A DNA stretch of 64,000 nucleotides from NCBI GenBank assembly GCA_013115135.1, contig JABANP010000183.1, forward strand, positions 29,265 through 93,264, written 5' to 3'. A program made the position numbers and the translations under genes. The stretch comes from Perkinsus olseni (lineage: Eukaryota > Perkinsozoa > Perkinsida > Perkinsidae). The notes under the pieces were generated by a model that saw only the letters and a list, made by a program, of their open reading frames with translations, was not told where the DNA came from and did not search any database. Of the stretch, positions 1-64,000 are shown in pieces. Positions within the stretch are counted from its first letter, which is position 1. Each line of letters starts with the position of its first letter.

Positions 1-52
1 TCTATTGTGCGCTCATAAGCTATGCGTGGCAATTTCGCTCACGCCGATCGGC

Positions 53-709
53 CTACGTAGGAATGCTACCAAGTGATTCAATTACTGAGCAATTTGCTGC
101 ATACTCAAATAATCGATAAAAATGCTTTGTCACAGTAAAGTTTACTGTGGATTGGCTTACCGCTTTACCGAGCTGGAAGGATTCTGCGAGGAACTTCATC
201 GGATGAAGCCTTGAGCCATCATGAAGGGTAGAGTTGATAATTATAGAAATACCAACAACCAAGCTCAACACCAGTGTTTTTGGCACGCTCAGAATCAACT
301 GGATGCCGACGCGAGAAGATACACTACTGAGAACGCAACACTCAAAGAACAACGCAAAAGCATGAGTTCACATCAACCTGACAAAAGCGAGATTGGGATT
401 GAATTCACGCCAATCAGTCAATACCTTAAATTAAGCAAAAGTTTATCTTTTTCTTGTAGCGATGAGATGAGTTCGATAAGGAGAGAATTCCGTCGCTTTC
501 CTGAAATAGCGGGATTCTTGGGTAGAAAACTGCGAGAAAATCGAAACCAAATATGGAGAATCCAAAATGGAGAATCCACCTGTCGAGTTCTCCGTGGACT
601 TCTTTGCACCAACATTCTTGTCTTCATTGTTTTCTTCTAAATCTCGTATCTCAGCTTCCAAGCTTGAAAAAGACGATTGCCCGAGAGAAGGTAAATTTCC
701 GTTTCTCAA
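53..709 (-). CDS. possible exons of a gene at the left edge
   Basis: Two minus-strand open stretches, roughly 709-443 and 352-53, read like coding sequence but no product is recognised. The first contains a charged, coiled-coil-like part (LEAEIRDLEENNEDKN) followed by a Ser/Thr-rich part. The second has a hydrophobic stretch (LVLSLVVGISIIIN) that could span a membrane. A GTAAGC donor-like site follows the LGKA codons near 164. Neither has a convincing start, and the plus-strand frame at 221-640 overlaps them, so the strand is not certain. The gene, if real, may run past the left end of the window. Confidence 0.22.
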
Positions 710-3121
710 CTACCTGTTTGATTTCACGTCTTAACCTTTTTATTTTACTAACTGGCTTCACACCGTCTCCGGGCAGCACTTCAGAGATATCAGGCCCGGC
801 TGGTATCTGAGGTTAACCTGCCCCATGCCAGCATAGACACAAGATACGTCATTTTCTAAACCTCAGTTACATACCGGAAGCGAGAACGTGACTAACCAAC
901 CCGTGCATGAGTGCTGTATGGCGCCCGATCTGAAACGCCGTAGTGGCGTGCCGTACGCCCGGCGTACTACACCGCAGCCATAGCTATCGTCTATCATGCC
1001 AGATGGCCGATAGGGCAATTGTTTCCAATCCCATCCCTCCACTCCCGGAGCGGAAGTATCAGGCACAGGTTCGTCTAAGCGGAGTATGTGGCGTTATCGC
1101 GTTATTGTCGGTCGCGCCGATTGAGTCGGCAGCTCGCGGGTCAACAACTCGGGTCCTATACTCGATCGATATGGCTTCATCAAGCCATTTCCTCAAAGGC
1201 CCAAGCGCCCCGAGTGTGGATACTCAATCCGCTGAAATTCAGCGGCTGAATTTTTCTCCAAAGATTTCCTTCGACAATGCTTCTACTGTAGAAGCATCGC
1301 TGAATCCTCTCACTCCATAGTCCGCGAGAAACTATAGTTCGTGAGAGACAGTTGAATTCGTAAGGAACAAAGGAGATTGATTTTTAGGCGTTGACCGCGA
1401 TCCAGAAATCGATGCGGAGCGTCGGAATCGATCCCCTGAACACCCTCGGCATTCCCTACAGAACGCGGAGTTTCACCACCCTTCTCTAGTACCCAGTAGT
1501 AGCGTCCGACCAGCATCATCTTCGGTACAGTTCTCCAGGACTTCGCCGAGGAGGCATGATAATTGGGGGAAGGTTCGTGAGAGTCTTCGCTTCCCTCAGA
1601 CATCAAACAGGGAAATCTGTCTTGAGAGAGTTTATAAAGACCACTATCGAGTTGAATTGGCGTGACAACCGGCGCTCTCTATGCTGAGAGACGTGGCGAT
1701 TATACCATGTACAGCACGATGTATAAGGAGAGCTTCAATCGAGAATCGCCTGAAAATATTCAAGACGTAAGTACCGATAATGATGCTAACTTAGTTGCCT
1801 GGTTTTGCTGGTATCTGGCTACCTGGTATCTGGTTGCTGGTATCTGGTGGGTCGGTCAATAAACCATTTCTGAAACGCAGAATAGAACCTCAAACTGCAT
1901 GTACCGTGCCAAGATCAATTCCAGATGTGATTCTGAGTCTCAGAATTACTTTGTTCCACGAAAAGCAACACCGAACCGACTTCGAGTTACCATCCCGCCG
2001 CCACGCTGGTCCAGAGTGCGAATGGTTCTGGTTTAAGACAGGCAGAGTGAGAACGCAACCACCGAGTTTTGGAATATAAAATTCAATTTTCCATCTACGG
2101 TCTTCACGTCATCAACGACCTGGCTGAGTTACAGCGCAACTTCCGTGAAGCAGGAGATGAATATCGGCGACAAAAGCACCGCAAAGACTACACTACGCGG
2201 GGCGGCGAGGTGAGCCAGGAGTCAACGACCCCATAATGAGCAATACGAAATTTGTGAAAGCAACTGAAGAGTGCACTATGTCCGTTGGCGGCTAGTGCTC
2301 AATTTTTAATACTAACAGACACACGTAGTGCGAGAAATTCGCTTCTCCAAGCCTGATAATAACAACCACCCTAGGGTTTGACCCTGGACCTCCTCCATGC
2401 CGGAACAGGAGACTAACCTCTAGACCAAAAAATTCTATAAGTTAATGCTCTGTATATTTTGAGTACGGGCGACGGCTCGAGTCTTGCACGTATGCGCGAA
2501 CGCGAGTCCGAGGTGCACACGCTGAATGAGCTGCTTATTAATAAAAAGACAAAGAGGGGCTTCAATTCCGAAACTCAGAATTGGTTCCCAATTCGCACTT
2601 CGTGTATGAAGTCAGTTCCAGAATCCATTCAGAGCTTGAAAGTACGTGCATAGAGTCCTAAGAACGGAGCGTCACTCCTGTTTGGAGACTGAATAATTGA
2701 GAACTCAACAGTCGAGTTTTGCCACCTGAAATCCAGTCTTGGGTCCAGTGTCTTCGAATCATCATGAAAGATTTAGCGCGGCTCTAGCTGGGAGCTATGC
2801 TATCATCGGACATCAGAAAGGTGTCGTTCAATAGACTGATTAAGAAACTCAGAATGGATCCTGGAATCGCATTTCACGTGTAAAAATCACGGATCACGGA
2901 GGTCTCTGAATTACTTTGTTGAACAGGGGGAAGGACAGTACTATCAGCGGAGCATTCGACGATGGAGCCGTCTCCGAATCTAGCCGCTGCGGGAAGAATC
3001 CAAGCTGATGACGCGGTGGTATAACCAGCGTCGACGCCCCTATTTCACGCTTCCAGCTACGGAACCGAACCTGAGTATTCCTGAATCGTGCAGGGAGCGA
3101 CCTAAGATACCGAACCGACTT
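710..3121. other. no gene seen; repeat-derived spacer
   Basis: No frame here looks like a gene. The stretch holds degenerate copies of a dispersed motif beginning CTCAGAAT (near 1940, 2570 and 2845; related copies near 14970 and 15220), one CCTAAGATAC motif at about 3101, and the tRNA-like piece listed at 2369-2430. Confidence 0.5.
2369..2430 (-). pseudogene. degenerate tRNA-like sequence
   Basis: On the minus strand an A-box-like GGTCTAGAGGTTAG is followed by a T-arm-like GGGTCAAACCC. The anticodon stem closes only four pairs around an 11-base loop and no acceptor stem can be drawn. This is a tRNA pseudogene or the head of a tRNA-derived SINE, not a working tRNA. Confidence 0.4.
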
Positions 3122-3305
3122 ATTGGGCCTGTTTCATAGGAGCAAATTTGCTCCTTAAGTGCAAGTAGCGCCTTAAGTAAACCTCAAGGCGCCTTAAATT
3201 TTTCTGGTAAAGTGTTTCACTACTTAAGTAACATCACCAAGGCGCCTTAAACTTAGAATTACTCGAGGCGCCTTAATTTAAGTATCCTTGTGAAACAGGC
3301 CCATT
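3122..3305. mobile_element. 178-bp MITE (Tourist/Harbinger-like)
   Basis: The ends are a perfect 12-bp inverted repeat, GGGCCTGTTTCA at 3125-3136 and TGAAACAGGCCC at 3291-3302, flanked by ATT on both sides (3122-3124 and 3303-3305), which fits a 3-bp target duplication. The inside contains at least four copies of GCGCCTTAA, several within the palindrome AAGGCGCCTT, so the whole element can fold. It has no coding capacity. The GGGCCTGTTT-type end and 3-bp duplication resemble Tourist-like MITEs of the PIF/Harbinger group; the exact superfamily is inferred. Confidence 0.8.
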
Positions 3306-3523
3306 CACTTTCTTCCACCGCTCGGGCGGGCGAGGTGACCCCTTGCCGAAGGTATGTCTCCCAGCACTGGCGTCTCCTGTTCTCACGGAAGCCTTCGTGA
3401 AGTTCACGACGCGAAGCCGTTGTTGTAAAAAGGACCACTTCGCCAAGAAGCCAAAATTGTAGAAAATTTTCTGACTACGGATTGAACTCCGTCACAACTG
3501 AACCATTATGCAGTTGCCTTCGC

Positions 3524-4420
3524 ATGGCATCCGCACCATCTCCGGGCGATCGTGCTGCTCTGTCGACCAGTGAGGTTTTGAGCAAGGCCACGGGTGCTGC
3601 TTTCCGCGGTGGCATCGCTGGTGCCTCCGCGCAAGTACTCAACGTATTCGCTTTGATGTGGATGCGCACGACCATGAACTACCAATACCGCTACGGTGGT
3701 GGCCTGATGGAGGTCCTCAGAAAGCTGTACGGTGAGGGAGGCGTGCCGAGGTTCTACCGAGGGCTCCTTCCTGCACTCATGCAAGCCCCCTTGAGTCGCT
3801 TCGGTGACACCGCAGCTAACGTCGGCGTTCTTGCGCTCCTAGACAGCAGCGCTGCCACTAAGGACATTCCCGTCGGGGTGAAGACTGCGGCGGCATCATG
3901 CGGAGCGGCGTGCTTCCGAGTCGCTCTTATGCCGATCGATGCGTGGAAGACGACTGAGCAAGTTGAAGGCCAGGCCGGCATGCGAGTGCTCGTCGACAAG
4001 GTGAAGCAGCACGGCGTGAGCAAGCTGTGGCACGGCTCCTTGGGAGCGATGAGCGCTACGTGGGTCGGCCACTACCCCTGGTTTGTGACTCACAACTACC
4101 TGTCTCAAAACCTTCCCCAGTTTGATTCTCTCCCGGCAGGCAAGTACGTAAGAAACGCGTTTATGGGGTTCTGTTCGTCGTTTGTGTCGGACTGCATTTC
4201 TAACTCGCTGAGGGTTTTGAAAACAACCAAGCAGACTTCGGTCGAACCGATCAGCTATCGTCAAGCCTACAAGATGATCATTGATAAGGACGGCTTTGCT
4301 GGTCTCTTCGGGAGAGGGCTCAAGACGAGAATCATCACCAACGGCATGCAAGGGATGTTCTTTTCCGTGGCTTGGAAGGCCATTCAAGAACGCCTGGATA
4401 GAAGAGCGAAGACTTCATGA
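3524..4420 (+). CDS. mitochondrial carrier family (SLC25-like) protein
   Basis: This intronless 298-aa protein belongs to the mitochondrial carrier family, which moves metabolites across the inner mitochondrial membrane; the substrate cannot be named. Three repeats of about 90 residues are visible. The second carries the clearest signature, PIDAWK at residues 137-142 (PxDxxK pattern). The first repeat has GGxxRFYRGLLPAL after its first helix pair, and the third has GLFGRGLKTRIITNG near residues 260-274. The signature proline is absent from repeats 1 and 3, so it is a divergent member. The start is the ATG at 3524; the frame stays open upstream to 3482 but without another ATG. Length matches the family (about 300 aa). 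Confidence 0.85.
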   Translation: MASAPSPGDRAALSTSEVLSKATGAAFRGGIAGASAQVLNVFALMWMRTTMNYQYRYGGGLMEVLRKLYGEGGVPRFYRGLLPALMQAPLSRFGDTAANVGVLALLDSSAATKDIPVGVKTAAASCGAACFRVALMPIDAWKTTEQVEGQAGMRVLVDKVKQHGVSKLWHGSLGAMSATWVGHYPWFVTHNYLSQNLPQFDSLPAGKYVRNAFMGFCSSFVSDCISNSLRVLKTTKQTSVEPISYRQAYKMIIDKDGFAGLFGRGLKTRIITNGMQGMFFSVAWKAIQERLDRRAKTS

Positions 4421-5191
4421 TAATAATAATTTTTGCACCACGGTTGCCGATATTTTTTTCACTCATGCTTGTGTGGTGGCTGAAAGCCGGGCGTAGTGTT
4501 GAATGAAAGTGCTTCAGAGGAAACCGAATAAAGGACAACTCTGCAACCCTGTCTTATCGATGGGCGTGGGGATGAAGAGCACGCTGATGTAAGCACACAG
4601 AGATCTCTTAAGACTCTAACTTAAGCGGCATGAGCGTTATAAGATGATTCCAATTCACTTTTCGAACAGTGGCTTGAGAGCTTCTGTACTGGATAGCAAC
4701 TAAGATATTCGAGCGATCCTCAGGAAGGAGGAGGGTGGCCGCGTGCGCTATGAAGGCTAATTTTGTCGGGCAGATATGCTCTGGCCGACGGACGGGTCGC
4801 AACACCGTTGACGCGTTCGAAGGGAGGGTTCGCTGAAACACAGCTCATCGCGAGATCTCTCTACCATCAAGCTCATGGCCCTGTAGATGGTATTCGATCT
4901 GAAAGCTTACTTTATGCGGCCTGTCGAACCACATCTCGAAGAGGCGGCATTCAGGGCGGATGCTCCACCGCCGTGTTAGTCACCACACTATTCAGTTCCT
5001 CCTCCCGGTAACTGATTCACGATCGAACAGCCGATTCCGCGATACTGTCCTTAGTGGTCCACACTATGAACTCGGCTGGCAGCAACCAGAGCGTGACGCC
5101 CCTCCCGTCACGCTTGATGATGTCGCGTCTCGTTCGCCGTCACTCCCGCGGCCGTCTCTCCTAGCCCTTCGCATCTTCACCAACCCTTGCT
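4421..5191. other. no gene seen between carrier and mucin-like gene
   Basis: Short overlapping frames only, none with a recognisable start, splice structure or family. The 3' end of the carrier transcript and the promoter of the mucin-like gene must lie here, but no signal is distinct. Confidence 0.5.
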
Positions 5192-6169
5192 ATGTTGCCC
5201 CGTTATATCGCTGTTGCCGCGGTCGCTGTTGCCGCTTCCGTTGATACTGCTGTTGCCAGTACCACAACAGGCAGCAGACTGTGCGGCACTGCTCTTTGCA
5301 GGAAGGAGATTGGCTTGGGGTCTTATTGTAAGAGTTACCAGCCCCATCTCCCTGGACGTGTTTGCAAGACCCTTGACGATAGGGACACTAGGCTCATCCG
5401 CTGTGATTGTGAGGACCCGACTGCTCAGCCTACTACTACGCCAAGCTGTGAGCCGGCTAAAACTACCACTAGTCCGAGCTGCGAGCCTGTGAAGACTACA
5501 ACCACCACTACCGCTACTCCGAGCTGCGGGCCTGTCAAGACCACTACTACTAAGCGAACTACTACAACCACCACTACCACTACTCCGAGCTGCGAGCCCG
5601 TCAAGCCCACCACAACTCCGAGCTGCGAGCCTGTCAAGACCACTACTACTAAGCGAACTACTACAACCACCACTACCACTACGCCGAGCTGCGGGCCTGT
5701 CAAGACCACTACTACTAAGCGAACTACTACAACCACCACTACCACAACTCCGAGCTGCGAGCCTGTCAAGACTACCACAACTCCGAGCTGTGAGCCTGTC
5801 AAGACTACCACAACTCCGAGCTGTGAGCCTGTCAAGACTACCACTACGCCCAGCTGTGAGCCTGTCAAGACTACCACTACGCCCAGCTGTGAGCCTGTCA
5901 AGACTACCACTACTCGAACCCCAAACACCAGCACTACGCCGAGCCACACGCCCGCCAACACCACGACTACGCCTAGCGGCGCCCCAGTGACAACTACTGC
6001 GTCCCCGACGCTCCCTCGCAAGGCCTGTTATGGCGGTGATCTCGCCTGTGACAGCGAGCTGCCCGGCAGCGTCTGCCAGAGGCACGCGGGAGACTCTAGG
6101 CTTGGCAGATGCGTTGGTGGACGCAACCCTCACAAGAGGAACATCTCCTGCGCTTGCTTCTACCACTAG
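5192..6169 (+). CDS. secreted Thr-rich mucin-like repeat protein
   Basis: This 325-aa intronless protein begins with a signal peptide (MLPRYIAVAAVAVAASVDTAVAS, about residues 1-22). A Cys-containing domain of about 60 residues follows, then a low-complexity region of about 180 residues, and a C-terminal Cys-rich domain of about 50 residues ending CACFYH. The middle is built from an 11-residue unit of the type SCEPVKTTTTP repeated over ten times, three of them separated by a KRTTTTTTTTTP block. Such Thr tracts are expected to be heavily O-glycosylated, so a coat, mucus-like or wall protein is likely. DNA of the repeats is nearly identical between units, so copy number probably varies. No enzyme domain is seen. 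Confidence 0.85.
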   Translation: MLPRYIAVAAVAVAASVDTAVASTTTGSRLCGTALCRKEIGLGSYCKSYQPHLPGRVCKTLDDRDTRLIRCDCEDPTAQPTTTPSCEPAKTTTSPSCEPVKTTTTTTATPSCGPVKTTTTKRTTTTTTTTTPSCEPVKPTTTPSCEPVKTTTTKRTTTTTTTTTPSCGPVKTTTTKRTTTTTTTTTPSCEPVKTTTTPSCEPVKTTTTPSCEPVKTTTTPSCEPVKTTTTPSCEPVKTTTTRTPNTSTTPSHTPANTTTTPSGAPVTTTASPTLPRKACYGGDLACDSELPGSVCQRHAGDSRLGRCVGGRNPHKRNISCACFYH

Positions 6170-6438
6170 AGGCAGCATAGGTTACTTCTCCAGGATTTTT
6201 ACCGGTTACTTTCCTCACTCAATCAGCCTGTTATCTACAGCACGCTTTACCGCTGACCACCACTGTTGTGTTGTCGAGTCACTTGTTTACAGAGCAATGA
6301 CGACTGAGGGATAAATCTACCGTATTGGCATGTCTCTCTCGCAAATAGGGGACCACGCGTGCTGATCAGTAAGCTCCACCAGGAGGCGTTACCACATGGT
6401 GCTCGTGTTTCATGCTGTATCTTTCGCTCTAGTTCAAC

Positions 6439-6472
6439 CCGAAGTACCAGTCTGCAGAGACTGGTACTTCGG
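6439..6472. repeat. perfect 15-bp stem palindrome
   Basis: Arms at 6439-6453 and 6458-6472 are perfect reverse complements around a 4-base loop (GCAG). No mobile-element ends flank it. Confidence 0.9.
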
Positions 6473-6605
6473 TGCAGCGCAGGTTCAGCGTCCGATTCAT
6501 TGTTGTATATCGGCATAGTGCCCAGTCGTGCTTGGTCGGCGGTTGTATATGGATAATGCGATATATCTGCTTGATCGAGCCGCTGATTCAAGATGACAGC
6601 CCAAT

Positions 6606-6660
6606 CCTGTGGTGTCTTGTGTTCGAGTCGAGGTTTGGCACGCGAAGGCAATGAACTGTA
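6606..6660 (+). repeat. dispersed repeat shared with 58537-58590
   Basis: About 50 bp around GTGGTGTCTTGTGTTCGAGT and GCGAAGGCAATGAACTG occur again in the same orientation near 58540. The function is unknown. Confidence 0.8.
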
Positions 6661-6672
6661 TCTGCAGTAACG

Positions 6673-6965
6673 TCATGTGCGGTATTAGCGTTCGCACGCG
6701 CGAGCTGTGCCGCTCTGACTACTATTACACTACAATAGCGATGCCTTTATCGGAAAGAAAACTCAGTGCCTCGCTTGTCGACTAGCTGCTCACTCATCCG
6801 TATCAGCATCTCTCTTCATTCGAGGGGCGCGCAAGGCGTTCATCGGGCCACCCTATGTTAGTAGTGCCAAAGGGAGTTGCCTTTGGGGCAAGCATTGCCG
6901 CTTATCGACAGAGGGTGAGACGTTCCTACGCAGTATGAATCCAGACGAATATAACTTTAACGACA
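6673..6965. other. no gene seen
   Basis: Nothing recognisable between the dispersed repeat and the tRNA-like sequence. Confidence 0.4.
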
Positions 6966-7038
6966 TGCCTCTAACAGGATTCGAACCTACGACCTAGTGG
7001 GGGGCATGCTAGCAGCCCTACCATTACACCACAGAGTC
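6966..7038 (-). tRNA. tRNA-Gly(GCC)-like, abnormal anticodon arm
   Basis: The 73-base minus-strand sequence has a good T-arm (GTAGG TTCGAAT CCTGT), a D-loop AATGGTA, and an acceptor stem GACTCTG/TAGAGGC with one A-G mismatch. A GCC triplet sits after a T where the anticodon should be, which would mean glycine. The anticodon stem does not form in the normal register: CTAG pairs with CTAG, leaving a loop of 9-11 bases. It is either a pseudogene, a SINE head, or a tRNA with an unusual arm. Confidence 0.45.
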
Positions 7039-7757
7039 ACATGCCTTTAAAGCATTAGATGCTTGTCGGCGGTCCCACGGTCTGATTCTATGCGCGAAGG
7101 ACGCCGGTATACCTTCAAACTTACCCACACGATATACCAATATCAGAGGTTGCCCCGCACAGATTAGAGTTCAACAAAAACCAGTCTTCAGGCCCTGGTA
7201 TAACTCTCTTGTTTTGCTCTCGCCAATAGCTCATCACACTAACCGTAAACACAAACTCGGCATAAGCGAGAACACGTCGTTTCATGGAATTATGATCAAC
7301 GGTAGAAAGTACTTCCAAAAAGTCTGTTGAGAGTCTTTCTCGTCTCTTTCCTCAACGCAGTTGCTGATGCCAGCATTGCTGTTGTTCCTGCTGGAGGTAC
7401 CAGTACCAAACTGACGACGGAAAAATCGGACGAGATTGAAAATAATAGGAGCTCACTATATAGCTGCTCCCAGCGATGATAAGATGCAGATGACCAGAAG
7501 GGCGATCAGGAGCTTCGTCAAAGTATTCGATGGGCAGGATATCTGAGGTTGAAGACGGGGGATCATGAGTGCGCTTATGCTATCAGCGGAAACAACCCGC
7601 GTGGATTTACATAAGGAAGAGAGCAGGAAATTTTCAAAATTTTTAAAAATAAACTCACAAATTTTCCTTAATTTTTAGAAATTTCATGATTTTTTCTCTT
7701 CACTAAAGTGTTTAATATACTCTTTTTCTGATCTAGGTTTCATTTGCAGAAGGAGCG
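7039..7757. other. no gene seen
   Basis: No coding frame is convincing. An AT-rich stretch lies at 7620-7745. Promoters for either neighbour could be here but none is distinct. Confidence 0.4.
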
Positions 7758-8048
7758 CTACGGACTGTTCCTCATCGAAAATGCTGCGAACGACTGATCG
7801 AGACTACGACGAGTATATCTTGCTGACGACCCTCGTACAGTCTGATATCTGCGCATGTCCCCTCGCATGATGTCCCTAATAATCCTGTTCTTGTCGCCGC
7901 CGTTGTCGCATTCTTTGGGTAAGCATAAACCAGACGTCATCTCTATCGGGTTGTATTCCGAAACCGCCGACTTTAATGAACACATTCTACCTGAGCATGG
8001 AAACAACGCGCGCAAATCCTCGAATAAACTTCCACTCAGAAAGTCCAT
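7758..8048 (-). CDS. short Cys-containing ORF, NRF-domain-like
   Basis: The 96-aa minus-strand frame starts with ATG at 8048. It contains SGLCLPKEC near residue 40, preceded by Cys residues at about 17 and 22. The pattern GLCxPxxC is typical of the NRF (nose-resistant-to-fluoxetine) N-terminal domain found ahead of acyltransferase-3 domains; no acyltransferase part is present. The opposite strand also holds a plausible small secreted ORF (ATG at 7855, hydrophobic start MSPRMMSLIILFL, stop at 8082), so only one of the two is likely real. Confidence 0.3.
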   Translation of the reverse strand: MDFLSGSLFEDLRALFPCSGRMCSLKSAVSEYNPIEMTSGLCLPKECDNGGDKNRIIRDIMRGDMRRYQTVRGSSARYTRRSLDQSFAAFSMRNSP

Positions 8049-8148
8049 TCGAGTAAATTCGGAAAGCTCTCACCGTTCCTAGCAGGAGCCTCGAGAATTG
8101 CGGAGCGAGCGAAGCGAGCGGAGCATATACTGTCAATTCTGCGCTTTT

Positions 8149-8179
8149 TTGTTCGTTCGTTCGTTCGTTCGTTCGTTCA
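8149..8179 (+). repeat. (GTTC)n microsatellite
   Basis: About seven perfect tandem GTTC units follow a purine-rich GAGC/GAAGC tract at 8101-8125. Confidence 0.9.
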
Positions 8180-8335
8180 AATTATTTCTCCGCGACTATG
8201 TCGATTCAACTCGCGAGACACATACCATTCGAAAGCTCGCAGTTTGTGTATTCTATAAAAAATACGAAATCGGTCTCATCCCTGTTCTACCAAGCAAAAC
8301 CGTCGTGGACCGTTGTAGATGAACCCGAAAAAATA

Positions 8336-8425
8336 CGAAAAAAAGCCCGGCCTGGGGTTCGAACCCGAGACTTAGTGCCGAGCTCCGCTTTTTTCGTTAC
8401 GAAAGCCTAGTGGAACTATCCTATG
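8336..8425 (-). pseudogene. tRNA-derived SINE or pseudo-tRNA
   Basis: The minus strand shows an A-box-like TAGTTCCACTAGG and a perfect B-box GGTTCGAACCCC, followed by a T-run at 8331-8337 that could end RNA polymerase III transcription. Acceptor and anticodon stems do not form. The structure fits a small tRNA-derived element. Confidence 0.45.
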
Positions 8426-8620
8426 AAACATAGTTCGCAAATCTCTATGAAATACGTAATGAGCGAAAGATTCATTCTGAATCTCAGTCCCTTCGACGAT
8501 CACCAGCGGCGATGAGAAATCCAACCCAACGTACCAACTATTAATAAAGCTATACACGTTCGCGCTGATTAGGAGAGATGGAAACCAGATAAAATTATAA
8601 AAATGAATTCGTCACGCCCG

Positions 8621-8747
8621 CACGGTGGGGTGAGTGTGGCGGTATATCTTGAAAAAAAACTCGTTTGTTCAACTCACGATGGGGATTAAAATGTGACATC
8701 TCTTAGCTCTGTATCCGCCCTGGTTGCCGAGTTACGTGCGGGAGGGT
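8621..8747 (+). repeat. left terminal inverted repeat
   Basis: 127 bp, identical as reverse complement to 11198-11324. It carries an internal run of eight A residues and ends ...GTGCGGGAGGGT. Confidence 0.97.
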
Positions 8748-8897
8748 TAGACGCATTGAAAAACGCCGAAAAACGCGAGATATACAGCCGAGAGTGGTTC
8801 AACGGGAATGTTTTTTGTGAACCACTGCTCCCACAGAAATAGAAGTGCTGGGCTATCATAATCTGCTTCCGTAGTTTATCCGTCAATCCCGATTCGT

Positions 8898-11126
8898 ATG
8901 ACCCCGGCTATTCCCTGCAAAGAGCGATTCTGTTTTCTTTGTGCTCACCAGCACAACAGGAAGGGAGTTCCCGTTACCAGGCCGTCTGTGCTTGCTAAAG
9001 TGAAGCTGGTGTGGGGGGAGGAGGCTCTTGGGATGCTGGCGCTGGAAAACTCCCCTAGCCAGATCTGTTCGGCATGCGATATAGGCCTCGGAACCGACCC
9101 GAACAAGTACATAAAAGAGTGGGTTCGCGAAGGAGTGCGGACTCGTCAGTCACAGACTAGAGGCCCTAAAAACGGTACCAAGGGAGAGGTGCCAATGGAT
9201 TGGCGGTTTTTGGCTTTCTGCGGAGGAGAGAAGGGCAAGGATTGTTTCTTCTGCTCGAATATGGGTGCGAAGAACACAAATGCCAACAGGAGACGCGGTA
9301 AATCTGGTAGGCCTGCGAAAGTCGCTTCCAGTGAGAGTAAAGGCAAGGCGGAGGGCTCGCGGCTTGGGCAAGAGTTGGGGAGTAGCTCTAGTAGTAGCTC
9401 AACCTGCACACAGCCAGTGCTCCTACTTGTGAACAAGGACGTTCTTGGAGCTACCAGTGCTGCCGGGTCTGACGAAGTCATTGAGTTCTCACAGCTCAGT
9501 GCTTCAGTGAAACATGCTCTACTGGTTGAGACATCCCAGAAGGAGAATCTGGCAGGTCAGGTAAGCACTGGGTGTGCTTCCGCATACCGCAAGCAGCTGG
9601 GTCAGCCTAAGGGGAAGGAACTGACTATGCCAAAACTTCATGGCAAGCCAGTGACATACCAGCAGGTCTTCTCGAAGCAGTCGAAGCCTCGGCTGACAAT
9701 TGGCCTGGACTTTCTCAATCGTATTCAAACGACGGCGACTATATCTAATAGGGCGCTTGAGAGGATACGACAGCTTCTGCACAGCGAGCTCACCTCAGTA
9801 GCAACAGTACCGTCGAAGAACGACTTGCAAGAAGATCGCGCCACGATGAAGGCTGACTGGAGGACTATGGAAATTGAAGGGGGTATCGTAGCTATGAGCA
9901 AGTCCCCTGTAGATGCTCTGAAGGACAAATATGGCTCTGGCTGCATTATACGCCTATCTGGTGATAGCGGCGGAGGCTTCTTCAAGTTGCTTGCAGCCCC
10001 TGTCAATGCACATATTTCACACCACGGAAAATCTGATACCCATGCGCCATACCTTCTCTGCATAGGTGATGTTCCTGAAAAGCGGGAGCCCATGGCCAAG
10101 ATCTGCTCGGAGCTCCGAGCCGTTTTTGAGCACTACCGGATCATTCTGAGCGGTGATATAAAGTGGCTGCAAGTAATGCTTGGTCTCACCACTACTGGCT
10201 GCCCATACTGCGTGAGCTCCGGAAGATCTGAGTCCCATCGGATGGTCTACGAAGAAGCGGGACCTCTGAGAACTACTGCCAAGTCTAAGGAGCTGGCAGT
10301 GGCCAACAAGGGGCGGGTCAAAGCTCATATACAAGGCCAGAGGTTCGAGCCGCTGTATCAATTTGAAGGTTCGCCGTACTTGGCAGTTGCTTGCCCTGTC
10401 CTTCACTTAGGAATGAATCTCGTCAAAGCGTTACTAGGGAGATATGCAAAAACTCACGAGGCCCGCCAGAAGATTCAGAAGTTTCTTAGGGACAACTATG
10501 GAGTTGCACCGTCCTTGCCCACCTCGTCGTCAACCCTAGACCGTAAGTTTATACAGTCCCTATCCCTCACCGGGAAGGACTGTGCTACACTGGCAACTAG
10601 AATCGCTGGGCAATCCGGCGCAGAAGCTCTGTGGGAGTCGGCAGGTTACGATGCCGAAGCGGCGACTATCATCAGGCTCTGGGGCGAGGTCCGCCATCTG
10701 GTTTACTCGGAGCATAGCACCGACGGTGAAGAGGACGGAGGGAATTGGATTGATCAAGTAGAGGGGTATCTCAGGGACATGTCGAGAGCCGTGGCTGAGC
10801 TGGGCCTCCCAGTAACCCTGAGTCTGCATGTCACCTTGCATCACTTGCTCGATAGCCTGGAGGCTCTGGATCAAGCTGGCGTTGCTGCTTGGTCCGTGAC
10901 CGAAGAAAGTGTCGAATCCCTCCATGGCGTGATCAACCGAGAGTCCAGCGTGAGCATGGTGAAGTGCATGACGACCTCAGATGCCATCAAGCATCTTGGA
11001 GTTACATACAACTCAAAGCGGCAACTGGGAAAGCCGACCAAAGGGTCACAGGTCTCCCCCAGGCCTCGTCGATCATGCGCAAAGTATAGAGATGCCCTTT
11101 CTTCCAGTAGTAGTTCCTCATCGTAA
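8898..11126 (+). CDS. candidate transposase of the 2.7-kb element
   Basis: The single 742-aa protein of the element starts at ATG 8898, 150 bp inside the left repeat. The N-terminus has Cys/His pairs suited to zinc binding (C7, C12, C15, H18 and C57, C60; again C108, C116, C119). A basic, Ser-rich linker follows (130-170). The central part resembles an RNase H-like DDE core: first acidic residue D356 in LSGDSGGGFFKL, second D420 in LSGDIKW followed by CPYC at 435-438, a HLGMNL motif at 503-508, and a possible third acidic residue E673 in EESVESLH. Similar GD...GD...E layouts occur in uncharacterised transposon-like proteins of cnidarians and nematodes, from memory. The tail is basic, ending in a run of Ser. 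Cut-and-paste activity is inferred. Confidence 0.75.
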   Translation: MTPAIPCKERFCFLCAHQHNRKGVPVTRPSVLAKVKLVWGEEALGMLALENSPSQICSACDIGLGTDPNKYIKEWVREGVRTRQSQTRGPKNGTKGEVPMDWRFLAFCGGEKGKDCFFCSNMGAKNTNANRRRGKSGRPAKVASSESKGKAEGSRLGQELGSSSSSSSTCTQPVLLLVNKDVLGATSAAGSDEVIEFSQLSASVKHALLVETSQKENLAGQVSTGCASAYRKQLGQPKGKELTMPKLHGKPVTYQQVFSKQSKPRLTIGLDFLNRIQTTATISNRALERIRQLLHSELTSVATVPSKNDLQEDRATMKADWRTMEIEGGIVAMSKSPVDALKDKYGSGCIIRLSGDSGGGFFKLLAAPVNAHISHHGKSDTHAPYLLCIGDVPEKREPMAKICSELRAVFEHYRIILSGDIKWLQVMLGLTTTGCPYCVSSGRSESHRMVYEEAGPLRTTAKSKELAVANKGRVKAHIQGQRFEPLYQFEGSPYLAVACPVLHLGMNLVKALLGRYAKTHEARQKIQKFLRDNYGVAPSLPTSSSTLDRKFIQSLSLTGKDCATLATRIAGQSGAEALWESAGYDAEAATIIRLWGEVRHLVYSEHSTDGEEDGGNWIDQVEGYLRDMSRAVAELGLPVTLSLHVTLHHLLDSLEALDQAGVAAWSVTEESVESLHGVINRESSVSMVKCMTTSDAIKHLGVTYNSKRQLGKPTKGSQVSPRPRRSCAKYRDALSSSSSSSS

Positions 11127-11197
11127 TTATTTCCATCATAATTGACGTTTTTGAAGTTCAACTGGTTGCGTTATGTTGACTGGAAGTATCGAGTGAG

Positions 11198-11324
11198 ACC
11201 CTCCCGCACGTAACTCGGCAACCAGGGCGGATACAGAGCTAAGAGATGTCACATTTTAATCCCCATCGTGAGTTGAACAAACGAGTTTTTTTTCAAGATA
11301 TACCGCCACACTCACCCCACCGTG
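11198..11324 (-). repeat. right terminal inverted repeat
   Basis: Perfect inverse of 8621-8747; the flanking CGCCCG at 11325-11330 repeats 8615-8620. Confidence 0.97.
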
Positions 11325-11330
11325 CGCCCG

Positions 11331-12322
11331 CAAGCGAATCAAATTACGCTCCTTCAAGTTGCCACCATTTTCTTGCACGCTCCAACTCACCGAAGCTCCT
11401 CGAGCAAACCCTTCCCCACTCGCCACCATAACGACAATCCAGTTCACAGCTCCGATCACAGTCCTCAAATCGGTGGTCACTATAGTCAACCTAAGATACG
11501 CCTTACACGAGCCACGTGCTCCACCGACCTCTCCACAGCAGCTCGCAACTGAATTCTGCAATTTTATGAAGCACAGCTGGCGTTCCCGCTCATACCAGAA
11601 CTTGAACTCATACGAGTCCGTCTGAGAGCTCCACTATTGCGCGTCTTTACCAGCTTCGTCTATTACCATTTCCGTCCAAGCCGCCAGGCACTGGGCGCTC
11701 ACGCCCTCAACACTTCTCTCACTAAGGAGAATTACCGTGCAGAGAAGGGAAAGTCGAAAGCCGCTTCGTCGCAGTCGGTCAGTGATCATCAAAAAAAAGG
11801 CGGAGCGATGCAGGAAAATTTACGCTAATTTACAACAAAATTACTTTTTCGCTGCTCGGAAACTGGATAAACCAAAATACATGCTGTGGTTACGTGAATA
11901 CAACTTTCTGCTGCCGACCTAGTTTGTTGAAAACCTGAGACGAACAGCTCGATAAAATTAAAATGACTTGAAATCAATGGTAGCAAGCTGTTTATTTTAA
12001 CCTTCCCGTCATTAGCACCCATGGTAAAATCTCGTGTGAAAAAAATCCGACCCCCAAAAGAAAATTTTTCCCGACGAAAAAATTTTTTCAACAATTTTAC
12101 GGCGCATGCTAATTTCTGCTCGCGCGTGAAACTAACATGATCGCAAAAAATGGTGTGACGACAACTCATCAATAATCTATCAGTTATCTCTAAAAATTCC
12201 CAATGAAACTTTTCCAGCCTATCCCAGATCCAACTAAAGCCGACCTCGATAGCCGCCTGATGAGCCTTCTGACGTTCCTCCATGACCTGCTCGAGCAGCT
12301 CGTAGTGTCCTGAGCGGAACTA
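11331..12322 (-). CDS. exon candidates of an unidentified minus-strand gene
   Basis: Several pieces look like exons. One begins after a TTCCGCTCAG acceptor near 12312 and encodes the helical segment YELLEQVMEERQKAHQAAIE, continuing to WIWDRLEK near 12205. Others lie near 11740-11680 (ERSVEGVSAQCLAAW, followed by GTAATA) and near 11548-11500 (LRAAVERSVEHVA, followed by GTGTAAGG). Their order and joining are not settled. The first has a faint resemblance to a helix of the COG6 vesicle-tethering subunit, too weak to name it. The transposon's right edge sits directly downstream, so this gene may be interrupted. Confidence 0.25.
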
Positions 12323-13256
12323 TCAGCACGCATGCGCATATCTTAGTTTACCTTTAGTTCGGCGCCCGTAAGCTGGCGGCGGGGGCGGTATCAGATTCGA
12401 CAACGCCAGAATATGTCTGAAAAAATCAGAAAATTACGAAAAAAGATTTAGAGAAATATTTCCGAAAATTACATTTACTCCAATTTATTCAATACTTTTC
12501 AGAAATTATCGAAAATTTTCATTTTATTTTATTTTATTTTATTTCTTGAAAATTTCCGATTTTTTCCAGCAGCAGCCACCGGAACACTCACTCCACTCGA
12601 GGGCTCATGGACGCCCCAACGCCCAGCCAAAATTTCGAGCGGGAAAATCTCAGCCGGATTTCCTTCACGCCAGATTTGACCTTGGGAGCGAAACTGCCGA
12701 GCACCTGAGGGAATGACAACTCCGATTATTGTACGCGATGAGAGCTGTAACTGAAGATATCTTGTACAGAGCGAGGGTCGACCTAAGATACTCCGGAGCG
12801 CACGCGAACGAATCTCAAAAATAATAGCGATCCTCCCGGTTCTTATTAACCCGGGCGAAAAAGTTTCCGAGAACTGATCTGCATCATTCAAGCTGTGGAA
12901 CGAGCCCGGGCTCACTCCATCAGAAATTCATCGAGCTTCCAAATATTGTGGGCAAATGAACAGATGCGGACGGCATCAGCAGGAAAGCGCTCCCTGGATA
13001 AAAATCCTTTCAGAAGAGTTATTCGAGTTGAATTGAAGGCTGTTGAACACTTGGGATGTGTAGCGATCGCAAAGGAGTAGAACCCGCTGAGGAGGGAAGA
13101 CTGAAGAACGGCCGGGAATTCCAGTGGGAAGATGACCCTCAAGAATACACTGGAACGCCTGCGAAAAATTTCACTCTTGAGTCGGCGACTCCCTCCCCTC
13201 CGGTCAGCTACAAACGCCCAAAAATTACGTAAAAAATGCTAGAATACTGGCAGTAT
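12323..13256. other. no firm gene; AT-rich repeats
   Basis: A (ATTTT)n tract sits at 12521-12543 and a CGACCTAAGATACTCC motif at about 12779. Short frames on both strands (for example 12912-13142 minus, 12895-13080 plus) overlap and neither has an ATG or clear splice sites, so they are left unassigned. Confidence 0.4.
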
Positions 13257-13499
13257 TCACTGAGTCTCCTGAACGTCTAAAGCTTTTCCAAGGATTGAAT
13301 CACGAGTGGAAAACCACTCTGAAAGCGCTGTAAGCCGGTATATACCGCGATCAGAAGAAACCTCACACGTCCCGCCCAGCCAGCCGATTGCAGTACTTCC
13401 ATATGCTTGCCGTTGCGAGGGTCTTTCTGATTGCAAGCAACCATTCGGTAGAATCTCCTGCCTTTCTTTCCCATCAGCTGCAGACGCAGCCGGGGAGCC
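13257..13499 (-). CDS. mitochondrial ribosomal protein bS16-like, frame break
   Basis: The reading begins after a TATCTTCAG acceptor at 13500 and gives LRLQLMGKKGRRFYRMVA, then NQKDPRNGKHMEVL. This matches the start of bacterial/organellar S16 (IRLxRxGxKxRPFYxIVVADxRxPRDGRxIExLG). An ATG lies at 13474. The second half of the family, with its WxxxGA helix, appears in the -1 frame as YRLTALSEWFSTRDSILGKAL, ending at 13257. So the two halves are out of frame near 13388-13393. A sequencing error, a tiny intron or a pseudogene could explain this. S16 sits in the small mitochondrial ribosomal subunit. The family is about 80-130 aa; both halves together fit. Confidence 0.6.
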   Translation of the reverse strand, partial: GSPAASAADGKERQEILPNGCLQSERPSQRQAYGSTAIGWLGGTCEVSSDRGIYRLTALSEWFSTRDSILGKALDVQETQ

Positions 13500-14059
13500 C
13501 TGAAGATACCAATCGGTCACAGGGGACGTATCCAAGGTCGTACCCTGTTTTTTTCGAAAAGTAGGGCAGGAACATCGACCGAACCAGGTTGGGTGATGAC
13601 GCGGAGAACATTTACTTTGAGAAGATCCTGCCAGAATGTGAGTGTGCTCTTCCCTCACACTCAGCGCTGGGAGAAAGAAAATCATCAAAAAACTTTCCAC
13701 CAGCCTTCAATCGCGATGAACGCAAATTTTTGGTGCCGAGGACGCCCTAACTCCCGTCGTGAAGCAGACGCAGATTCAAAGAACACTACCGCTTGACCGA
13801 TGCCGAATCCCATGAAGGACTCGGCATTGAAGGTGTTGAAGTACCTATTGAAGTACCTATTGTACCTATATCCTATTGAAGTACCATTCCCAATAAGTGT
13901 CATTCAAAATACCATTCCACACCGCCAAGTAGGAGCCCCACATAAGTTTGCGCTGAGAGAAGGAAAACCGGTGGCAAACTCCGCCCGGAGGCCAGGGAAA
14001 TGTGACTGAGAAAATGCAAACCGCGTGATGGAGATCCTGTTCCATCACTGATCGGACCA
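13500..14059. other. no gene seen; short tandem repeat
   Basis: Contains a degenerate tandem of TATTGAAGTACC at about 13838-13885. Any upstream exons of the bS16-like gene would lie here but none can be fixed. Confidence 0.4.
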
Positions 14060-15711
14060 TCAAAGATGACTACCACTGCTGAGAGCGCCAAACCAACGCA
14101 ACATCGTACCACGGGAAATATTATAAATCTTAATTTTGCGGCAAAAAGTGCTGGTCACTTGTACCTGGAAAAACAGAAATGATCTCATGCCATTCGCCAA
14201 GCATTCGTCGTACTTTCCCAGAAGTTGCTGAACACGATCGTCGAACTGTTTACACCGGGCGGGCATGCCGAGCTCGTAGAAAGGGTTCTTCATCACGTAG
14301 TCACAGAAGTATATAAATCTGCGAAAGGTGTGGTATGAAAAATCGACTGTAATTAATTACATTTGGGCGAGCAGCTCCTGGGCGACACTTTCGGGGAAGG
14401 CCGGGGCGCAGACGGCGAAGCCTTTAGTACCTGAGAGAAAATACAAAAAATAAAACTTAATAAAAATAGATAGATTTATCGAAATAGAAAAGAGGTCGTG
14501 CCGCGAATCGATCAGCCGGAGAGAAGATACTTCTACCGAAGACACCCATCGCTGAGCTCGATTCGAGCAACACGGTCTCGTGCAAATACACAGCCATTGA
14601 AGCAGTGAAGTACAACGGGAAATCCACCTTTCATCGAAACTTCCCAAAAAATAATTATCAGTTATTATGTATTAATCTCAATTGTACCAAATGCTCAATA
14701 TACTATATTATGATTTATTAAAATTATTATCAAAATCGAATATTTCCCTTCACTGTAATCGACGCTCCGAGTAGAAGCGTTGAATGTTTTTTGAAGTAAA
14801 CCAGTTAGCGGAGCGAAGGAGCCTACCCGAGATAACGGTCATGCAGTGGACACTATAGGAGTCGCCGCGAATGGTCTTGATGCCCCTCGGGTTGAGGTAC
14901 TCCAGTTTCGAGCCACCGCCGCCTGCTGAGCCGTGGCCGGATGCTGGGAGGGTCTGAGAGAAAGACTGTGAAGCTCAGAATCGATTCTGGAACCGCATGT
15001 AACGTGGGTGTGAATTGATAGTCCAACGCTCACGGTTCCGGCTTAGACTCTTGCCGATGTGCTCAGTTGGGGACGCTCTGTAGCGTTCGTATACAATGCA
15101 ATTCGTTGGATCGTCAAGAAGCTTCCCGCAGGGGTACATTCAACAGAGAGGCCTTTTCTCCTGGCAGGATGCGAGGTAACGTGCGAAAATCAATTCAAGA
15201 ATCGACTCTTGAGTTACAGAATTACTCACTAGCGCTACTCGAACCCGCGGCAACGCGCATGGAATGGTGATTGAGCCACGGGGATACTGCGAGGCAATCA
15301 ACAGTTCGTTACTCCTAACCCCCCGTTCAGTGAGACTTGAAATCCATTCTGAAACTGATTTTCACACGAGAATTGCGGTACCACAGTCGTCTATTGAACG
15401 ACACGCAGGGGTTCTACGGCGTCACGTGACGACTGGAAAAGACACTAAGCTAACTGCAATAACGTTAGGCAATTGTAATTCGACAACGGGAAGGTTCTCA
15501 CCGGAGACAGGCTGGCTGCGATAGCGGACAAGGTGTGGAAGGTGCTACTCCAGCGTATCTTGTCATTGGCAGAGGGCCGCTGCTCGGCCGTGAGTGACTC
15601 GTAGTCGTAGAGAAGGGAGCCGTCACGAGAGACATGTAGAAGGCGAAGACAGACCGGGGGTTGATGGTACTGATGGTGGAGATGGAGAGGGAGGGCAGCA
15701 TGCCGGGCCAT
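14060..15711 (-). CDS. TRAPP complex subunit 4 (TRAPPC4/Trs23)
   Basis: Four exons with matching phases give about 221 aa: 15711-15502, 14953-14827, 14430-14361, 14318-14060. TRAPPC4 is a longin-fold core subunit of the TRAPP tethering complexes that activate Rab1/Ypt1 in ER-Golgi traffic. Exon 1 has LLHVSRDGSLLYDYES and the helix STFHTLSAIAASLSP, equivalent to the family's MFHSLFAIGSQLSP. Exon 2 has LEYLNPRGIKTIRGDSYSVH and CMTVISG. Exons 3-4 have GTKGFAVCAP and YVMKNPFYELGMPARCKQFD, closely matching the diagnostic KNPFYSLEMPIRCELFD of animal TRAPPC4. The PDZ-like insertion of the animal protein is missing, as in some other eukaryotes. Another in-frame ATG exists at 15768. The last about 40 residues after GKYDECLANGM may be intron or an extended tail. 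Confidence 0.85.
15005..15150 (+). repeat. dispersed repeat, inverted copy at 58365-58490
   Basis: The stretch with GTCCAACGC, GATGTGCTCAGTTGGGGAC and GATCGTCAAGAAGCTTCCC recurs as its reverse complement near 58370-58490. Within TRAPPC4 it lies in intron 1. Confidence 0.8.
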
Positions 15712-15997
15712 GTTGATGATAGGGAGGAAGAGGAAACCATGGATAAAACTTGAGCTACTTCGTATCATGCATGGATCGACCTAAGATACTCCAGAATCAT
15801 ATTGTCACTGGAGCTTGGTTGTGTCGAGAAATACTGAATCAGCGTAGCTCTCTTGATCTCGAGCTATTCTGTATCATGCTAGGATCAACCTTGGATATCC
15901 GATCCGAATATTTGCATCATTCGCGCATCAACTTAAGATACCCCGTCTAACTCGAGCACAACCCCTTCAATTTGAAATGAAATTAAACATAATCAGA

Positions 15998-16115
15998 GCT
16001 TCACCCTCTACCCAATGCGAAGACTCCCTGAGCCATTCTGTATCTTGCACGGATCAACCTAAGATACCTCATCTAGTGCTTCACCCTCTACCCAATGCGA
16101 AGACTCCTTGAGCCA
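15998..16115. repeat. 80-bp-spaced direct repeat at the MgtE-like gene end
   Basis: The 37-bp sequence starting GAGCTTCACCCTCTACCC at 15997 is repeated 80 bp later (16077-16114) with one change. The second copy contains the stop codon and last codons of the MgtE-like gene, so the first is a duplicated gene tail. A GGATCAACCTAAGATACC motif lies between them. Confidence 0.85.
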
Positions 16116-16827
16116 TGTAGACCATCACAACCGAGCCCACAACGTCCTGGAAGCAAGTCTCGCCCGGTCCAGCGCACGCCGAAGGATCGAGCCGCAAGAA
16201 AAAATAAAGAACGGGTGGGGTGATCAGCCCCGAAAAAGATCCAATCGTTGTAGATACGATAAAGACTAAAGCCAGGACGCCTCCCAGAGTCGCATCGACT
16301 TCGCCGTGGAAGAGAATGGGGGAGATGACGAAGCCGGTGATGACGAAGAAGAGCACGCCCAGTTCAACCGAGAGCACACAACCAAGGAGGAACTCCTTGA
16401 AAGCGTGGCCCATCCATCTGTCTTTAGTAATGATTCCAATTGAGATGGCTCGTGACATGTTGCTGCTGTTTTGCAGGGCGAAATTACCGGCGACCGCGGC
16501 GACGAGGGAGTTGAGGGCGATGAAGAGGTTGGACTTGTCCTCACCGATGTAGGGCTCGAGAAGGGCGTAGCCGTTTGAGTAGACCAGAGCCGGGATGAGC
16601 TCGAGGAAAAGGGTGATCAGCAAAGCTGGTAATTTCGTGGCGCAGCGACGTAAAGTACTGGCCGAATGGTACTTGACCGCGGAGTCGGGAGTATCTTTTA
16701 TTCTGCGATGTGCAGGAGTGTGACCTTCAACCTCGGAGTCGGTGGTTGATTCAGACGCTGCTCGAGAGGAAGACACTTCGGAAGATGCCACTTCTTCAGC
16801 AACGTCGTTTGTCGCAGGCAACTGCAT
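16081..16827 (-). CDS. MgtE/SLC41-type divalent cation transporter
   Basis: This 248-aa intronless protein starts at ATG 16827; the frame is open further upstream but without another ATG. Residues 1-60 are acidic, Ser-rich and probably cytoplasmic. From about residue 66 there are five hydrophobic segments. Two motifs identify the MgtE/SLC41 integral domain: GNFALQNSSNMSRAISIG at 114-131 (family GGNxGxQxxxxxxRxLxxG) and DPSACAGPGETCFQDVVG at 214-231 (family DPxxxxGPxxTTxxDxxG). Members carry Mg2+ or related cations across membranes. It contains one domain, whereas animal SLC41 proteins have two, so it would have to act as a dimer like bacterial MgtE. The CBS regulatory domains of bacterial MgtE are absent. 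Confidence 0.85.
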   Translation of the reverse strand: MQLPATNDVAEEVASSEVSSSRAASESTTDSEVEGHTPAHRRIKDTPDSAVKYHSASTLRRCATKLPALLITLFLELIPALVYSNGYALLEPYIGEDKSNLFIALNSLVAAVAGNFALQNSSNMSRAISIGIITKDRWMGHAFKEFLLGCVLSVELGVLFFVITGFVISPILFHGEVDATLGGVLALVFIVSTTIGSFSGLITPPVLYFFLRLDPSACAGPGETCFQDVVGSVVMVYMAQGVFALGRG

Positions 16828-16867
16828 TACAGAAGTGCCATGTGCTGACCAACGCCTCGAACAACGC

Positions 16868-18810
16868 ACTGAAGATGTCGCGCGCCACGAAATTACTGTT
16901 CACGCGTGCCGTTTGATGTGCAATGCACGCCTCACATTCTGGGCCCCCATTGGTCCCAGTGCCTGATCGTGGCATGAGGGTCGCTGACCAGCAAACAGAT
17001 GGTCAGATCGAAACTGGGGCCGGGCTTGCCATCACTCATACATCCACTCCACGAGTGTGATGACCGAGGATGGCTCGACGGCATGCGTCCCCTCTTATCG
17101 CCCTCATCTTGTTCGTCTACCTAGTGTCAACCAAACATTAACCTTATTGTTTCTTATACTTATTACAGTATACTAGCAGAGTCGATAACTGATGTGCTCG
17201 CGTCGCATACGATGAGCCTCATCGGCCGTCGCACTCCTCACTGGGTTTAGCTATGGGCTGCGAAGGAGGTGCTCCGCGTATCACGCTGCTTGCGGAGGTT
17301 ATCGCTACGGTATCTCTCCCTCCCCCGCCGATCGTTGTTTGCGCTCTCAATCCGTCTCACTTGGTCGGCGACCAATGGTGGCAGAGGATTGCTGCTGTCG
17401 GGCCTACTCGGGATCGCTCAGCGTCGGCTATTGTATGTTTAAGGGCGATAGGCCTATATACCTGTAATGCCTGGCAACAGACCCACACACACACACATTC
17501 CACAGAGACTGTCTTCTATTCTTCTTTTGCAGTACCACTTCCGCCACGCTGGAAATAGCCAGCCATGCTGGCTATCGCATTACACTCAGTATAGCGTACA
17601 CGCACAATGTGCGTTGTTGGGTTGCTGTACGATTGACGACGACATCGTTGACGTGGGGCAAAATCGTTGTCCTGCTCTCAAAGTTTCTGTCCCAAAAATG
17701 CCGGGGTTTTAACGCCCTAGAGAATTTTGGCGTCGAGAGCTTCCTCGGTGAATCGCCACGATTAAATAGGATTGACGAATATTTTCATGAGACGCGTATC
17801 GAACTACGTTCGAATTTTCTTCAAGCACTCAACCACTCGCGAGTCGCGAGAGAATGCCTTCCGAGATTGGATGAGAAGCTATGGGACACCCTTCAATGAA
17901 GGGCCTTCATCATGCTTGTAACATCTTGTTAGCTCGAGGCGGCGTCATATGGTCAGGCCGTTGTAGAAGGAGCACTGCTCCTGAGGCAGGCTTCCTGCCG
18001 CCGTCATCGGCAGAAAGTTTCTGGCAGTCATCGAGGACCTCAGTCGTGAAGAGAGTCTTGATGGCCGTTACTGAGGGGGGGGGAGGCTTGAACTGGAAGG
18101 AAACTGACTGTGAGTCCGAGGGGTTCTGATTTGCAAGCCGAATCTGTAGTTCGGAACCTTGTGTTGTTTGCACCCGAACTCCCTCCGTCATGGGTACCGT
18201 AATTTGTGATACTCTTGTGTAGTTCTCTGAGCTAGGCTGTGTATTTGTCCCTCCTCGCTAGACCACGTCATTTTAATGTTGTTGCGATATTGTGGTGCAT
18301 ATTTGAGCATCTGATCAGTATCTCTTCCTATATCCCTGTTACTGGCTGAAGCATGGTTCTGTTAAGTCAAGAGGGAAATAACAACAATCTCGAATAATGC
18401 ATCGGCCCGGCTCATCTCGCAGAATGAGGATAATCCGAAATTCGGATGTTGGTGCGACCAACTGGGTCATTTCGACAGTCCTCGGTTTCATTCATATACA
18501 TTTCGGCAGGATTGGTCGTCCTGTGATTGACAGTCATTGACTGCCAGTAGCAAAAACTAATCATGGTCAAACTATGTCCACTTGTCCCCTAGCGCTGGTG
18601 GTATTCGTTCCCACTGTATTCGTAAAACATCAGGCTTCTATCAGCATCACTAATGCCGGGTTCTACTGATAACATTAACCCTGATGGTTAGTTTCTCCTG
18701 ACAGACTGTGAACTGTCAATAACGTAGTCAGGCTGCACGGCAGCCGCTGCCGCAGCAGTTGCGGCGCAGCCTAGAGAGGCTGCGGGATATACACTGATTC
18801 AGTGTCACTG
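16868..18810. other. repeat-derived spacer
   Basis: The first 60 bases (GTCGCGCGCCACGAAATTAC and following) recur at about 31160 and 51303. The part at 17515-17740 is an old, diverged copy of 31310-31510. Short frames occur but none is supported. A (CA)n run lies at 17483-17498. Confidence 0.5.
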
Positions 18811-18814
18811 AAGG

Positions 18815-18834
18815 CATGAAATTCATGTCATGAA
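18815..18834. repeat. 6-1-6-1-6 triplet palindrome
   Basis: CATGAA-A-TTCATG-T-CATGAA: 6-mer, one base, its reverse complement, one base, 6-mer again. No empty paralog is available. Confidence 0.95.
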
Positions 18835-18938
18835 TCACACGCCGATGAGAGTGTGGGTCGCAGTCGTATATGTATACCCGATATACAGTATATCATACCG
18901 TGATAGACGATAGACGATCGGTGATACTGATAGACGTG

Positions 18939-18958
18939 ATAGGCGGCCTATCATAGGC
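18939..18958. repeat. 6-1-6-1-6 triplet palindrome
   Basis: ATAGGC-G-GCCTAT-C-ATAGGC, same architecture. Confidence 0.95.
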
Positions 18959-19254
18959 CTCGGCGTCGAACCTAGGTGACCTAGCTTTGATTCCGAGTTC
19001 AGTTAGGGTAGGTGGTGTGAGATCGCTTGTCGGGCATGATAACACCATAGGCGATCACTCATCACCGATAAATGGACGTCTCGCACTACATGAGTAAAAT
19101 CGGTCAAAAAACCGAAATCGTACGCCGGTCAAAAGAAGCCCTTGGCTTCTCGAGAGATCGCCGAAACAGTTGTCAGTCGTTGTTGTTCCTGATCAGCGGC
19201 TGATCATCAGCCATACTGCCAATGAGCAACTTGGCACTTGTAAGTAACAAATGT

Positions 19255-19479
19255 GGTGTAGCGTCTTGGGGCTCAAGCACGGTCCTTCCCAGTGACAACT
19301 CAGTATCCGTTGGAGAATCAGAGTCATTCATTAGGAAATGAGGATGATAATATCTGATGATGATGCCATACTAGTTAATAAGTCCGACCGAAATCAATAA
19401 TGAGTGACTCGCGAGTTCCCCGCAGCTAAGGGGCACGCGAGTACATAGCTGATCTATTGCGGGCGAGCAAGCTTCACCT
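19255..19479 (+). repeat. 225-bp dispersed repeat, inverted copy at 42112-42336
   Basis: The whole segment from GTGTAGCGTCTTGGGGCTC to GAGCAAGCTTCACCT is present in reverse orientation at 42112-42336 with roughly nine in ten bases identical. A shorter related piece occurs near 35262. No coding frame is conserved, so it may be a non-autonomous element or a long-element fragment. Confidence 0.9.
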
Positions 19480-20618
19480 AGCATGCCGCGCGCGCCATCG
19501 CGATCACCGCGATGAGAGCCGCTCTAGCACGTAGACCTTTCCAAAAGCCAGGAGCGTGGCGCTGTAGTGGGTTACAAGTTGAACCCGATGCTAGGCAAAA
19601 AAACAAAGACTATTCTACAGGTTTGTAGACCGAGTGATCAAGGCGAACGTCGTCCTTGATTCTCCGGGGAACGGGTGCTCAGTGACTTTGGGGTGGGAGA
19701 GATAGGGGAGGGAGGGCTTGATTCTTAGGAGCCTACTAGTCTTGCAGTCTTCGCATGCGTGCGAGGCGCTCTTCGCGCTCGCCCCGAGCGTGCCGGTCTC
19801 CCTGTAGTATGCCATTCGCGTGCCTCGAATGGATCATACAACTGACGGTCGCCCGATCAACGGTGAGCCGCTATCGTTGGGAGGATACGAGGTAGACCGA
19901 GTCATCAAGGCGAACGTCGTCCTTGGTTCTCCTAACGTGGGTGTTCGCCTTGCTCCTCCCATTGCAATGAACGTCTTTCATAGAGACAGCATTAGGAGAC
20001 AATAATGGATACAACAGGCGTGACACTTTGCGTCGATGCTAGGCTAGCATTGCTGGCAAATAGGATATCTGGGGCCCGAACTCTCAGCGCCGCAGATCAT
20101 GCGTAACTGAAGGAAGTAGAGCTTACAGCGCTCGTCTCTATTTCCCGCAGTCAACCATCAGCCGCATGTCAACTACAGTTGAAAGTACTATATGCTTCAT
20201 GCGCTATGCGAAGTTCGAAAGTGAGATATTCAGAATGCGGATACCATGTCCAGCTCATTACACTATCGACGTTTATCGTTAGAAAATCAGACCAATGATA
20301 ATGATGGTGGATGAGGACACTCTTTGATACTATTTCACCCTAGTACGGTGACCGTACTATTTGTACGTCCTGCCGAGAACGCAGCATCGCTGCGTTCGGC
20401 ACGATTCTGAAAGAAGGCCGCTATCTTGTTACTCGTTATGCGCCGATCATCTTGCGCATGCGTGTATAGCATATTCCCCAGGGAAATTTCCCTTCGAGAG
20501 AGTAGGCTTGGAAGGAAGGGTAGAGAGACTTCACACTCCTCCTCGCCTTGCGTTGACTATGAGCAACAACGGAGAAGCAACGTACCCTCATCATGATCAG
20601 CTATTGGTGTTGTCCCAG
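19480..20618. other. spacer with a direct repeat; no firm gene
   Basis: The phrase GTAGACCGAGTxATCAAGGC and the 16 bases after it occur twice (about 19625-19667 and 19891-19933). Both can be read as DRVIKANVVL, so a duplicated exon of an unknown gene is possible. The part at 20440-20590 resembles 54955-55090, and the region upstream of the GH18-like gene is shared with the other copies. Confidence 0.4.
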
Positions 20619-21802
20619 ATGGTCATCAGCCCGCGCTTCTTCGCTGTGATCCTATTCGTGTTGGTCCCCCGTAATGATGGGGCGATGGTGTCCTTCAGTA
20701 GTCAAGAGTGGGTACTACCGACCGATCATTTCTGCAATATGTTCTCCCGGGGTGTCAACAAGTTCTACCTAGAGGGCGCCACGTTACTGTTCAATGGGTC
20801 TATCTACTCGGAGGTGAAAAACGTCACGATGGTCAATGAAATCGCTGATTGTGCCGGAAAGTACGGTACGAGCATGTCTCTATTACTGTGGACAGATGAA
20901 TCCCCCTTCGATGAATGCTCCCCTCGTAAATTCAACTTCGACACCTTCAAACATCAGCTTCAGTCTTACATCACCCAGTATGATGTAGAGGAGGTGACCT
21001 TTTGGATTTGGGCTGGCCCGGTTGTGAACTGTGAACAATTCTTCTGGCAAATCTCGACCAAGATCAGTAGGATTATCCGTCGTTCGTTGAAGACCAGGTC
21101 CGGAAAACCGGTCAGAGCGTCACTTGGGTGAGTACCGTACTCAGAGTACGGGCGCTTCTCAGAAGCCGTCATTTTCCGGGACGGGCAGTCGACCGAAAGC
21201 TCAGAGTGGTTCTGGCGTGATGAGGCCTCGTGTGTTTTCAGATTTTCAGTGGAGCCCTCAGATTCGCCGTTGTGGAAGTATATAAAGAGCGCCAGCGTTG
21301 GGAAATACTTCGACACCATCACGGTTCACTTCGGATATCCAGGTCTCCACGACAGGCGCACCATTGATGATGGCTTCGCGCGCGATGTCGTTCATCGTCT
21401 CCTTACCTACGGAGTGCCGGCACATCAAATAGAGCTCTCAGTAAGTTGCGGGAGTCGGAGCGTTGCAGCAAGCGTGGCTCGCAAGTAGTGAGATGCCCAA
21501 TAACCTGTCGTGTATCGTTTCAGACCGACACCGATGGGTTCAACGAGCTGACCTTCATTCCTATGGCTTACTTTGAACTGATTAGGGAGGGCGCGTCTCG
21601 ATTATCGAATGGCTCCTTCCACGGCTATATATACCAGTCTCAGAAACAAGTTTATGAAAAGACTAACATCATTAAGGAAGAAGGCCTCCGTGGACTCTCG
21701 CTACGAGCCATTATTTGGGACACGCCCGTCGACAGCTGCTCTTCTTTGCTTTATGCTGCTCTGTACTATTTACCAGATTCTTTGAGCTTCTCACCGAAGT
21801 AG
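20619..21802 (+). CDS. secreted GH18-like (chitinase-like) protein, copy 1
   Basis: Three exons (20619-21127, 21242-21440, 21524-21802) give 328 aa. The ATG at 20619 directly follows TGTCCCAG, a plausible trans- or cis-splice acceptor, and starts a signal peptide (MVISPRFFAVILFVLVPRND). The protein looks like a glycoside hydrolase family 18 barrel: strand 4 is YDVEEVTFWIWAG, later strands give FDTITVHFGYPG and IELS, and the end GLRGLSLRAIIWDT followed by SLLYAALYY matches the family's closing GLxGxxxWxxxxD...LL. The catalytic DxxDxDxE motif is not preserved, so it may bind rather than cut glycans. It has three extra residues (near GPVVN) relative to copies 2 and 3, and intron 1 begins with a triplet palindrome. 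Confidence 0.75.
21130..21149. repeat. 6-1-6-1-6 triplet palindrome in intron 1
   Basis: GAGTAC-C-GTACTC-A-GAGTAC. It makes a 14-bp length excess over the same intron of copies 2 and 3, starting two bases into the intron. Confidence 0.95.
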
Positions 21803-22479
21803 AATAATCGAGGGTTCTACGGTGGAGAATACTAGACGGAGTCTTCTTTCGTTAGACTTCTGTTTCACCTTTTCAAGCCCTACGGGCCATCAGCTTCCCT
21901 CTCGCAGTGGCACTTAATTGTCGGTGTGAGTGGGCTGCGTTTAGTTCAAAAAAATTACCCTCTTATATGCTTCTTACTTTATGCGTTACGGAATACAGAA
22001 TCTGTGTCGAGGTTGCTGTCAGCAACTTGCTGATAGTAGCTGCTGCAGTTGCTGGTGCTAATCGGGGATCAGTATTGTATTTCTAGGAGGATCGCTTCAA
22101 CCGCTCAAGTTGAGCGTATCTTTTATGTGGCCCGGGGAGATGGCCGATTCTATTCTGTTTTGCTCGGGCCGAGCGATGGCCGTTTCAATAGTCGTTCAGT
22201 TAATCGGGCCGTAGATGACTCGCTGTAGGTCGAATCATAGTGATTTATTTAGTAATTCTTACTACTTCTTGACCACTTTCTTCATATTTCAATGCCACGA
22301 GTTCAGTTTTGGGTGGCGTAGGCTTATCACTATACCATTCTCTGCCGAAGTAAATCCGAAAGGGTTTCATCGACGGTCGAACCAGGACGACAAGGAGCAG
22401 AATCTGTCACAAATTATTTGTTCGCTAGCATCATTTGTTCTGTCTCGTTTTTCCACTGAAAGTGCGAGACAAAAATGCC
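21803..22479. other. 3' flank of GH18-like copy 1
   Basis: Diverged from the flanks of copies 2 and 3 but alignable in blocks (the CCTACGGGCCATCAG and GGGCCGTAGA phrases). No other gene is seen. Confidence 0.5.
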
Positions 22480-22856
22480 AAAGTTTTGACATACTAGGAA
22501 ATTTTGGCGCCGTGAGCGGTTATGGAGAGCTCACGACGAATAGGGAAAGGAAGAATACGTCTTCCGCTTGACAGAAGCTCTTTGTCACTGAAGGGCATGA
22601 GATCGCCGAGATCAGCCATACTGCTGATGGGCAACTTGTAAGTCACAAATGTCGGTTACAGGTCATGCCCGATGCTGGGCGAACGAAGACTATTCTACAG
22701 TGTTTGGCTTGTTTCCGCTGCGGCATAGTCGGTCGCGTCACAATGCTGGCCAACTTGCACGCACGAGCTTGAGCGGCTCCTTCGCCCGCCAGCGACAGCG
22801 ACTGAATGATATTATCACATTTCTCGCGCAAGCCAGCAAGAGACAGTGATGGACGG

Positions 22857-22876
22857 TTAGCAATGCTAACTTAGCA
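22857..22876. repeat. 6-1-6-1-6 triplet palindrome
   Basis: TTAGCA-A-TGCTAA-C-TTAGCA. Unit B at about 31865 has a single TTAGCA. Confidence 0.97.
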
Positions 22877-22935
22877 TACAGGACATAGAGTTCACAATTT
22901 GGCAATAACGCCATTCACTGCCCTAAAAAATGGCG

Positions 22936-22955
22936 TTCACACTGTGAACTTCACA
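22936..22955. repeat. 6-1-6-1-6 triplet palindrome
   Basis: TTCACA-C-TGTGAA-C-TTCACA. Unit B near 31930 lacks it (16-bp difference including a small separate change). Confidence 0.95.
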
Positions 22956-23438
22956 GAACGATCACCTGGAGGCAGCGATGGTGGCAGCAGGCGTGACGTC
23001 GTGCGGCGATGCTAGGCTAGCATCACTAGCAAATGGCACAACTGCGGCCGAACCTTCAGCGTCCCAGATCATGCGCAACTGCAGGAAATAGAGCCTAGAA
23101 GGGTCGCCTCCGTTTCCCGCAGTCAGCCGTTGACACTCCGTCAACTACAGTTGGGAGTGGTATATGCTTCATGCGTTATGTAAAGTTCGAGTGTGAGACA
23201 TTCAGAATGTGGGTATCATGTTCTGCTCATCATCGACGCGTGTTGCAAGTGAATCACAACTGTAACGGTATCATTATGATATTTTGCGGTACAAACTCGA
23301 TTCACCATAAACGTCAATGATCAATTGAAGTTGAGTGTATCAGGACGCTCCGTGATACTATGTCGACCGTACCATTTGTACGCCCTGCCTAGATCGCAGC
23401 AACGCTGCGTTCGTCACGATGCTGATAGGAGGTCCCTA

Positions 23439-23458
23439 TCCTTAATAAGGATTCCTTA
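23439..23458. repeat. 6-1-6-1-6 triplet palindrome
   Basis: TCCTTA-A-TAAGGA-T-TCCTTA. It is absent from unit B near 32430, and the identical 20-mer occurs at 43603. Confidence 0.97.
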
Positions 23459-23486
23459 TCATGATCAGCTGTTGGTGTTGTCCCAG

Positions 23487-24603
23487 ATGGTCATCAGCCC
23501 GCGCTTCGTCGCTGCTATCCTCTTCGTGTTGGTCCCCCGTAATGAAGGGGCGATGGTGTCCTTCAGTAGTCAAGAGTGGGTACTACCGGTCGATGATATC
23601 TGCAATATGTTCTCCCGGGGTGTCAACAAGTTCTACCTAGAGGGCGCCACATTACTGTTCAATGGGTCTATCTACTCGGAGGTGAAAGATGTCACGAAGG
23701 TCAATGAAATCGCTGATTGTGCCAGAAAGTACGGTACGAGCATGTCTCTATTACTGTGGACAGACGACTACCCCTTCGATGAATGCTCTCCTGGTAAATT
23801 AAACTTCACCGCCTTCGAACGTGAGCTTCAGTCTTATGTCACCCAGTATAACGTGGACGAGGTGACTTTTTGGATTTGGGCTGGGAAATGTGAACAATTC
23901 TCGTGGAAGACTTCGTGGAAAGTCAGTAGGATTATCCGTCGTTCGTTGAAGACCAGGTCCGGAAAACCGGTCGAAGCGTCACTTGGGTGAGTGCGGGCTT
24001 CTCTCAGAAGCTTTCATTTCCCGGCCCGGAAATTCCGGGCCCGGCAGCCGACTGAAGCCTCGCGTGTTTTCAGTTTCTCCGCGGAGCCTTTAGATTCGCC
24101 GTTGTGGAAGTACATAAGGAGGGCCAGCGTTGGGAGATACTTCGACACCATCTCGGTTCAATTCGGGTATCCTGGTCTCTTCGACAGACGCACCATCGAT
24201 GTTGCCTTCGCACGCGACGTCGTTCACCGTCTCCTTACCTACGGAGTGCCGGCGAAACAAATAGAGCTTTCAGTAAGTTACGGAACTCTCCTCGTGGCGT
24301 TATAGCCGGCATGGCTCGCCCGTAGTGAGGAACGCATTTGCCCGCCAGGTGGACACCAGTGGGTTTCAAGAGTGGACCTTACAGCCTATGGCTTACTCCG
24401 CACTGATTGAGGAGGGCGCATCTCGATTCTCGAATGGCTTCTTTGAGGACTATATATACCAGTCTCAAAAACAAGTTTATGAAAAGACTAACATCATTAA
24501 AGAAAAAGGGCTGCGTGGATTCTCGCTACGTTCCATTATTTGGGACACGCCCGTCGACAGCTGCTCTTCTTTGCTTTATGCTGCTTTATACTATAGAGGA
24601 TAG
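23487..24603 (+). CDS. secreted GH18-like protein, copy 2
   Basis: Exons 23487-23986, 24074-24272 and 24349-24603 encode 317 aa with the same phases as copy 1. Signal peptide MVISPRFVAAILFVLVPRNE; strand 4 reads YNVDEVTFWIWAG; the C-terminus ends SLLYAALYYRG. Exon 1 and exon 3 are nearly identical to copy 3. Intron 1 holds a palindromic expansion around AAATT near 24030 that copy 3 lacks. The protein is probably secreted. Family name rests on fold-level similarity and not on catalytic residues. Confidence 0.78.
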
Positions 24604-25499
24604 AGTCTTTAGTATAGAGTTTAAACTACTAGCTAGATTCTTCGAGATTCTGACTAGAAACCGCCGGCTCTCCAGAGAATAATTTTTAGTGAAGACTAAT
24701 TTTTGTTGGATTTTTGACTCCCCTTCTCAAGCCCTACGGGCCATCAGTTTCCCTCTCGCAACGGTGCTTAGTCTGCCGGTGTGAGTGGACCGGTTGAAGG
24801 AAGCTCGTTTTCAGCACATACGTTACGGGATAGAGAATCTGTGTCGAACTTGCTGGTGGTTGCTGCTGTTGTTGTCGTATCTGCTTATGAGTATTATCTC
24901 TTTAGTTGGGCCGCTTGAGCGCATTTTTTGTGGCCGGGGAAGATGGCCGATGGTGGTATGTCCTTTTTTCAGCACTCACTGTGCATCGATACTTCGCTGG
25001 GGCCCAGCATGACCGTTTGACTAGTCATTCGGTAAATGGGCCGTAGAAGACCCGCTGTAGGTCGAATTATAGTGGTAAATTTCAGTGTACTTTTACTACT
25101 ACTCTCACTACTTTCTTCATACCATTAATGCCATGAGTTCAGTTACGGGTGGCGTAGCCTCATCGCTACACCAATTCCCTGCTGAGGTGAATTCCGGAGG
25201 GTTTTCGAAGGGGGTTAATCGAAGGTGAAACCAAGGCGGCCGGGCGTTCGCTTGCGGAATCCATTCAAAGAGTGGCATTCTTAGAATGCGCTCTGAGAAT
25301 GTGATCCGTTGAGCACGTCTCGGAAGCGACTCAGGAAAACATTCCGGGGTATTCGAGAATGAAATCTTGTGAACATGATTTGAGGATGTATTCTAAGAAT
25401 CGATTTTGAGATTACTTTCTGGAAATTCCAGACTGGAATAGCCCGCCGACCAGTGCGTCGGGTTTCCCATCCCAGAAAGGAACGGTTAAGTGATCACCC

Positions 25500-25590
25500 A
25501 ACTCCCATAGAAGAGGGCTTGTTCAAGAAGCATGTGTCCCCAACTTTCATAGAAGAAGGCTTCTTCAAGAAGGATGTGTCTCTAACTGCG
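25500..25590 (+). repeat. two 42-bp tandem units encoding IEEGFFKK
   Basis: Two near-identical units read as IEEGLFKKHVSPTF and IEEGFFKKDVSLT. Unit B has the same pair at 34855-34930. The frame is open across both but no full gene can be built. Confidence 0.6.
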
Positions 25591-25684
25591 CTTGCCCATA
25601 AACTCACGTCTGCGGGGAGTTGGTGGATCCCCAACTATTGCTTGATTCGGGGAGTCGTATGCTCAGCTTGAGTGTCACTTCATA

Positions 25685-25840
25685 ACTTACAAGTTGTATG
25701 AAGTGCCACCGTGCGAAATGAAACTGTACGAGATTATGCTGTACGGATTGCAACTGTTCAAAGTCGTCCTGCACGAACTGAGATTCTACCCACTGGTCTT
25801 GTACCTCTTGATAGTGTACCGAGTATTGGTACACAGTATC
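25685..25840 (+). repeat. degenerate 15-bp tandem repeat (pentapeptide periodicity)
   Basis: Units of 15 bp, each beginning with a YTGTAC-like pentamer, repeat about eight times. In the plus frame they read LYEIM-LYGLQ-LFKVV-LHELR and continue with FYPLV, LYLLI, VYRVL. The minus strand is also open. There is no ATG-led gene with a family match; it is absent from unit B. Confidence 0.75.
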
Positions 25841-26189
25841 AAGGTACGTACCGCAAAGGTTACTGTGGCAACGCTTAGTTGCCTGGATGACGACGTCAAA
25901 CCAGTCACGTCATCATGACGTGACTGTTTTGAGGTTTGTCGTAGGTTTGGGAGGTAGCGTGGGATCATAATATGATCATCATATTCGTAACGCACATTTC
26001 GAGCGTTCTTCTGGCAACACTGTGGACTCCAGTGTTACCAGACCCCAGTCTGGAGTCCGGAGTTCACACTGCGCCTATGTGGCCGGTTGACGAGCAAAGG
26101 ATGATAAGATGTCTTGGCAGTACAATGTGGGTAAGTACAAATTGGAGTTCTCCTGTCACTTGTAATTTTCCCTTATTATGGGACCCTTA

Positions 26190-27068
26190 AGGAAAAGCAA
26201 GTTCAGTGTATCATTAGATTGAGCTGTTACAGTGGCGGAAGAGTGGCTGATGTTTTGGATACTCGTTTGGCCGATGTAAGAAGAGTTCGAGTTGGAGAAG
26301 TCGGAAAACCTGAACAGTTGCAAGCATTTGAAAATTCTCGATGGTGTACGTTACCCTCTAGGTTTCTTCTGTAGGGCAAGGTCAAGGTTTACCCAACGAT
26401 GAGTTTTATACTGAATCTACCAATAGAACCGATTCTTCACCACGAGATCAAGTTCAGGAACAGAAAAGCAAACTATAATCATATTGTAGCCTACAATTTG
26501 TAGGTAACCTTAACATCTTGAGATTACTCTCTTTCCAGAGAGAAATATGTCTCTGGCATTGCTGCCGTGCCATTGGAAACTTGGCTCGATATTCGAGCAA
26601 ATACATCGTGGGGGAGGTCAGCAGCTGTTCATCAAGTGGCACCGGATAGTAAAAGGAGAAGAGTTCAAGAAAACGAGACATCTACTGCTTTGTGTATTGG
26701 GGGAAGGTCTGAGCATGTGTACATTCCCGAACGTATTTCGCATCGAAGAGAGCTTGCTTGGCGCGGTGTGAAACAGGTTATAGGCCGCATTGATGAGAGA
26801 AAGATAAATGGCGGACTCTGGGAACCTGAACCGGGGCTCACAGATGAGGGTATGTCTGTCTCGAGTAACTGGGAATCGGTGGCTAGTATTTTGATCTCTG
26901 TTTGTTTTAATGGGAAAGATGGTCGGTGTTTCTTTTGTGATTCATATGGACCCTCAGTCTCAGGACGTCAGGCTGTGGTAGTTTTGGGTCAAGTCTACAG
27001 TGTGAATGAAGCTATCATTGGTGCCACCAATTTGATGGGCTATTGTTGCATGAACGAGGATACGTGAG
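26190..27068 (+). pseudogene. exons of an unidentified gene, truncated by the tandem duplication
   Basis: Three codon-coherent pieces lie in order. The first, about 26188-26350, includes KEKQVQCIIRLSCYSGGRVAD. The second, about 26540-26849 after a TCTTTCCAG acceptor, includes YVSGIAAVPLETWLDIRANT and RELAWRGVKQVIGRID. The third, about 26890-27061, includes CFNGKDGRCFFCDSYGPS and ends at GAGGATAC before a GTGAGT donor. No family is recognised. The third exon's last 16 bases are also the start of the duplicated unit at 28925, where the upstream exons are missing. A weak resemblance to a piece near 49340-49440 (CFNGKECILSSRLL) suggests a repeated, possibly transposon-borne, family. Confidence 0.4.
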
Positions 27069-27731
27069 TTCTACTTGTAGGACTTGTGGTCGATTGCTTA
27101 CTTTGTCGGTGGAATATGGATTACCTCTACAGCATGTTATATTATTCCTTTCTTTAGTGCATACTTCGCACGATTTCCGAAAGGTGTACTGTACCAAATC
27201 GGTTGAAGCTTCACCTGATGGCTATAATCTTCCTCTTCAAGAAGTGTGCATGTCATATATGTTTTACCAAGGTAACCGTGATCGAGTTCGCAGACATATT
27301 CGCGAGAAAGTGCGGAAACAGAGGTTCTTTATTTGTATTTCGTAGCATTACTATATTCCATATATTCTCTTCTCAAGCGTTGTCGGTTGAATTGTCAATT
27401 CAATTCAGAATTGATTAGATTCTAACTAATTGTAGTGTTTTAGAGGTTTATGTAAAGTTCTTCTGAGGTATGTCATTGTTTGTATGTAAAGGTTCGACTT
27501 GGGTTTGGCGTAAAGACTGTATTTCGCCTCTCGAAATGCAACCCGAACCCGAACTCTTCGAGCTGAAAGCGTCCGAGATGGCCATTGGTGAGTAGCCGGA
27601 CTCCCAAGGTGTGTACGCAGGCGTCCTGTTTCTGTTTCTTATGATCCTCTGTCTTGTAGCAGACGTCTGAGACGGCTTAGTATATTGTCGTTCTCCAAGT
27701 CGTGCACCTCAGTAACGAGCTGGGGTGACGA

Positions 27732-27923
27732 TCACGTAGCACCGCTTGCTTGGATCCGTATATATAATGGGGGTCTCCAGGGCCGGGCCCTGAGGGCCCA
27801 TTCGGCAGCAATCGCCGCATCGGCCAGCGCGATGTGACAGTCCTCGGTTTCGCCTTGCCAAGCGTAATCTTCTATGCTTTTGAGGAGTTCGCGGACGAGT
27901 AGATGGAAAGCGCAGCTTTCCAC
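27732..27923 (-). pseudogene. gene fragment in tandem unit 1
   Basis: The 63-codon minus-strand frame begins at ATG 27923 and contains IEDYAWQGETEDCHIALADA followed by AIAAEWALR. The HxALxDA-like motif recalls 3'-5' exonuclease C-termini, but nothing else supports that. Unit 2 has a 2-bp deletion in the same place, so it is broken there. Confidence 0.35.
27779..27798. repeat. 6-1-6-1-6 triplet palindrome
   Basis: AGGGCC-G-GGCCCT-G-AGGGCC. Unit 2 near 29655 has a single AGGGCC, an exact 14-bp difference. Confidence 0.97.
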
Positions 27924-28481
27924 AATCCTACCTGATTAAATGTCGCAATATTTCACGTGAAAGCAGTTACTGGTTGCCAGTGAATACGGCACCAAAAATA
28001 TTGTTTTTCGCACTACTGGTTCCAAATTAGAACTTGAGGGAGATGAGTGAGGTATTATAACTTCTAATGCCTCACTTTCCTCCCCTGGGAACTTGGATTG
28101 TATATCTCTGGAAAAAATGTAATACATTTAATGTATCGGATAGTCAATCTAGTTGCTATTCATGTGAATGGAATATTTCGTCGTTCTCATATTTTTGCGA
28201 ATTCAACTTGCGAGTTTCGAAGGAATAGAACGGGAAGTATTTCTGCTATGCCGATGCTACTGAATAAGCATACTACTGCTCACTTACAGCGAGCCACCAT
28301 GCAATCGGATTGGAGCAATCCTTCCTCTTAGAGACTGCTACGGGGTTCTATCACTCTCTTTTCGTGCTCACCTTCTTTCAGACTCGAATTAACGCCTTCC
28401 ACGGCACAGCTATGGCGAGGCACCCACCTCGGAACGGAGTGGGCGCTTGTATACTGTACTGGCGGTCTAGTGGAGCCACGT

Positions 28482-28721
28482 TTAGTCGAACTTCTCGATG
28501 AGGTGCGGGTGGGTTGACTTCCATTTCGCCATGAACAGTTCTACTCCGCCCTCGAACAGTTGGTCGCTCGCGCAGCAATGGCCGGCCTTGATATCTCTGT
28601 AGAATTCACCACGCTTCGCTTGAGCGGCCGAAACAGATCCCTCCGTAGTCTTGTCGATGTAGATGGGGTTCCCATCATGGGGAGCCACTCTGGGACCGCT
28701 CGCAACATATGCACCCAGCAA
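28482..28721 (-). pseudogene. transposase-like fragment, tandem unit 1
   Basis: The 79-codon frame contains AKRGEFYRDIKAG and FMAKWKSTHPHLIEKFD. The pattern KWxxxHPxxxxxFxxxW resembles the C-terminal part of MULE-type transposases. The next codon is a stop (FD*TW), so it is decayed. The copy at 30352-30591 is almost identical. Confidence 0.4.
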
Positions 28722-29372
28722 TAGAGCCTAGCTCGCCGATTGAAAGACCCGTAGTCTCAGCATAGGTCACGCTTCATCCCTGTCGGACTCAACTCGCCGA
28801 ATACCTGAATTCATTTGGTTATGATGGCAGCGGCGCTGCCGCAGCGCTGTAGTCAGCAGTAGTGGTAATTCTTGCAATGATTCTCGCGCTCATCACTATT
28901 GGATTATTACTCTACGATTATCATTGTTGCATGAACGAGGATACGTGAGTTCTACTTGTAGGACTTGTGGTCGATTGCTTACTTTGTCGGTGGAATATGG
29001 ATTACCTCTACAGCATGTTATATTATTATTCCTTTCTTTAGTGCATACTTCGCACGATTCCGAAAGGTGTACCAAATCGGTTGAAGCTTCACCTGATGGC
29101 TATAATCTTCCTCTTCAAGAAGTGTGCATGTCATATATGTTTTACCAAGGTAACCGTGATCGAGTTCGCAGACATATTCGCGAGAAAGTGCGGAAATAGA
29201 GGTTCTTTATTTGTATTTCGTAGCATTACTATATTCCATATATTCTCTTTTCAAGCGTTGTCGGTTGAATTGATTAGATTTTAACTAATTGTAGTGTTTT
29301 AGAGGTTTATGTAAAGTTCTTCTGAAGTTACTTGTCATTGTTTGTATGTAAAGGTTCGACTTGGGTTTGGCG

Positions 29373-29392
29373 TAAAGAGTCTTTACTAAAGA
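29373..29392. repeat. 6-1-6-1-6 triplet palindrome
   Basis: TAAAGA-G-TCTTTA-C-TAAAGA. Unit 1 near 27511 has a single TAAAGA, an exact 14-bp difference. Confidence 0.98.
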
Positions 29393-29749
29393 CTGTATTT
29401 GGCCTCTCGAAATACAACCCGAACCCGAACTCTTCGAGCTGAAAGCGTCCGAGATGGCCATTGGTGAGTAGCCGGACTCCCAAGGTGTGTACGCAGGCGT
29501 CCTGTTTCTGTTTCTTATGATCCTCTGTCTTGTAGCAGACGTCTGAGACGGCTTAGTATATTGTCGTTCTCCAAGTCGTGCACCTCAGTAACAAGCTGGG
29601 ATGACGATCACGTAGCACCGCTTGCTTGGATCCGTATATATAATGGGGGTCTCCAGGGCCCATTCGGCAGCCATCGCCGCATCGGCTAGCGCGATGTGAC
29701 AGTCCTCGGTTTCGCCTTGCCAAGTAATCTTCTATGCTTTTGAGGAGTT

Positions 29750-29769
29750 CGCGGAGTCCGCGACGCGGA
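29750..29769. repeat. 6-1-6-1-6 triplet palindrome
   Basis: CGCGGA-G-TCCGCG-A-CGCGGA. Unit 1 near 27890 has a single CGCGGA, an exact 14-bp difference. Confidence 0.98.
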
Positions 29770-30351
29770 CGAGTAGATCGAAAGCAAAAACCACAATCCT
29801 ACCTGATCAAATGTCGCAATATTTCACGTGAGAGCAGTTACTGGCTGCCAGTGAATACGTCACCAAAAATATTGTTTTTCGCACTACTGGTTCCAAACTA
29901 GAACTTGAGGGAGATGAGTGAGGGATTATAACTTCTAATACCTCACTTTTCTCCCCTGGAAACTTGTATTGTATATCTCTGGAAAAAATGTAATACATAT
30001 AATGTATCGGATAGTCAATTTAGTTGCTATTCATGTGAATGGAATATTTCGTCGTTCTCATATTTTTGCGAATTCAACTTGCGAGTTTCGAAGGAATAGA
30101 ACGGGAAGTATTTCTGCTATGCCGATGCTACTGAATAAGCATAATACTGCTCACTTACAGCGAGCCACCATGCAATCGGATTGCAGCAATCCTTCCTCTT
30201 AGAGACTGCTACGGGTTCTATCACTCTCTTTTCGTGCTCACCTTCTTTCAGACTCGAATTAACGCCTTCCACGGCACAGCTATGGCGAGGCACCCACCTC
30301 GGAACGGAGTGGGCGCTTGTATACTGTGCTGGCGGTCTAGTGGAGCCACGT

Positions 30352-30591
30352 TTAGTCGAACTTCTCGATGAGGTGCGGGTGGGTTGACTTCCATTTCGCC
30401 ATGAACAGTTCTACTCCGCCCTCGAACAGTTGGTCGCTCGCGCAGCAATGGCCGGCCTTGATATCTCTGTAGAATTCACCACGCTTCGCTTGAGCGGCCG
30501 AAACAGATCCCTCCGTAGTCTTGTCGATGTAGATGGGGTTCCCATCATGGGGAGCCACTCTGGGACCGCTCGCAACATATGCACTCAGCAA
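30352..30591 (-). pseudogene. transposase-like fragment, tandem unit 2
   Basis: Second copy of the 28482-28721 frame, with the same in-frame stop after FD. One residue differs near the start (MLSAYV against MLGAYV). Confidence 0.4.
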
Positions 30592-30797
30592 TAGAGCCTA
30601 GCTCGCCGATTGAGAGACCCGTAGTCTCAGCATAGGTCACGCTTCATCCCTGTCGGACTCAACTCGCCGAATACCTGAATTCATTTGGTTATGATGGCAG
30701 CGGCGCTGCCGCAGCGCTGTAGTCAGCAGTAGTGGTAATTCTTGCAATGATTCTCGCGCTCATCACTATTGGATTATTACTCTACGATTATCATTAT

Positions 30798-31454
30798 TGG
30801 GTCTTTTACCATACGATTATTACTATACGATTATTACTTTATTGTGGTACTCGACTATGGCGAGCTGCGGATATCACCTGCTTGTAAGCATTCGTGAAAC
30901 ACTCCGCAGCATCGCGACACAAAGGACCGTGTATCTTCCCAGCCGTTTGCGACACGAAGCGACCAACCCAACCGGGCTCAGGTTCAATTCTGGCAGCCTC
31001 TGAGCTATAGGCGTACTTGAAAAATTTAAGGACGAAAAATGTTTACTAAGGGCGGTTGAGCAGTTTTCGGGGCGCAGGGGGTGATTAGAGGGCGCCGGTA
31101 GGCTTATACTCATTTAAAATTGGTACAGTACGTGCTAACCGCCGCGAAGAACTCATTGAAGATGTCGCGCGCTCCGAAATTACTGTTCACGCGTGCCGTT
31201 TCATGTCTGTCACGTTTCACAGCAGAGTCTGCTGAGAGAAGCGCTAAGCCTTTGGCGTTAAGCGTGTGCATGGTCTGCGTTTAAGAAGTATCAATATATC
31301 TTATACTTCTTATACAGCACCCCTTTCGCCAGGCTGATGTTAACCGGCGGTGCTGACTATCGCGTTACAATCAGTAAGCCCACGACGTACAATGTGGGCT
31401 GCCGTGTTGCTAAAAGATTGACCTGAAAATTTTCCACGTCACCTTTTCACTGAT
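30798..31454. other. spacer between tandem duplication and unit B
   Basis: Contains the GTCGCGCGC...GAAATTAC repeat at about 31160 and a block at 31310-31450 alignable to 17515-17640. No gene is seen. Confidence 0.5.
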
Positions 31455-31649
31455 AAAGTTCCAAGAAAGCGCCAAAGTTTTGACATACTAGGAAATTTTG
31501 GCGCCATGAGCGGTTGTGGGGAGCTCACGACGAATATGGAAAGGAAGAGAACGTTTTCCGGTTGACAGAAGCTCTTTGTCACTGAAGGGCGTGAGATCAC
31601 CGAGATCAGCAATACTGCTGATGGTCAACTTGCAAGTCACAAATGTCGG

Positions 31650-31669
31650 TTACAGCCTGTAACTTACAG
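31650..31669. repeat. 6-1-6-1-6 triplet palindrome
   Basis: TTACAG-C-CTGTAA-C-TTACAG. Unit A near 22662 has one TTACAG. Confidence 0.98.
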
Positions 31670-32362
31670 GTTATGCCCGATGCTGGGCGAAAGAAGACTA
31701 TTCTCCAGAGTTTGGCCTGTTTCCGCTACGGCATAGTCGGTCGCGTCACAATGCTGGCCAACTTGCACGCACGAGCTTGTGCAGTTCCTTCGCCCGCCAA
31801 CCACAGCGACTGAACGATTTCATCACATTTCTCGAGCCAGCCAGCAAGAGACAGTGATGGACGGTTAGCATACAGGACATAGAGTTTTCAATTTGGCAAT
31901 CACACCATTGACTGCCCTAAAAAATGGCGTTCAGAAAGATCACCCGGAGGCAGCGATGGTGGCAGCAGGCGTGACGTCGTGCGGCGATGCTAGGCTAGCA
32001 TCACTAGCGAATGGCACAACTCCGGCCGAAACTTCAGCGTCCCAGATCATGCGTTACTGCAGGAAATAGAGCCTAGAACGGCCGCCTCCGTTTCCCGCAG
32101 TCAGCCGTTGACACTCCGTCAACTACAGTTGGGAGTGGTATATGCTTCATGCGTTATGTTAAGTTCGAGTGTGAGATATTCGGAATGTGGGTATCGCGTT
32201 CAGTTCATCATCGGCGTGTGTTGCAAGTGAATCACAACTGTAACGGTATCATTATGATATTTTGCGGTGCAAACTCGATTCACCATCAACGTCAATGATC
32301 AATTGAAGTTGATGGTGTATCAGGACGCTCCGTGATACTATGTCACCGTACAATTTGTACGC

Positions 32363-32382
32363 CCTGCCAGGCAGGGCCTGCC
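32363..32382. repeat. 6-1-6-1-6 triplet palindrome
   Basis: CCTGCC-A-GGCAGG-G-CCTGCC. Unit A near 23386 has one CCTGCC. Confidence 0.98.
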
Positions 32383-32459
32383 TAGATCGCAGCAACGCTG
32401 CGTTCGTCACGATGCTGATGGGAGGCCCCTATCATGATCAGCTGTTGGTGTTGTCCCAG

Positions 32460-33561
32460 ATGGTCATCAGCCCGCGCTTCGTCGCTGCTATCCTCTTCGT
32501 GTTGGTCCCCCGTAATGATGGGACGATGGTGTCCTTCAGTAGTCAAGAGTGGGTACTACCGGTCGATGATATCTGCAATATGTTCTCCCGGGGTGTCAAC
32601 AAGTTCTACCTAGAGGGCGCCACATTACTGTTCAATGGGTCTATCTACTCGGAGGTGAAAGATGTCACGAAGGTCAATGAAATCGCTGATTGTGCCAGAA
32701 AGTACGGTACGAGCATGTCTCTATTACTGTGGACAGACGACTACCCCTTCGATGAATGCTCTCCTGGTAAATTAAACTTCACCGCCTTCGAACGTGAGCT
32801 TCAGTCTTATGTCACCCAGTATAACGTGGACGAGGTGACTTTTTGGATTTGGGCTGGGAAATGTGAACAATTCTCGTGGAAGATTTCGTGGAAAGTCAGT
32901 AGGATTATCCGTCGTTCGTTGAAGACCAGGTCCGGAAAACCAGTCGGAGCGTCACTTGGGTGAGTGCGGGCTTCTCTCAGAAACCCTCATTTCCAGGCCC
33001 GGCAGCCGACTGAAGCCTCGCGTGTTTTCAGTTTCTCGGCGGAGCCTTTAGATTCGCCGTTGTGGAAGTACATAGAGAAAGCGAGCGTTGGGAGATACTT
33101 CGACACCATCTCGGTCCAGTTCGGGTATCCTGGTCTCTTCGACAGACGCACCATTGATGTTGCCTTCGCACGCGACGTCGTTCATCGTCTCCTTAACTAC
33201 GGAGTGCCGGCGAAACAAATAGAGCTTTCAGTAAGTTACGGAACTCTCCTCGTGGCGTTATAGCCGGCATGGCTCGCCCGTAGTGAGGTACGCATTTGCC
33301 CGTCAGGTAGACACCGATGGGTTTCAAGAGTCGACCTTACAGCCTATGGCCTACTCCGCACTGATTGAGGAGGGCGCACCTCGATTCTCGAATGGCTTCT
33401 TTGAGGACTATATATACCAGTCTCAAAAACAAGTTTATGAAAAGACTAACATCATTAAAGAAAAAGGCCTCCGTGGATTCTCGCTACGTTCCATTATTTG
33501 GGACACGCCCGTCGACAGCTGCTCTTCTTTGCTTTATGCTGCTTTATACTATAGAGGATAG
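32460..33561 (+). CDS. secreted GH18-like protein, copy 3
   Basis: Exons 32460-32959, 33032-33230 and 33307-33561 encode 317 aa, with phases as in copies 1 and 2. Signal peptide MVISPRFVAAILFVLVPRND. Differences from copy 2 are a handful of residues (for example KISWKVSR for KTSWKVSR, YIEKASVG for YIRRASVG). An earlier in-frame ATG at 32340 would add 40 residues, but the CCCAG just before 32460 and copy comparison favour the later start. All introns are open and intact, so this copy and copy 2 are both likely expressed. Confidence 0.78.
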
Positions 33562-34114
33562 AGTCTTTAGTATAGAGTTCAAACTACTAGCTAGATTCTT
33601 TGAGATTCTGGCTAGAAACCGCCGGCTCTCCAGAGAATAATTTTTAGTGAAGACTAATTTTTGTTGGATTTTTGACTCCCCTTCTCAAGCCCTACGGGCC
33701 ATCAGTTTCCCTCTCGCAACGGTGCTTAGTCTGCCGGTGTGAGTGGACCGGTTGAAGGAAGCTCGTTTTCAGCACATACGTTACGGGATAGAGAATCTGT
33801 GTCGAACTTGATGGTTGTTGCTGTTGTTGTAGCTGCTTATGAGTATTATCCTTTTAGTTGGATCGCTTGAGCGCATTCTTTGCGGCCGGGGAAGATGGCC
33901 GATGATGGTATGTCCTTTTTTCAGCACTCACTGTGCATCGAACTTCGCTGGGGCCGAGCATGGCCGTTTGACTAGTCATTCGGTAAATGGGCCGTAGAAG
34001 ACCCGCTGTAGGTCGAATTATAGTGGTAAATTTCAGTGTACTTTTACTACTCCTCTCACTTCTCTCTTCATACCATTGATGCCATGAGTTCAGTTTCGCG
34101 TGGCGTAGCCTCAT

Positions 34115-34134
34115 CGCTACTGTAGCGACGCTAC
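34115..34134. repeat. 6-1-6-1-6 triplet palindrome
   Basis: CGCTAC-T-GTAGCG-A-CGCTAC. Unit A near 25163 has one CGCTAC. Confidence 0.98.
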
Positions 34135-34380
34135 ACCACTCCCTGCTGAGGTGAATTCCGGAGGGTTTTCGAAGGGGGTTTAATCGGAGGTGAAACCAAG
34201 GCGGCCGGGCGTTCTACATGAAACGCTTGCGGAACCCATTCTAAGAATGGCATTCTTAGAATGCGCTCCGAGAATGCGATCCGTTGAGCACGTCTCGGAA
34301 TCGATTCCGGAAAACATTCCGAAATATTCGAGAATGGAATCTTCTGAACATGATTTGAGAATGAGTCCTAAGAATCGGCT

Positions 34381-34770
34381 CAAGGCATGCTCCACCGCAG
34401 CACATCAGTCAGCTGGGAGTGTTGGGTGGGACTGTGGTGTAAATAAGCCCGAGACCCGAAGACCGGTAGACATCGCCAGAATATCCAACACGCCTCGGGC
34501 CAGTGGCCAACACAACACCGCAGTCACATTGCCTTGCACGCAAGCACACAGGCAATGTCTCCCAGAAAACTAACCAAGGGTAAACGAAAAATTTCCTCGG
34601 AAACCGGCCCGAAAGACCTTCTCGCGCCGGGTACCGCTCCCTACAACCTCAAACGCAATATACCATTGCTACCATTACGGTCGACTACTGGGGCGCGCGA
34701 GCAGCCCGCGCACGAACAATGCTTGCTACGTTCGCTTGAACTTAATCCAGGCAAAGCCCGGACCTTCACT
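34381..34770 (+). other. 390-bp segment present only in unit B
   Basis: Breaks the alignment of units A and B (between the AAGAATCG and TTTACTTTCTGGAA phrases). It contains an ATG-led frame from 34555 (MSPRKLTKGKRKISSETG and on) open to 34950. No terminal repeats are visible, so it may be an insertion here or a deletion from unit A. Confidence 0.5.
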
Positions 34771-34957
34771 CTAAGTTTACTTTCTGGAATGGCCCGCCGA
34801 CCAGTGCGTCGGGTTTCCCATCCCAGGAGAGACCGGTTAAGTGATCACCCAGCTTCTATAGAAGAAGGCTTTTTCAAGAAACATGTGTCTCCAACTTCCA
34901 TAGAAGAAGGATTCTTCAAGAAGAATCCACGTTTCCATGAGCGTGGCTGAGTCAGGA

Positions 34958-35168
34958 CATGCTGTAGACTTCGAGTCGTTTTCCCGTCGATTGCGCGGCC
35001 ACGCGCGTAACGCCGCGCGAGTAGCATTTCCTGCCCGCCTTCGATATTCCGCTTGCTTGGACGTGCTCTACGCTGAGCACGCGTTACATTGGTCTGCACA
35101 AGCCGAACCCGCGGATCGATTGTGGGGCCGTTCCAGAATCGCGACGCCGCGTCGCGATTTGCAGACAT
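34958..35168 (-). repeat. dispersed repeat, inverted copy at 48183-48384
   Basis: The reverse strand reads with protein-level similarity to 48183-48384 plus (shared SKRNIE, RRYxR, IDGK/IGGK phrases), so this was once coding. The family is unrecognised, possibly a retroelement piece. Confidence 0.7.
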
Positions 35169-35940
35169 GTAAGTTAAACCTCTCCGCGGTGTCTCATGGC
35201 TCAAAGTCGAGTCTTCCAAGTGCTAACTCAAGGGCGTCATTGACTACGAAGTTAACCATTAGGAAATGAGAGTGATGATAACTACGAATGGGATATCGTC
35301 AAATAAGTGCTGTTGGCCTTCATTCCCCTTGCCCCTCTGACTTCCCTTTGACTGAACACTAGACGCAGTTGACATAGTGTAACTATCACAGTTAGCAGCA
35401 ACAGAGAGAGATAGATAGAAATAACATCAGGAATGCCGTCGGCTGCAAGCTGCAGCCCTCAGCTATAGTCGATCAAGCAGCGCAAGATACGGCGAATGAG
35501 TGGTCATGGAGACTACAGCGAGGTATCGCTTGCGTAAGTCACACTCATAGTGATCGGGGACTCCCCGGCGGGGAGTGATTCCGCGGCCGCGGAACGCGTG
35601 TGCTTAGCTTAATACGCTTTGCTCATGCTCTCCAGCGGAGCGGTCGGCAGCGTTTTCATGAAAAGTAGATTAGATTTCAATAAGGAGCCCTTCCCAGATT
35701 GTGGTGCGCAGCAGCGCTACGGCAGCACCAATCGCATCCCACTGCGGCCGACCGAAACCCTGAAGTAGCGGGTGAGGCGTTTGGTTTGAGCGAATTGGTT
35801 AGGCACTGGCAAGTATTCAACATTCAGTTATACATATTTCGTCAGACTATCGTCCACTGTATGACAAACCCGGTATAAGGCGGTTTGAGTTATCCCGAGA
35901 TCATATTGGCAGCTATCCTCCAATCAATCCTATTATAGCA
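35169..35940. other. no gene seen
   Basis: A partial copy of the 19255-19479 repeat lies near 35262-35310. Otherwise only promoter space of the next gene. Confidence 0.4.
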
Positions 35941-37252
35941 ATGAACGTCATCGGGCGGAGCCCATTACTCATGCTTTTCGCCTTTCTACTTTCACTCGAG
36001 GCCGTGAGTAGTAGTGGTGGAGACCAGGAGAATGTAAGTAGCCTTTTTCTTGGGCATGTCAATTGAGTTCGACGATCGTTTACTCATCCAAGTCTGCTTT
36101 CAGGCGAGAGAGCACGTTGACTTCGGGGACATGGATCCTTCTACGGCCTATGTAACTTGCTGAGTCAAGCTTCCCGCTATTTGTATACCCCGGTAACCAG
36201 ACCGTCGAATCTTGTACTGTATTGCAGATTGACATCAAGCATGAACAAGATGAGAAGGAGGGCAGTCTCTGTTATCTGGAATGGGTTTACACGGATTATG
36301 AAAATTCAAGACACAGCCGGCTGGAACTCTGGATTCATCTGGACACAGAAGAGAAGGCGTTTACTCACATTAAGGCAGACTCGACGGAAGCGCTCTACGA
36401 GCGTTATTTGAGAATCAAGTAAGATGCCTCACAGTGTCATTGTGGGGTTGAACCTCTTCGAGATGAGTTCAAATTTCTCCTCTCCGAGGGGGCCTTATCG
36501 TCATCTGTCTCGAATACTGCATTCGAGACAGATGACGATAAGGAATTGTAAGGACATTATACTATACATTAGAATATACGTTGACGATAAGGAATTCTCG
36601 CGAAACTGTATTCGGAATACAGTGTATTCTTACTTCCAGTGAGGATACTTTCGAAGCGCAGAGTACTTTTGGGAGTGATTTTTCCCCTCAGAGACAACAA
36701 AGACGAGCTGTCCGTGAGTCACGGACCGTGACGGCTCGCGGATGCAGTCATGGGCTGGCTAATCGAAAGTACAAGAAAATCGCTGTGGGACCGAGAGGAG
36801 CTGATGACAGACTCCAAGCTGAGGAGACGCTCTTGGAGGGAGGCCCATTCTCACCTTTGGGTCATCTACAGGAAGGCGATATAGATCGTCTCATGAAGAC
36901 TATCGACTGGGACTGGGACAGTGACACATACAAATGCGAGAAAATATGCCACTTCCTAGCCTTTAACGCTCCTGAGGGTTACGGCAAGAAAAACCTCGAT
37001 TGGCTGTTCGATGCCGTCAATGAGAAGACCGATCGGGCGGAGAAGACAATTGTCATTGCTAATTCTCTAATTGGCGAGAAGAAGCTGTCGAATAGCCGCG
37101 TTGGAGCGGTCGGCGTAGAGGAGACATCGGAGGTGCAAGCGGGAAGCCTTGAGTGCCAAGAAAACCGTCAAAGGGACAAGTTACTGCTGTTGGTGCGAAG
37201 AAACCGTCGAAGGGCCTTCTCCACAGTATCGGGAAATCTTTCAGAAAGCTAA
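35941..37252 (+). CDS. secreted 'LDTE' family protein, gene 1
   Basis: Four exons with consistent phases (35941-36033, 36104-36151, 36228-36418, 36640-37252) give 314 aa. Exon 1 encodes a signal peptide (MNVIGRSPLLMLFAFLLSLE). Exon 3 carries the family core SLCYLEWxYxD...LWIHLDTEEKAF. Exon 4 has PFSPLGHL, IDWDWD, CEKICHFLAFNAPEGY and a helix ending LDWLFDAVNEK. The family is shared with 45002-45891 and 47033-47987 and is not recognised; two domains joined by a hinge are likely. This copy has longer, basic insertions before PFSPLGHL and at the C-terminus. The intron before exon 4 contains a perfect 23-bp palindrome and a 7-1-7-1-7 triplet. Confidence 0.75.
36493..36543. repeat. perfect 23-bp palindrome in an intron
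   Basis: Arms 36493-36515 and 36521-36543 are exact reverse complements around a 5-base loop. The arm end GACGATAAGGAATT is repeated directly at about 36584-36597. Confidence 0.97.
36607..36629. repeat. 7-1-7-1-7 triplet palindrome
   Basis: TGTATTC, G, GAATACA, G, TGTATTC: the same plan as the 20-bp structures with a 7-mer. It lies just before the exon 4 acceptor. Confidence 0.95.
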
Positions 37253-38775
37253 CAAAGAGGGGACAAAAGAAGTGATTCTCTCGCTCCGCCAGTCTGTGCT
37301 GATGTGAGTTGTATGTTCATCAAGATTCATGATTGAGATGTCTTTAATAGCAACCGACAGTTGCGTAACTAGTGTCACTGGTGTAGTGATTAGATGAGTG
37401 CAAGGAGCCTGACAGTGTCAATATCAGCAGAGTTTCAAGGGATTCGACCGCAAGCCCCGAGGTTCTGACAGTTAAAGCGTGAGGGCCGTTTGGCGTTGCA
37501 TATATGAAGCAAACCGTTTCCTGCCGAGCTTTTCCTATCGTGAGCATTTTTCAGTCAATGCGGCTCTTTGGATCCCTTTGCTCCTACCGGAGAGGCGCCT
37601 TGAGCTGCCTAAGAGACGACCGTCAGGCGTATTTGCTCAACTGAGCCATCCTATCACGAGTTGTTCATATCGTGGGAGGAGCCTTGCTGGCTTGATGATG
37701 GTACCACTCGTTCTGTCACAATTTTGATAGCAGTTATAACCTGCGAATAACTGTTTCCATGACACTGTCACGATGGCAATGATCGACCACGGCTTCTCGA
37801 CGAAAGTGAAACTCGATAAGTAGAGGAACAGTAGAGGAGAGTCTCTTCTACTGTGCACCGAGCTCCTTAGGAGGCTAACCAATTGAGCTATATTTTTTCT
37901 GCTCATCCATTTTATGGCACTCGAGTCAACCAGCGTCCGGGACGCTGGTAGAGCTTCGGTCGGGACGCAGCTTCCCGACCTCAACACCAGCCTCTCCAAT
38001 CAGGAGATCACGTCCGAGGCACTCCCTCGTGATTCACGCGACGTTCAACCGCCCACGATGGAGACAGATGACATGTCCCCGTCGTTCCTTCGACGCTAGT
38101 CAGTTAGACCTACCGGGTCAGTGACTTGGTGGCCATTCAACGAATCGTCTGCGTGAGTCGGCTGGCGCCCGAAAGCGGTTCAGTTAGACGAACATCTGCT
38201 GCCCGTCGTCCTCTGATTCCCTCTCAAAAACCGGAGATCCTCGTGAGGTAACTTATGGTTGCCGTACGGCGACTAGCCGCGAGTCAATACTGGTGACATA
38301 TTCAGGCGATACAGGGCCCGAATTTCAGGCGTGGTGCGCATTCGCGCTATCCTCACTGGCAGTTACTGCCATCACGAGGCTTGCAGCTGATCTAAGCAGG
38401 CATTCGCATCAAGCTCTGTCTCGGAGACCGGAGTCGCCGTGGCAGGGGACCGTCACAGGACGCGTCACACACGCACGCACGCGGTCTCATTCCGGTCACC
38501 GCTTATCGTGTCCGATAGGGGACGAGGCACATCTGCAGATGCTATATTCTGAATATAATATTCATTCCAAGGCTCAAGCGGAAGACAATTTGCTCTGAGA
38601 GCGAAAAATCTTAGGCCGTAGAGTGTTTACGCGTGCTTTGCGCGAATTATGTAAGTCTTTGTGTACCATATCCAGGAGACTTCTCGAGGCAGTCCCTTCA
38701 AGGGAGGGTAAAGGCAAACCGTGACAAGCTTGGTACCTTAACCCTCGTCTCAATCAGTCACAGTTGTTATCCCAC
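37253..38775. other. intergenic, no firm gene
   Basis: Short frames exist on both strands (for example 37637-37999 minus, 38293-38598 plus) without starts or splice sites that support them. A tRNA A-box-like half (TATAGCTCAATTGGTTAG, minus strand, about 37872-37892) lacks a B-box. Confidence 0.45.
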
Positions 38776-39897
38776 ATGGTCAGCAGCCCTCATTCAATTG
38801 TTGCCATCTTATTCGCCTTTATGCTATGTAGTGGTGGCGTGGATGTGTCCTTGAGTAGTCAAGAGTGGTTACTACCGACAAATGATATCTGCGGAGTGTT
38901 CTCCCTGGGCGTCAGTAAATTCCTTCTAGAGGGCACCACAGTGGTCAACGATGGCTCGGTATTCTCTGAGGTTCTCAATGTCACGAAGGTCAATGAAATC
39001 GCTGATTGCGCCAAGAAGTACGGGACGAGCATGTCCCTTCTACTGTGGACAGATGACTATCCCTTCGATAAATGCTCCCGCAGTACATTCAATTTCACCA
39101 CTCTCAAGCATCAGCTTCAGTCTTACGTCACTCAGTATGACGTGGACGAAGTGACATTTTGGATTTGGGTCGGAAATTGTCAGCAATTCTCCTGGCAAAT
39201 CGCGAGGAAGATCGGCTGGATCATTCGCACTAAGCTGAGGACTAGGCTCGGAAAGCCCCTGAGGGCATCGCTTGGGTGAGTATGAGCTTTTCTCTCATGT
39301 TGCGAAAGCCGGCTAATCGTTGGCAGGCTTCTGATGTAACGACATATGGTGTGTTCTCAGTTTCGCGGCAGAGCCCTTCGACTCACCTCTGTGGCAGTAT
39401 ATACGACCAGCCAGGCTTGGCCGCTACTACAATACCATCTCAGTCCACTTCGGGAGTCCAGGCGTGGTCGACTCTCGCGCCGTTGATGATAGGTTCGCGC
39501 GTGCGGTAGTTGAACGTCTCGTTACCCTGGGAATATCGCCACGACGAATTGAGCTGTCGGTAAGTTACGGCACGCACTACGTGGCTTGCCAGTCCGCAAG
39601 GCTGGCCGGTAAGGAAGTACGCTTCCCACTGTTTTGTGCGATTTCAGGTTGAAGCGCAAGGGTATCAAAAACTGACCTTACAACCTTCGACTTACTCTGA
39701 ACTGAGCAAGAAGGGTGCGCCTCCATTCTCGAATGGCTACTTTGAGGACTACATATACCAGTCGCAGCAACAAGTTGTTGAGAAGACCCACCTTAATTGA
39801 AGAGAGAGGCCTGCGTGGATTCTCTTTGCAAACCATTGACTTTGACCTGCCCGTCAAGAATCGTTCGTCTCTACTTCACGCGGCACTATACTATTGA
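38776..39897 (+). pseudogene. GH18-like copy 4, frameshifted
   Basis: Exons 38776-39275, 39361-39559 and 39648-39897 follow the plan and phases of copies 1-3. Signal peptide MVSSPHSIVAILFAFMLCSG; strand 4 YDVDEVTFWIWVG. It is the most diverged copy. In exon 3, after QQQVVEKTHL, an extra base near 39793-39798 shifts the frame and gives a stop within three codons; the +1 frame continues with ERGLRGFSLQTIDFD to LLHAALYY. It encodes a truncated protein unless this is a sequence error. Confidence 0.72.
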
Positions 39898-40231
39898 CGA
39901 GACTTTTCAAGCTTCTAACCGTATTAGCTAACGACTCCAGTGAAGAGTCTTTAGTGCAAATTATTTGTGCTAAAATTTTTGTCTGGCCGTCAGCAACTTT
40001 ATAATACATCAAGATCTCTCGATGAGACTCTCAATGAGAGTATATGAGATATCTGTCGGTGCTAGCTGGCTGCACTTCGATGAGTGAAGCCTTACTCTGA
40101 GCGCATGCCTTCCGTGTCATGGCTGCTGATAGCGTTGCTGCGAGGATGCCTTGGCGTCTCGGCTTAGCATTCTGATCTCGTTTGATGGCTTCGGGCGAGG
40201 CCCTCGCCTGTCCCCACGACTCGTAGAGCTT
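39898..40231. other. 3' flank of copy 4; no gene
   Basis: Nothing recognisable. Confidence 0.4.
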
Positions 40232-40333
40232 GAATGCTCCTAGTGACACTAGGATACACTAGGCTAGTGTATAATACACTAGTATTTGGTAACACCAAAT
40301 AATTTGGTATTACCAAATACACTAGGAGCATTC
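40232..40333. repeat. nested palindromes
   Basis: Outer arms GAATGCTCCTAGTG (40232-40245) and their reverse complement (40320-40333) enclose two alternating repeats: TACACTAG/CTAGTGTA and ATTTGGT/ACCAAAT, each appearing in both orientations more than once. Confidence 0.9.
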
Positions 40334-40734
40334 CAACATTACCAAATTGTCTATTGATGTCTATTGATTGTCTATTGAATTGTCATTGTGTCACAATCTT
40401 TTCTGGAATAGTCGCTTTGAGGGGGCGCTTGTGCATCCCGGTGATGGCCGATGTTAGTCTGTCTCCTTCAGCACTCAATATCCATCCGTAGTCTCCTCGG
40501 GCCGAGCGGTGGCCGTCTTCTAGTCAACTCATATGGGTCACGATGAACCCGATTATATTGGTTTACCGCACTCCTAGATTCCCACTCATCAAGCACGCCC
40601 TTTCTCGAGTTCAATGTCAATGAGTTCAGTCCCGGGCGCCACCCTGCGAGCTCGAATCGGCCCTCCGCTCCCTGGATGTGAAGATAGGATACGAATCGTA
40701 TGATACGAGAGACTGATGAGACGAGCTTCGAGAA

Positions 40735-40798
40735 TATGGCGAAGCGGTAGAATCTCCGGACAACGTCCGTAAGATCCCGGTCTGATTCCTGGTTAGTA
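40735..40798 (+). pseudogene. tRNA-like sequence
   Basis: An A-box-like GGCGAAGCGGTAGA and a B-box-like CGGTCTGATTCCTGG are about 45 bp apart. No acceptor stem; the anticodon position is a tight hairpin (CGGAC AAC GTCCG). Confidence 0.35.
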
Positions 40799-40950
40799 GT
40801 TACCAATTTGTGGAGTACCCAAGACGCGTCAACTGCTACCGGTACAGCGCCACGCTCCTGGTTTTTGGACCGTTATCATAACGGTCATGGAAGGCCTGAG
40901 CCTCCCACGTCATAATATCATCACATTATATATCACATCATCATAATGTC

Positions 40951-41650
40951 ATGTCATATGTCTGCAATCATAACGGCGTTCTGATTGGCTATGGAAGTGG
41001 TCCTCATCGGAAGTTGGCCTCATGGACCATGAGTCATGGTGTTAGCCATGCTACCGTTGCCCGTTTGTGGGACGAAGACCTGTTGGATGCCCTCATTGCC
41101 GGGCGAGTACTGTTCGTTTCCGGTCTGCTGTCTGGTCCAAAAAGGTTTGGAGAGGATGATCTCTATCTGCCGGCCCCATCGGCTGTGCTTATATGGGTCC
41201 AGGGTGCAGGGGTGGCTGCACATTTGGTAACTTATCATACTCGTGGGCTTCGACCTTACAGCCCCATCGGCAACTCTGCCGATATATTTGTATGCTGTCC
41301 TCGACATGCCGAGGAAGGCCTTCCCAGGTTGACGCGGCAGGCCGCGGCTAGGCCTTTTTCGAGGCCAGGCCTGATCCTTTCGTGGTTCATGATGATGAGT
41401 GGGTTGTTACTTCGTCGGAAGAGGTAGCCAAGGCTCATCGTTCAGAGCAAGTTCGCGGGCACCTTTAAACCTACCGCTTATACCTTTGGTGGCGTTACGA
41501 ATCGTAACTTACGATCGACTCTCTCAATGAGTTCTACCGTAGACTCTCTGAGTCTGCAGAGGACGCCACTAAGGCCTTGTCGTCTATTGGTCAGCACTAT
41601 CGTATGAAGACTGCTGATGGACTTAGGCCTTTGCGTGACGGGCGCTGACG
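40951..41650 (+). pseudogene. decayed ORF of a possible mobile element
   Basis: An ATG-led frame runs 40951-41427 (158 aa) with no family match. In another frame 41375-41455 reads DDEWVVTSSEEVAKAHRSEQ, and 41505-41647 reads IDSLNEFYRRLSESAEDATK to a stop after LRPLRDGR. These are coherent coding pieces broken by frame changes, as expected for an old element protein. Confidence 0.35.
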
Positions 41651-42111
41651 GTGGTGCTGCGCCGCTTTCAGTTTTTTTTAAATTTTTTGTTATCTGCCTC
41701 AGGAGAATAACAATGAATTCACAGGCAGACTGCCTGTATTGTTCTTTTTGAAGGATGGTTCAAGCTTGGCGGGGTGGTATGTCAGCGGAAGTCATGGAAT
41801 GATGCTTCGCTCCGCCTTCCGTGGTGCATAATTCTATTGCAAGCTTGTGCCTTCATTATTGTGATCATTCCGGCAGATCTTTCGGCTAAGCTGTGTCTAG
41901 TATGGTATAATATTCATTAGGCTATTGATTAGTAGATTCTTAAGATGGATTCCCATTAAGTCCCTTTGTTCGTACTGTTACTGATTAAGGCCTTATCTGG
42001 TGGTATATGGGAGTGGTTGAGTTATTCAGTTGGCGCGTTGGTTCACATACCTTATTCCTTACTATAAGGCTTATTCAGATTTTTGTGGTTGATTACACGA
42101 GTACCGACGAC
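41651..42111. other. no gene seen
   Basis: Nothing recognisable beyond low-complexity runs. Confidence 0.4.
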
Positions 42112-42336
42112 AGGTGAAGCTTGCTCGCCCGCCATGGATCAGCTAGTACTCGCGTACCCCTATTAGCAGCGGGGGACTCGCGAATCACTCATTATTGATT
42201 TCGGTTGGACTTATTGACTACTATGGCATCATCATTAGATATTATCATCCTCATTTCCTAATGAATGACTCTAATTCTCCAACGGATACTGAGTGTCACC
42301 GGGAAGGACCGTGCTTGAGCCCCAAGACGCTACACC
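42112..42336 (-). repeat. inverted copy of 19255-19479
   Basis: Reverse complement of the 225-bp repeat. A B-box-like GAGTTCGAATCCCGG follows on the minus strand just outside (42335-42355), suggesting a tRNA-related promoter upstream of the element. Confidence 0.9.
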
Positions 42337-42695
42337 GGGATTCGAACTCGGTCCACGGGCGATTCGGACTCGTAGACTCAGCGACTCAAACTCAACGCAA
42401 AACCTGATTCAACTCAAGGTCGTGAGAAAGATTCAGTGGATCTGGCGGTGAATCGCAGTGATGAGTCTTGATTGAGCCAGTGGCTCAGATTTGCTCTTGA
42501 TTTTGTGAATCTGAGCCGGGGTCACTGAGTCTTAGTAGATAATCAGCCAATTTTCGTGATCAGCTCAAGTCGTGAGTCGAGAGTCTGAGTATTTACTCAG
42601 ACTCACCCTATGAATCAGGATACGCATACGAGCCCTGCTTTCTACCCATCCTGGGTCAGGAGTCCTGACCAAGTTAGTCGGACAGTCCGACTCGG

Positions 42696-43217
42696 GTGGG
42701 TGGGACCCACCTAGTCCGACTCGGACTAGCCACTGTCGCCTTGTTATACTGCAACGTAGCAGCTTCTTTTTACGGCTATCATGGACCCCAACCTATATTT
42801 TGCGTTACCAGAGTGCTACGATCCATTGACTACGCCATTGGATTTCGAACAATGGGTTCAAAAGCTCCTCTGTTGCGTGGCGATGATGGGATTTTTTTAG
42901 ACGAGCTACTACCTGCGGAGAAAGATACTATGGAGCATCTGGTGAACAATTTGGCCGAGAAACTCAACGTTGTTATCCAGATTCAAAGTAGCGAGATGTT
43001 GAATCAGAGGGACTTTGATCCTGGAAGTGGGCCTCAGAGACGTCCATCTCGCTGTCAGCGAGATGGACGTCGAGGACGCCTGATCATACTCCTTATCCAA
43101 TCTTTTCCTGAGATTCTCCTACAGCGCTACTCTTATCAGCGGCATACTAGTAATTTCCAATTTTTCGGCACCTCAGCCGAGGTGAGATTTTCATACCCCG
43201 GCATTTGGGCGAGATGA
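42696..43217 (+). CDS. unidentified ORF with signal-like start
   Basis: The frame has a hydrophobic start (LVRLGLATVALLYCNVAAS) and continues 173 codons, but begins with GTG and its first ATG is at codon 52. A 15-bp perfect palindrome (43039-43071) lies inside it. It may be an exon of a secreted gene whose first exon is elsewhere, or a relict. Confidence 0.25.
   Translation: MGGTHLVRLGLATVALLYCNVAASFYGYHGPQPIFCVTRVLRSIDYAIGFRTMGSKAPLLRGDDGIFLDELLPAEKDTMEHLVNNLAEKLNVVIQIQSSEMLNQRDFDPGSGPQRRPSRCQRDGRRGRLIILLIQSFPEILLQRYSYQRHTSNFQFFGTSAEVRFSYPGIWAR
43039..43071. repeat. perfect 15-bp palindrome
   Basis: Arms 43039-43053 and 43057-43071 with a 3-base loop. Confidence 0.95.
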
Positions 43218-43602
43218 GGTTTCTCGAGAATAAGGGAATCGGCCGAAAATCTTATTCTCTCCCATTCTCGTTCTCGTGAGATCTCGCGGGATTTCACGAG
43301 ATCTTGCGGATTCTCACAATAACGGCGAGGGATTTCTGTGCCCTGCATTCGCTTCGCTGGAGCATTCGCGATGCGCCGCCAATTTCGCAGCAGGACGAAA
43401 ACAAGTAGTGACACCTTAGGAGACTAACCGAGAATTGACGTCCTCCATTCGAGGAGAATACTCTGCTCGGGATATTGGAGTCAGTACTCTGATCTATCGG
43501 CGAGCAAGGAGCTGCCGAGGAACTATCTGGCGGAATACTGTGCAATAGAGTGGAAGTCGGGACGGAACAGCGAATCTAATCCAGAGAGTATGCGAGGTAT
43601 GA

Positions 43603-43622
43603 TCCTTAATAAGGATTCCTTA
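43603..43622. repeat. 6-1-6-1-6 triplet palindrome
   Basis: TCCTTA-A-TAAGGA-T-TCCTTA, the same 20-mer as 23439-23458, here in unrelated flanks. A larger palindrome (TATGATCCTTA at 43599 with its inverse at 43654) encloses it. Confidence 0.95.
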
Positions 43623-43664
43623 CAAACCTGACTGTATCATACAGTCAGATTAGTAAGGATCATA

Positions 43665-45001
43665 TAGTCTGTATGGCATACACTACATGAGCGTGGTTCT
43701 GAAAACAAGCCAGACTAAGGGCCTCTAAGAGGCCTTCTCAATGGGAAATTCCCGTTGGGAATGGTCCTCCCACCGAGAAGCCCCCGGTGAGCGCCGTCAA
43801 TACGTGGAGCTCCCGCGCAGAACAGATAGTTAAACTATCTAAGAGGCCCTAAATTTCAGGTTGAGGACGGGGAAACGGCGGCCAACTCGGAATTCTGTAC
43901 GGCCATGGCCGCAGTACTTCAATGGAATCACTGCGAGAGCTATAAAGCTGTAGCAACCGGTACAATCATGAGATGCGATTGTTGTGATCATTATGATGAG
44001 GGCGAACGCGAGCTCGACCCAAGTTGGGTCACCCAACCCTCCGCTCCCTGGATGTGGTGGTAAGATACTCGAGGCTGCTGGCTTAACCCACCAAGTCGAA
44101 CCCAGACTGGGTATGGAGTCGGGCAGTCGTCTACTGGAATAATGAATGTGTTAGAAGTTTGTCCGATTGTTCGGGTAGCGGTTCTTTATGCTATCTGATA
44201 GCAGCTGTCATCGGGATCAGAATAGGACCGTAGGTGATGTGCCATCCCCGCTATAATAAAGCCAAGCTGATGTGAAACACCGAGCATGGAACGCAATAGC
44301 AAAGTTGTGATTTATGAGGAGCTACCAAGGAGCGACACCAATGTCAGTCTGTCGATCATATGAGAAGTCGAAATTCATAATAATAATTATCAGAATTATC
44401 AGATAATTCTACACGCACACACAGTCCTAGGGGGCTCTCTCAAGGCGACATCTTGAGTGCTGTTCCCAAGGCACCAGAGTGTGTTGAGTCGACGATGGAT
44501 TCGGCAATGCAGGAATAATTGTAAGCCGCCACAGCACCGTTCACACTCCCAAGCTCTGCATCATGGGAATTTCCTGTTAGCGTCTTGGTGGCGGCTCATA
44601 AGTGGAACCGTCGATTAAAGAGGCGCGCGGAGGCTGCCCGCACTAATGGCACTTTCCACTCGATCGGGTTTGTTCCGAACGCACCCCTCATTCAGAAGGG
44701 GTATTTTGACGCTCGCGTCGGACCCGCTATCCGTCGGTTTGCGTATATACCGGTAAACCACGGGCCCTGACGATCAACATGAAGCGTGGTCACCATTTCG
44801 CAACTTGCTTCCCATTTCTTGCCGTCCCAAGCAACGGAGTTGGACTGAGGATCAGTTATCGATTGACTACCCACAGGCTCATGCTGTCAGGATGTTGAAT
44901 CCTCAGCGATGACTCATAGCGCAGTGCGTGATGGAAAATTTGATGTCAGGCCCACAGGGGGTTGAACTGGTAGTCACTGTCTTTCCAGCCCTACTGTAAT
45001 A
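43665..45001. other. intergenic; one short coding-like frame
   Basis: 44585-44770 plus reads WNRRLKRRAEAARTNGTFHS and ends at a stop after VNHGP, but has no ATG. It may be the tail of an element protein. Several imperfect palindromes lie at 43715-43860. Confidence 0.4.
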
Positions 45002-45891
45002 ATGACTTTCATCTGGCGTAAACCAATGCTCATGCTTCTCATCTTGCCTTCCCTAGAGGCCATTCGTAGTAGTAGACAAGATGACATAGACTGGAAAGTA
45101 AGTAGCCTGCCTTGGACTCCGCGATTCGCGGACCGCGAACCACCGCGGAATCCGCGGTCGTTCATGCGTATGGCCGTGCTTGCTGTCAAGTCTGCTTCTC
45201 CGTGTCAGTACGACGTCAGCCTGGACAGTCTCCCAGGAGAAGAAGGTGAGTTTTGCAAACTCTATTGGTGGTACATGGCTCACGACGGGCGCATGAGAAG
45301 GGAGCTTCGTTTCTGGACCCGTCTAGACACGGAGCAGAAGGCTTTCACTTATATGAAGGCCTATGCTGATACCTGGGACCCCATTGAGTCCGAGCATATA
45401 AGCCGCGACGGCACCACTCGAAAAATTCCAGGCCATACAGCATGGACCCAAATGTTGTCTATAAAGTAAGTGCTCAGGTGGTCAGTTTATTTCCTGATTT
45501 GGTGGAATATATTCTTCTTAGGGACGACAAAGATAAGCTGATCGTGGGAGCCTACGCACATCACCCTGCAGAGGAAGATAATGGCAGAGTTCCAACTATA
45601 AGTGCGGGGGCGGTGAGGACTCCTCAGAGACGCCGCGTTGAAGCAATGCTCTCAAAAAGCGGTCCCTACTCACCCTTGGGCCATTTGAAGGGAGAAGCTC
45701 TGGATTCACTTATTAAGCGTATCGATTGGGAAAGGGATGGTGGTAACCGCACATGTCAGAGGATATATGACTTCATAAGCGCTAACGGGCCTGATGGTTA
45801 CAACAGCGGAGGCCTAAACAGGCTGACCGAATTTGTCAGGGACAAGGCGCGCGTAGTCGCGGAGCTCCTTGAGAAAAAGCAGGGACAGTGA
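45002..45891 (+). CDS. secreted 'LDTE' family protein, gene 2
   Basis: Three exons (45002-45097, 45209-45465, 45522-45891) give 240 aa. The signal peptide is MTFIWRKPMLMLLILPSLEA. The core reads EFCKLYWWYMAHD and RLDTEQKAFTYMKAYADTWD. The last exon has KLIVGAYAHHPAEEDNG, GPYSPLGHLKGEALD, IDWERD and CQRIYDFISANGPDGY. The small second exon present in genes 1 and 3 is missing; the phases still fit because that exon is a multiple of three. Intron 1 contains a triplet palindrome at 45119. Confidence 0.75.
45119..45138. repeat. 6-1-6-1-6 triplet palindrome in intron 1
   Basis: CCGCGA-T-TCGCGG-A-CCGCGA. It is followed at once by another palindrome, ACCGCGGAATCCGCGGT. Confidence 0.95.
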
Positions 45892-46704
45892 GTTTCAAGC
45901 TGGAGAGCAATTGGTGACGAATTCCACTACAAAACTTCATCAACATGTGTTAATGAGTGCTAGATGTTTATCATGTGAGTGGTGTCTATGTTGTTGAATG
46001 TCGTTCACGAGTTACCAGTGAATCAATGGCCGTATAACTTAAGAGCTTCTCCTTGAAAAAGGACCGTAAGTTCCTCGAGGAAGAAGCTTCTCCTTATAAC
46101 TCAGGAGCTGCTCTTCAACGAAGGATCGGTAAGGACTCCCTTTCTCAAGGCATGCCTGAAAAGAACAACTCCTAAGTTATAGGACCACCGAGAGCCAACC
46201 TGCCCGTGAGGCCCGGCCACAGCCCGGATATCATGTTGAAATTAGCTCTTTGGAAGATACCAGATTTGGCACCGTCTGAAGCTCCCCAGACAGCTTAGAG
46301 ATACAAACAGCGTGTGATTAAGAGTTCTCTAGTCGTTTGTCGATAGAATCGGTGACTTTTTAGATCTTGGGCGGAGATTCTCGGCAAAGCTCACATCTGA
46401 AGCTGCCGCTTCAGCTGCATTCCACAGTGTCTCAGCATGTAAGTAATTCCACAAGTCAAGTAGCTGCAAAGTTTGTATCGCAAACCCTACTCCGTGACGA
46501 GGCGAGGTTTGAGCTGAGCACGTGTGGCGGGACCTCCGTCACACGTGTTGAACCCAAACACCGTATTCTCATAATACACTTCCAGAAGTTAAGATGATGA
46601 TAAGATCGAACCAGCTGCTGGTTCGGGGGCTCAGCCCCCAAACACTGGTAAGCAGCTTGGTAGGCTGCTTACCAGTGTTCGCCTGGGTCCCAGGCTGAGC
46701 CTGC
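45892..46704. other. palindrome-rich spacer
   Basis: Imperfect inverted repeats of the GAGCTTCTCCTT/AAGGAGAAGC type fill 46036-46180. A perfect 16-bp palindrome is at 46641-46679 (arms 46641-46656 and 46664-46679). No gene is seen. Confidence 0.5.
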
Positions 46705-46971
46705 TTACCAGCAGCAAAAGCAGCAAGTTGAACTTACGTAGAGCATCTCACTTAGTCCTCGCATATCGATCGTAGAAAGTTTCCTTGAAGTATGCCTTGA
46801 TGTAAGTGAAAGGCTTTTAATCACATCACTGAGAGCCTTCTCATTCGTGTCGAGCTGAATTCGGAGTTCCGGCCGGCCACAGACGCGGGATCGGAGTTCC
46901 TGCCAGGTTTTTGCCACTGGCATCAATAGTTCACTTAGTAACTCGTAACTGTCGATCATCGTCATAAACAC
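46705..46971 (-). pseudogene. relict of an 'LDTE' family gene
   Basis: The minus frame contains ELRIQLDTNEKALSDVIKSL, aligned with the core LxIHLDTEQKxFxYI of the family, but flanking exons and the conserved Cys are missing. It lies just downstream of gene 3 in the same orientation, so it is a decayed tandem copy. Confidence 0.6.
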
Positions 46972-47032
46972 CTTTCACCGTAGAAGATTCACATGATTAA
47001 CAGCACACATTGATAAAATATGACGATCACTT

Positions 47033-47987
47033 TCATCTCTTCAACTTCTTCCGGATAGTGCCGAATAGACCAGCTGACCACTGACGAACTGCCTTCTCGA
47101 CTCTATCAGCATTTTCATCAACAAAATCGAACAGCCAATCGAATGTTTTGTTAACGTAACCCTCGGGGGCATGAAAGGCGATGAAATGATAAATCCTCTC
47201 GCAAGTGACTTGTTCACTGTCTCTTTCCCAATTGATAGTCGTGATGAGAGGATCCAGAACGTCGCCCTTCAGATGACCGAGAGGTGAATAAGGGCCAAGC
47301 TTTTTCTCGGCTTTGCTCCTTTGTCCAGCCTTCACTTTCATCGTTGGATACCTCCAACCATCCTCCGCTGGATGGTGCGAATAAGCTTTCACGATCAACT
47401 CATCTTTATTGTCCCTGGAAGTGAGAATGCAGATGATAATCCATCATATCAGCGGTAACAAAATTCATTTTCCTCATTTATTCGACGTCCTACCTGATAA
47501 CAACGTCGCGGGACATATGCATTTCTCCCGAGTTGGCCTGGATGTAATTGAACACTTTCTGTTCCGTGTCTAAATGAATATAGAGATCTAGGTCCTCGCA
47601 GGCTCGGCCGGGATCGAAATAGCTCCACTCGAGATGGCAGGTGGTGCCCTCCTCTCCATTCACATGGCTGATGTTGAACTGACGGGGAGGGAAAGAGTCG
47701 GCCGTCTAGCAGATTGTGTTTACAACTTGTACGATGCAAGGAGCACGCAACTTGACCAGATACTTACAGTAGCGCCGGAAGCGCTCAGGTCTTTAAAGTC
47801 CACAGTCTGCGCTCCCACCTGCAGACACAGTTGCACCAACGTACTGTCGTCAGCTTTATCGGCTCTGTCCAAGGAACAAGCTACTTACTTCTGGGACTTC
47901 TTGATCTCCACCACTACTACGCACGGCCTCGAATGAAGGCAAGGCAAAAAGCATGAGCAGCGGGCTGCGGCCGATGATGGTCATCAT
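47033..47987 (-). CDS. secreted 'LDTE' family protein, gene 3
   Basis: Four minus-strand exons (47987-47889, 47818-47768, 47678-47494, 47414-47033) give 238 aa. Signal peptide MMTIIGRSPLLMLFALPSFE (or from the next Met). Exon 2 encodes VGAQTVDFKDLSASGAT. Exon 3 has TCHLEWSYFDPGRAC and LYIHLDTEQKVFNYI. Exon 4 has DELIVKAYSHHPAEDG, GPYSPLGHLKGDVLD, INWERD, CERIYHFIAFHAPEGY and the amphipathic helix FDWLFDFVDENADRVEKAV. Exon boundaries and phases match gene 1, which fixes the model. Confidence 0.78.
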
Positions 47988-48182
47988 TGTAATAGGATTG
48001 ATGAGACGATAACTGCCGATATAATCTCGGGATGGCTCGGACCGTCTGGCGCCAGGTTTCCCACATAGCAGATGATGAATCATCATTGATGATTTGACAA
48101 CATGAGCGTGACCGAACGTCGAATAGCTCCCCATGCCTAACTCTACGCCAGGACTCCGGTCCGCCGCATTGGGAGGTTTATC

Positions 48183-48384
48183 TTGTATGTCTGCGAATCG
48201 CGAGGCTCCAGATTCGAACCGCAGGTACGAATTGTGTGGACCTCTGTGAGGCGTGCTCCGTCTAGAGTACGCTTAAGCAAGCGGAATATTGAAAGCGAGC
48301 GGAAAGAACTATTCGTGCGTCGTTACTCGCGCGTCTTCGTAATCGGCGGGAAAATGATAGACTCGAGCAGTCTACACTGTAGAC
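48183..48384 (+). repeat. dispersed repeat, inverted copy at 34958-35168
   Basis: Reads SKRNIESERKELFVRRYSR in the plus frame, related to the frame on the minus strand at 35 kb. No complete gene. Confidence 0.7.
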
Positions 48385-48531
48385 TCCACAGGCTACCTCA
48401 GCTGGTTGTAGCAACCAACTTGGTTGGCAATATCGTCTGAAAAATGGCAGTATAACTCTCTGTTATACTGTCAATGACAGTCTTCCATTCTTGCAGACAA
48501 GTTCGACAAGTTCTTGTCGAGCTTGTCGGAC

Positions 48532-48551
48532 TTCACAATGTGAAGTTCACA
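48532..48551. repeat. 6-1-6-1-6 triplet palindrome
   Basis: TTCACA-A-TGTGAA-G-TTCACA. Confidence 0.95.
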
Positions 48552-48681
48552 TTGACGCTCTTGCCAAGAGCCTCTTGGGGTAACATGTGTCAACTTGTAT
48601 GTTCAGTGTCAAACTTGCATGTTCGCTTGTTGTCGACAAGTTGTCAAACTTGCACGGCAAATGGTGTAGTTATCAGACTAG

Positions 48682-48701
48682 CTGGGACTCCCAGCCTGGG
48701 T
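48682..48701. repeat. 6-1-6-1-6 triplet palindrome, one mismatch
   Basis: CTGGGA-C-TCCCAG-C-CTGGGT; the third unit differs in its last base. Confidence 0.8.
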
Positions 48702-51369
48702 CCCAGGCCCTGGGAGCTTCTCAGGCTCTCGCACGATCCACTCAGGGTCATAGAGGGGCGCATCAACTTCGACCCGAAGCTCGACTACGTCAGTAACGTA
48801 GGCAAACTTCTGGCGGTCAGACGATTGCAGACTCCTGATTGGCGGCCTAAGATCGTCGCCCTCACGGCGGCCTTGCGTAGGTAAGCTACGGTAGATCCAC
48901 TCTGGCGCCTATAATTTAAATTATATTATAATATGGAGGTCCATGTTGATTTCTCGAGGATTCATGCTTCTGGCTCTAGCACTGAGGTCAGTCGCACGTT
49001 TTTTGAATCACGACAAGTTGAGTTAAGAGTGGAGAGGTCTCTGGCTTGAACTTATGACTCTGCCAGAGATTGCATTTTTCGTAAGCCACCTGGCCAGTGG
49101 CCAGTGGCCACGCGGTTAACTTGAACATTTACGTATCGCAAGCCCTCTGGGTCACTTCCCGGGTCTAACTTGTGTATGAATCACACAAAAATGCTCAACA
49201 TTCCCTGGAAGAATGGTCCACTGTAGACCGTCTACATTCTTCTTGGGCACCTAGGTGCTTCATTTCAATGGTTCGACCTGAGGGAGGGAGCAGCCAGTAC
49301 AGGCAGACTGGCGGGCCGAAGGTGCGCGAAAAAATTCGGAGGGCTTGCTTCAATGGAAAAGAATGCATTCTTTCTTCCCGGCTTTTGAGCCACCCTGCTA
49401 TACACGCATCCGTTAGTACCGAAGTATTCTACATAAACGAGATTTTCCGACAAGACAACAGCCAAACTATTGTCCATGAGCGGTGAAGGCGACACATCCA
49501 CGGATCAGATACAGAGATACGTTGCTACATCTGATGTTCCACATGTTCGAATCTGCCCCTGCCCGTGTATTGCCCAACTTACATGATCCAAGACTCTTGG
49601 GCCAAGAGTCTTAAAATCAGTTTCGTGTCTTTTTGACGAAATCCGGGTTTGAAACCTGTATCAAGCCCAGAGCGCTGGTCCAGTACGGAAGCGACTTCAG
49701 GGTCGAAATACGTCCCTGAACTCGCTTTCGATTAACTCCATACGGCCGTCGTATTGAGTTCAAGGAGAGGCACGGGAATAGTGATCGAAGACATCTTCGG
49801 GGTTATTCCCGGAAACTCGTCGAATGAGGCTGCCACAAACGTCGACGACACCTTGTCGTTAAGGCATCGCCGTAACGGTTCTTGCAGCCCACCATCATCC
49901 CACCCTTAACCAAGTTGCATGGAAAGCATACTCCCTAAATAGTGTAGCGGCTACACTAGAGGCCAAGGCGAAGGCGACGGAGTACATCACAGATCGATGC
50001 AACCGTGCCCGTCGATCGAAATGTCTCTTTATACATCGAACAGTACATGGTACTACCATGTACTGTTAGATGAATGAAGTGAAATTTGGTACTACCAGGA
50101 TAGTAGTACCATAACCGGTGGAACTTCCAGTGGAAAAGTCTACTTTTCCTTCCACCGTGGAAGGAGAAGTAGACTTTTTGCTTTAGGCCTTTTTTCACCG
50201 CGAAAAATTACGGTACAGCGGTACAGTTACTGTGCCATGATTGTACAGTTAGCAACGTCTATATGCACTAAGAGCGCCGCCGTGTTGCACGCCAAAACAG
50301 AATCGTGTCTCCAGCCTCCTTCATCTCTTCGTCTTCGTCTTCGGCGCTGTTTCAGAAAAAGTTTTCTCTCTTTTCATCAGCAAAACTAAGTAATTTGGTG
50401 CCCATTACGAGCAAACAGGTGCTGCAGAATCTGCAGTGCAGATGTATACACTGTCAGATAGCCTACCAATCAACAAAATCCGAAGAGGGTAATTCCTCTT
50501 GCTCTCAAGTTCATGGCAAGAGCCTTCTTGAGTGGGTAGATCCCAAAATCCGAGGAAGCATCTTCGGGTTTCTGGTTGCCCTGGGTAACAGTTCCGAGGT
50601 CGGGTTGCCCTCTCGGGTTTCGGGCGGGGTTCCTGCAGCGCAACGCCTGTTACCGGGGCATTTCACGCCTATTAACCTATCGCCCATACCACGACCAATG
50701 CACTCACGGGCAGTAACCAGTGACATCCCTCAACCCCAAGAATATGCAGTACACACGGTAAACGCTAAAACAAGTGGCGAGGGCAACGAGGGAATAGAGC
50801 GACTAATCCGCAACTCCAGTATAATCAACTGTCAAGTATAAGCCAATGCCGTCGACCACCAATGTAGCTAATGCCCAACTCGGACAGTGCCACACCCATG
50901 GTAGTTATCGTGGCGGCGAATCGACAGCGCAGAGACGAAAAGGGGGCATGGATTGATGAAACTTTCATCATGAAAGGGGGGGAGGAGGGAATTTTTACCA
51001 CCACTCAGTCAGCACCCGTTGGATGATCGTCGAGTTCGGTATAGTCGACCTAGCTTCGCATACTCGGAATGGCCATCTCCCACGCCACGTTGAGGCGCTA
51101 GACCGTACGGTAGCTCGTTCCTGCCTTTAGTAAAGGGTAAAGACCCTTTAACCGCGATCAGACCGCGTGTTTGGTAGATCTCTCCTGAGTTTCAAGGACG
51201 CTCCCGGCCTCGTATTTTACCCGTATTTATTCTTTTTATTTCCTGGCAGCGCTCTTGAAATTCAGGAGTCAGGTCGTCTAATGAACACCCCCAAGGTTTT
51301 TTGTCGCGCGCCACGAAATTATCGTTCATGCGTGCATCCTGATTTGCGTCGCGATTCGCTCTTGTTGAG

Positions 51370-54300
51370 ATGTCCATAACTAAGGATCGGATCGACGACA
51401 TAGCTCAGGTAATAAACGTATCTTAGGTTGATCCTAGGTCGTCATACCGGTAAAAGATATTTTTCAGTTGGCCGTCGGCGTGAGCTTCGACTTCGACTCT
51501 AACCAGTGGATCGCCAAATTCGGGAGTACCATCAACATCTTTCCCCTGCCCAACCGCGTGGCCGAGACTTCCTCGGAAGAGGACCTGGGAGGCGCCCTCG
51601 CAGGCATGAGCGTACCCAAGTACCCCTTCGAACAGGTAGTGTCTTTACGGCGGGCTCTTGGGTAAAACAGGATACGTCTTTCACGAAGTATACAAGGTTA
51701 GTTGTCAGCCGCTTCCGTAAAAACCATGCAGTAAAGAAGAGCGAAAAGTCTCCACACTTCGAAATTATCCTGCAAACTTTCGACCATCAGGCCAACAAAT
51801 GCGAACAACACGACATTTTTATTTACTCTCCTGAGAAGGGGTCGCTCGAAATTTGTAAAGTGCTAACACTAGCAACACGTTCTAAGATCCAAGTGCTATC
51901 TTTTTCCCGGAAACGTACACTTACACGTATTTAGGCGTATCTTGAAGCGTCCAAATGGTTCCTTGGCTTGTGTGCATCTCAACGGGCGAAGGCTGCTAAG
52001 GAGGGAAGAAAGGTAGCTTGATGAAGGGTGGATACTATTGCTGTCGAGGAAACGGTATCGAAGTATCTCTCCCGAATGTGGGCGTGTTTTCGGAGAGAGT
52101 CTCTAAGTGGCAGGTCCACGTGATAGAATTGGAGTATCTTAGGTTGACTCTGGATCTTCGTTTTCATATGGATGTTAGTCACATTGATGATGGGTATGTA
52201 TCTATTTTGCACAGGAATCTTGAACCAGCCTACAAACTCGAAAGCAACTACTCTACTTTGTATTCTTAGAATCTATCGTTATGTCTGCTATAGTGCGATC
52301 TTGTCTTCGGATACTGTTTCCATGCTACAAGTGCTCCCCGCTAACACTATGATACTCGTTGTATTTAGAGAGTCGCGCATAGGGTATTCGGACACGATCG
52401 GACGTCTCAATGAGTTCTTAGTAATGACATATTATGCCATTTGCGTTGCTTGGCATGGATCAAGTCAGGTGGCAAAAAGGAGCGCACGCCGACGAAGCGC
52501 CGAACTTCTACCCCGACTGAAGCTCGACCGCAGAAGCGTATCGCAACCGAGGAAAGGGTGGCACCCAGGGATGATAAAAGTGTGAGTATCTTTTTCTCTG
52601 GGTTATCCTTGGGTGAAATAGGTCATAAAGATACGCCGAAGTATCTTTTATTTTCAGTCGGCACCGTCGCCGCCGCCAAGCGAAGCGAAGGCGAATTATC
52701 CCGTCCTTTCGGCCGAGATTGGGGTCAAGTCAGTTCACACTGTTAGCGATTATCGCGTGCAAGATCGAGAGGAGCAATATCTGATCACCGGAAAAATAGG
52801 AAGCGCTGGTCCCCTCGAGAACTGGTGGATTCGTCTGGAGAATGTCGCGGGAAATCAAAGTGCAATCAGTAAACTAAAGTAAGATATCTTGGAGGTCGGA
52901 AGTATCTTTTGGTATCTTTCGACCTCAGGAATTATCGCAAAAATTACATATATCGAAACAACGCGGCGCGGAAGGCCGAAGCTCAGGACCTTCAAGAGGA
53001 CGACGCGGACGAGGATGAGGATCAGGAATACGAAGTCGAGTGCCTACTGGACGTTCGCGTGGTTGGGAAGAGTAGTAAATGGGACAGTTGGGAAATCTTC
53101 TACCGCATCTTCCCGATAAATTATAATAATTTATTGAAATGAAGAAGAAAAAATACAAAATATTATTAATAATAATATTTACTAATTCATCTAGATATAC
53201 CCATATTTGTGATATATGGATTAGAAATTCATTTTTTTAATGATAAGATTATATCCAAATTAATCCGTCAAAAATGGAGTGCCAGCTCGATTGAGCCCCT
53301 CTGAGGGGGTCCTTTCCCTTTAGTAATCGCTGTTTGATTTTCGGAATTTCTTTCGGTCATTTTTCCGAAAAATTTCCGGGAAATGGCGATTGGATATCTC
53401 GATTTGTACTTCACACTCCTTTCTTTCCTGTGTATTCCATCTAGGGTTCAAAATTTTCCTCGAGCGATGAAGATATCACGATTTCTGGAAATTCTGGTGC
53501 CGGTGATTCACGTCTTCCCGCGGATCTTTGTGCTTTCCTGGGTATCTTCATCTTTTTCCGCGAATTTCATAATCTTTTTCCGCGTATCTTTATGTTTTCC
53601 CGCGTGTCTTTATCTTTTTCCGCAAATTTTTCATATTTTTCCGCGTATCTTTATGTTTTCAGAGGAAGAATTTCTGGTTAAATGGAAGGACTATCCGCCA
53701 GCCGAGAATACGTGGGAGCCTATCGCGAATCTTACAGGCGTTGAGGCATCAGAGCTGGAGTAATGTTCATAACAGAATCGATCATCTGGGCGAGCGCTTT
53801 TTCCCAATTCAGGCAGTGTCGTCAGAAACAAGCTTATTTGATAGTCCCGAAAAGCAGCAGGTCTGCTCCGTCGGGAAAAATGGAAGTGAATGCGGAACCG
53901 TCGAAATCTATTGCGGAAGGTGATCTTGTGATTTGGTGGTCGAGGGCGTATCTTTGGTATCTTAGATCAAGCTGCGCACTCGAAAGATTTTGCAGGTGAG
54001 ACATCTGGAACGGCTGCTAAAGCTGGTAATAGAATGGGGTGTTGGTACAGTGTTTTTTGGTATTTTTCGGAAAATTCCGTATTTTTTATTGTGCGGAAGA
54101 ATTTTTTTGAATCAAAATGGGCCCGAAGATATTTTGTACCAATTTTTTCATCGACGAATTACCGACAAATAGCTGGGAATAACTCAAGTTTTACAGCTAA
54201 CCAAATACACCATCGAGTAATGAGAGGTGTTTCCTAGGTTGGCTCAAGTTCTCTTCGTTGCCTTTCGTTCAACCTTCTCTGTCATGGCTTCCTGCAGGAC

Positions 54301-55468
54301 AATCGATAGCAATTTCCAGATCCAAGACAATTTCGGAGAATATGAAACGGTTGATCGATTTGCGTCGGGTTATGTTTTGATTCGCTCGGGTATTGATTTT
54401 TCGGGTACCGGAAAACGCTCGCGTGATATTTTGTAGTGATTATCTATTTTTATGATTCAGAGCGAAGTTTCGCAGGTAAAGAACGTGTGTTGAAAGAAAG
54501 ATTGTGTAATCCACCATGACAGACGTGCATAATTCCGTTTCCACTCAAAGAAGCAATATGAAACGGTTGATCGATTCGGGGCGAGCGCTTTTCCCAATTT
54601 GCAAATTTGATATCTAACAGCTCATAGTCAGCCTGTTAGGTTCAGCTGATGAAGCTCGACAGAGTGCGGCCGCTGCAGTGGCGGAAGAGGAAGGCCCGTC
54701 GGGCGTGGTGGAGGTAGTTGGAGCCTTCGAGGAGGTATCTTACCAGCCACATGGTCAAGAACAGGTTGACCTCCCGCCGACTGGAGGTAATGGGAAGGGG
54801 GAAAAGATACGCTGGAATGGTCTGGGTTTTCTGAGGGGTTTTTTCACTAATTTTTTGTTTAGTCGAAAAATTTGAATCGCGGAATCTTTAGAAGTTTTTA
54901 AAAATTTTCAAAGTTTTGCGCCAATGCGATGTATGTTGCTCTTCGTGTAACCTCTTTCGATCGTACCTTGCGCATGCGTGCAAAGCTCATTCTTCTCGGG
55001 AGAATAATAGTAGAAGGAATGCTCTATCCACACTCGCGTACCTTGGGTTGACCATGGGCGTTTGCGGAGAAGCTACGAGTGAAGAAGATACGCTTCGTGA
55101 TAGCTGCATAAAGAGAATTGCAGAAAAAAAATTCTTTCATAAAGTGATGAGTAAAAATCGCGTCGTTCGTGTCGCTTGATGTGGAATTTGTTATTTTTCA
55201 TATTGATGACTGAACGCCCGTGTCGCCGCTTCGCGGAATCTTAGGTCGCAGCTGGTCACTTACAAAATTTAGGATTTTTCGGGGCGAGCGAGATTTTATT
55301 TCGGCTTTATTTGTATTAGATACTCGTCCGCCTGTTGATGATGCGATCATGGGGGAAATGGTCGGCAGTGACGGAGGAGGGGCTGAGGACGACGGTGATG
55401 TGATTTTCGAAGATGTTGTTGTTGATGAAGGCCCGCATGAAGGGGTTGGAGGCCCGCCGGGCGAATAG
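51370..55468 (+). CDS. chromodomain protein, intron-rich
   Basis: Exons supported by phase: 51370-51408 (ATG start), 51468 to about 51661, 52469-52581, 52658-52878, 52929-53071, 53663-53759, 53813-53919, 53996-54025; later exons near 54299, 54643 and 55320-55468 (stop) are likely. The exons at 52929-53071 and 53663-53759 join to a full chromodomain: YEVECLLDVRVVG, EEFLVKWKDYPPAENTWEP. The three aromatic cage residues (Tyr, Trp, Tyr) are kept, so methyl-lysine histone binding is expected. A second, degenerate chromo-like unit precedes it (DYRVQDREEQYLITGKIG, ENWWIRLENV). Exon 2 (GVSFDFDSNQWIAKF ... KYPFEQ) faintly resembles an AP2 DNA-binding domain. The tail is acidic. The link between exon 2 and 52469 is not resolved. 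No reverse transcriptase or integrase is nearby, so it is not a chromovirus piece. Confidence 0.68.
53560..53662 (+). repeat. tandem pyrimidine repeat in a chromodomain-gene intron
   Basis: TTTTTCCGCG followed by TATCTTTATGTTTTC-like blocks repeats about four times up to the acceptor at 53662, so the intron's pyrimidine tract is itself a tandem repeat. Confidence 0.7.
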
Positions 55469-55619
55469 TTGGAAAATGCAGCTTTCGAATAAATGATGCA
55501 TTAGCGAAATTATGGCGGTATGTTGAGAATGATAATATCTTTTGCATGGTTGAGTATCTTATAGTAAGGAGGAAAGCAATAAAACAGTATTTTGGATTTC
55601 AGAGTATCCTGAGGCTAGG

Positions 55620-55925
55620 TTGAGTTTGTTAATAGTATCTTTAGGGTTGGCGTATCTTGTGATAGTATCTTTTAGGTTAACCTATCTTTTGATAGTATCT
55701 TCCCGATCGAGTATCTTGTGATAGTATCTTTTAGGTTGGGCTTTTTTTTGATAGTATCTTCCCGATCGATTATTTTGTGATAGTATCTTTTAGGTTGGAC
55801 TTTTCTGTGGCAGCTTCTCTTAGGTTGGAGTATCTTTTGGTAGTACCTTCCGATTGAGTATCTTATGGAGGTATCTTTTTAGTTGGAGTATTTCGTGATC
55901 GCAACTTTCAGGTTGGAGTTCCTCG
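55620..55925 (+). repeat. GTATCTT minisatellite
   Basis: A unit of about 55-60 bp made of GATAGTATCTTTTAGGTTGG and GATAGTATCTTCCCGATCGA blocks repeats with decay about five times. The same GTATCTT(TT)AGGTTG words are scattered in introns of the preceding gene and elsewhere in both orientations. Confidence 0.85.
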
Positions 55926-56356
55926 GGAAATTTCGTTTCGTGATTTTTGTTTTTTTCTGTTCAGATTGATATTTTCCGGACAAAAAAATTTCTTCCTCGC
56001 ACAAGCGAACGTCTTCAAAACCGGGAGGAGCATCTCCTCTCGCGCAGCCAGCAGCCTGGACGGAATCGGACTCTCCAGATTACGCCAGCACTAATGGAGA
56101 GGGGTCTCCAGGATCCGAGAAGAAATCTTGCAATCTTGCAAAATCTCAACTCGGTGAGATGGTCTTAGTTTCGTATCTGGGAGCTGGCCATTGTCAATTC
56201 TGCCAACTTATTTCATAAACTGGAAATATCCGATCGCAGGTGTTGTTTTCGGGCCTGAGTTCGTCAATTTATTCGGCCTCAATACCTGCCTCTGGGCTCG
56301 AGAACAGGAAAAATATTTATCAATAAAATGCTGATTATCTATAATCTTACTATACC

Positions 56357-58103
56357 ATGAGAGGTCACCATACCTACTCTCGCCCAACTCGCCGCTGCCC
56401 GTGTTCCCTCCGACGCGTTTGTGCCGAAGCTGTCCCCTTCCTTCTCAGGATTGCCCTCGCCATCTTCGCCCTGGGTATCAGCGGCCTTGCATGCGATGTG
56501 CACGGAGGCGGTCACGGCTTGCTTCATTGGACCTCTCTCGACGAGCTCACCAACCGCGTGGTTTTGGGTACGTTAGGAATTTTTTTCTGCGGAAATATTG
56601 AGCTCGGGTTCCGTTTTTCTTGCAAATCAAGGAAAAATCCGCGAAGTGTTGGAGAGAATTTCACTTGGGTGTCCCACACGCTTTTCACACAGTGGAATTC
56701 GAGCAGTAGAACTCGGGAATTTACGGGTCCCGTAAAGTGATGGGATCCCGTTCTTTACGGGATGATCAAGTGGGCCCCACTTTACGGGCCTGTCATCCCG
56801 TATTACGGGACAGAGTCGAACTGTATCGTTCATACCTATGCCAGAGCCTCTGCTTATCTGTTTCCTGTCAAATTATATAAATTCTTGTCGTACCTGCTAT
56901 CGATAAACACAAAAAGATACTATTTTTATCTTTGTGAGGAAACAAAATTTTTTCGCATTTCAGAAGTTTGCAAGAGTAATTTCTCACTTCTGTTGAGTTT
57001 CCCCCCACAACTTCCGTCAGGTGCTAGTATTTCTCAACCTCTCCAGCGTCTTCGTCTGGGCGTCCACGGCTCCGGTAGAAGATCTTTCGGACGATGATGA
57101 CTCCACGCCGACACTCATAGCACGCCAAAATGCTCCTCCCGCTGAGCCACCGGTCTCCCGCAGCGCAGCTTGTCTTGCAGTGGTGGCGTGTCTGTCACAG
57201 TACGTCACCTTCCTGGACGGTCTCGTTGCCGATGGTCGTTGGGCGCCATTCTATTTGGCTGCGGTTTATTCGATCGGGGTTTTGATGATTATATTTTTGA
57301 AGCCTTCCAGTGGTGGTGGCCTTGGCGCGTTGAGGGAGAGCAGCCCGAGATCGTGTTTGTCTCTCCTGGCGGTTTGTTTTTTGTGGTCGGTTTTAGTGGG
57401 TATAGTGGATCCCTCGAGACCGCGGACGGTGACAGAGATCGATCCATCAGTTGACGTTGCAGTGCCGCCGCCTGTGTTGTTATTACTGGGAATATTGTGT
57501 GCTGCTGGAGGGGCGTCGGTTCGATTCCCGGTACCGGTATTTTTAACGAGGATATTTTCATCAGTACCGGCAAGCTCTATGCAGACTATAGTGACTAACG
57601 CTTCTACACTGGGCTGCTTTCTACTACTGAAGTCCGTGTATGATCGTCACTCGCTCGGGCCTGTGACGCTTTTGCTGCTACGGAAACTGATGGGACCGTT
57701 TTGCAACGCGATGGCTTCCCTTCACGGGGTTTGCGAAGATCTGCACGTGTTGGTGAAATCGTCGGGCGGTCGAAGAAAGTGGAAAATTCCGACGGTTGTT
57801 ATGCTCGGCCATATCTTTACGGCTGTGTTGTTCATTGGGCGAGATGCTGAGTTGAGCGAAATATGGAAATACTCTTCGAGAATTTATCACATGGCTGTTG
57901 AGAACGTCGACTGGGACGTTGTGAGGCAGAACGAGGAGGTTGCCAAGAGTATCATTTCTGATGCAAAAATCGAAAAAAGTCTGGAAACAATGGAAGCGAC
58001 TGGCGATGTGAAGGTGGGGGCGATTGTGAGTGAAAATATTACGCGAGTGGCGGAAGTGACACCGCATGATGGTGACAAGAAGGTGAATGCAGATTTGAAA
58101 TGA
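56357..58103 (+). CDS. multi-pass membrane protein, unknown family
   Basis: A first exon from ATG 56357 encodes a basic start and one hydrophobic helix (AVPFLLRIALAIFALGISGL). A long exon from a TTCCGTCAG acceptor at 57020 continues VLVFLNLSSVFVWAST, an acidic loop (EDLSDDDDS), then four or five hydrophobic segments and a hydrophilic C-terminus of about 90 residues ending at 58103. Phase 0 joining needs a donor at 56561 (GTTTTG), which is not a typical site, so the junction is uncertain. The intron holds inverted repeats based on TTTACGGG/CCCGTAAA. Together about 428 aa. No transporter signature is recognised. Confidence 0.6.
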
Positions 58104-58140
58104 TATATTTGAAATTTTTGTCTGGTATGAAAGTTGAATA

Positions 58141-58925
58141 GTATTGTGTTTCAGTGGAGTTCTACCTGTTTTACGCGTAAAGTGTTTTTCCCGCGAAAGA
58201 CGCGATATTCCCTGGCTTGATGAACAGAACCCATCTCACAGGCTGAACTAATACAGATACAGTGGAGGTGCTAGTGTAACTAAGCCGTACTGTCGGCGTT
58301 GGACTTTAAACTCACACACACCGGATGTGGAAGGGGATCGTGCCAGGAGAAAAGGAAGCTTCTCTGTTAGAATGTACCCCTGAGGGAAGCTTCTTGACGA
58401 CCCGTCGAATTGCATTGCATGTCAACGCTACAGAGAGTCCCCAACTGAGCACATCGGCAATCGGCGTTGGACTATAAACTCACACACCAGTTTTACACGT
58501 ACAACTTTTTTCGCGACAAACGCGATATGTTCAACACTGTGGTGTCTTGTGTTCGAGTCGAGGTTTGCGCGCGAAGGCAATGAACTGGAACTGACGTCTA
58601 TAACGTGTGCAAGTGAAACGTCGTTTACGGCTCTTTCAGACTTCTGAACTTTTGTAGATTTACATTAAACGCGCAATAGCAGCAGATGCAGACACCGACG
58701 ATGACCGTTGAAATCAGGAATCTTCAACACCGTCGACGGTGTTGAACCTCTTTCTGAGAACAACGTTCTTTTTGGATTGATGAACAGAGCCTATTCAACA
58801 GGCTGAACATATCCCCCTCAGAAAAGTACGTCGGTGCTAGTCAAACTAAGCCGTAGTGTTTATGCTGGACTTTTGTGACCACTCACACACCGTCGACGGG
58901 GTCAATTTCAGCAGCGTAAAACCTC
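58141..58925 (+). repeat. two diverged copies of a 190-bp repeat
   Basis: The block with TTGATGAACAGA, CAGGCTGAAC, GGTGCTAGT, AACTAAGCCGTA and TGGACTTT...ACTCACACACC occurs at 58190-58325 and again at 58785-58895. The piece 58365-58490 between them is the inverse of 15005-15150, and 58537-58590 matches 6606-6660. Confidence 0.8.
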
Positions 58926-59515
58926 TGGCCTCCGAGAAGGGGCAAGGTGAGGCACTCGACAACTTATTACTCAGGATGCAGTGAATCTTACCTTCTTCCA
59001 AGTTTCTCACTGGGCCCTTAGGGACGACTGGTCACGCGGAGAAGCTTCTGGCTTGCTTGGCTAATCAACGTTCGACGGAAGCTGAGTCTCCCCTCTACTC
59101 CTTCTAGGCTCACTCTCTCGAGGAAAATCAGCTATATGCACACACAAGACGCATAATGAGTAACAGCAGGCTAGCACCGAATGCTCATTCAGCATTTTGC
59201 ACTAAGACTGCCAGAAACGTTCCAACTGTCTCGGGCTCTTTATCGTGCTCTGAGCAGGGAACTCACAACAGCGGTGAATCACTGCTCCCGAGCGAGTCTC
59301 TGATTTCACTTTGAACAACAACGGAGAAACAACAACTACTGCCTTCTGGCTCATCGGCTTTTATCGTTCGGTCAGTTGATCAATTTGATAGCCGTCATAT
59401 TGGCTTATACCATTTGCTGATCAATCAATCGTCTGATGCATAATCAATCCCTTGGTGTGCAGTGACGAAGACGCACCTCCTGGGCGGCGAGGAGAGTAAC
59501 ACTTCATTTCCAGTT
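58926..59515. other. no gene seen
   Basis: Nothing recognisable; upstream flank of the tRNA gene. Confidence 0.4.
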
Positions 59516-59589
59516 GCCCGATTAGTTCAGCTGGATAGAATGTCTGCCTACGGAGCAGATGGTCGTAGGTTCGAATCCTGCATCGGGTA
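59516..59589 (+). tRNA. tRNA-Arg(ACG)
   Basis: All four arms form: acceptor GCCCGAT/ATCGGGT (first pair G-T), D-arm with AGCTGGATA, anticodon stem TCTGC/GCAGA with loop CTACGGA (anticodon ACG), T-arm GTAGG TTCGAAT CCTGC, discriminator A. There is no intron. A-box TTAGTTCAGCTGG and B-box GGTTCGAATCC are intact. No clear T-run terminator follows within 20 bases. Confidence 0.95.
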
Positions 59590-60494
59590 AGCTTTAAGCT
59601 TACCTGATATGACCTCTGGGGATCTTAGCTTTCGAGATTGTAGCCCAGCCGTTCAACAGGCAGCCACCTCTACCACTCAAAGTGCTTGAATTCAGCGTAA
59701 AAGACAGCAAGTGCGCAGTTGATCGGGTCTTTCCGATGACGAAAAATCGCATACTGTAACACGGAGGAGTCGCTCGATCAACCCAGAAGTATATTCGTCG
59801 CGAAACGGACGATGTTTGAATCGAACATCATCCGTCCCACAAATCTGTCCGACTATCCTCCCCGAAAATAGCCAGCTGCGAGTAGATGGATGGGCATCTT
59901 TTGAGTGGGGCATCGAAAAACAGCCAACAAGTAAATTTCTAGCAGCTCCCTTCTCCGACTAGTTTCAACATGAACTCGACAGTAAAGCCTCATTCACCAC
60001 CACAACTGCGAACACCAGAGGTTCAGGATTATCTAGCAGCAGCATGACCGCCTGCCCATGCATCGTGCATTCCATTATAGGAAGGGTCAACATTATACAC
60101 TCAGGAATCCTCGTTGAGAATGAGATCTTCCAGGGCTCCTGAATCGCAAAAAAAAAGCTATCAAAAATCTCACAACGTAAGAATTTCCAAAATTACGATT
60201 GTTCTACTTCAAATCATCTAGATCAGTTCTGGACAATTTTTTTGACCGGACTGTATTCACTAGAATAAAATTTCAGCCGAGACTTCTCAAAAGGGCGAAA
60301 TTCGAGCGCCTCTCAAAATTTCGGAGACTGATAATAAGAAGCGAGCCGATAATAAATATCCATCGACCGTGAAATGCGTAAACAAAATCTTCGAGTATGA
60401 TAGCCGCGTTTTTTCCGATAAGTAATCAATGCGACAAATGCAATCAGAAATGCCTGGTGAAAAAACTCAATACGTAAAAGTGGAATTGAATTTA
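59590..60494. other. no gene seen
   Basis: Short frames only; the minus-strand frame 59692-59913 has no supporting feature. AT-rich from 60130 to 60480. Confidence 0.45.
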
Positions 60495-60962
60495 TCAGAC
60501 TGAGTCTGACAGACTCTTACTGACGGGGTCCTTAGTCGTAGCGGACGGCTTCGGCTGCATCAACGGCGATACGTCGCTCGGGAAGGAGGGAGTACTGCAA
60601 CCGCCCGGAGTGTCGATCTGAACATCACAATTCCAATCGCGAAGCCAGTAGATTTCTGTTACCCTGAATATGCTGCTCCGCGGACTCTCGTCGCCAAGAG
60701 AAGCCAAACCGTCGGGGACGATGGTCCGGTAATGACTTGGCACAGCCGGAGGGCGGTTGTTCTGAGCAGTTATAGCTATGGTGCAATTTCTGCGAGCTAG
60801 TGCCAATCCCACGGGCGACGCCCAGATCATTTTTCGCCGGCATAGTACCAGAAAATAATTGATGACAGAGTAAAAGATAATAATACTGCTATTGAACTGC
60901 GGTAAGATATTGAATAACATAGTGAAGAAGGGAGCCAGCACACGCACGACGACCAGGTACAC
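60495..60962 (-). CDS. possible small membrane-anchored protein or last exon
   Basis: An open minus-strand frame of 155 codons ends at 60495. It has a hydrophobic N-terminal half (LFNILPQFNSSIIIFYSVIN then YFLVLC) and a polar half with Cys residues (LRDWNCDVQIDTPGGCSTP). The frame opens with GTG; the first ATG is at codon 15. Exon status and family are unknown. Confidence 0.35.
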   Translation of the reverse strand: MYLVVVRVLAPFFTMLFNILPQFNSSIIIFYSVINYFLVLCRRKMIWASPVGLALARRNCTIAITAQNNRPPAVPSHYRTIVPDGLASLGDESPRSSIFRVTEIYWLRDWNCDVQIDTPGGCSTPSFPSDVSPLMQPKPSATTKDPVSKSLSDSV

Positions 60963-61423
60963 CTAGGATCTCGCCGACTGGTAATAGTGTTACTCGTGAT
61001 TCTCACAAACCACCATAATCATCACGAGCATCATAGCTCAACCATTGCAATTAATGTGCGATTAAGGGCACTAAACTGTACTGCGGGGGATGAACCGATA
61101 CAAGCAGCATAGATTAGATCGGCTTCACTACGGGGCCCCAAAAAAGTCCGCCTAATTTCCGTTCCGCTGGGCCTGATTTCCGTTCTCTCTCTTCCCTAAA
61201 CTCCGACTAAGAGAGTTTTTTGAGAAAAATGTGCTTTTCGAAATACGACGGGAAATTATTATCGAAACTTTTCCAATTCTTTAATTTCAATGAAAGTATA
61301 AGTAATCGTGATGCAGTTTTCAGTTTCGGCAAGACAGAGTTTTGAAAGCTCGCCAGAATTTTTCGAGAAATTTTCTCGGACTCCCCACAACCCACCTGAT
61401 GCGATTCCCATTTAAGCGATGGT
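60963..61423. other. no gene seen
   Basis: Downstream flank of the six-exon gene; no recognisable feature. Confidence 0.4.
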
Positions 61424-63469
61424 TCAGCCAGCTACCTTTTCTCGATAGGTAGCCGGTCGAGAGAAAAACCTTCCTCCGTCGTGCGTTGCAGCTTCAACCC
61501 TACCGTAGAATCTGACACCGTCAAAACGATAGGGAACAGCCCAACGCGTAACGCACCGACCTTCCTCGTCCTCTCGGTCGCCCCTCGTGGCTTTCACGCC
61601 TCGCAAAGCAGCAGTCTCATCTTCGTACATGTTAAACGGAGCGAAGCGACTGTCAACGACTCCCCGCTCGACCGTCTCCTCGGCAGTTTCGGATTCTTGC
61701 TCTTTGGGCACGTGGATGGGTGGAATTGGCTTGATGTCGCGCAGTGGCACGGTGCTGTATTTTTCAGGCGCCGAGGTCAGACCGGCCCACAGGCAAGTCC
61801 CACACGGATTGCGTGCTACAACTAGACGCTCGCCCGTCTCTGAAAAAAACATTAGAAAAAAGGAGTAGATGAACACACTTACCCGAGCAACGATATTTCC
61901 GTAGAGTATCTCCGATTTTCCGGCTTTTGTCAAGCAGATGGCACCATGTTCTTCCCTGATGGACGACGTTTCCGTCGTGGTCCGGCTTCACCTTCACCCC
62001 GCGCAGCCAGAAGTCGCAACTGAAAGGGAGGAGAGGTACCGTAACGTTATCCGGTGAACACTACGGCTAGAATAATATTGGAGAGGTTAATCTCGTTCTC
62101 AAAACAACAGTTCAGTAAAGATCACTTGAGTCTAGTTGTAGAGAATATCACACCATATCGAGGGGAAGGCCCGAATCCAAGGACGAGATTCAAAACCCAT
62201 GGAAACTCTCGCGCGACTGGTAGAAAAGGGCAGCAGAGAAAATCCTGAATTGTGCGTGAAGCCGGCGACGGATAACCGGAAACCGCTGCCGAAATCCGAC
62301 AGGGCAACCAGATCTCGGAACTGTCACCCAGGGCAACTAGAAGCCTGATCGTTGAAAGACTGAAGACTGAAGCATCGTTGAAATTTTTACTTCTCCCTTA
62401 AAATTCAGGAATGACCCCAATCCATTGCGTGGCGAGCGTCGACAGCCGACGTGGAAACACGTGAACGAGAGCGATCTTACTCTTTGCATCGGGTCGTCTT
62501 GTCGGCCAGAAGGAGACAAAGTCTATTGGCGAACTTCTGCTTCGGCTTCACAGTCAACAACCCGTCAATTTTCTCTTTTCCGTCTGCTCCCACCGCAGTG
62601 GAGACAACAGGCTTCACTCGTCTGGGTACTATCGGAGGGACCTCGCCGTTCGCTATCTGAGACAAGTTGAGAAACTTATGATATCAGCGCCACTTGTCAG
62701 AGCGACTTAACAGTTCGCTATCTAAGAAAAGCTGAGAAAATTATGGTATCAAAATCACTAATTCGTGTTCCAAACACAATTTAATTTGGAAGGGTCGAGC
62801 CCTGAATACTGTGCTGCAATGAGCTCTCCGAACTCACCGCTTCTTCAATCATTTTCTTCTCCTTCGACCCGAGTTTCCGCCGTTTTTGCCATCGAGACAC
62901 CCAGTTGCCGTCGTACAGCCAGAGATCGTGATTGCGAGTCTTGTCTACGGTACACCGAAGAACCTGAAAGAAGGGCGCTGCACCAACAGGGAGGTTTTCC
63001 ACGACTCACCGGTAAGAGCGTCTTCTTCATGAAGCCCGTCTTCTGTTGTCGAAGCTCCCAGGGGGCGTGACATCGCATACACTTGGGCGGGTGCGGTGGA
63101 AGCGTCGGTAATGCTACCAGTCCCGCGCTGTGGCTGATGGCGACGCCCTCGCCTCCGGGAACGGTGCCAGGTGGCAGCGGCTTGTCTGTCGTCTGGGGAG
63201 TAGGTTTGGGGTCGATCATGTGGGTCGCCTTGGCTGCGATGAGAAACGGGGCGAAGTGGGCCTTGGGGAGAGTCGGTGGCGCGGCGCCGGGCGGCTCGGT
63301 CTGATGAGAGGCAAGAGGATACGCCACGAGCGATGACGGTGAGGGATCTTACCTTGACGCTGACGGAACTCAGAAGTTGCGCCCCGAGGAGGACCAGGGG
63401 GTCGATTGCCGTACCACTGCTACTGTTGCTGCTTGATGCAGGGGCGGGGCCTTGGGTGGTGTTGGTCAT
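61424..63469 (-). CDS. six-exon Cys-rich protein of unknown function
   Basis: Exons 63469-63353, 63300-63010, 62963-62838, 62656-62481, 62019-61883 and 61839-61424 join in perfect phase to 420 aa; all introns are GT-AG, some under 60 bp. Residues 1-110 are Pro/Ala-rich. Two Cys modules follow with a similar plan: KCMRCHAPWE ... VLRCT ... HDLWLYDGNW, and TRCKDCDFWLRGVKV ... GRTWCHLLD ... KYRCS, then NPCGTCLWAG. CxxCxxxW at the head of each suggests a duplicated zinc-binding unit. The C-terminus is charged (EQESETAEETVERG). No signal peptide or known family is recognised. The intron before exon 4 contains a 55-bp direct duplication (62648-62700 and 62708-62760). Confidence 0.75.
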
Positions 63470-63881
63470 TACAAAAATACTGAAAAATGGAATACGGCGA
63501 GAAACGAACGCTGCTCATTTCCGAGAGAGTCGAACATATTAACAAGTTCCCCCATTCTCTCCCGATGAGAAAGGGGAACTGGGGACGGGGTCTTGGTCGC
63601 ATTTTCACGACACGGGTTGACTATCTTATTATTGAAAGAAGTACGTCAAGGGCGACTACTGGGTTGACGTCGACACCTTTATGACACGCAGGAATGTCCA
63701 AGTGCTTCATTGAGCGCTCGGGAAGCGTCTGAGCGGTTCCACAAGGTTGAGGAAGTACCCACTGGGAAGATTTCCAAGATGCGCGGTAAGACGCGCTCGC
63801 CATTACGATCGATTTGTGGCGCGCTCTTATTTCGTGGACAGCGCATGTTCCATCAGTCGACAGATTCCGTCGCTTCGAACC
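63470..63881. other. shared promoter region of two divergent genes
   Basis: The six-exon gene starts leftward at 63469 and the last gene starts rightward at 63882, so this 412-bp gap must hold both promoters. No TATA-like or other element stands out. Confidence 0.45.
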
Positions 63882-64000
63882 ATGACCGCTAGTGGACCGT
63901 ACTGGGATGGGGTCCAGGGGCTGATGGACAACCTCACTGATATGATGGTGTTGGCGGATAAGAAGGGGAATATTGTAGGATGCGGTGGAAGGGTGGTACT
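63882..64000 (+). CDS. start of a PAS-like domain protein, cut by window end
   Basis: ATG at 63882 opens a frame to the window end. The first residues include YWDGVQGLMDNLTDMMVLAD followed by KKGNIVGCGG. The pattern LxDxLxDxxxxxDxxGxIxxxN is that of the first strands of a PAS sensor domain. Only 39 codons are visible, so the call is tentative. Confidence 0.45.
   Translation, partial: MTASGPYWDGVQGLMDNLTDMMVLADKKGNIVGCGGRVV

Follow-up and report, generated by a model that had tools for sequence, protein, structure and literature searches.

The 64-kb window of Perkinsus olseni DNA analysed here (the whole stretch of 64,000 nucleotides, in whose coordinates all positions are given, no strand being assigned) carries numerous short triplet palindromes, and each of them is very probably a donor site that was repaired after excision of a DNA transposon of the hAT superfamily. 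The palindromes consist of a 6-mer, one base, the reverse complement of the 6-mer, one base and the 6-mer again (6-1-6-1-6). A scan of the full window found 45 perfect sites and 26 sites with one mismatch, compared to no perfect and at most one one-mismatch site in five dinucleotide-matched (order-1) shuffles, and the motif is far beyond chance, as the first-pass annotation had supposed. All 15 positions listed there as perfect are indeed perfect, and a one-mismatch case at 48682 and a 7-1-7-1-7 case at 36607 were likewise correctly described, but the list of perfect sites was incomplete. Arm 6 and spacer 1 form a sharp peak, as had been anticipated: within the window, arm 7 with spacers 1,1 yields one site, and giving arm 6 any other spacers up to 7 yields 0-3. 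In 200 kb sampled from this genome, with all 20 of its 10-kb stretches included, 31 sites have arm 6 with spacers 1,1, and each other combination of spacers 0-4 at arm 6 gives 0-1.

The 20-bp unit described earlier is the core of a longer one. The first spacer is the complement of the base 3' of the third arm and the second spacer that of the base preceding the first arm; both rules hold in 39 of the 45 perfect sites (about 3 expected by chance) and in 18 of the 26 one-mismatch sites. The true unit is therefore 22 bp and reads T[1-7]+revcomp(T)+T[2-8], where T is an 8-bp word. These words are nearly all different between sites, so that only the grammar is shared and the sites do not form one repeat family, as had already been noted.

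Perfect 22-mers, here called scars, lie at 1230..1251 (T=CGCTGAAT), 17889..17910 (CCCTTCAT), 18791..18812 (ACACTGAA), 18938..18959 (GATAGGCC, listed earlier as 18939), 19191..19212 (GATCAGCC), 25418..25439 (TCTGGAAT), 25963..25984 (GATCATAT) and 26483..26504 (ATTGTAGG). Two scars at 34236..34257 (CCATTCTT) and 34243..34264 (AAGAATGC) overlap each other. Further perfect ones follow at 36711..36732 (TCCGTGAC), 38543..38564 (TATATTCA), 41019..41040 (CTCATGGT), 41494..41515 (GTTACGAT), 44016..44037 (GACCCAAC), 45118..45139 (TCCGCGAA), 48072..48093 (ATGATGAT), 48531..48552 (CTTCACAT), 48557..48578 (GCTCTTGG), 48694..48715 (GCCTGGGA), 49090..49111 (CTGGCCAC), 50422..50443 (CTGCAGAT), 50955..50976 (GATGAAAG) and 60495..60516 (TCAGACTC); those with informative paralogues are given below. 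Perfect arms with one outer base or spacer altered are present at 18814..18835 (the earlier 18815), 25552..25573, 35554..35575, 43602..43623 and 49587..49608, and with both outer positions altered at 40688..40709. The site at 48681..48702 (the earlier 48682, with its one mismatch in the arms) has two mismatches across 22 bp. The 7-1-7-1-7 case is a variant at 36605..36629, in which a one-base-loop hairpin extends two bases beyond the 8-bp unit.

The first-pass annotation had known of no described process with this rule. However, the grammar corresponds to the cutting geometry of hAT transposases, namely an 8-bp duplication and a one-base offset, followed by annealing of two opened hairpins. 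A hAT element would insert at an 8-bp target T, preferably one with T as second and A as seventh base, giving T-element-T. At excision the transposase would nick the non-transferred strand one base into the flank at each end, and the freed 3'OH would attack the opposite strand, so that both flanks become hairpin-capped with one-base loops, the left one being the complement of T8 and the right one the base T1 on the bottom strand. The host would then open each hairpin at a distance of 8 nt or more from its apex, so that the left 3' end is T[1-7]+revcomp(T) and the right end, written in the sense of the top strand, is revcomp(T)+T[2-8]. Because both ends derive from the same duplicated target they would share 8 complementary bases, and annealing over these, fill-in and ligation would yield T[1-7]+revcomp(T)+T[2-8]. 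Derived as a string, the annealed product is a 14-bp net insertion which appears as 6-1-6-1-6. The cutting, opening and joining steps are proposed on the basis of known hAT chemistry and because the product they predict matches the sites exactly.

The targets themselves point in the same direction. Their bias towards T2 and A7 (nTnnnnAn) amounts to 61 of 146 versus 37.3 expected (P=1.4e-5), and nTnnnnAn is the target preference of Hermes according to the available passages of two papers (PMC2803484, PMC6900584). When 66 scar targets were combined into a scoring matrix, 16 8-mers next to hAT ends of this genome scored higher than random 8-mers (P=2.5e-5), as did the 14 left once two non-independent ones were taken out (P=1.8e-4). 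The genome contains 21 matches to the hAT dimerisation domain, a lower bound on hAT copies, and in two of eight hAT-domain loci examined identical 8-bp duplications adjoin inverted ends of the TAGAG...GGGCA type; no such duplication was seen in the other six. One of the two (L004, the C209 element) lies in a TCCGGAG tandem repeat, and its duplication is weaker evidence for that reason. At locus L001 the flanks are unlike each other, and eight elements of which a single end is known showed no second copy of the target within the stretches examined. These or related hAT elements would be the makers of the scars.

Merlin, P and Zisupton are further superfamilies with 8-bp duplications, and one of these, or a family now extinct in this genome, is an improbable though not negligible alternative source. 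A paper on Merlin names Perkinsus in the part available (PMC8101967), and no element has been caught at a scar site. On the other hand, the one-base offset and the flank hairpin are hAT features, and the target preference agrees both with Hermes and with the hAT flanks of this genome. Several observations speak against the hAT reading. No hAT domain match was found on the contig of the window, and the window showed no 12-base hAT end within one mismatch and no 8-bp duplication with inverted ends. The recognised hAT copies (at least 21 domain matches) are also few against the thousands of scars extrapolated from the 28 perfect ones in the 200-kb sample, very roughly 8,600 per genome. Searches from hAT-occupied sites with joined or concatenated flanks, in which 40 of 90 and 40 of 46 candidates were scored, gave no locus at which one copy holds a hAT element and a paralogue the scar; ten paralogue stretches of five hAT-occupied sites were all unscarred (for one site 4 of 25 matches were covered). 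The flanks of the C209 element have two partial relatives, neither of them informative; one has a 14-bp indel which is not a scar. An element with 129-bp terminal inverted repeats at 8619-11326 was considered as scar source and rejected, as no 8-bp duplication was found at it and it has no hAT match.

The narrow range of lengths likewise supports a hAT origin. Target length 8 with a one-base offset was represented by 39 window sites and by 28 in the 200-kb sample, and lengths 7 and 9 gave none at offsets 0-2 in either. When the outer arms and both spacer bases were fixed and the middle was left free, length 6 alone was in excess (90 sites), the remaining middle lengths from -1 to 30 giving 2-11 each. 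One-base-loop hairpins outside the triplets, which also speak for the hAT reading, are in excess as well: 32 have an arm of at least 8, compared to 6 at loop 0, 6 at loop 2 and 1.2 in shuffles. Replication template switching or snap-back synthesis, which produces short inverted copies without a transposon, is a very improbable explanation. In its favour, two successive template switches could be drawn to give the product, and hairpins with a one-base loop reach arm 16. However, such events should give a spread of lengths, yet the 8-bp unit with one-base offset stands out, and the targets show the nTnnnnAn bias and predict hAT flanks.

Paralogous copies show what the sites looked like without the palindrome. 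Paralogous alignments cover 25 perfect or one-mismatch sites: a paralogue lacks 12 of them, 12 are shared and one is ambiguous. The gap at the absent sites is 14 bp in eight. The scars at 22856..22877 (T=GTTAGCAT), 27778..27799 (CAGGGCCC), 29372..29393 (GTAAAGAC) and 29749..29770 (TCGCGGAC) are each replaced by a single T in the sister copy with a 14-bp gap, that at 32362..32383 (CCCTGCCT) by a single T in the closest sister copy and that at 31649..31670 (GTTACAGG) by a single T with one base altered, both again with 14 bp. The scar at 21129..21150 (TGAGTACG) is absent from three paralogues and that at 22012..22033 (GTTGCTGA) from two, likewise with 14-bp gaps. In the remaining four the scar is absent from the sister copy with gaps of 16 bp (22935..22956, GTTCACAG), 20 bp (23438..23459, ATCCTTAT), 15 bp (24018..24039, TTTCCGGG, a one-mismatch scar) and 13 bp (34114..34135, TCGCTACA). 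Between two close paralogue pairs, 10 of the 12 indels of at least 10 bp are scars and one is a scar variant. A variant at 27387..27414, consisting of a one-base-loop hairpin and part of a second, forms a 19-bp insertion relative to its sister copy. Three pairs of scars were inherited through segmental duplications and carry ordinary mutations: 28115..28136 (AAATGTAT) with 29986, where one mismatch is found, 28826..28847 (GGCAGCGC) with its copy at 30696..30717 (GGCAGCGC), and 30171..30192 (TGCAATCC) with 28300 (one mismatch).

We found no indication that the scars are functional in themselves, and selected elements such as protein sites, RNA hairpins or splicing signals are even less credible as an explanation than template switching. 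In favour of a function stand the perfect shape and the depletion of scars from long frames: the 67 perfect 22-mers of window and sample, compared with stop-to-stop frames in place of annotated genes, fall into frames of at least 300 aa in 0 cases versus 7.9 expected, of at least 200 aa in 5 versus 12.0 and of at least 150 aa in 9 versus 20.4. Such frames bear in part on the earlier statement that all sites are intergenic or intronic. Against a function speak the diversity of the words, the absence of about half of the comparable sites from paralogues, the tail of decayed copies (39, 23 and 23 at 0, 1 and 2 mismatches) and the location of some scars within a hAT element. An assembly or library artefact, for which palindromes are classic candidates, can practically be dismissed in view of the three inherited pairs with their ordinary mutations and the many decayed scars.

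The proposed excision has parallels in several known systems. V(D)J coding joints also arise from hairpin-capped ends and contain P nucleotides, but they are programmed, lack a target duplication and are variable. The classical plant-type hAT footprint, with two target copies, complemented inner bases and no middle, corresponds to middle length 0, for which 3 sites were found, inside the 2-11 background of the scan. According to the available passages, Ac/Ds footprints in Candida, yeast and plants contain palindromic P-nucleotides centred on the complement of the element-adjacent base, as seen here, and result from hairpin opening, with microhomology in most yeast and plant joins and palindrome arms of up to 20 nt in yeast (PMC5873905). 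In Candida 28 kinds of footprint were counted among 128, with P-insertions of at most 3 nt (PMC5873905). In contrast to these diverse products, in the present genome the full 8-nt anneal alone is in excess among products retaining both target copies, and the scars form a genome-wide fossil record. Hermes and Kat1 share the flank hairpins, Kat1 the cut mostly 1 nt from the transposon end and Hermes the 8-bp nTnnnnAn duplications (PMC4763223, PMC2803484, PMC6900584); the passages available concern biochemistry and the insertion of single elements and hold no genomic scar record. TcBuster in human cells likewise leaves small flank-complementary inserts read as hairpin repair, but in the part of the paper available these comprise a few bases, with some deletions of up to 50 bp, and are attributed to non-homologous end joining (PMC3499496).

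Hairpin footprints of hAT elements are thus already known, whereas the abundance of the scars and their near-single outcome appear to be new. Most recognisable scars most likely healed in the same way, and such a dominant product is unusual because hAT footprints vary in experiments. Whether Perkinsus heals hairpin breaks in a near-deterministic manner, with the 8-bp target duplication as splint and hairpins opened far from the apex, we consider evenly balanced. Distant opening and joining by annealing of revcomp(T) would give thousands of self-describing scars, each stating its exact target. Loss of end joining was considered as cause of the uniformity, but an absence cannot be claimed: Ku, Mre11 and DRMBL (SNM1/Pso2-type) domains are each matched once in the genome, and A-family polymerase nine times.

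Excision footprints have mostly been studied element by element, as mixed deletions and fillers. With a fixed and computable scar, past excisions can be counted by a 22-letter rule, each target can be recovered, and decay and duplications serve to date the scars. A near-deterministic route would make the scars a clock-like, readable record of transposon departures and would point to a repair balance unlike that of yeast, plant and human systems. Should the hAT interpretation hold, the scars also reveal, without experiment, how far from the apex a myzozoan parasite opens hairpins and by which rule it joins them. Among the listed titles and abstract openings of CC-licensed PMC papers no report of Perkinsus scars was found, and searches on footprints in general gave none either; the available part of a related alveolate paper describes introners, not scars (PMC7789003). 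The same scan can be applied to any eukaryote with hAT elements, and in such genomes a short perfect palindrome is not necessarily a functional one.

Beside the dominant class, two small excesses were observed in the length scan. Length 5 at offset 1 gave 6 sites in the window and 9 in the sample (2 in the sample shuffle), and length 7 at offset 3 gave 4 and 7, respectively, versus 0.

All 15 perfect 6-1-6-1-6 sites (a 6-mer, one base, its reverse complement, one base and the 6-mer again) listed in the first-pass annotation were recovered by a direct scan, which raised the total to 45 perfect sites in the window, with another 26 carrying one mismatch. Five dinucleotide-matched (order-1) shuffles contained no perfect site and at most one with a single mismatch. 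The sharp peak anticipated for arm 6 and spacer 1 is present in the window, where lengthening the arm to 7 at spacers 1,1 leaves a single site and keeping arm 6 but varying the spacers up to 7 leaves 0–3. It is also found beyond the window: in a 200-kb sample of this genome, made up of twenty 10-kb stretches picked by contig number beforehand and every one used, arm 6 with spacers 1,1 occurs 31 times and the remaining arm-6 cells with spacers 0–4 hold 0–1.

The first spacer is the complement of the base following the third arm, and the second is the complement of the base preceding the first arm. This rule holds at both spacers in 39 of the 45 perfect sites, at one in five and at neither in one, as well as at both in 18 of the 26 one-mismatch sites. 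Since the spacers are not free, the unit is 22 bp long, T[1-7]+revcomp(T)+T[2-8] with T an 8-bp word; we call it a scar, T being read as the target of a departed hAT transposon. Among target lengths 4–12 scanned at several offsets, length 8 at offset 1 yields 39 sites in the window and 28 in the sample, and lengths 7 and 9 yield none in either at offsets 0–2. Weaker excesses exist at length 5/offset 1 (window 6; sample 9 vs 2 in the sample shuffle) and at length 7/offset 3 (window 4; sample 7 vs 0). With up to two mismatches across 22 bp, 85 sites are found in the window and none in ten shuffles; the parts list comprises the 45 perfect-arm sites and four more, not all 85. The window is scar-rich, as it carries 0.61 perfect scars per kb compared with 0.14 in the sample. 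Extrapolation from the sample to 61.5 Mb gives about 8,600 perfect scars, a very rough figure because 9 of the 28 sample scars fall in one stretch and 8 of the 20 stretches have none.

Excision by hAT transposases begins with a cut in the non-transferred strand and produces hairpins on the flanking DNA (passages of PMC6900584); with Kat1, a hAT enzyme, the cut usually falls 1 nt away from the end of the transposon (passages of PMC4763223). Starting from T-element-T, the left flank would read T[1-7] followed directly by revcomp(T), its one-base loop being the complement of T8, and the right flank would be its mirror image. If each hairpin were opened at T's outer boundary or further out, revcomp(T) would be left on both ends as a shared overlap of 8 nt, and annealing across this overlap would give exactly the observed 22-mer; the string derivation was checked on 1,000 random targets. 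Judged by this fit, the cutting chemistry established in other hATs would have made these sites. Ku, Mre11, DRMBL and A-family polymerase domains all have matches in the genome. The hAT excision process is already known; a report of its genome-wide record in a single fixed form was not found in the available portions of the openly licensed (CC) PMC literature.

The targets point in the same direction. T at position 2/A at position 7 is the sole strong enrichment in 16 base-position tests (61/146 vs 37.3 expected, P=1.4e-5; counted over the 73 different targets found when window scars are allowed up to two mismatches), and nTnnnnAn is the target preference of Hermes (passages of PMC2803484 and PMC6900584). 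The hAT dimerisation domain has 21 matches in the genome. In two of eight hAT-domain loci examined, identical 8-bp duplications (GTCCGGAG, located within a short tandem repeat, and GTCTGATG) adjoin inverted hAT-like ends alike at 12/12 and 9/12 bases, respectively, and there are 35 copies of the 12-base end TAGAGATGGGCA vs 5 of the reversed control. A matrix built from the 66 distinct perfect scar targets of window and sample only was applied to the 16 8-mers flanking hAT ends, the ends having been picked by eye from their inner sequence. These flanks scored a mean of +0.84 vs −0.61 for random 8-mers (P=2.5e-5) and also exceeded neighbouring flank positions (P=4.4e-5); the 14 left after removal of two non-independent flanks still gave P=1.8e-4. 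Nine flanks of chance end matches scored random-like (mean −0.85).

The link between element and scar is inferred, because five hAT-occupied sites compared through ten paralogue stretches, all unscarred, provided no element-in/scar-out pair. No hAT element was seen inside the window, and recognised hAT elements are few relative to scars, which may reflect repeated hopping together with lasting, nearly neutral scars. Two scars lie within a hAT element in one stretch outside the window (L002, at 2563 and 2662) and the same two in a second locus (L063, at 913 and 1012), so hAT copies themselves have been targets of excised elements. In another stretch (L062) a decayed scar-like hairpin at 155–176 is directly followed by a hAT end, as if that element had inserted into a pre-existing scar.

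Duplicated regions inside the window allow scars to be compared between paralogues. Of 25 perfect or one-mismatch sites in such alignments, 12 are missing from a paralogue, 12 are common to both and one (20337) is aligned ambiguously. The gap at the missing sites is 14 bp in eight cases and 13, 15, 16 and 20 bp in the others. Scars common to paralogues have mutated since, e.g. 28115 and 29986. The two closest pairs share 95 and 98 % identity across aligned bases and differ by 12 indels of at least 10 bp, ten of which are scars of the 22-bp type; one, at 27389, is a hairpin variant with a one-base loop, read as an out-of-register anneal. The remaining one, a +10 bp insertion at 34214–34223 (CTACATGAAA), is the sole such indel without scar likeness. 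None of five 3–6 bp indels in these pairs is a scar. An uncharacterised gene family in four copies (proteins with SSQEWVLP/SSQEWLLP motifs) and two segmental duplications occupy 20361–39279 and offer a useful internal clock for scars. Open frames of at least 300 aa contain 0 of 67 scars (7.9 expected), as is to be expected because 14-bp insertions shift the frame.

The outcome is largely uniform. When the middle length was left free in window and sample, length 6 was the sole excess with 90 sites compared with 2–11 at every other value between −1 and 30, in a scan that demands the two outer arms and the complementary base at each spacer and is blind to scars with lost flanking bases; the classical plant type (middle length 0), with three cases, shows no excess. 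One-base-loop hairpins with arms of at least 8 and no clear third arm, some of them decayed triplets, number 32 in the window, where loops of 0 and of 2 bases give 6 each; shuffles give 1.2. The sample holds 14 vs 1, 6, 9 and 9 for loops 0, 2, 4 and 6; loops 3 and 5 count 23 and 17, triplets included. Outcomes other than the 22-mer therefore occur. The 7-1-7-1-7 case annotated at 36607 is indeed present and can be read as another repair outcome, from a hairpin longer by two bases. Long perfect one-base-loop hairpins without a third arm at 43039–43071 (arm 16) and 50039–50067 (arm 14) are perhaps other hairpin-repair outcomes.

A transposon-like element at 8619–11326 has terminal inverted repeats of 129 bp, 100 % complementary. 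Its 742-aa frame (8898–11126) matches four database proteins, all from Perkinsus, and none above chance in Pfam and PDB. A large inverted repeat in one sample stretch (L019, about 3248–6113), with several nested 12-base end pairs across about 2.9 kb, is not hAT-like. A tandem repeat at 5430–5998 lies within a Thr/Pro-rich frame with PSCEPVKTTTT repeats, and a carrier is encoded at 3482–4420, its best protein matches being Perkinsus olseni (95–97 %), P. chesapeaki (88 %) and P. marinus (75 %).
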